This document shows positions 1 to 20,843 of a stretch of 20,843 nt of DNA, in pieces. The stretch covers positions 1-20,843 of the IMG/VR virus record IMGVR_UViG_3300025168_000843. One strand, given 5' to 3'. The notes beneath the pieces are model-generated. The model did no database searches and was not told the origin of the DNA. It worked only from the letters and a program-made list of their open reading frames with translations. The stretch's first letter is position 1. Every line of letters starts with the position of its first letter. The DNA comes from a virus. A program made the translations under genes and the position numbers.

Positions 1-12
1 CATACTTTTCAT
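1..12 (-). CDS. Possible start of the next gene, cut by the window edge
   Basis: An ATG overlaps the TGA stop of the 50-residue Cys-rich gene in the ATGA arrangement used elsewhere in this window. Only four codons (Met-Lys-Ser-Met) are visible, so nothing can be said about the product. By synteny the next genes should belong to the tail module. The start is an inference from the overlap pattern alone; the upstream ribosome-binding site is weak. Confidence 0.35.
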
Positions 13-161
13 GAGTCACACGACCCTTTATCCATACATTCAGCGCACTTGCTTTTGCCGCAGTTATCACAGCATTTTTTTGAGCGGCAATCTTTTTTGC
101 CACATTCATCGCAATCTTCGTCGCCTTTTATCATATTCCAACTTATTTCAAACGGATTCAT
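9..161 (-). CDS. Small Cys-rich zinc-ribbon-like protein with NPM-type N-terminus (50 aa)
   Basis: Direct translation gives 50 residues starting MNPFEISWNMIKGDEDCDEC and ending at TGA. It has eight cysteines in CxxC / CxxxxC arrangements (CDECGKKDC, CCDNCGKSKCAEC), which suggests one or two bound zinc ions. A strong site GAGGTGA stands five bases before the ATG and lies just after the TGA of the putative tail tube gene, so the two are probably co-translated. The first residues match the start of two other proteins here (starts at 3217 and 5150: NPM-x-x-AW-x-LLK), although the rest is unrelated. I do not recognise a family. The placement directly after the tail tube suggests a small tail or assembly factor, but that is inference. 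Confidence 0.75.
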   Translation of the reverse strand: MNPFEISWNMIKGDEDCDECGKKDCRSKKCCDNCGKSKCAECMDKGSCDS

Positions 162-171
162 TTCATTCACC

Positions 172-2106
172 TCACATATGTAAGAACGCGTCGTGTGAGA
201 TTACGCGAACATGCTTCGGCATAATCTTCAACTCGCTCTTGATAACACCCTTGTCTTCGGGGATAGGAAGCGGTGCTTCCGTGATAATGTAATCGTCAAC
301 GACAATGATAACCTCTTCGCGGTCAGTACCCGGACCAGCCTTCGTCAATGTGAGTGTGATAGGTTCAGTGAACGCGTGTGTTCTGTTGGTTCGGAACTCA
401 TGCCAAATCAACGGGTCGGATGCAATGACGCTCATACTCAACTCATATTCCATAGCCTTCTCAATCATAAGATTGGCATTGCGTGAGCCACCGAATGGTA
501 TTTGCTCAAGAGATTGACCAGCGGAGTTTCGCGATTCTGCTTGGCTGTTGCCGCGAATAGTGTAAATTGCTTCGGCGTTGTTGTTACCACTTAATGAGAA
601 GTTGGTGACTTGCGCGATGTTGATTCCAAATGAACTGATAACACCGTTGTAAAAGAAGAATGGCTTCTCCGTGTTTGGTGCGATACCAGCCTTCTTGCGG
701 TTAACAACGCTGTTAGCAGTATTCTCAAACATTCGATGTGCTGTGAATCTATCACCTTTGTTAGCAGGTGTGGTATCTTCAAGACGGCCTGTGTCAGTGT
801 AGCAGTAAAGTGCATCGAAGTTGATTGATAGTTTTACTTCTGCGTCTGCGTCTGCCGCGATAGAGAAGTCCTTGACTTTGCATCCTTTCCAAACGCGCGT
901 AAGTTGCTTGCTGTCGTTAGCGGAACCGGGCGCGGCTTCGTTAGCGAGAGCGTCAGTTGCGTTGCCGTTGTATGAACCAACATTGTGTGTTCGTATGCTG
1001 GATTCGATTGAAAAGGTTGGCAAGGTTGCACCGGAGAACAGAAGTCGTGATTGGCGGTTGGTGATTGTTCCGTAGTTGGCGGCGGTGGTGACGAAATCCG
1101 GTGAACCGTTACTTGAACCTGTATCATAGGCTACGCGCTTGAGTGTGTATCCTGTTGTATGACTGAATCCAACAGGGTCTTCAAGATGCAAGCGACGAGT
1201 TGTTGTGTCAACATAAAGAACTTGACGAATCTCGTTTCGTTCTGTGTTCTCCATATCTATACCAAGACCATCAGCACCCCATTCTTTTGATGCGGCGGCA
1301 GGTGTGTCTTTCGGGAATGCTGTGGCTGTGCTGTCCTTGATGATGATGTATTCACCAGCGGAGAGGTTAGAGAGTGTGCCTGTGTAGCCAACATAAGTGT
1401 CGCCAGCGGCGATGTCCAAGAATGATGTTGCAGTTGGGTCACCGGAGATGACTGCCGCAGGTTCGTCAATAACTTCGCGACCAAGTGCGTAATACAACCA
1501 GCGCGCGCTGTTCATCATTGTTTCAAGAGAACCGCCTTCATTGGAGAAGCGTTGAGGTTCTTGGATAACAACATCGCGGCCTACACCTACAATGTGAGCG
1601 CGTCGCACTTCCACTTTGGTTTCCGGTAGTCCAACAGTTGCGGCAAGACCGATAAATTGGTTAGTGAGGACTGATTCATCGGATGCTTTAGCACTCGCGT
1701 TGAAAGTGCTTCCTACATCAATTGTCGGTGTCCCCATTGTGTCAATGAGTAATTCATCACCGGATGCTGATGTGGTGCTTAGTTCTTTCATTGGTGGTGA
1801 AACTGTAATTGTGTCACCACTGTTCGCGACGATTGTATAAACATGGCCTTTGGTAGCGTTGTCATCAAGAGTGAAGTTACCACCACCAATAACGCGAAGT
1901 TGAGAACCAACAAGCATACCAGCAGGGTATCGCAAAAGTGAGCCGGATGAGAAGAAACCTTCCGTTCCTCCTGTGAAAGTGATTAAAGTGCCAGCGGCAT
2001 TTGTCGCGAAACGAAGTCCACCGAAGCCATCAAAGGCTAATGCTAATCCACATTCTTTACCGAATGTCACTTCGGATAGGTCGCCTTTATACACTGTTGA
2101 TGCCAT
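172..2106 (-). CDS. Putative tail tube (major tail) protein, enlarged (644 aa)
   Basis: This is a beta-rich, soluble protein with no signal peptide or membrane segment. The start (MASTVYKGDLSEVTFG) and the end (a region with PITLTLTKAG followed by a run of alternating hydrophobic strands and a basic end) resemble tail tube proteins of siphovirus and myovirus families. The gene follows the likely tail terminator, the normal place for the tube gene. Usual tube proteins have 150-350 residues, so this one is long. Around residues 20-110 it carries a Gly-rich beta module (VGSQLRVIGG ... TITVSPP), and residues roughly 215-330 hold a second beta-rich stretch, both probably surface insertions. ATG start with GGCGGAG upstream, 20 bases after the previous stop. 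An alternative is a tail sheath or a baseplate-like protein; I see no sheath hallmark. Confidence 0.6.
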   Translation of the reverse strand: MASTVYKGDLSEVTFGKECGLALAFDGFGGLRFATNAAGTLITFTGGTEGFFSSGSLLRYPAGMLVGSQLRVIGGGNFTLDDNATKGHVYTIVANSGDTITVSPPMKELSTTSASGDELLIDTMGTPTIDVGSTFNASAKASDESVLTNQFIGLAATVGLPETKVEVRRAHIVGVGRDVVIQEPQRFSNEGGSLETMMNSARWLYYALGREVIDEPAAVISGDPTATSFLDIAAGDTYVGYTGTLSNLSAGEYIIIKDSTATAFPKDTPAAASKEWGADGLGIDMENTERNEIRQVLYVDTTTRRLHLEDPVGFSHTTGYTLKRVAYDTGSSNGSPDFVTTAANYGTITNRQSRLLFSGATLPTFSIESSIRTHNVGSYNGNATDALANEAAPGSANDSKQLTRVWKGCKVKDFSIAADADAEVKLSINFDALYCYTDTGRLEDTTPANKGDRFTAHRMFENTANSVVNRKKAGIAPNTEKPFFFYNGVISSFGINIAQVTNFSLSGNNNAEAIYTIRGNSQAESRNSAGQSLEQIPFGGSRNANLMIEKAMEYELSMSVIASDPLIWHEFRTNRTHAFTEPITLTLTKAGPGTDREEVIIVVDDYIITEAPLPIPEDKGVIKSELKIMPKHVRVISHDAFLHM

Positions 2107-2126
2107 ATTATCTGCTCCGCCTTGTC

Positions 2127-2567
2127 CTACGCGATGAGTTCCGAGAATATCACTATTTCGACTTGGAAGGTCATGCGATGTAGCCTCTTCGTTCTATCCG
2201 AAAGGTCAGTTCTCATCTTATAGAGTAATCGGTCAAAATTGACTCCATCGCCCTTTCTTTTGCTGTGGATGATACGCCGAACCTCATCTTCAATCTTCAT
2301 AAGATGCTTTCTCCCACTCATTGTTCGCGCATCAACTGTTACATTGATTCGCGTATGGACAAAATCATAGAATACTTCGGGCTGTTCTTCGTTGTGAACA
2401 GTTTCGTAAAGAAGGATAGCGTCTTTGTTGGTGAGGTCAAGACGCTTACCGCGACCAGCCTCAACCGTAGTGATGTCTTCAACGATAGGTGTTCGCTGGT
2501 CTGTGTTACCGCGATTCCACCCATCGGTGAGAATACCTTTGATAAGTTCAACAGACTCAAGGGCCAA
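2127..2567 (-). CDS. Probable tail terminator / tail completion protein (146 aa)
   Basis: This is a compact alpha/beta protein. After an N-terminal helix (ESVELIKGIL) come a strand pair containing AILLYETVHNEE, a region rich in His, Thr and Val with the pattern YDFVHTRINVTVDART, a helix (MKIEDEVRRIIHSKR), and a last strand MTFQVEIVIFSE. That order (helix, strands, a mid-protein helix with RRI, terminal strand) is typical of gpU/gp17-type tail terminators and related neck proteins that cap the tube. The position between the adaptor genes and the tube gene fits. The start is TTG, preceded by GGGAGTGA, and overlaps the previous gene by 11 bases. The family call rests on synteny and secondary-structure pattern, not on a diagnostic motif. 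Confidence 0.55.
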   Translation of the reverse strand: MALESVELIKGILTDGWNRGNTDQRTPIVEDITTVEAGRGKRLDLTNKDAILLYETVHNEEQPEVFYDFVHTRINVTVDARTMSGRKHLMKIEDEVRRIIHSKRKGDGVNFDRLLYKMRTDLSDRTKRLHRMTFQVEIVIFSELIA

Positions 2568-2826
2568 TCAAGTCACTCCCTATGTTTGATTGTGCGCGAG
2601 CCTGTTTCTTCGCCATGTTGACTATTGCTTTGTATTCGGGGCTTGACTCATCCATCACTTTTCCACTCGCGTCAATCAACTTTCCGTCGCTAACTGCCGC
2701 GCCATAGTCAAGAGCGCACGCATCAAGGAAAACACGCCCACTGTCGCTAAACACGCTGTTCTCACGCGCTTGCTTGACAGGCTCCATCATAGCCTTCGCG
2801 ACGGCTTTCTTGATTACTTCTTTCAT
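2557..2826 (-). CDS. Small basic head-tail region protein, unknown (89 aa)
   Basis: Not recognised. It has an amphipathic basic N-terminus (MKEVIKKAVAKAMMEPVKQA), then a short mixed region (GRVFLDACALDYG), and a C-terminal helix rich in Lys, Ala and Gln (YKAIVNMAKKQARAQ). The site AGGTGAT lies three bases before the ATG and overlaps the previous gene's stop. It could be a head-closure or neck accessory factor, because it sits between adaptor and terminator, but at 89 residues it is short for HK97 gp10-type proteins. It overlaps the terminator gene by 11 bases, so the two are probably translated together. Confidence 0.65.
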   Translation of the reverse strand: MKEVIKKAVAKAMMEPVKQARENSVFSDSGRVFLDACALDYGAAVSDGKLIDASGKVMDESSPEYKAIVNMAKKQARAQSNIGSDLIGP

Positions 2827-2830
2827 AGTA

Positions 2831-3217
2831 TCACCTTTGTTGTTGTTGTTGTTGTTGAGGCATGGGTGGGGACAGCGTGTTCATTTGTTGTTGAAGTCGT
2901 TGATGTTCGCTGGGTTGTTGTTGTTGTTGAGGCATGGGTGGGAACAGCGTGTTCATCTTCGCGTGCAATGCTTCGCGCTCCGCTTTCTCTCGCTGTTGCT
3001 GTCGCTCATGAGATGAGGTTGGGCGGTAGCCGGGCGGTGGGGCGGGGCCGGGAGGGGGACCAATCTTGGCTTCAAGTTCGGCGCGCTGTTGCGCTTTTCT
3101 TGCTTTTGTTCCGGGTTCGTCATAACTACCATCGTCTTGCAATTCAGCACCCACTCGGTTATACGGTGTGTCAACAAATCGCTTCAATAATATCCATGCT
3201 TCATTCATTGGGTTCAT
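2831..3217 (-). CDS. NPM-motif protein with Gln/Pro-rich repeats (128 aa)
   Basis: It begins MNPMNEAWILLKRF, almost the same as the protein starting at 5150, then becomes low-complexity. There is a Pro/Gly run (IGPPPGPAPPPGYRP), a basic-acidic helix (SSHERQQQREKAEREAL), and two copies of MNTL(F/S)PPMP each followed by a polyglutamine tract (five and seven Gln). It is probably extended or coiled rather than globular. It lies between the head-tail adaptor and the small basic protein in the same gene chain. The function is unknown. The conserved head may be a docking peptide and the tail a flexible tether. The Gln codons are almost all CAA, which makes the tract prone to slippage and length variation. 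Confidence 0.7.
   Translation of the reverse strand: MNPMNEAWILLKRFVDTPYNRVGAELQDDGSYDEPGTKARKAQQRAELEAKIGPPPGPAPPPGYRPTSSHERQQQREKAEREALHAKMNTLFPPMPQQQQQPSEHQRLQQQMNTLSPPMPQQQQQQQR
2837..2956 (-). repeat. Two-copy tandem repeat ending in (CAA)n polyglutamine codons
   Basis: A 42-base segment occurs at 2843-2884 and 2915-2956 with one mismatch (72-base spacing). It contains the plus-strand string ggcatgggtggg and ends gtgttcat. Each copy abuts a TTG triplet run on the plus strand (seven triplets at 2837-2857, five at 2915-2929), read as CAA on the coding strand. It encodes the repeated MNTLxPPMP-polyGln unit at the end of the 128-residue protein. Confidence 0.9.
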
Positions 3218-3221
3218 ACTA

Positions 3222-4802
3222 TCACAACACCGTCATTACTTCTGTATAGCGCGGTAGTGTTTCAGCCACCTGCGCTTTGAATAGTTGATACTTGCTACCC
3301 AAGTCTACATTCTGTGTTCCTTCGGGTAGTAGCACGCTTCTGTCATCGGACAGAATCAAGTCCATCGCGACCAACTTTGTGCAAATGTCTTCGATTGCTT
3401 TTTCGACATACCGCTCACCATATACATAGGATGTTTTGACCGCGTTCCATGAGAAGTAAGGATATGAGTTGTTGAAGTAAATGATACCCATATCGTAGTC
3501 AGCCCACCAATCGCGAAGACGAGCCTCGTCCCCTGTGGTCGTTCCGACATAATCAATCTTGAACTTCTTTTGAAGCAGTGTTGCGCCATTGGTCGCCGCC
3601 GCGCTGATGTCACCTTCAAGGTCAGTGACACCGTTAAGTGTAGTTCCTGTGATACTGGTGTAATACCCATATGTTGCACCAATGTTAATGATACCGTATG
3701 GTGCAAGCCCTGTGACATCGTTAAGAACAATAGTAGTGGTTGTAGACGAAGACACTGTTTTGCTTGTGTCAGTTGCCCCTGTGAATGTGACACCGGATGA
3801 TGTGCAAGCATAGGTAGCGTTCTCCCCTGCATCACCACGGCGCATAGAAGTAATTTTAATTTGACCACCGCCGTAGTCACTGTTTGCGGAAGCCATAAAC
3901 TCATGATGGACATTGGCTGTTATTGTTCCATCAGCCTCGGTGACATCTTCAAAAACAAAGGATGGGCTGAATGCTGTTGCACTCTTGGCTTTGCGCGCAT
4001 CCATGTTGATGAGGTCTGCGAGTTGTTGTGCTGTGCTTACATTGTCAAATTGTGCGCGGAACTTCGATGAGCCGTCACCTGCTGTGAGTGTGGCGACACC
4101 GCCTCCACCGGGACATAGGAACACTTTGTCACTGTCAGCCGTAATTTGAGTAAAGTCGTCAATCTTCAATCGGATTTCAGCCGCGGCTATTTCACGGTAA
4201 TCAGCACCTTGCCATATTTCAAGTCGAAGAATGTGTTGCGCGTTTCGGAACATTAACGGAACAGAACCAACATAATCTGTGTAGTATCGTCGTCGGTAAG
4301 GCTTGTATGTATCGAAGTTGATGTATTCCGCAGTTTGCAACATAGGTCGCCACGCGTTGTTTGTAAGGTTGTCAATTTTGTCTTGTGTTCGGAGAATAAG
4401 AGTTTCAACTTGTTTGCGTGTAACTCCTTTACGCTTGCCGTTTGTGAATGATTGTAGGTTCTGCACTTCTGCGTTTTGCGCGGTTGTGTATGTTCCTGTT
4501 AAACTACCACTAAACGATAGTCGAACATTGCCGGAAGCGCGAGCAACGGCTGTAACCGTTCGCTCTTCGCCCATTTCAGCATCGCTGGTAATATCAATTT
4601 TGTCGCCTACTTCAAATCCAACCAATCGAAAATCTGCGGGAGATATGTCAACATGAGTCGAACCGTCATCGCTGGCTAAAAAAACAGGGTCGGGTAAAGG
4701 GATTTGCAGAATGTCTGCTACTTTCTGTGCGGATGTGTAGTAAAGCCTATCGGGGAACAAAGGTCGTCCTTCGCGCTCACCTGTTTGAAAGACTGTTGGC
4801 AT
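3222..4802 (-). CDS. Head-tail adaptor (connector) with large beta insertions (526 aa)
   Basis: The N-terminus (TSAQKVADILQIPLPDP), the helix at about residues 128-155 (VETLILRTQDKIDNLTNNAWRP), the following ...YINFDTY... strand, and the LRLEIWQG segment match the layout of gp6/gp15-type head-tail adaptors, especially those of haloarchaeal tailed viruses as I recall them. The C-terminus (YVEKAIEDICTKLVAMDLIL ... then LPRYTEV) is the closing helical part. Ordinary adaptors have 100-250 residues. Here a Gly/Thr-rich beta module lies near residues 57-100 (VGDKIDITSD...), and a long beta insertion occupies roughly residues 205-430, so the ring may be decorated. The protein should bind the portal and start the neck. 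ATG start with GAGGCGAT five bases upstream, overlapping the previous stop region. Confidence 0.7.
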   Translation of the reverse strand: MPTVFQTGEREGRPLFPDRLYYTSAQKVADILQIPLPDPVFLASDDGSTHVDISPADFRLVGFEVGDKIDITSDAEMGEERTVTAVARASGNVRLSFSGSLTGTYTTAQNAEVQNLQSFTNGKRKGVTRKQVETLILRTQDKIDNLTNNAWRPMLQTAEYINFDTYKPYRRRYYTDYVGSVPLMFRNAQHILRLEIWQGADYREIAAAEIRLKIDDFTQITADSDKVFLCPGGGGVATLTAGDGSSKFRAQFDNVSTAQQLADLINMDARKAKSATAFSPSFVFEDVTEADGTITANVHHEFMASANSDYGGGQIKITSMRRGDAGENATYACTSSGVTFTGATDTSKTVSSSTTTTIVLNDVTGLAPYGIINIGATYGYYTSITGTTLNGVTDLEGDISAAATNGATLLQKKFKIDYVGTTTGDEARLRDWWADYDMGIIYFNNSYPYFSWNAVKTSYVYGERYVEKAIEDICTKLVAMDLILSDDRSVLLPEGTQNVDLGSKYQLFKAQVAETLPRYTEVMTVL

Positions 4803-4805
4803 ACA

Positions 4806-5150
4806 TCATCGCCTCTTCATCTTACCGTATTTAGCCTCATGTGCTTCAAGCATCGCTTTGTAATTTGAAGAGTTTGCGCGTCCTTCTTTCTTTGCCCTTC
4901 GCACAGCCGACGCTGAATCTTTTCGTTCTTGAATAGCCGCGAGTGGGTCAACATACTGTTCTTGAATCTTAGGTGTCATCATAGGTTTGCTGTCACGCGC
5001 TTGTTCTTCAGCCGCGTTCCCTGCTTCGTATGCTTGACGCAACTGGTCTGCCATATATCCATCACCGGATTGAGTCAACTCTTCCAACCTTTGCTCTTGT
5101 TCCGCAGTCAACTCTTTGAGTAATGTCCATGCTTGTTCCATAGGGTTCAT
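4806..5150 (-). CDS. NPM-motif helical protein (114 aa)
   Basis: The protein starts MNPMEQAWTLLKELTAEQEQ and is almost wholly helical and charged, ending KAMLEAHEAKYGKMKRR. The N-terminal peptide is shared with the products starting at 3217 and 161. The remaining sequence gives no domain I recognise. Two starts are possible, TTG at 5153 and ATG at 5150. I chose ATG because the site GAGGTGAT ends three bases before it, and because the MNPM head then begins exactly at the start as in its relatives. It overlaps the TGA of the previous gene (TGATG). Lying just before the head-tail adaptor suggests a head or neck accessory role, which is inference. Confidence 0.75.
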   Translation of the reverse strand: MNPMEQAWTLLKELTAEQEQRLEELTQSGDGYMADQLRQAYEAGNAAEEQARDSKPMMTPKIQEQYVDPLAAIQERKDSASAVRRAKKEGRANSSNYKAMLEAHEAKYGKMKRR

Positions 5151-5416
5151 CAAATCACCTCTTCGGTTTTAGCGAGATTGTAGTCCATTGGCTTCTTACA
5201 CGCTCCGCATCGTTCAAGATAACAGAAGTGTAACATGCCACAGAACTTACAGCGAGTGCCAGCACCAATGTTGACAATATCTCGGATGTTGCGCGTCTTC
5301 ATGTTTTGACGCTTAACAACACCTTTCAATTTGTCGCGTTCATCGGTCTTGGTCATCGACTCTTCGGCCTTTTTCCAGCCTTGTTTTTCGAGTCGTTGTA
5401 GTTCGCGTAAGTCCAT
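5150..5416 (-). CDS. Zinc-ribbon protein (88 aa)
   Basis: The N-terminal half is a charged helix (MDLRELQRLEKQGWKKAEES). The C-terminal half contains C56-x2-C59 (CKFC), C65, and C70-x2-C73 (CGAC), the typical spacing of a zinc ribbon or rubredoxin-like knuckle. It is probably a small zinc-binding adaptor that binds protein or nucleic acid; catalysis is unlikely. The ATG is preceded by GGTGATACT, the same pattern as the start at 2826. The gene follows the 54-residue TTG-start gene after ten bases and overlaps the NPM-motif gene by one base, so it belongs to the head cluster. No closer family recognised. Confidence 0.75.
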   Translation of the reverse strand: MDLRELQRLEKQGWKKAEESMTKTDERDKLKGVVKRQNMKTRNIRDIVNIGAGTRCKFCGMLHFCYLERCGACKKPMDYNLAKTEEVI

Positions 5417-5426
5417 AGTATCACCG

Positions 5427-5591
5427 TCATGGTCGGACGGCTACCACATAGATATTTCCTTGACACGCGTAAGCAGTTATTGCTATCATGTCGGGAGTGT
5501 CGTTTAACACCTTAGCGATGCCACCTGCGACAGTATTGACTGTTTCACACGCTTGATTAGGCGTGAACTCATGCACAGTGACAGAAGGCAA
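5427..5591 (-). CDS. Small unknown head-region protein, TTG start (54 aa)
   Basis: Found by translation of an apparently empty stretch. Starting at TTG 5591 the frame stays open for 54 codons: it begins (M)PSVTVHEFTPNQAC, then a helical part with ETVNTVAGGIAKVLND, then two strands (MIAITAYAC, NIYVVAVRP). The site GAGGTGAT (5597-5604) stands exactly five bases before TTG, the same spacing as at several ATG starts in this window. It fills the gap between the 91-residue and zinc-ribbon genes almost perfectly. The alpha/beta look is that of a small globular protein; function unknown, probably structural by context. Confidence 0.75.
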   Translation of the reverse strand: MPSVTVHEFTPNQACETVNTVAGGIAKVLNDTPDMIAITAYACQGNIYVVAVRP

Positions 5592-5602
5592 GGTGAATCA
5601 CC

Positions 5603-5878
5603 TCAACGGCTACCTATTACAGACCACTTACCAGTGTTCGCGCTTACGCAATCAATAGTCAAGGTTGTAGCGGATGTGAGAAGAGCGAATGCTCCGTCTA
5701 CGCCGCCACCTGTATTGTCTTCTGTGTCACCATTGACTGTCGCGCTTAGAATCTCACTAATGTGTGCTGATAAGTCAATTGCGCCCACATCAACACCTGC
5801 CGCGTTAAATGTTCCGTTAAGAAACACTAAGTCGCCAATGCTGTGAGGTCTGCTGTCGGTTGTAAAAGTAAATGCCAT
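5603..5878 (-). CDS. Small beta-rich head protein, unknown (91 aa)
   Basis: It begins MAFTFTTDSRPHSIGDLVFL and continues as alternating hydrophobic and small residues rich in Gly, Thr and Asp, ending TLTIDCVSANTGKWSVIGSR. The pattern suggests a beta-sandwich or a decoration-like fold. The ATG overlaps the TAA of the previous gene (TAATG), so translation is likely coupled. It lies in the string of small genes after the major capsid gene, where capsid decoration or stabilisation proteins are common. No family recognised; a head decoration role is only inferred. Confidence 0.7.
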   Translation of the reverse strand: MAFTFTTDSRPHSIGDLVFLNGTFNAAGVDVGAIDLSAHISEILSATVNGDTEDNTGGGVDGAFALLTSATTLTIDCVSANTGKWSVIGSR

Positions 5879-6201
5879 TATTGTTCATCTCCTGTTGTTT
5901 CTGCTTCTTCCGCCTCGGTTATAGACTCTTCGGAAGGATTGAGGTGTGCTTCAATCTTACCGAGCAATTTTACTTTGGTGTTTAGAGAAGAGTATTGAAT
6001 ACTCTTATCGTCCATCCAAGACATAATATCGCCCTTTGTCCAAGTCATATCGGGGGTTGAGTCGTCACTCAATGTCGTAGTCGTGAAAGAATGTCCTTCA
6101 ATCAAAAACTCCGGCCCATCAACTGCCGCGCGGTTATCATCAAGCCAAGAGGCTGTGACACTCCGCGATTCGCCCCAAACCCACCAACCCAAGCGGCCCA
6201 T
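5878..6201 (-). CDS. HeH/LEM-like domain head protein (at least 107 aa)
   Basis: The middle part, about residues 48-90 (WTKGDIMSWMDDKSIQYSS then TKVKLLGKI), matches the HeH/LEM helix-extended-loop-helix pattern seen in small phage head genes near the capsid gene. The N-terminal part is rich in Trp and Gly (MGRLGWWVWGES), and the C-terminus is acidic (ESITEAEEAETTGDEQ). ATG 6201 has no good ribosome-binding site. The frame is open upstream, and CTG at 6246 lies five bases after a perfect GAGGTGAT, so the true protein may be 122 residues beginning (M)PTITYKGPRKTGAN. The gene overlaps the next one by TAATG. It may bind DNA or a partner in the head; function is inferred. Confidence 0.7.
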   Translation of the reverse strand: MGRLGWWVWGESRSVTASWLDDNRAAVDGPEFLIEGHSFTTTTLSDDSTPDMTWTKGDIMSWMDDKSIQYSSLNTKVKLLGKIEAHLNPSEESITEAEEAETTGDEQ

Positions 6202-6243
6202 GTTTGCGCCTGTTTTGCGCGGACCTTTGTAGGTTATTGTAGG

Positions 6244-6259
6244 CAGAAAGAATCACCTC
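6244..6259 (-). promoter_or_regulatory. Strong ribosome-binding site with CTG as the candidate start
   Basis: GAGGTGAT at 6252-6259 directly follows the TGA of the upstream gene, and the first codon at the usual five-base spacing in the open frame is CTG (6246-6244). No ATG, GTG or TTG lies between this site and ATG 6201, 51 bases away. The same site and spacing drive the TTG start at 5591 and the ATG start at 6743. Confidence 0.5.
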
Positions 6260-6743
6260 AAGCACCGAGTAGTAGCACAGTAACCTGCACTACTTGGTTT
6301 GCTACTTCGGAATCCAAGATAAGACAAGGCAATGCTCCACCTGTTGCGAGAGGCGCGACTGTTGCGTCTGCACCTGTCAAACCTGTGTTGGTCATTGTGA
6401 TTGTCACATCTTTCGCGGCTGTTGCCGAAGCGTAACCGACAATTCCGAGAATCTTTGAAGCACCAGCCGAGAACAATAGAGGTTCAACGGTTGCCGCTTG
6501 AACGACATTCACCGTGAAAGAAACCATCCGTAGTCCACCGTTGTTTGCTCGGTCTGTTTGTTGAGGCCCAAAGGATGAAGTCAACGAAGCGTCGCCCGGA
6601 TAGGATGCACCTAACCAAGATGTTTCGTCAACAGGTGTCCCTGTTCTCAAGTCAATATCTGCAAGAATATCCACCAGCGTAAAATCGCTGTCGGCTACTT
6701 TAATGCTTAATCCTTTTTCTGTTGTTGTTGTTGTTGCTACCAT
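6258..6743 (-). CDS. Beta-rich protein downstream of the capsid gene, possible decoration protein (161 aa)
   Basis: Starts MVATTTTTEKGLSIKVADSD, with a run of five Thr coded by ACA repeats. The body has beta strands rich in Val, Thr and Gly (MVSFTVNVVQAATVEPLLFS, KDVTITMTNTGLTGAD, then LDSEVANQVVQVTVLLLGA). No signal peptide or membrane segment is evident despite the hydrophobic end. I chose ATG 6743 over the in-frame TTG 6749 because GAGGTGAT ends five bases before the ATG but abuts the TTG. It is the first gene after the major capsid protein, the usual place for a head decoration or cement protein. That role is inference, and the family is not recognised. Confidence 0.7.
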   Translation of the reverse strand: MVATTTTTEKGLSIKVADSDFTLVDILADIDLRTGTPVDETSWLGASYPGDASLTSSFGPQQTDRANNGGLRMVSFTVNVVQAATVEPLLFSAGASKILGIVGYASATAAKDVTITMTNTGLTGADATVAPLATGGALPCLILDSEVANQVVQVTVLLLGA

Positions 6744-6754
6744 TTTCAATCACC

Positions 6755-7903
6755 TCATTGTAAGTCGCGGATAGAGCCGCTTGCACCAAAGAAAGAACAC
6801 CACATCTCGCCCATTGTTCGATAGAGTCCTTCTTGTCCAAGACGGTTAATCGCGAATGGGTCGCCGGTTTCGATACCGGATTCATAGTATTGTGTCGGGA
6901 TTGCAGTTTGGAACCACAAGTAATCCGTGTCGAGATAATACATACGAGATAGAGAACCTGCTCCATCTTGTGGCATATCCTTTGTTGGAATCATTGGCAC
7001 ACCGTTGTAGGTTGCGACGATGAAACCAGCCTCAAGACCGGGAACACCCTTTACACCGTTGTAGGTTGGAGTCACGCGCTTGCTGTCCATGAATCGCTGT
7101 TGGGATTGTAGGAGTTGCTGAACGCGCATCAAAGTGTCGTATCCAGTGAGCATAACCTTCGGGTTACCACCGCGAGTCCAAAGTTGTTGGAACAATCCAT
7201 CAAGTTGATTGAGGGATAGGTTGCGGTTGGTGGTTGAATCAGCGGAAACATCGACTTCCGCGCTGTGGAAGTCTGCTGTTCCGTCGCGGGTGATAGAGTA
7301 AATATCGTGGTCGGTGGTTGCACTGATGTGGTTTGTTCCTGTGGTCATCTTATCCGGGTCGGATGTAAGACGGTCAAGAGATTCAAAGTCGTTGCCAGCA
7401 GGTGTGTCAACATCTTCAAGCATCATTCGGTTGATATGTTCAGCGTGGTGCTTACCCATCTCTTCCTTTAGAACTTGGCGAACATCGCCCAGTCCGTCGT
7501 CCTTGTCGGACAAGAACATGCTAACTTCCGATAGGTCGAAAGTGTGCGCGACAGTCTTTGGCTTTGCGGCAACATGGAGGAAGTCGGGTCGGCTTGTGTC
7601 CGGTAGAGTTCCGTTTTCTGCAATTCCGCCACCCTTGTTGAAGTCAGCGCGACCAGTGAGGATACGCCATCCGCTTCTTTCCCACGGCTTCTTAGGTAGG
7701 ATAGAGAAGGCGTTGAACTCTTGGTTCAACTGTGACCATACTTTTCGTCCATAAATTGCTTGATAAGTTCCCGCGGTGGAGGACATCAAAGGCGCGTCTG
7801 CCTTGAGAATGTCACCCGCTCCGTAGGTGTATCCGGTTGAGGATGCGCCACCGTAGTAGTATCGCTCCATGTCTTGCACTGTTCTTACATAGTTTCTTGC
7901 CAT
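6755..7903 (-). CDS. Major capsid protein, HK97 fold (382 aa)
   Basis: It forms the icosahedral shell. The N-terminal arm is helical and aromatic (YVRTVQDMERYYYGG). The spine-like region follows, then a P-domain and A-domain with signatures of archaeal virus HK97-fold capsid proteins: VMLTGYDTLMRVQQLLQ, then GLEAGFIVATYNGVPMIPTK, and the C-terminal strand block (RMYYLDTDYLWFQTA ... LGQEGLYRTMGEMWCSFFG). It follows the prohead protease gene directly, overlapping by one base (TGATG). ATG 7903 is preferred to the in-frame TTG 7906 because GAGGCGAT lies five bases upstream. At 382 residues it is of normal length. No obvious protease cleavage site can be named from sequence alone. Confidence 0.85.
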   Translation of the reverse strand: MARNYVRTVQDMERYYYGGASSTGYTYGAGDILKADAPLMSSTAGTYQAIYGRKVWSQLNQEFNAFSILPKKPWERSGWRILTGRADFNKGGGIAENGTLPDTSRPDFLHVAAKPKTVAHTFDLSEVSMFLSDKDDGLGDVRQVLKEEMGKHHAEHINRMMLEDVDTPAGNDFESLDRLTSDPDKMTTGTNHISATTDHDIYSITRDGTADFHSAEVDVSADSTTNRNLSLNQLDGLFQQLWTRGGNPKVMLTGYDTLMRVQQLLQSQQRFMDSKRVTPTYNGVKGVPGLEAGFIVATYNGVPMIPTKDMPQDGAGSLSRMYYLDTDYLWFQTAIPTQYYESGIETGDPFAINRLGQEGLYRTMGEMWCSFFGASGSIRDLQ

Positions 7904-8778
7904 CAATAATCGCCTCCTGTCAACGCTTTACCAGCAAGTCGGTGAACATCGTCCCACGACATATCTGCTAATTCGGCGGTTTCGGGAATGGTAACTGTTG
8001 CTTGTCCAGCGGACTTTGCAATAGTGGTTGAGGTTGTAGCAACATTGTCGATTCGCTGGTTAAGGGCGATGACTGCTTTTTGTAGTTCAACCATTGGTCC
8101 GCGAGAATCAAAGTTAGCCTTTGCAACTGAATCTGCATCGCGCTTCTCTTCTTTCAAGAACCTGTTTGTGAATTGATTGTTAAGTTCGGACTTGAACTTT
8201 TGTTCTTGTGCCGCGGCTTTGAATACTTCATAAGCGGCTTCAACTTCACTTGATGAAACATTAGAAGCGTTGAGGTAATCACCCTTGATGACATTTTTGT
8301 TTCCGCTTGGTGCGGCTCCCATGTCCATCTTAGGTCGCTTACCGGAATCGTCTTCGCCAGCACCTTCAAGAGAACCTTGTCCGCGGTGGTCGTAGCCGGA
8401 TTCACCCGGTCCGTAGCCTTTGTTAAAGTGGTCGCGAGCGGCGTTCGGGTCGAACCCTGCGCTCTTCACGGTTGACTCTAACCAAGTCAAGTAGTCGGTC
8501 GTAATCATATCATCTGCTTTGTTCGTCATATCATCTTCTCCGTATGCCATTTCTTCCAAAGGTTCGTCATCTTCATCTTCATCTTCATCGTCGTCACCGA
8601 AAGGATTTTTGCTTTCCTTCTTTTTAGGTTTCGCGTCGAGCATGTCTTCGATGCCTTTCTCTTTGGATTCTTTGTCTTTCTTATCATCGAGTTTCTTGTC
8701 TTCTTCCTTGTCTTTATCGTCAAGTTTCTTAGACAGTCGTTCGAGAACGCTTTGCAGTTCATTCATTGGGTCGGTCAT
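7903..8778 (-). CDS. Possible internal-start scaffold protein (291 aa)
   Basis: Inside the protease gene, in the same frame, ATG 8778 (residue 179) comes three bases after GGAAATGAT, similar to the GGAGATGAT plus three bases used by the portal start. Translation from here would give a protein without the protease, beginning MTDPMNELQSVLERLSKKLD, the acidic scaffold-like part plus its C-terminus. Lambda (C/Nu3) and others make scaffold from an internal start in the protease gene, so the arrangement has precedent. The first residues align without gaps to the NPM-type heads of the small proteins (DPMNELQSVLERL against NPMNEAWILLKRF). This is inference; a mass-spectrum start peptide would decide. 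Confidence 0.35.
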   Translation of the reverse strand: MTDPMNELQSVLERLSKKLDDKDKEEDKKLDDKKDKESKEKGIEDMLDAKPKKKESKNPFGDDDEDEDEDDEPLEEMAYGEDDMTNKADDMITTDYLTWLESTVKSAGFDPNAARDHFNKGYGPGESGYDHRGQGSLEGAGEDDSGKRPKMDMGAAPSGNKNVIKGDYLNASNVSSSEVEAAYEVFKAAAQEQKFKSELNNQFTNRFLKEEKRDADSVAKANFDSRGPMVELQKAVIALNQRIDNVATTSTTIAKSAGQATVTIPETAELADMSWDDVHRLAGKALTGGDY

Positions 8779-9312
8779 TGTATCATTTCCTGTGTCTTCC
8801 TTGAGGATACGAAACTGCGCTTCGGGATTGATACCCTTTTCGCAAATCGTTACTTCATGGAGTTCCATGCGACGAATCTCGCGGTAATCTCCGCGTGTTT
8901 GGTCGCTCTTGTTGACTCTCTCAAAGGCTTGACCGCCGATTGAGAAAGACCGCAGGTTGCCCTTACGGATTTCGGATGCAACTTCGCGGGCTTTTTCGAT
9001 GTCCCCGCGTAGTTGAATGACTACGAACATTCCTGTGTCGTCAACTTCGGACTTCCAAAGACGACCACTTGAATCAGTGTAAGAAGGAATAACTGTTCCT
9101 ACTTGTATGTTAGAGTGTGCGAGTTGAACATTGCGGAAACCTTCTGCTTTCATGAAGCCACCAAAAGCATCTTTGAGAGCCGAGCGTGTGATTAAGTCAC
9201 CCTGCTTGTCAACCATTTCAACGGACGCATATCCAGCAACAATAAGGTCATCGCCCAAGCCCTTGAGAACAAGGGGATTGGATGAAACACTTGGAGCCGC
9301 GAGAATCGCCAT
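7903..9312 (-). CDS. Prohead protease fused to scaffold-like region (469 aa)
   Basis: Residues 1-170 form an HK97/XkdF-type prohead serine protease: AGYASVEMVDKQGD near the start, the His of NVQLAHSN (H66), and the Ser in LRSFSIGG (S122 or S124), a common pattern for the His-Ser pair. The next part (about 180-270) is extremely charged (Lys/Asp/Glu runs, for example DDDEDEDEDD), followed by a Gly-rich linker and helical segments with EVEAAYEVFKAAAQEQ, as in scaffold domains. The enzyme should cleave the scaffold and the capsid protein during head maturation. The gene lies immediately before the capsid gene, as in HK97-type systems. ATG start with only a weak upstream site. An internal start at 8778 may give scaffold alone. 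Confidence 0.85.
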   Translation of the reverse strand: MAILAAPSVSSNPLVLKGLGDDLIVAGYASVEMVDKQGDLITRSALKDAFGGFMKAEGFRNVQLAHSNIQVGTVIPSYTDSSGRLWKSEVDDTGMFVVIQLRGDIEKAREVASEIRKGNLRSFSIGGQAFERVNKSDQTRGDYREIRRMELHEVTICEKGINPEAQFRILKEDTGNDTMTDPMNELQSVLERLSKKLDDKDKEEDKKLDDKKDKESKEKGIEDMLDAKPKKKESKNPFGDDDEDEDEDDEPLEEMAYGEDDMTNKADDMITTDYLTWLESTVKSAGFDPNAARDHFNKGYGPGESGYDHRGQGSLEGAGEDDSGKRPKMDMGAAPSGNKNVIKGDYLNASNVSSSEVEAAYEVFKAAAQEQKFKSELNNQFTNRFLKEEKRDADSVAKANFDSRGPMVELQKAVIALNQRIDNVATTSTTIAKSAGQATVTIPETAELADMSWDDVHRLAGKALTGGDY

Positions 9313-9329
9313 TGCAACCCAACTCTAAC

Positions 9330-12300
9330 TCATGCTATATCAAAGGAACTCTTCTCGACCGCGATGACACCATCGTCTTCAAGACGAGCAGTTTCTCCTT
9401 GACTCGTCCGCAGTGTCTTGGTTTTCTTCTCGGTTGCTGGTTTTAGTTCGTCATTCCTTCGCGCTTGAGGGTCGAAGTCGGGCATGGTATCATCGCGGAT
9501 GTTTTCGGTAGGGCCGCGTGGTGAGTGGTCAAGACTGGCATACCCTATACCAAGTCCTTGAACACCTGTGCTGGTAATTTTTTCTTTAGAGAGATGTTCC
9601 AAACCGCGCTCCATCAATTCAAGTCCACGCTTCATGACCTCTTCTTCTTCTTCAAGAATCTTCTTTGGTTTCTTAATATGACCTGCTGGTGGTTCGGGGT
9701 TTACTTCATCATATTCGGGTTCATCGGACTCTTCTCTCTTTAGTAACCAAATAGCCTTAGCCTCCCAATACGCTTCTTGGTCGTTGGCTAACTTGACGAG
9801 ATACTCATTACCCCATATAGAAGATTGAGGTTCAACATACCAAAACTCTTCTTCTTTATGCGTTTTGCAAATGACCTCATCATCAAACGCGGGGAACATG
9901 ATTGTGATTTTTCCTTTCTTCATATTGACTTGTTGAGGAATGTGATGGTCACCTGCTAATATCGCAAGTGTCTCAACACTGTTCGCGGCGAGCGGTTCAG
10001 CGTCAGTTAACTTGGCTGAACGAATGCGATACACTGGATGTTCACCTTTAGACGCACTTACACCTGTGCAACGAGCAGTAGCAAAGTCACCAACATTGAA
10101 TCCACGCGGCCCTTTTGCGCTACCTACATTCATGTAGTGTTCTTTACCAACTTGTTGTGCGCGCTTACCGTAGTGTTCGGGGTTCATCAGTGGTCCAACA
10201 CCGATAGTGTAGTTTTTACCAGCGCGTGAAAGTATGATGACATCAACCATTTTTTCTTTACTCAACAGCACCCATTTAGGGTGACGAGGTTCACCTTTCA
10301 TGTATGTAGCGTTGGCATCGCGCAAAAGAATATCCATATTATTTTCGTTTTGTAATCCATCAACCGCAACGGATAACCCTTCATCATCACTACGCTTAGT
10401 GTTAATTGGTTCGGGCATTTTAATGTGTTCACTTGATTCGTATTGAGCGCGAAGATGACGAATACGGTCTTTCGTTGGCATATTGTGTGTGTCTTCGTCT
10501 GCTGTTTTCAACAAATCAATCACAGTCATTATTCCGTCATGAAGTATAGCGTGAACTACAAAGTCCTTCTCATACACCTTGTTGACTTCTTCGTTGAATA
10601 CATTATCCAACTTGATTTCACCATCAGCACCGTAAGCAGTCATCTTTTTACCTTTCTTTGTCGCGATGATATGTTCACCTTGAGGATAGAGGCTGATGAC
10701 CCAATCACCAACAAATCCGCGCAAATGCTTCAAGTCTTCTAAATCAAAGATGCGATGCATGAACTTGACTGGTTGTGGTTTTCCATCGTCTTTGATGATG
10801 AGTGTGTCATCAAGCGCGACATCAAGAAGATGTGAAGAGTGAGCAAAGAGTGAAGGGTCTGTGGATTGGATTACTCCCGGTGTCAATGGCATGTCCGGTT
10901 GCATAGCCATTGTTTGATTGATGGCTTGACCTACACGCGTATTTGGGTTTGGTTCGTTATCGGAGTGTTGATACCCAGCCATGTGAGTTGTAGCGGTTGA
11001 TGGGTCGAGGGGTTTGAGTGCAGGGTTGACGCGCCTCATCATGTTGTGTAAAAATACCATCTGTTGCGGTGGGGGAGAATTATACACATGATTGTCTTTG
11101 TCTTCAAAATACATTTCACCATCAGCCATCGCGCCCGGTCTTACAACAAATGGTGTAGGTGTTCCGAAGCCGTAGTTAAACTTCTTTTCCGCGCTTGTGT
11201 GAATCGGCACAACAGGAGCGTTGTTGAAATGAGTTCCGCCTATCGCAGTTGACTCTTCTGTTGATGATGACTTGTCAAATATCTGTGTTGATGTAACCCC
11301 ATCAAGCAAAGAAGCAATGTTTTGCAGACTTGATGGTTTGTTGAAATCCATTAAGCGTTTTGCTTTTTTCGCTAAATTACCTTTGAAACTTTGCAGTTTC
11401 TTTGTATCTAATCCAACATCGCTCCCTTCTCTTGTTTGCTTCACCGTGTTATGAAGCAACTTTAGTATGAGTTCGCGCTCTTTGTTCATGTTGATAGGAT
11501 TGCCTTTTTTATCAAGAATGCTTTCTCCACCACTTCTTGTCATGTCTTGACCATGAAATAAGCCACCATCATTGAAAACAAAATTATTCCCACCCCTCTT
11601 AGGAATGTTGATGATGTCATATACTTCACTTTTTTCTTCACCTCGTATAGCGCGACCGTCTTTCGATACTGGGTGATATCTCGCTTTGAATGCTTCATTG
11701 AAACTTATCTGTTGTTGTCCCGCGGCTTTCTTCACGCTACTTATTATCGAGTCAAACATTTTTATTTCTTCTTCGTCAATATCGTTTGAGTCTTTGGCGA
11801 GGTGTGACATCACCTTATGTCCACTTGGTTGAACACCGCCGAATATACTGTCTTTCATTTTACTGGCTTGATAAGAAGAGTCTTGGTGTGTATCGCGCTT
11901 GACTTTGATGTCGGCTAATGCTTCAACTTCGTCGGCTGATAAGTCAAATGATGCTTTCTTACCACCCAAATGAAGGTTGTTTTTACCGCTAAACAATCTT
12001 CTCTTTTCATCCGGTTCCATATACAGTATTTGTTCCGCGAGTTTTATTGTGTAAGCAGTAGCCGCGTGTGCTTCGTTGTTCTCTTTGGTATAAACATCGG
12101 GGTATAATTTTTCTATCGCGGGTTGCAGTGCTTTGTATATTTTTTCAACACCGCGCAAAGTATCAAGGTGGTTGGATATTCGTTGACCGGAATGCTTCAA
12201 CTTCACTTCACCACCGTCGAGAGGTGGAGCGGCGCGGCGAATCTCCATCATTCTTTTCTCAATCATCTCTTGACTGCCTTCGTCGTTGTTTTTTCGAGCG

Positions 12301-15299
12301 ATTTGTAATGCACTCCCTAACATCGTTTGATGTTGCGAAGCGAGATAAGAAGGGGTTGGTGCTATGACAAGAGCCGACAACGCAGGGTTTTCTTCGTCAC
12401 CATGTTGACGATAAGCAACAACTTTACCTTTGTCATCTTTGTAGTTTTTGAGCATTTTTTCAAGTTCCTCATGACGATTACCCATAGCGGTATTATCACC
12501 TGCTTGTTTTGCTTGAATGTATTCTTGGTCAAGACCTTTCAGTTCTTGTAGCAGTCTGCCTCGCGAACGAATGTTTTGCACTTGCGCGTCGGGTAATTTG
12601 TATGTGTCATTGAAGTTGAGCATGTTGTAATTGTCTAAATCTTCTTTGTGATATATCGCGAATTGAGTTGGTTCTTCAACACCTTCGGTAATCTCCCTCA
12701 TCATATCTCGACCCGTTCTGCCACCATAGCCTATGATGTCCTTGTGATGCGAACCGTCTTTGATAGCCTGTAATGGGTTATCAATTTCACCATCCATGAG
12801 TTTGTTAAAGAACTCCAAAGCGGCATCATCGTGTTGAGTCAACGGATTGTGCAGACCGAGTAACCCCGCGTCTATCATCATCTTGTCTTCTTGAGAGTGG
12901 TTGTCTTTGGTGATGCCGAAATCGCCTTTACCACCCTTTATCTGCATCCTATCAAACATTCTTCTCTTACCTTTACTTTGTGCGTTGATTCTCGATTTGC
13001 GCGTAGTCAGCATTGGGGTATGAAGTGCGGTTTCTGTGCTTTGAACAGGTAATCCATCGAGAGCAGTGAACCCAACATGGTCTTTCATGTTAACACCGAG
13101 ATAGTTACCGTGTGCCATCATCCATGAGTTCAAGCCTCTTGTCGCGGGAGTCATGGGTGAAGGCATACCTTCTGTGTAGTCTTCTAATTGCTCTTGAGGG
13201 CTTCCTAAAGAGTCGGGGTTATTTTCTGCCGCGTAAGGATTAACTATACCTTCTGTTACATCTTGAGCGGTTGTTTCTTTACGCGGCATAGGGAGTTCAA
13301 CTACTTTCCCGTTATCAAAGTCAGCCAAGTATTTTTCTTCGTCTTCGTTGCCGCGCAATGCTCTTTGTAAATCAACTCTTAGTTGACCTTCTTCGTTTTC
13401 TTTTGCTGGGTCGAATACATTCTTTTGCTCAACTGCTGGGCGCGACCCACCACCTTCTCTCTCGGCTCGCGTCGGAAGCATGAACCTTCTTTCTTGTAAG
13501 GGCGTGTAAAGCATATTAGGCATAGACTCTTGATAATGCACACCGAAGTCAGCACTTTCTCCATCCGCGTTCCCTCTCCTGTTACCAACCCCCCGCATCA
13601 CAATACCAAGTGGGCTTCTGTCGCTGTGAACGGTTGGTTCTTTCGTCATATCAAACTCTTCGTCGTCTGTGCTATGAGTGTGAGTGTATCCTTGCAATGT
13701 TTGTCGCATCAAGTCACTGTATTCCTTTGTTCCGTATTGAATTAAACTTTGTTCAATGATGTCTTTGAGTTCGTCTTTTTCAAACAATTGATGGTTCACT
13801 AAGTCTTTCATGTTGGGTAAATCCGATGTCATGTAAATGAAAGTGCCATGTTGATTCTCGTCTATGTGTGGATATTGAGGGTTGTCATCGTCGGGTATGA
13901 CATCACAATCACCGTGTTTATCCGTGTATCGTTTAACCATTTCATTAAAGTTAACGCCTTCTAAAGAGCGTTGCAGGGTATCATCATCAAGCGCGCCCCA
14001 TTTGTTTTCTTCCAACTTTTCTCTCACATCTTGGTGCTTCTCGTCAATGTTTTTCTTTGCTTCGCGTGCGGCTTTTTCTGTGAAGCGATTTGGTAAAACA
14101 TGGTTCATACCGTTTCTGTTTGAGCCACCCGCGTAAAGAGTATTCAACATGTTATCCATGAGATAAGCGTGGTTAGCCATGTAACCTCGCGCACCGGGTC
14201 CGAGAATGTTATTGATGACCGAATCATCTATTGAACCGTCCTCTTGAACACCACCACCTGTTTCCAGCATCCACTTTTTGATTTTGTAAATGTCATCATA
14301 GGGAAGCATAGAGATACCAAGACGGTGAACATCATCACCAACGCGACCAAAGTTTCTTTGCTCTTTGACTGGTTTTCTTCTTGTGTTGTTGTATCCGTCT
14401 GCCAATTCGCGCAGTTGTTGGATTGGAGAGTTGTCACCATCTCCTTCGGTGATTGGCATACCGTCGTCATCGAATAATAAATCGAATATCTCTTCGCGAG
14501 GAACGCCTTCGTTTTCCCAATTTTTGACGCGCATAAAATGTTCATCCAACATAGAATGAGCAAGTAAGGGGTTACCTTTACCGTAGCGTTCACCAAAAGC
14601 CTCGATGAAGTCTTTTTTACCGCGGTCATAAATTGTCATCATAGTGACATTGTTACCTCTCCAATTACCAAACATGTGTTGTTGTTTAAGGACAGGGTGC
14701 AAACCTTCTGCTGTTTTTATCATCGCCTTGTTGAGTTTTTCAGCATTCTTACCTTTGTTACCGTAAAGGTATCTGTTGAGTTGTTGCCACAGTGGTTTTT
14801 CACCATAAGCGACTTCACCTTTGCGCGGAGGGTGAAGGTTGAGTGTTTTGAACTTGGAGTGTTGACCAACAATGTCATCTCCGCGTTCAGCGATGTTTGG
14901 TATAGTATCTTCAAAACGGCGACCAATAGCCAATCTCACCATTGCATCAATTGATTTTTCATCGCCAGTCATCATTGCTTTAGTCCAATCATCGCTATGA
15001 AACAAAGGTCTTGCCTTATGATGGCGCGACGGTGCGGGTTCATGGATTGTCGAACCACCGGAGAAAATGCGCTCCATACCTCGACTTGAAGGATTCCTAA
15101 CTTGAAGTTCGGGTTGTAATTCATCAATATATTTTTGAGCGTTTTTCTTAAAGAGGATTTGCGTATATCCTTGATTCTCCAAGTTGTTTGCACTTAGCAG
15201 AACATTGACTGCTTCATCGCGTGCATCGTGTTTGTTGATTAAAGCATGAGTAAACTCACTAACTACGCGTTGGTGATATTGCAATGCATCTTCGCGCAC
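9330..15299 (-). CDS. Giant head-module protein with a degenerate DNA-ligase-like C-terminal region (1989 aa)
   Basis: It fills 6 kb between the portal-proximal genes and the protease, where minor capsid or injected proteins are usually coded. It is hydrophilic throughout, rich in His, Met, Asn and charged residues, with no signal peptide or membrane helix. Residues about 1510-1780 resemble an ATP-dependent DNA ligase nucleotidyltransferase plus OB fold in order: a KxDG-like place reading GFVGDWVIS, a strand with DFVVHAIL, a D-ILLRDANATYMKGEP segment, WVLLSKEKMVDVIIL, then an OB-type VGSAKGPRGFNVGDFATARC. The catalytic Lys and the WxKxK lysine appear absent, so it is probably not an active ligase. 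The C-terminal 150 residues hold an E/K-rich coil and a disordered tail. GTG start after GAGGTGGTGA. The rest is unrecognised; an internal virion or DNA-binding role is inferred. Confidence 0.75.
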   Translation of the reverse strand: MREDALQYHQRVVSEFTHALINKHDARDEAVNVLLSANNLENQGYTQILFKKNAQKYIDELQPELQVRNPSSRGMERIFSGGSTIHEPAPSRHHKARPLFHSDDWTKAMMTGDEKSIDAMVRLAIGRRFEDTIPNIAERGDDIVGQHSKFKTLNLHPPRKGEVAYGEKPLWQQLNRYLYGNKGKNAEKLNKAMIKTAEGLHPVLKQQHMFGNWRGNNVTMMTIYDRGKKDFIEAFGERYGKGNPLLAHSMLDEHFMRVKNWENEGVPREEIFDLLFDDDGMPITEGDGDNSPIQQLRELADGYNNTRRKPVKEQRNFGRVGDDVHRLGISMLPYDDIYKIKKWMLETGGGVQEDGSIDDSVINNILGPGARGYMANHAYLMDNMLNTLYAGGSNRNGMNHVLPNRFTEKAAREAKKNIDEKHQDVREKLEENKWGALDDDTLQRSLEGVNFNEMVKRYTDKHGDCDVIPDDDNPQYPHIDENQHGTFIYMTSDLPNMKDLVNHQLFEKDELKDIIEQSLIQYGTKEYSDLMRQTLQGYTHTHSTDDEEFDMTKEPTVHSDRSPLGIVMRGVGNRRGNADGESADFGVHYQESMPNMLYTPLQERRFMLPTRAEREGGGSRPAVEQKNVFDPAKENEEGQLRVDLQRALRGNEDEEKYLADFDNGKVVELPMPRKETTAQDVTEGIVNPYAAENNPDSLGSPQEQLEDYTEGMPSPMTPATRGLNSWMMAHGNYLGVNMKDHVGFTALDGLPVQSTETALHTPMLTTRKSRINAQSKGKRRMFDRMQIKGGKGDFGITKDNHSQEDKMMIDAGLLGLHNPLTQHDDAALEFFNKLMDGEIDNPLQAIKDGSHHKDIIGYGGRTGRDMMREITEGVEEPTQFAIYHKEDLDNYNMLNFNDTYKLPDAQVQNIRSRGRLLQELKGLDQEYIQAKQAGDNTAMGNRHEELEKMLKNYKDDKGKVVAYRQHGDEENPALSALVIAPTPSYLASQHQTMLGSALQIARKNNDEGSQEMIEKRMMEIRRAAPPLDGGEVKLKHSGQRISNHLDTLRGVEKIYKALQPAIEKLYPDVYTKENNEAHAATAYTIKLAEQILYMEPDEKRRLFSGKNNLHLGGKKASFDLSADEVEALADIKVKRDTHQDSSYQASKMKDSIFGGVQPSGHKVMSHLAKDSNDIDEEEIKMFDSIISSVKKAAGQQQISFNEAFKARYHPVSKDGRAIRGEEKSEVYDIINIPKRGGNNFVFNDGGLFHGQDMTRSGGESILDKKGNPINMNKERELILKLLHNTVKQTREGSDVGLDTKKLQSFKGNLAKKAKRLMDFNKPSSLQNIASLLDGVTSTQIFDKSSSTEESTAIGGTHFNNAPVVPIHTSAEKKFNYGFGTPTPFVVRPGAMADGEMYFEDKDNHVYNSPPPQQMVFLHNMMRRVNPALKPLDPSTATTHMAGYQHSDNEPNPNTRVGQAINQTMAMQPDMPLTPGVIQSTDPSLFAHSSHLLDVALDDTLIIKDDGKPQPVKFMHRIFDLEDLKHLRGFVGDWVISLYPQGEHIIATKKGKKMTAYGADGEIKLDNVFNEEVNKVYEKDFVVHAILHDGIMTVIDLLKTADEDTHNMPTKDRIRHLRAQYESSEHIKMPEPINTKRSDDEGLSVAVDGLQNENNMDILLRDANATYMKGEPRHPKWVLLSKEKMVDVIILSRAGKNYTIGVGPLMNPEHYGKRAQQVGKEHYMNVGSAKGPRGFNVGDFATARCTGVSASKGEHPVYRIRSAKLTDAEPLAANSVETLAILAGDHHIPQQVNMKKGKITIMFPAFDDEVICKTHKEEEFWYVEPQSSIWGNEYLVKLANDQEAYWEAKAIWLLKREESDEPEYDEVNPEPPAGHIKKPKKILEEEEEVMKRGLELMERGLEHLSKEKITSTGVQGLGIGYASLDHSPRGPTENIRDDTMPDFDPQARRNDELKPATEKKTKTLRTSQGETARLEDDGVIAVEKSSFDIA

Positions 15300-15310
15300 A
15301 CTTCACCACC

Positions 15311-15670
15311 TCAAGAATAATCGGTGAGGTTGTATGCTCCTTGAGGATTTTTGTCGGATTTGTCACCCGCTTTATTCTCATGTGCTTCTAAAGCATTATC
15401 GTGTGATGAATGTTGCATAGAGTCCAACTTAATCTCTTCTTTCTTAGGGTCTGTGCGCTTTACATCCTCGACGGTAATTCGTCGTTGGTTAGTGTCATAA
15501 TACCCTGTGCGGACTGGCTCACTGCCTGTGACATTTGCGAAGAGGTCGGCACTTTCTGTTCCGAAGTCTTTGGTTTCTTTGTCAACTTTCTCAATCAATT
15601 CTTCTGCTTTCGCAATCAGTTCATCAACATCGGGTGCAAACTTACCTGCTTCAACTTTCATTGGCTTCAT
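15311..15670 (-). CDS. Small acidic helical protein, unknown (119 aa)
   Basis: Begins MKPMKVEAGKFAPDVDELIA, with a helix of charged residues (AEELIEKVDKETKDFG), then a region with ITVEDVKRTDPKKEEI and a polar, disordered-looking tail ending NPQGAYNLTDYS. It overlaps the previous gene by ATGA, so translation is coupled. It lies just before the giant gene, with an 11-base gap. No family recognised. The acidic, helical composition would fit a minor head accessory or chaperone, which is inference. Confidence 0.7.
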   Translation of the reverse strand: MKPMKVEAGKFAPDVDELIAKAEELIEKVDKETKDFGTESADLFANVTGSEPVRTGYYDTNQRRITVEDVKRTDPKKEEIKLDSMQHSSHDNALEAHENKAGDKSDKNPQGAYNLTDYS

Positions 15671-16017
15671 GAATCAATCCTCCTTCCTTCGACTTGCGCG
15701 GCTGTGTCAGCCATTGCGTGAATATCGCTCCAATCCATATCATGCCATTCTTCATTTGAAGAAGGCATACTCATTCCCGCTTCATCAATTGCATTGGCGG
15801 CTTTGTTGATAACATCATCTCGGTCACCGCGTAGTGGGTCGCCCCACACATCTTCGTTGACGGGTGTTTTAGCGCGAACAAATCCAGCACGCTTGAGAAA
15901 CAGTTCCGGTGTATTCATACTTTTACGCATGTTACTAAGTTCAGCATCCATAGACTCCATTTTGGTGATGAGGGCTTTCATCAACACCACGGCATCTGTG
16001 TCGTCGGACACGCTCAC
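15667..16017 (-). CDS. Small helical protein, unknown (116 aa)
   Basis: Starts at GTG (M)SVSDDTDAVVLMKALITK and continues with a helix MESMDAELSNMRKSMN that could form a coiled coil. The C-terminal part has MPSSNEEWHDMDWSDIHAMA, which resembles the closing piece of the protease-scaffold protein (LADMSWDDVHRLAGKA, end of the 7903-9312 gene). Both share an aromatic-acidic helix (D-x-x-D-(V/I)-H-x-(L/M)-A). The overlap with the previous gene is four bases (GTGA). The shared end peptide suggests that both proteins bind the same partner, possibly the capsid or portal. That similarity is visible in the sequence; its meaning is inference. Confidence 0.7.
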   Translation of the reverse strand: MSVSDDTDAVVLMKALITKMESMDAELSNMRKSMNTPELFLKRAGFVRAKTPVNEDVWGDPLRGDRDDVINKAANAIDEAGMSMPSSNEEWHDMDWSDIHAMADTAAQVEGRRIDS

Positions 16018-16370
16018 ACCTGTCCTTGTTTCTTGAAATGTCCACCGATTCTATCCGGGCCAATGTAACCCATAGGCCGGTCGCTTTTCGCGATAACACC
16101 TTGAGTGCTATTGAATTGCATGACAGGTGCGCCACCTGCGAATCGGTCATTGACACCGAGGATGCGGTCGTTTTGACCTGTCTGTGATTTGTAAATCGCG
16201 GTGACATCATCAGCGAGGTAATCTGCGGTTGCGTTGATACTGCGTAAGAACTGCTCGGCTGATACAAGGTCGTTGTTTGCGAGTGCAATTTTGAACTCGG
16301 ACATTGCTGATTCAAGTTTGCGCACCATCGGGTCCATCTTATTGAGAAGGTTGCTCATGCCGTAAGCCAT
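16014..16370 (-). CDS. Small head-region protein, unknown (118 aa)
   Basis: Follows the portal gene after 25 bases. It starts MAYGMSNLLNKMDPMVRKLE, continues as a long helix (SAEQFLRSINATADYLADDV), and ends in a Gly-rich basic tail (PDRIGGHFKKQGQV). The frame is open upstream of the ATG across the end of the portal gene, but no ATG, GTG or TTG is present there. ATG 16370 has no clear ribosome-binding site; ATG 16358 is an alternative. It contains the pattern MDPMVRKLESAM, a weak echo of the NPM head. Location suggests a portal-associated minor head factor. Family unknown. Confidence 0.65.
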   Translation of the reverse strand: MAYGMSNLLNKMDPMVRKLESAMSEFKIALANNDLVSAEQFLRSINATADYLADDVTAIYKSQTGQNDRILGVNDRFAGGAPVMQFNSTQGVIAKSDRPMGYIGPDRIGGHFKKQGQV

Positions 16371-16395
16371 GCCCGCGCCGCTCTTGAATGTATCG

Positions 16396-18252
16396 CTAAA
16401 ACCCGCTTTCTTTGTTCTTACTCGTAGGGTCTTGCGCGGCTTGAATACTATCGAGTGCTTGCTCTAAAGGAGTCTTGTCTTTTCCGCGTTGATTTTTCTT
16501 TGATGATGGCGCACCCGATTGGTGAGTTTCCGAACTGATAGGTGCTGGCCCATTGTCGCGTTGTCCAGTGCCTTCACCAAGACCAACTGCGCCGCCTTTC
16601 TCCATCATCATAATTTGACCGCCTCCCGGTGGTAGGGACGCTCCCCCAGCCGGTGGAGAAGCCCCTGCCCCCGGCGGCATCATCGCGCCCCCACCCTGTG
16701 GAGGTATCCCGCCGCCCCCCGGCGGCATAGGTGGAGGCATACCACCACCCGGTGGCATTCCACCCGGTGGCATTCCGCCCGGTGGCATTCCGCCACCTGC
16801 GGCATTAGGGTCTTGAGGTTGAGGTTCGGGTTTTGTGTAAGTGAATCGTATATCACTACCACCGTCTTCTGTCAATTCGGGCTGGAAACCAAGTTGTTGC
16901 ATACGCTGTGCGATGTTGACTTCTTGTTCATCGCGTCGTAGTCTTGTGATTTCATCCTCTTCTTCATTCGGATAAAGAGTCAAAGTCCAGTCTTCAACAC
17001 CCATTTGGTCAAGCATTCTCGGAAACAACTCGCGTGAATACAACTTCTGTCCCGACTCAACCGCGCGATTCGTGACAAGGATTTGCATTCCTTCGTTGTT
17101 CAATCCACCGGACTTACCGCTATCCATCATGAACACATTGGATACGCCATAGAAAGCCGCTATACGCATTCGGATTTCATCGCGAACTTGTGCATATTGC
17201 ATCTCATCAAGGCTATCCATGAAACGAACAAACTCGACCTTACCGCGCCCCGATGCTGATTCAACACCAACTTTCGGAATGTAGTGAGGGTCGCGCTCCA
17301 TTTTTTCTTCTGCTCCTTTCCAAAAAGCCGCTGTTGATTGAATGTTATCAGTAGTGATTGCGAGAACACCGCGTGGTATTCTTCTCTTTTGATATGCGAG
17401 GTAAATGTAATTGTCCATTGCCGTGAGTGATTGTGCTTGTCGCCACATACTGGCGACAGGTGAGCGACCATACAACTTCGATGGGTTGAACTTTGATGTG
17501 TGCAATACTTCTCCTTCAATGTAATACTGCGTCTTACCACTACCTGCTGTGTTAATGTAGTGAACATCTTGGAGAGGTAACCCACACCCATCCACATCAC
17601 ATTCGCTATGGTCGCCGTTGTGAGGATATGTTTTATCTCGATGTATTGGACACAGGAGGTATCGCCCTCCGCGCTTACCTGCTTTATCCGCAACAATACG
17701 CATGAAGGTTGGGTCACCGCGAACCAATTCTTTGACGCGGAAAAACTCAATTTCACCCGTCTTTGGGTCGAGGAAATATTCTTTGATGAGTAATAAGAAA
17801 GCATCATCAACAATATCTAAATCCCATTCAATCTCTTTCATCACTTCAATGAATGATTGGTCCATGCTGTTGCGCTCTTTCATTAGCCAACGCGGGTAAA
17901 TGATTTGGTCAGCGTCGGGGCTATCGAAGTCATCATTCCCGCATATTCGACATTCTTCAACAGTATCGTGTTGATATTCTTCATTACAGTTAGTGCATTT
18001 CTTGTGAAACTTCTTTTCCCAATAATACCCGCGACGAAAAATCTCTTGGCATAATGTGTTGATGGTTGTTCGGAGGATGATTGATTCTTGAACTGTTGCG
18101 TAAAGTGCCGGTATTGATACACCTTGAACGAGAACGGGTTCTTGAATACCCGTCTTCCACAACGGCATCATTGGTTCGGGTGTTGTTCGCCTACTGAATG
18201 GCTTCGTTAATCTTGATAAGAAACGCCCTACTAAGCCTTTTTCTTCTGCCAT
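16396..18252 (-). CDS. Portal protein with two zinc-binding insertions and Pro/Gly/Met-rich tail (618 aa)
   Basis: It forms the dodecameric DNA entry ring. The core reads as a typical portal: an N-terminal helix with YATVQESIILRTTINTLCQE, the WDLDIVDDAFLLLIKEYF wing region, RSPVASMWRQAQSLTAMDNY in the crown-stem region, and FYGVSNVFMMDSG near residue 370. Two unusual cysteine clusters lie within the wing: C86-x2-C89 with C101-x2-C104 (a zinc ribbon), and C201-x2-H204 with C218-x4-C223. Zinc ribbons in portals recall some archaeal virus portals. The C-terminal 150 residues are Pro/Gly/Met-rich repeats (GGMPP units) and a charged end, probably disordered. ATG start overlaps the previous stop (TAATG) after GGAGATGAT. 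Confidence 0.85.
   Translation of the reverse strand: MAEEKGLVGRFLSRLTKPFSRRTTPEPMMPLWKTGIQEPVLVQGVSIPALYATVQESIILRTTINTLCQEIFRRGYYWEKKFHKKCTNCNEEYQHDTVEECRICGNDDFDSPDADQIIYPRWLMKERNSMDQSFIEVMKEIEWDLDIVDDAFLLLIKEYFLDPKTGEIEFFRVKELVRGDPTFMRIVADKAGKRGGRYLLCPIHRDKTYPHNGDHSECDVDGCGLPLQDVHYINTAGSGKTQYYIEGEVLHTSKFNPSKLYGRSPVASMWRQAQSLTAMDNYIYLAYQKRRIPRGVLAITTDNIQSTAAFWKGAEEKMERDPHYIPKVGVESASGRGKVEFVRFMDSLDEMQYAQVRDEIRMRIAAFYGVSNVFMMDSGKSGGLNNEGMQILVTNRAVESGQKLYSRELFPRMLDQMGVEDWTLTLYPNEEEDEITRLRRDEQEVNIAQRMQQLGFQPELTEDGGSDIRFTYTKPEPQPQDPNAAGGGMPPGGMPPGGMPPGGGMPPPMPPGGGGIPPQGGGAMMPPGAGASPPAGGASLPPGGGQIMMMEKGGAVGLGEGTGQRDNGPAPISSETHQSGAPSSKKNQRGKDKTPLEQALDSIQAAQDPTSKNKESGF
16616..16802 (-). repeat. 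Low-complexity repeat coding Pro-Gly-Met-rich portal tail
   Basis: Repeated 15-base units such as cggtggcattccgcc on the plus strand (read as GGMPP) occur in tandem near 16752-16797 and continue as imperfect Gly/Pro-rich versions to about 16620. The segment is much richer in G and C than the surroundings. Such tracts commonly vary in length by slippage. Confidence 0.75.
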
Positions 18253-19643
18253 TACATCATCTCCACAAGTCGGTTCGCATCGTCAAGAAGACGAAGGGTT
18301 TCACCGTCCCGACTAAACATGGCACGAACTCCCACCTCATCAATGTTCCACTCCTTCAAGAGTTCTTCTCGCTTGTCGGGAACATCTTTCCAATTGAGCC
18401 ATTTAACAATGCGGTAAAGTTCATCGCGGCGTGATTTGATGATGTCAGTTTTACGACCGCGCATATCGAGTAGTTCAACGACTGCACCAGCCTGTCCTTT
18501 CTTCATGCGGAGATGTCGAGTAATACCTTTCATCAATTTACGCAAATCATTTTCACTGTAAAATTGTAGTCGGTGTTGTGTTCGTCTGCTGTTTTTATGA
18601 ATCTTCAAATCAGTTTGGAGAACGCCACAGCCAAGTGCTTTGTGCAACTGTTCGCAGTGTAACTTACCTCTTTCACCTGTCGCAATAAATCCCGCTCTTG
18701 GTTCAAGACGCTTGGTTATAGTGATGTATCCGTCAGCGTCGAGGAACCCAGCGGCGTAAGCCCACACATCTTTGAAAATCACACTGTTGTCGCGGACAAG
18801 ACCCCACCCAGCACCAATTTTCTCTATGTCATATTCGACACCATGCATCTTGAACAAAGAGGATAATTTTTGAGTTGTTAAATGAGTTGTTGCTTGCATA
18901 CTGTTGAAGACTTCTTTACTTGAAAGAGGGCCGCGCTCTTCAAGGATACTCGCGGCTTTCGCGAGGAAAATTGCATCGGTCTTTTTGATGTTGTCAATAG
19001 AATGAAGTGAGTTCCTCCACTCTTTCTTCGCATTCTTTTTGACTTGTTGAGCATCAACCCATAGTTGTCGCTGATTGTCGTCAAACTCACCTTCGATGAG
19101 AAGCAATTTGCTGATGGTATCGTTGGCTTTTTCCCATTGAACACACGCTCTTCTTAATGCATACTCGCGAGATATACCATGTTTGCGCAATGCTTGGAGG
19201 TCGCGGTCGCTAATGCCTAAATTGCGAACTGTTGCATCATGCTTACCAATCCACTCTATTGATTGTAAAGTTGCTTCAACTTCTTGTTTCTTTGCGATGC
19301 GTATAGCGTCGATGGCTTCGTCGATAGCATCACGCATACTTTTGTTAACACGACGCGCTAATCGTAAGTCTTTCACTAAGTCACCTGCGTTGCGACCAAA
19401 CATGCTGTTAAACCAGTCACCGTTAGGTCGGGAACGCTTGAGTTGTTGAGCAACTTGTTGAGCCATCTCTTTCTTCTCTTCTTCTTCTTCAATCTCGTTT
19501 GGTTTAGGTGGTGTTGGGTTTGCGTTCGCTGTTCCCTGTCCTTGTTGGATAGGTTTAGGTGCATCACCAAAAGACGCTCCTTGAATTGTATTTTTCAAAA
19601 TAGCATCTATGAATGCTGTTTCGTCGGACAAATCAATTTTCAA
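18252..19643 (-). CDS. Winged-helix plus LAGLIDADG-like protein next to the portal gene (463 aa)
   Basis: Residues 1-60 are low complexity (QGQGTANANPTPPKPNE, then an E-rich run). Residues 60-220 are helical and basic with LARRVNKSMRDAIDEAIDAI. A winged-helix-like segment follows (about 225-285: ILEERGPLSSKEVFNSM with AGWGLV at its end). Then comes a single LAGLIDADG-type motif at about 296-306 (YAAGFLDADGYI), followed by strand-helix blocks with GCGVLQTDLKIHKNSRRTQHR, typical of homing-endonuclease or WhiA-like domains that bind DNA. The start is TTG with GGTGA eight bases upstream, overlapping the previous gene. It may be a DNA-binding packaging or regulatory factor, or a homing endonuclease captured into the head cluster; the sequence cannot decide. 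No self-splicing intron or intein context is seen. Confidence 0.65.
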   Translation of the reverse strand: MKIDLSDETAFIDAILKNTIQGASFGDAPKPIQQGQGTANANPTPPKPNEIEEEEEKKEMAQQVAQQLKRSRPNGDWFNSMFGRNAGDLVKDLRLARRVNKSMRDAIDEAIDAIRIAKKQEVEATLQSIEWIGKHDATVRNLGISDRDLQALRKHGISREYALRRACVQWEKANDTISKLLLIEGEFDDNQRQLWVDAQQVKKNAKKEWRNSLHSIDNIKKTDAIFLAKAASILEERGPLSSKEVFNSMQATTHLTTQKLSSLFKMHGVEYDIEKIGAGWGLVRDNSVIFKDVWAYAAGFLDADGYITITKRLEPRAGFIATGERGKLHCEQLHKALGCGVLQTDLKIHKNSRRTQHRLQFYSENDLRKLMKGITRHLRMKKGQAGAVVELLDMRGRKTDIIKSRRDELYRIVKWLNWKDVPDKREELLKEWNIDEVGVRAMFSRDGETLRLLDDANRLVEMM

Positions 19644-19779
19644 CGCGGTTCACCTTTCTCTTATTCCAAGCCATTATTTGCGGACTACCATTTTTAACCC
19701 AACACTTTTTACAAAATCCAAAAGGATATAACTTATCTGCTGTGTAGCAACAAGTGTCATACACAACAGACTTTCCCAT
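19633..19779 (-). CDS. Small Cys-containing protein (48 aa)
   Basis: Found by translation of an apparently empty stretch. It begins MGKSVVYDTCCYTADKLYPF, with CKKC a little later (four Cys in CC and CxxC pairs, a zinc knuckle-like arrangement), then a basic end (AWNKRKVNRVEN). The ATG overlaps the TAA of the previous gene (TAATG), and the site GAGGTGG is nine bases upstream. The TGA end overlaps the TTG-started next gene, so the ORF fits the operon exactly. Function unknown; zinc binding is inferred. Confidence 0.7.
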   Translation of the reverse strand: MGKSVVYDTCCYTADKLYPFGFCKKCWVKNGSPQIMAWNKRKVNRVEN

Positions 19780-20456
19780 TAACAATTCCACCTCTTCAAA
19801 GACGCGCCTTTAGGAGTTAACTTACCACCCTTACTCGTTGCACCTTTCATTCCACCCATCCGCGCGCAAAAAGACTTTCTACGCTTGGCCGACTTACTAC
19901 CGGGCTTGAGTGAACTTGGTTTTTTGGTGACAGGAGGTTTGAGATTTGCACCTGTTTTGCGTTTAGCGGCGGCTCGACCCTTCGCGTTCAAGCCACCTTT
20001 CTTACTGTGCTTGTTTGGATTGTAACCATGAAACGGTTTGCTTTTCCTTTTTGCTTTGAGAATAGTTGTTGCTATTTCAAACGGTGAACAGCAATCACAA
20101 AATGACACGCTTTTCGCGATGTCTTCATCATTCATCATTGCTAATTCTTCTGCTGTTATTGGTTCGTGCATTATGTATTCGTAGTTCATCTTAACCACCG
20201 TAGGCTTACCACCCACACCTTGTTTCTTACTGCGCTTTCTTTTTGTAGCCGCGCGTTTTTGACCCGACGACATAGAGCCGCTGGTCTTTGGAGTCTTACT
20301 TGTGACTTTGACGGAGGGGCGGCACTTTGGATACCCCTTAGAAGACTTCTTGGCTTTGCTACGCCCACACGGAGGATGCTTGCCATCCTTACCTGTGCGC
20401 GATACATCCACCCACTTCTCCTTGAACCATCGGTTCAAGTTTTTCTCAACTGTCAT
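19779..20456 (-). CDS. Two-domain basic protein: DUF5872-like N-terminus, DUF6321-like C-terminus (225 aa)
   Basis: Residues 1-60 (MTVEKNLNRWFKEKWVDVSR, then HPPCGRSKAK and YPKCRPSV) resemble a marine virus domain that I recall as DUF5872. Residues 155-225 (GLNAKGRAAAKRKTG, then SKSAKRRKSFCARMGGM and the end SLKRWNC) resemble DUF6321-type short proteins of marine phages. Both are usually separate small proteins in my memory, so the fusion is notable. Residues 90-150 add an acidic helix with ITAEELAMMNDEDIA and a Cys cluster (FCDCC). The protein is very basic, rich in Lys, Arg, Ser and Gly, which suits DNA binding. Start overlaps the previous gene by ATGA. Domain names are from memory and function is unknown. 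Confidence 0.65.
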   Translation of the reverse strand: MTVEKNLNRWFKEKWVDVSRTGKDGKHPPCGRSKAKKSSKGYPKCRPSVKVTSKTPKTSGSMSSGQKRAATKRKRSKKQGVGGKPTVVKMNYEYIMHEPITAEELAMMNDEDIAKSVSFCDCCSPFEIATTILKAKRKSKPFHGYNPNKHSKKGGLNAKGRAAAKRKTGANLKPPVTKKPSSLKPGSKSAKRRKSFCARMGGMKGATSKGGKLTPKGASLKRWNC

Positions 20457-20617
20457 ACCACGCGCACCATCTTTTTCAAAGTAGTTTTTTGTTTATCCAT
20501 CAAAGCGTAGCATGGACATTTAGGAGATTTAGCAGAACATTGATTCCCTTGAACCATGCAAACGCAGGGTGTTTTCTTTGTTCCACCACAACAGCATTTG
20601 TCTTTTTTGAGTTTCAT
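20453..20617 (-). CDS. Small Cys-rich protein (54 aa)
   Basis: Direct translation gives a protein beginning MKLKKDKCCCGGTKKTPCVC that continues to a basic end (KKMVRVV). It has eight cysteines (C8, C9, C10, C18, C20, C27, C34 and C36), consistent with one or two zinc sites or a disulfide knot. The start overlaps the previous gene's stop in ATGA and its own stop overlaps the next start in ATGA, so it fits the operon to the base. A run of A in the upstream context leaves the ribosome-binding site weak; translational coupling probably compensates. Function unknown. Confidence 0.7.
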   Translation of the reverse strand: MKLKKDKCCCGGTKKTPCVCMVQGNQCSAKSPKCPCYALMDKQKTTLKKMVRVV

Positions 20618-20811
20618 TTTTTCTTCCCCTTTTTCTTACCTGCGCCTATTTTGCCTCGACAGACCTGCACAGCATACCCGTTCGCATACGCGCTTGGGTA
20701 AACTTTGAACTTACGCTTCGCCGCCGCTTTACCTTTAGGGCATAGTTTCTTCTCAAGGTAGCCAAAGGCCGCTTCGCCGCCTACGCATAAATCGCAATTA
20801 CAATTAGTCAA
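20614..20811 (-). CDS. Small Lys-rich 'PSAYAN' protein of marine viruses (65 aa)
   Basis: The start is TTG overlapping the upstream TGA (TTGA). Residues 1-12 contain a Cys cluster (CNCDLC), and the centre has KFKVYPSAYANGYAVQVC, a motif I recall from many small proteins of marine viruses and giant viruses. The C-terminus is a Lys-rich tail (KIGAGKKKGKKK). The basic tail suggests nucleic-acid or membrane contact; the true function is not known to me. It is the first complete gene in a run of three basic or Cys-rich small genes, which ends with the DUF5872/DUF6321-like gene. Confidence 0.7.
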   Translation of the reverse strand: MTNCNCDLCVGGEAAFGYLEKKLCPKGKAAAKRKFKVYPSAYANGYAVQVCRGKIGAGKKKGKKK

Positions 20812-20843
20812 TCTAACAACCCATCCATTATTTCATCTAAGTC
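20808..20843 (-). CDS. 3' end of an upstream gene
   Basis: The last eleven codons read DLDEIMDGLLD followed by TGA, overlapping the TTG start of the next gene. Only this acidic C-terminus lies in the window. By synteny it could belong to the packaging module, for example the terminase, but eleven residues cannot show that. Confidence 0.5.
   Translation of the reverse strand, partial: DLDEIMDGLLD

Follow-up and report, generated by a model that had tools for sequence, protein, structure and literature searches.

Loss of many short enzyme-recognised words from a magrovirus fragment, very likely through selection by host restriction

Viruses of prokaryotes are known to lose restriction sites. 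The HF1-group haloviruses (HF1, HF2 and HRTV-7), which are archaeal tailed viruses, have wholly lost GATC and CTAG, HRTV-7 has lost AGCT too, and many 6-base palindromes are missing from the group, which was ascribed to host restriction (PMC7230728). In the available text of an avoidance survey of prokaryotic viruses, GATC is avoided by 46 of the 46 phages that were tested and have a host with the enzyme, and CAGAG is a known type III site avoided by phages (PMC6286503). GATC and CAGAG are named as avoided sites, and viruses without Dam are said to lack GATC, in what is available of that survey and of a paper stating that archaeal tailed viruses follow a purge-or-methylate rule (PMC8651126). 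By portal and capsid, the nearest isolates to the virus described here are the Druskaviridae HCTV-5 and HVTV-1. In the 50 kb of each that we examined, GATC is absent and CTAG strongly depleted, much like our sequence, but both viruses keep AGCT, ACGT, GTAC and TCGA, unlike the losses in magroviruses.

The stretch of DNA that we analysed (the window, 20.8 kb) holds part of the virion module. By gene similarity it is classified as a piece of a magrovirus genome; magroviruses are tailed dsDNA viruses whose hosts are marine archaea of the Poseidoniales, and the host assignment follows from similarity to magroviruses and rests on published magrovirus host links. All of the genes mentioned here are on the minus strand. 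The major capsid protein gene (6755..7906, SU10/HVTV-1-like, phrog_24667 E=9e-59) matches, among isolates, only Druskaviridae HCTV-1/-5/-16 and HVTV-1/-2 (about 34% identity) plus methanogen-associated viruses. The portal gene (16396..18252, phrog_18178 E=1e-73) has about 31% identity to halovirus portals, and a search of 50,697 phage records for capsid and portal matched the same two groups only. We did not find the portal gene in 194 Poseidoniales genomes, which gave only weak matches to its repetitive C-terminal part. Adjoining the portal gene is one for a protein with a C-terminal HNH endonuclease-like domain (18252..19643, phrog_5046 E=1e-8, aa 294-397). The window also has genes for a tail tube-like protein (172..2106, Phage_tube_2, Pfam PF18906, 28.4 bits), a head maturation protease (7903..9312, Peptidase_S78, PHROG and Pfam), a 1989-aa virion-module protein without a match in a Pfam search (9330..15299 in the ORF list, about 29% of the window) and a DUF5872 and DUF6321 protein (19779..20456, Pfam), of which DUF5872 is shared with the 103 kb relative G001. 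There are hundreds of relatives in IMG/VR. The Magrovirales traits that we compared were a 90-110 kb genome, PolB, clamp loader, chaperonin and opposed replication and virion modules; the relatives G001 and G002 (103 and 107 kb) carry PolB, an AAA clamp loader, a chaperonin and a terminase.

Exact counts over the whole window (1..20843) gave no GATC, AGCT, ACGT or CTAG and a single GTAC, at 326..329, just as the original prediction had read from the letters; GTAC is absent in the closest relatives (L082, L002-L003). With the window at 46.1% GC, composition alone leads to an expectation of 78 for each of these five words, close to the 80 or so that had been estimated, and a second-order Markov model leads to 86 GATC, 57 AGCT, 34 ACGT, 26 CTAG and 58 GTAC. 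We also permuted synonymous codons over 6,662 codons (300 permutations), a null model that preserves the proteins and the codon usage. The means were 62.8 GATC, 68.0 AGCT, 60.7 ACGT, 26.8 CTAG and 46.3 GTAC, and none of the 300 permutations reached the near-zero counts observed. The counts are far from expectation. The absence is independent of protein sequence and codon usage, and the permutation rules out codon usage and protein composition as its cause.

The same null model brought out further losses. GCWGC (null mean 37.9), YCWGR (99.8, including CCWGG), CCWGG itself (19.9), RAATTY (27.1), CAGAG or CTCTG (24.2) and CTCAG or CTGAG (21.4) all have a count of zero, and many 6-base palindromes are also missing. 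GTCTC/GAGAC occurs once against a null mean of 27.5, at 9970..9974 (+), inside the gene for the 1989-aa protein, which itself contains no copy of the zero-count words. Such degenerate and asymmetric words are typical of enzyme specificities. At least ten short enzyme-recognised words have been purged from the window, with its proteins kept unchanged. The idea of a fingerprint that could link the virus to a host holds, but the five tetramers first listed were too short a list, having missed GCWGC, YCWGR, RAATTY, CAGAG, CTCAG and GTCTC. As had been noticed, palindromes are not avoided in general, since CATG (85), TGCA (78), CCGG (46) and TCGA (60) are all present; together with the loss of asymmetric words, this rules out general palindrome avoidance.

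We then looked at 160 related loci from many samples (2.25 Mb). GATC and AGCT were each found once, and that one GATC sits 4 bases from a contig end. ACGT, CTAG, GTAC, TCGA, GCWGC, RAATTY and others have been lost in some lineages and not in others: on the capsid tree each commonly scored word changed 3-15 times, and there are 36 different avoidance profiles among 70 loci. Loss of GATC and AGCT is group-wide in the sampled magroviruses, and loss of the other words is lineage-specific. In 34 RAATTY-avoiding loci pooled, there is no copy of any of the four RAATTY words, against 54-225 copies of each of the other 12 NAATTN words; in 30 GCWGC-avoiding loci pooled, there are 2 GCWGC versus 1,690 GCSGC. 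For the 103 kb relative, observed over expected counts were 0/386 for GATC, 0/306 for AGCT, 0/335 for ACGT, 0/438 for TCGA and 0/221 for GCWGC. All of the RAATTY sites of relatives that are 88-92% identical at the nucleotide level are lost in the window, and most of their CATG, TGCA and CGCG sites are retained. Because RAATTY differs between viruses this close, part of the fingerprint turns over fast. The long history with such hosts that the original prediction called for thus does not apply uniformly: the loss of GATC and AGCT is group-wide, but RAATTY belongs to the part that changes fast.

We believe that selection by many host restriction systems is the best explanation of the missing words, and a very likely one. 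Host type II enzymes (and some type III or IIG) would cut unmethylated sites in incoming viral DNA, and virus lineages would repeatedly meet hosts carrying such enzymes; we propose that, because of this exposure, mostly synonymous changes that remove sites would become fixed in the exposed lineages. We infer that the viral DNA is cut by these host systems and that one past or present enzyme lies behind each missing word. Since relatives purge with lineage-specific lists, the missing words appear to record the enzymes that each virus survived. The several restriction systems first suggested are supported by the enzyme-like degenerate words, the turnover between related lineages and the matching kinds of type II systems that are patchy in Poseidoniales. 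We also counted in favor that the viruses are without recognisable methylases: PF01555 (N6/N4) and PF02086 (D12, Dam-type) had no hits in 22 long relatives, many of whose records are themselves fragments, and PF00145 (C5 methylase) gave one fragment only, in G002. HVTV-1 differs from these relatives in encoding an N6-adenine methylase; it also has genes for QueC/QueD and a preQ0 reductase. Against host restriction, matches between individual enzymes and words are mostly not made, and Dam-family genes are in less than 4% of host genomes versus GATC loss in every magrovirus. We do not treat YCWGR as an established restriction specificity: it appears in two MspJI papers, one of which gives it as an off-target form of a CCWGG methylase.

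In Poseidoniales, methylases of three classes are scattered over 36 genomes; the enzyme matches are by family with predicted specificities, and incomplete MAGs may hide restriction genes. MvaI/BcnI endonucleases are in 2 of 194 genomes, one of which (G177) has an adjoining N6/N4-type methylase, and the single-cell genome AG-447-I14 has a C5 methylase beside an LlaMI/MvaI-type endonuclease. In AG-461-G23, Dam is paired with DUF6996/6997. An MjaI-type (CTAG) endonuclease was found in none of the 194 genomes, and no AGCT enzyme was identified. GATC and AGCT are depleted in the hosts too, being the two lowest palindromes in 3 of 5 sampled genomes, although the depletion is mild and hundreds of the sites are still present.

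The pressure on GATC and AGCT could instead come from another sequence-specific defence and not from a classical linked type II system, which we regard as unlikely overall. Candidates for it would be methyl-dependent type IV/Mrr systems, phosphorothioation by Dnd-Pbe, or a dispersed endonuclease with conserved orphan methylases. The loss is universal, yet the Dam family is in only 7 of 194 host genomes, and a SPPY-type (cytosine-N4-like) methylase is conserved in many Poseidoniaceae without a visible nuclease. In the marine thaumarchaeote Ca. Nitrosomarinus, >99% of the GATC and AGCT sites are methylated (PMC10050889), and both words are also methylated in a Nitrosoarchaeum bin that has no endonuclease linked to this methylation (PMC6329791). 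Archaeal Dnd-Pbe recognises GATC, and one marine group II/III archaeon has this system (PMC6459918). A DndC-like gene adjoins Dam in one Poseidoniales genome (G073), but DndC is in only 1 of the 194, and such a defence leaves RAATTY, GCWGC, CCWGG and other words unexplained. It is likewise an unlikely reading that the total GATC and AGCT loss across all sampled magroviruses comes from a defence shared by almost all Poseidoniales (perhaps also other marine archaea) that senses the methylation state of GATC and AGCT through conserved orphan-type methylases, and not through ordinary linked type II systems; the remaining words, including YCWGR, would then reflect turnover of host restriction specificities, some of them undescribed.

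Some chloroviruses and phages carry their own restriction enzymes. Magroviruses encode several nucleases (HNH, PD-(D/E)XK and ERCC4), G002 carries GmrSD_N and HNH proteins, and the ICTV profile speaks of nucleases resembling restriction enzymes (PMC12999244), so the viral genome might have been purged as self-protection from site-specific nucleases that destroy host DNA. We consider this highly improbable because at least ten unrelated words would require as many viral enzymes, no endonuclease families matching the avoided words were seen among the scanned G001 and G002 ORFs, and the hosts keep so many of the sites. A chlorovirus-like virus-encoded restriction-modification system does not fit either: the methylase searches of the 22 long relatives gave only the C5 fragment in G002, and the families seen in G001 and G002 include no matching endonuclease.

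Composition, codon usage, mutation bias or an assembly artefact can be practically dismissed: nothing strong speaks for them, though over-represented CGCG and GCGC show that the composition is unusual, and against them are the synonymous-codon null, the sharp R/Y/W boundaries, contigs of many samples that match one another within a lineage and vary from lineage to lineage, and 80 contigs of unrelated pelagiphages, many of which come from the same IMG samples and which keep normal GATC and AGCT and lack GGCC instead, so that the depletion is not shared with unrelated viruses.

Poseidoniales and their viruses are uncultured. If host restriction is the cause, a fully purged virus is a record of host enzymes that can be read from sequence at single-base resolution (RAATTY versus NAATTN), and comparing profiles of close viruses would give the pace of change in host restriction repertoires. 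Avoidance profiles could also sharpen marine virus-host matching, and they predict enzyme specificities that are testable by expression of the cloned host genes.

Site avoidance as such is already known, for example from the HF1-group haloviruses, and the available parts of the survey and of the purge-or-methylate paper (PMC6286503, PMC8651126) describe the same strategy; those parts do not cover magrovirus avoidance, its breadth or the group-wide GATC and AGCT loss. The HF1 group is another virus group from another habitat, and compared with it the window has lost five tetramers along with GCWGC, YCWGR, RAATTY and asymmetric sites, with lists that differ between close relatives. What is new here is this breadth, the group-wide loss of GATC and AGCT, and the rapid turnover.

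Exact counting agreed with the original prediction: the window has no GATC, AGCT, ACGT or CTAG and a single GTAC, at 326. Permuting synonymous codons 300 times over all 20 called genes, with every protein and the codon usage preserved, gave mean counts of 62.8, 68.0, 60.7, 26.8 and 46.3 for these words. By the same measure there is no GCWGC (37.9 expected), CCWGG (19.9), YCWGR (99.8) or RAATTY (27.1). Asymmetric words are hit as well, with no CAGAG (24.2) or CTCAG (21.4) and one GTCTC (27.5); CAGAG and GATC are among the phage-avoided sites named in a survey (PMC6286503). CATG, TGCA and CCGG are at the synonymous null, and CGCG is at twice that null (179 vs 88 over 1-20843). Measured against composition, CGCG is about 2-4 times as frequent in relatives belonging to the window's clade; in a more distant clade (e.g. 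L120-L133) it drops to about 0.2-0.3 times, and it is depleted in most Poseidoniales samples.

The window's large genes (tail tube-like, capsid, protease, portal and HNH-domain protein) are all encoded by the minus strand. In a search of 50,697 phage records, the only matches to capsid and portal came from haloarchaeal Druskaviridae (~31-34% identity) and from viruses associated with methanogens. Close relatives number hundreds of IMG/VR contigs, and two relatives longer than 100 kb have genes for PolB, clamp loader, chaperonin and terminase, in agreement with the gene set published for Magrovirales, a virus group linked to Poseidoniales (PMC12999244, PMC10768690). From these matches, relatives and genes we identify the window, judging by sequence, as a magrovirus fragment, with Poseidoniales as the probable host.

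The 160 loci of relatives that were compared (2.25 Mb, some loci overlapping on one contig) hold one GATC, lying 4 bases away from the end of its contig, and one AGCT. ACGT is absent from 90 of the loci, CTAG from 95, GTAC from 80 and TCGA from 40. The loss is genome-wide in a 103 kb relative (0 of 386 expected for GATC, 0 of 306 for AGCT, 0 of 335 for ACGT and 0 of 438 for TCGA), which also lacks dozens of 6-base words. Far fewer words are missing from a 107 kb relative (G002, L171-L173) than from the 103 kb one; its genes include one for a GmrSD_N protein and a fragment of a C5 methylase.

GATC and AGCT are missing throughout a capsid tree built from 70 loci, which among them show 36 distinct avoidance profiles; the other commonly scored words require 3-15 changes each, counts that are approximate because the relatives are not mutually independent and the tree was made by a quick procedure. 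Relatives 88-92% identical in DNA each have 2-8 aligned RAATTY sites, all lost in the window, and their CATG, TGCA and CGCG sites are mostly retained there. The avoided-word list is therefore partly ancient and partly recent, so that the long history originally proposed holds for GATC and AGCT but not for RAATTY.

The best reading is still past selection by several host restriction systems, based on the enzyme-like edges of the words, the lineage-wise profiles and the methylase and endonuclease genes of Poseidoniales genomes. Poseidoniales enzymes would cut unpurged viral DNA, each avoided word would correspond to one enzyme, and selection would purge the sites. No viral methylase, another means of protection, was recognisable in the 22 long magrovirus relatives searched, apart from the C5 fragment of G002.

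Within 36 of the 67 genomes recovered with a Marine Group II 16S probe, methylases have a scattered distribution (N6/N4 in 20, C5 in 12, D12 in 7). D12 methylases adjoin a DUF6996/6997 protein in the single-cell genomes AG-461-G23 and AG-404-K16, and that of AG-461-G23 matches the Dam family at 279 bits. The DUF6996/DUF6997 protein (L280 625-1404; L281 635-1402) is a candidate GATC endonuclease family. AG-447-I14 has a LlaMI/MvaI-type endonuclease next to a C5 methylase, and in another Poseidoniales genome (G177) an MvaI/BcnI endonuclease adjoins an N6/N4-type methylase. MvaI cuts CCWGG, which is avoided in 59 of the 70 loci, with CCSGG retained.

Across 194 Poseidoniales genomes, MvaI/BcnI was found in 2, DndC in 1 and MjaI in 0. 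Because Dam-family genes are also infrequent (7 of the 194), GATC and AGCT are possibly policed by a system other than the ordinary linked type II kind. Both words are depleted in host DNA too, as the two lowest palindromes in 3 of 5 genomes sampled. Marine thaumarchaea methylate both almost completely (PMC10050889, PMC6329791), so marking of these two words may be widespread among marine archaea. On contig C24 of the Poseidoniales genome G073, a DndC-like gene (L429 5765-6892) lies next to a Dam-family methylase gene (4656-5669), a possible GATC phosphorothioation locus. Many Poseidoniaceae conserve a predicted SPPY-type (N4-cytosine-like) methylase gene (L258 1255-2211, equivalents in L250-L263), in several with a prolidase-like neighbour and no visible nuclease.

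Restriction-site purging also fits the sharp degenerate boundaries of the avoided words. Across 34 loci that avoid RAATTY, its four forms sum to 0 and each of the 12 other NAATTN forms has 54-225 copies; 30 GCWGC-avoiding loci have 1,690 GCSGC vs 2 GCWGC; and the 29 loci avoiding YCWGR hold 14 copies of the four YCAGR words combined, with adjacent NCAGN words mostly in the hundreds. Restriction specificities typically have boundaries like these, which mutation bias or DNA structure would be hard-pressed to yield. An assembly or sample artefact, the objection raised with the original prediction, is ruled out by 80 contigs of HTVC010P-like pelagiphages, of which many come from the same IMG metagenomes and in which GATC stands at 1.30 and AGCT at 1.48 times expectation. 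SAR11 phages show a purge fingerprint unlike that of magroviruses. In 636 kb of these pelagiphages (L331-L411) GGCC occurs 0 times, and CGCG and GCGC are nearly absent.

One magrovirus diversity paper does not mention restriction, methyltransferases or palindromes. We regard as new the group-wide GATC/AGCT loss, the breadth of the purged set, the inference of YCWGR as an avoided word and the rapid turnover, although they may have been described elsewhere. Site avoidance as a strategy is established, and HF1-group haloviruses have a pattern of this type (PMC7230728). In the halovirus HVTV-1 (KC117377, L413), GATC loss is accompanied by genes of the deazaguanine pathway and for an N6-adenine methylase, a defence mix unlike that of magroviruses.
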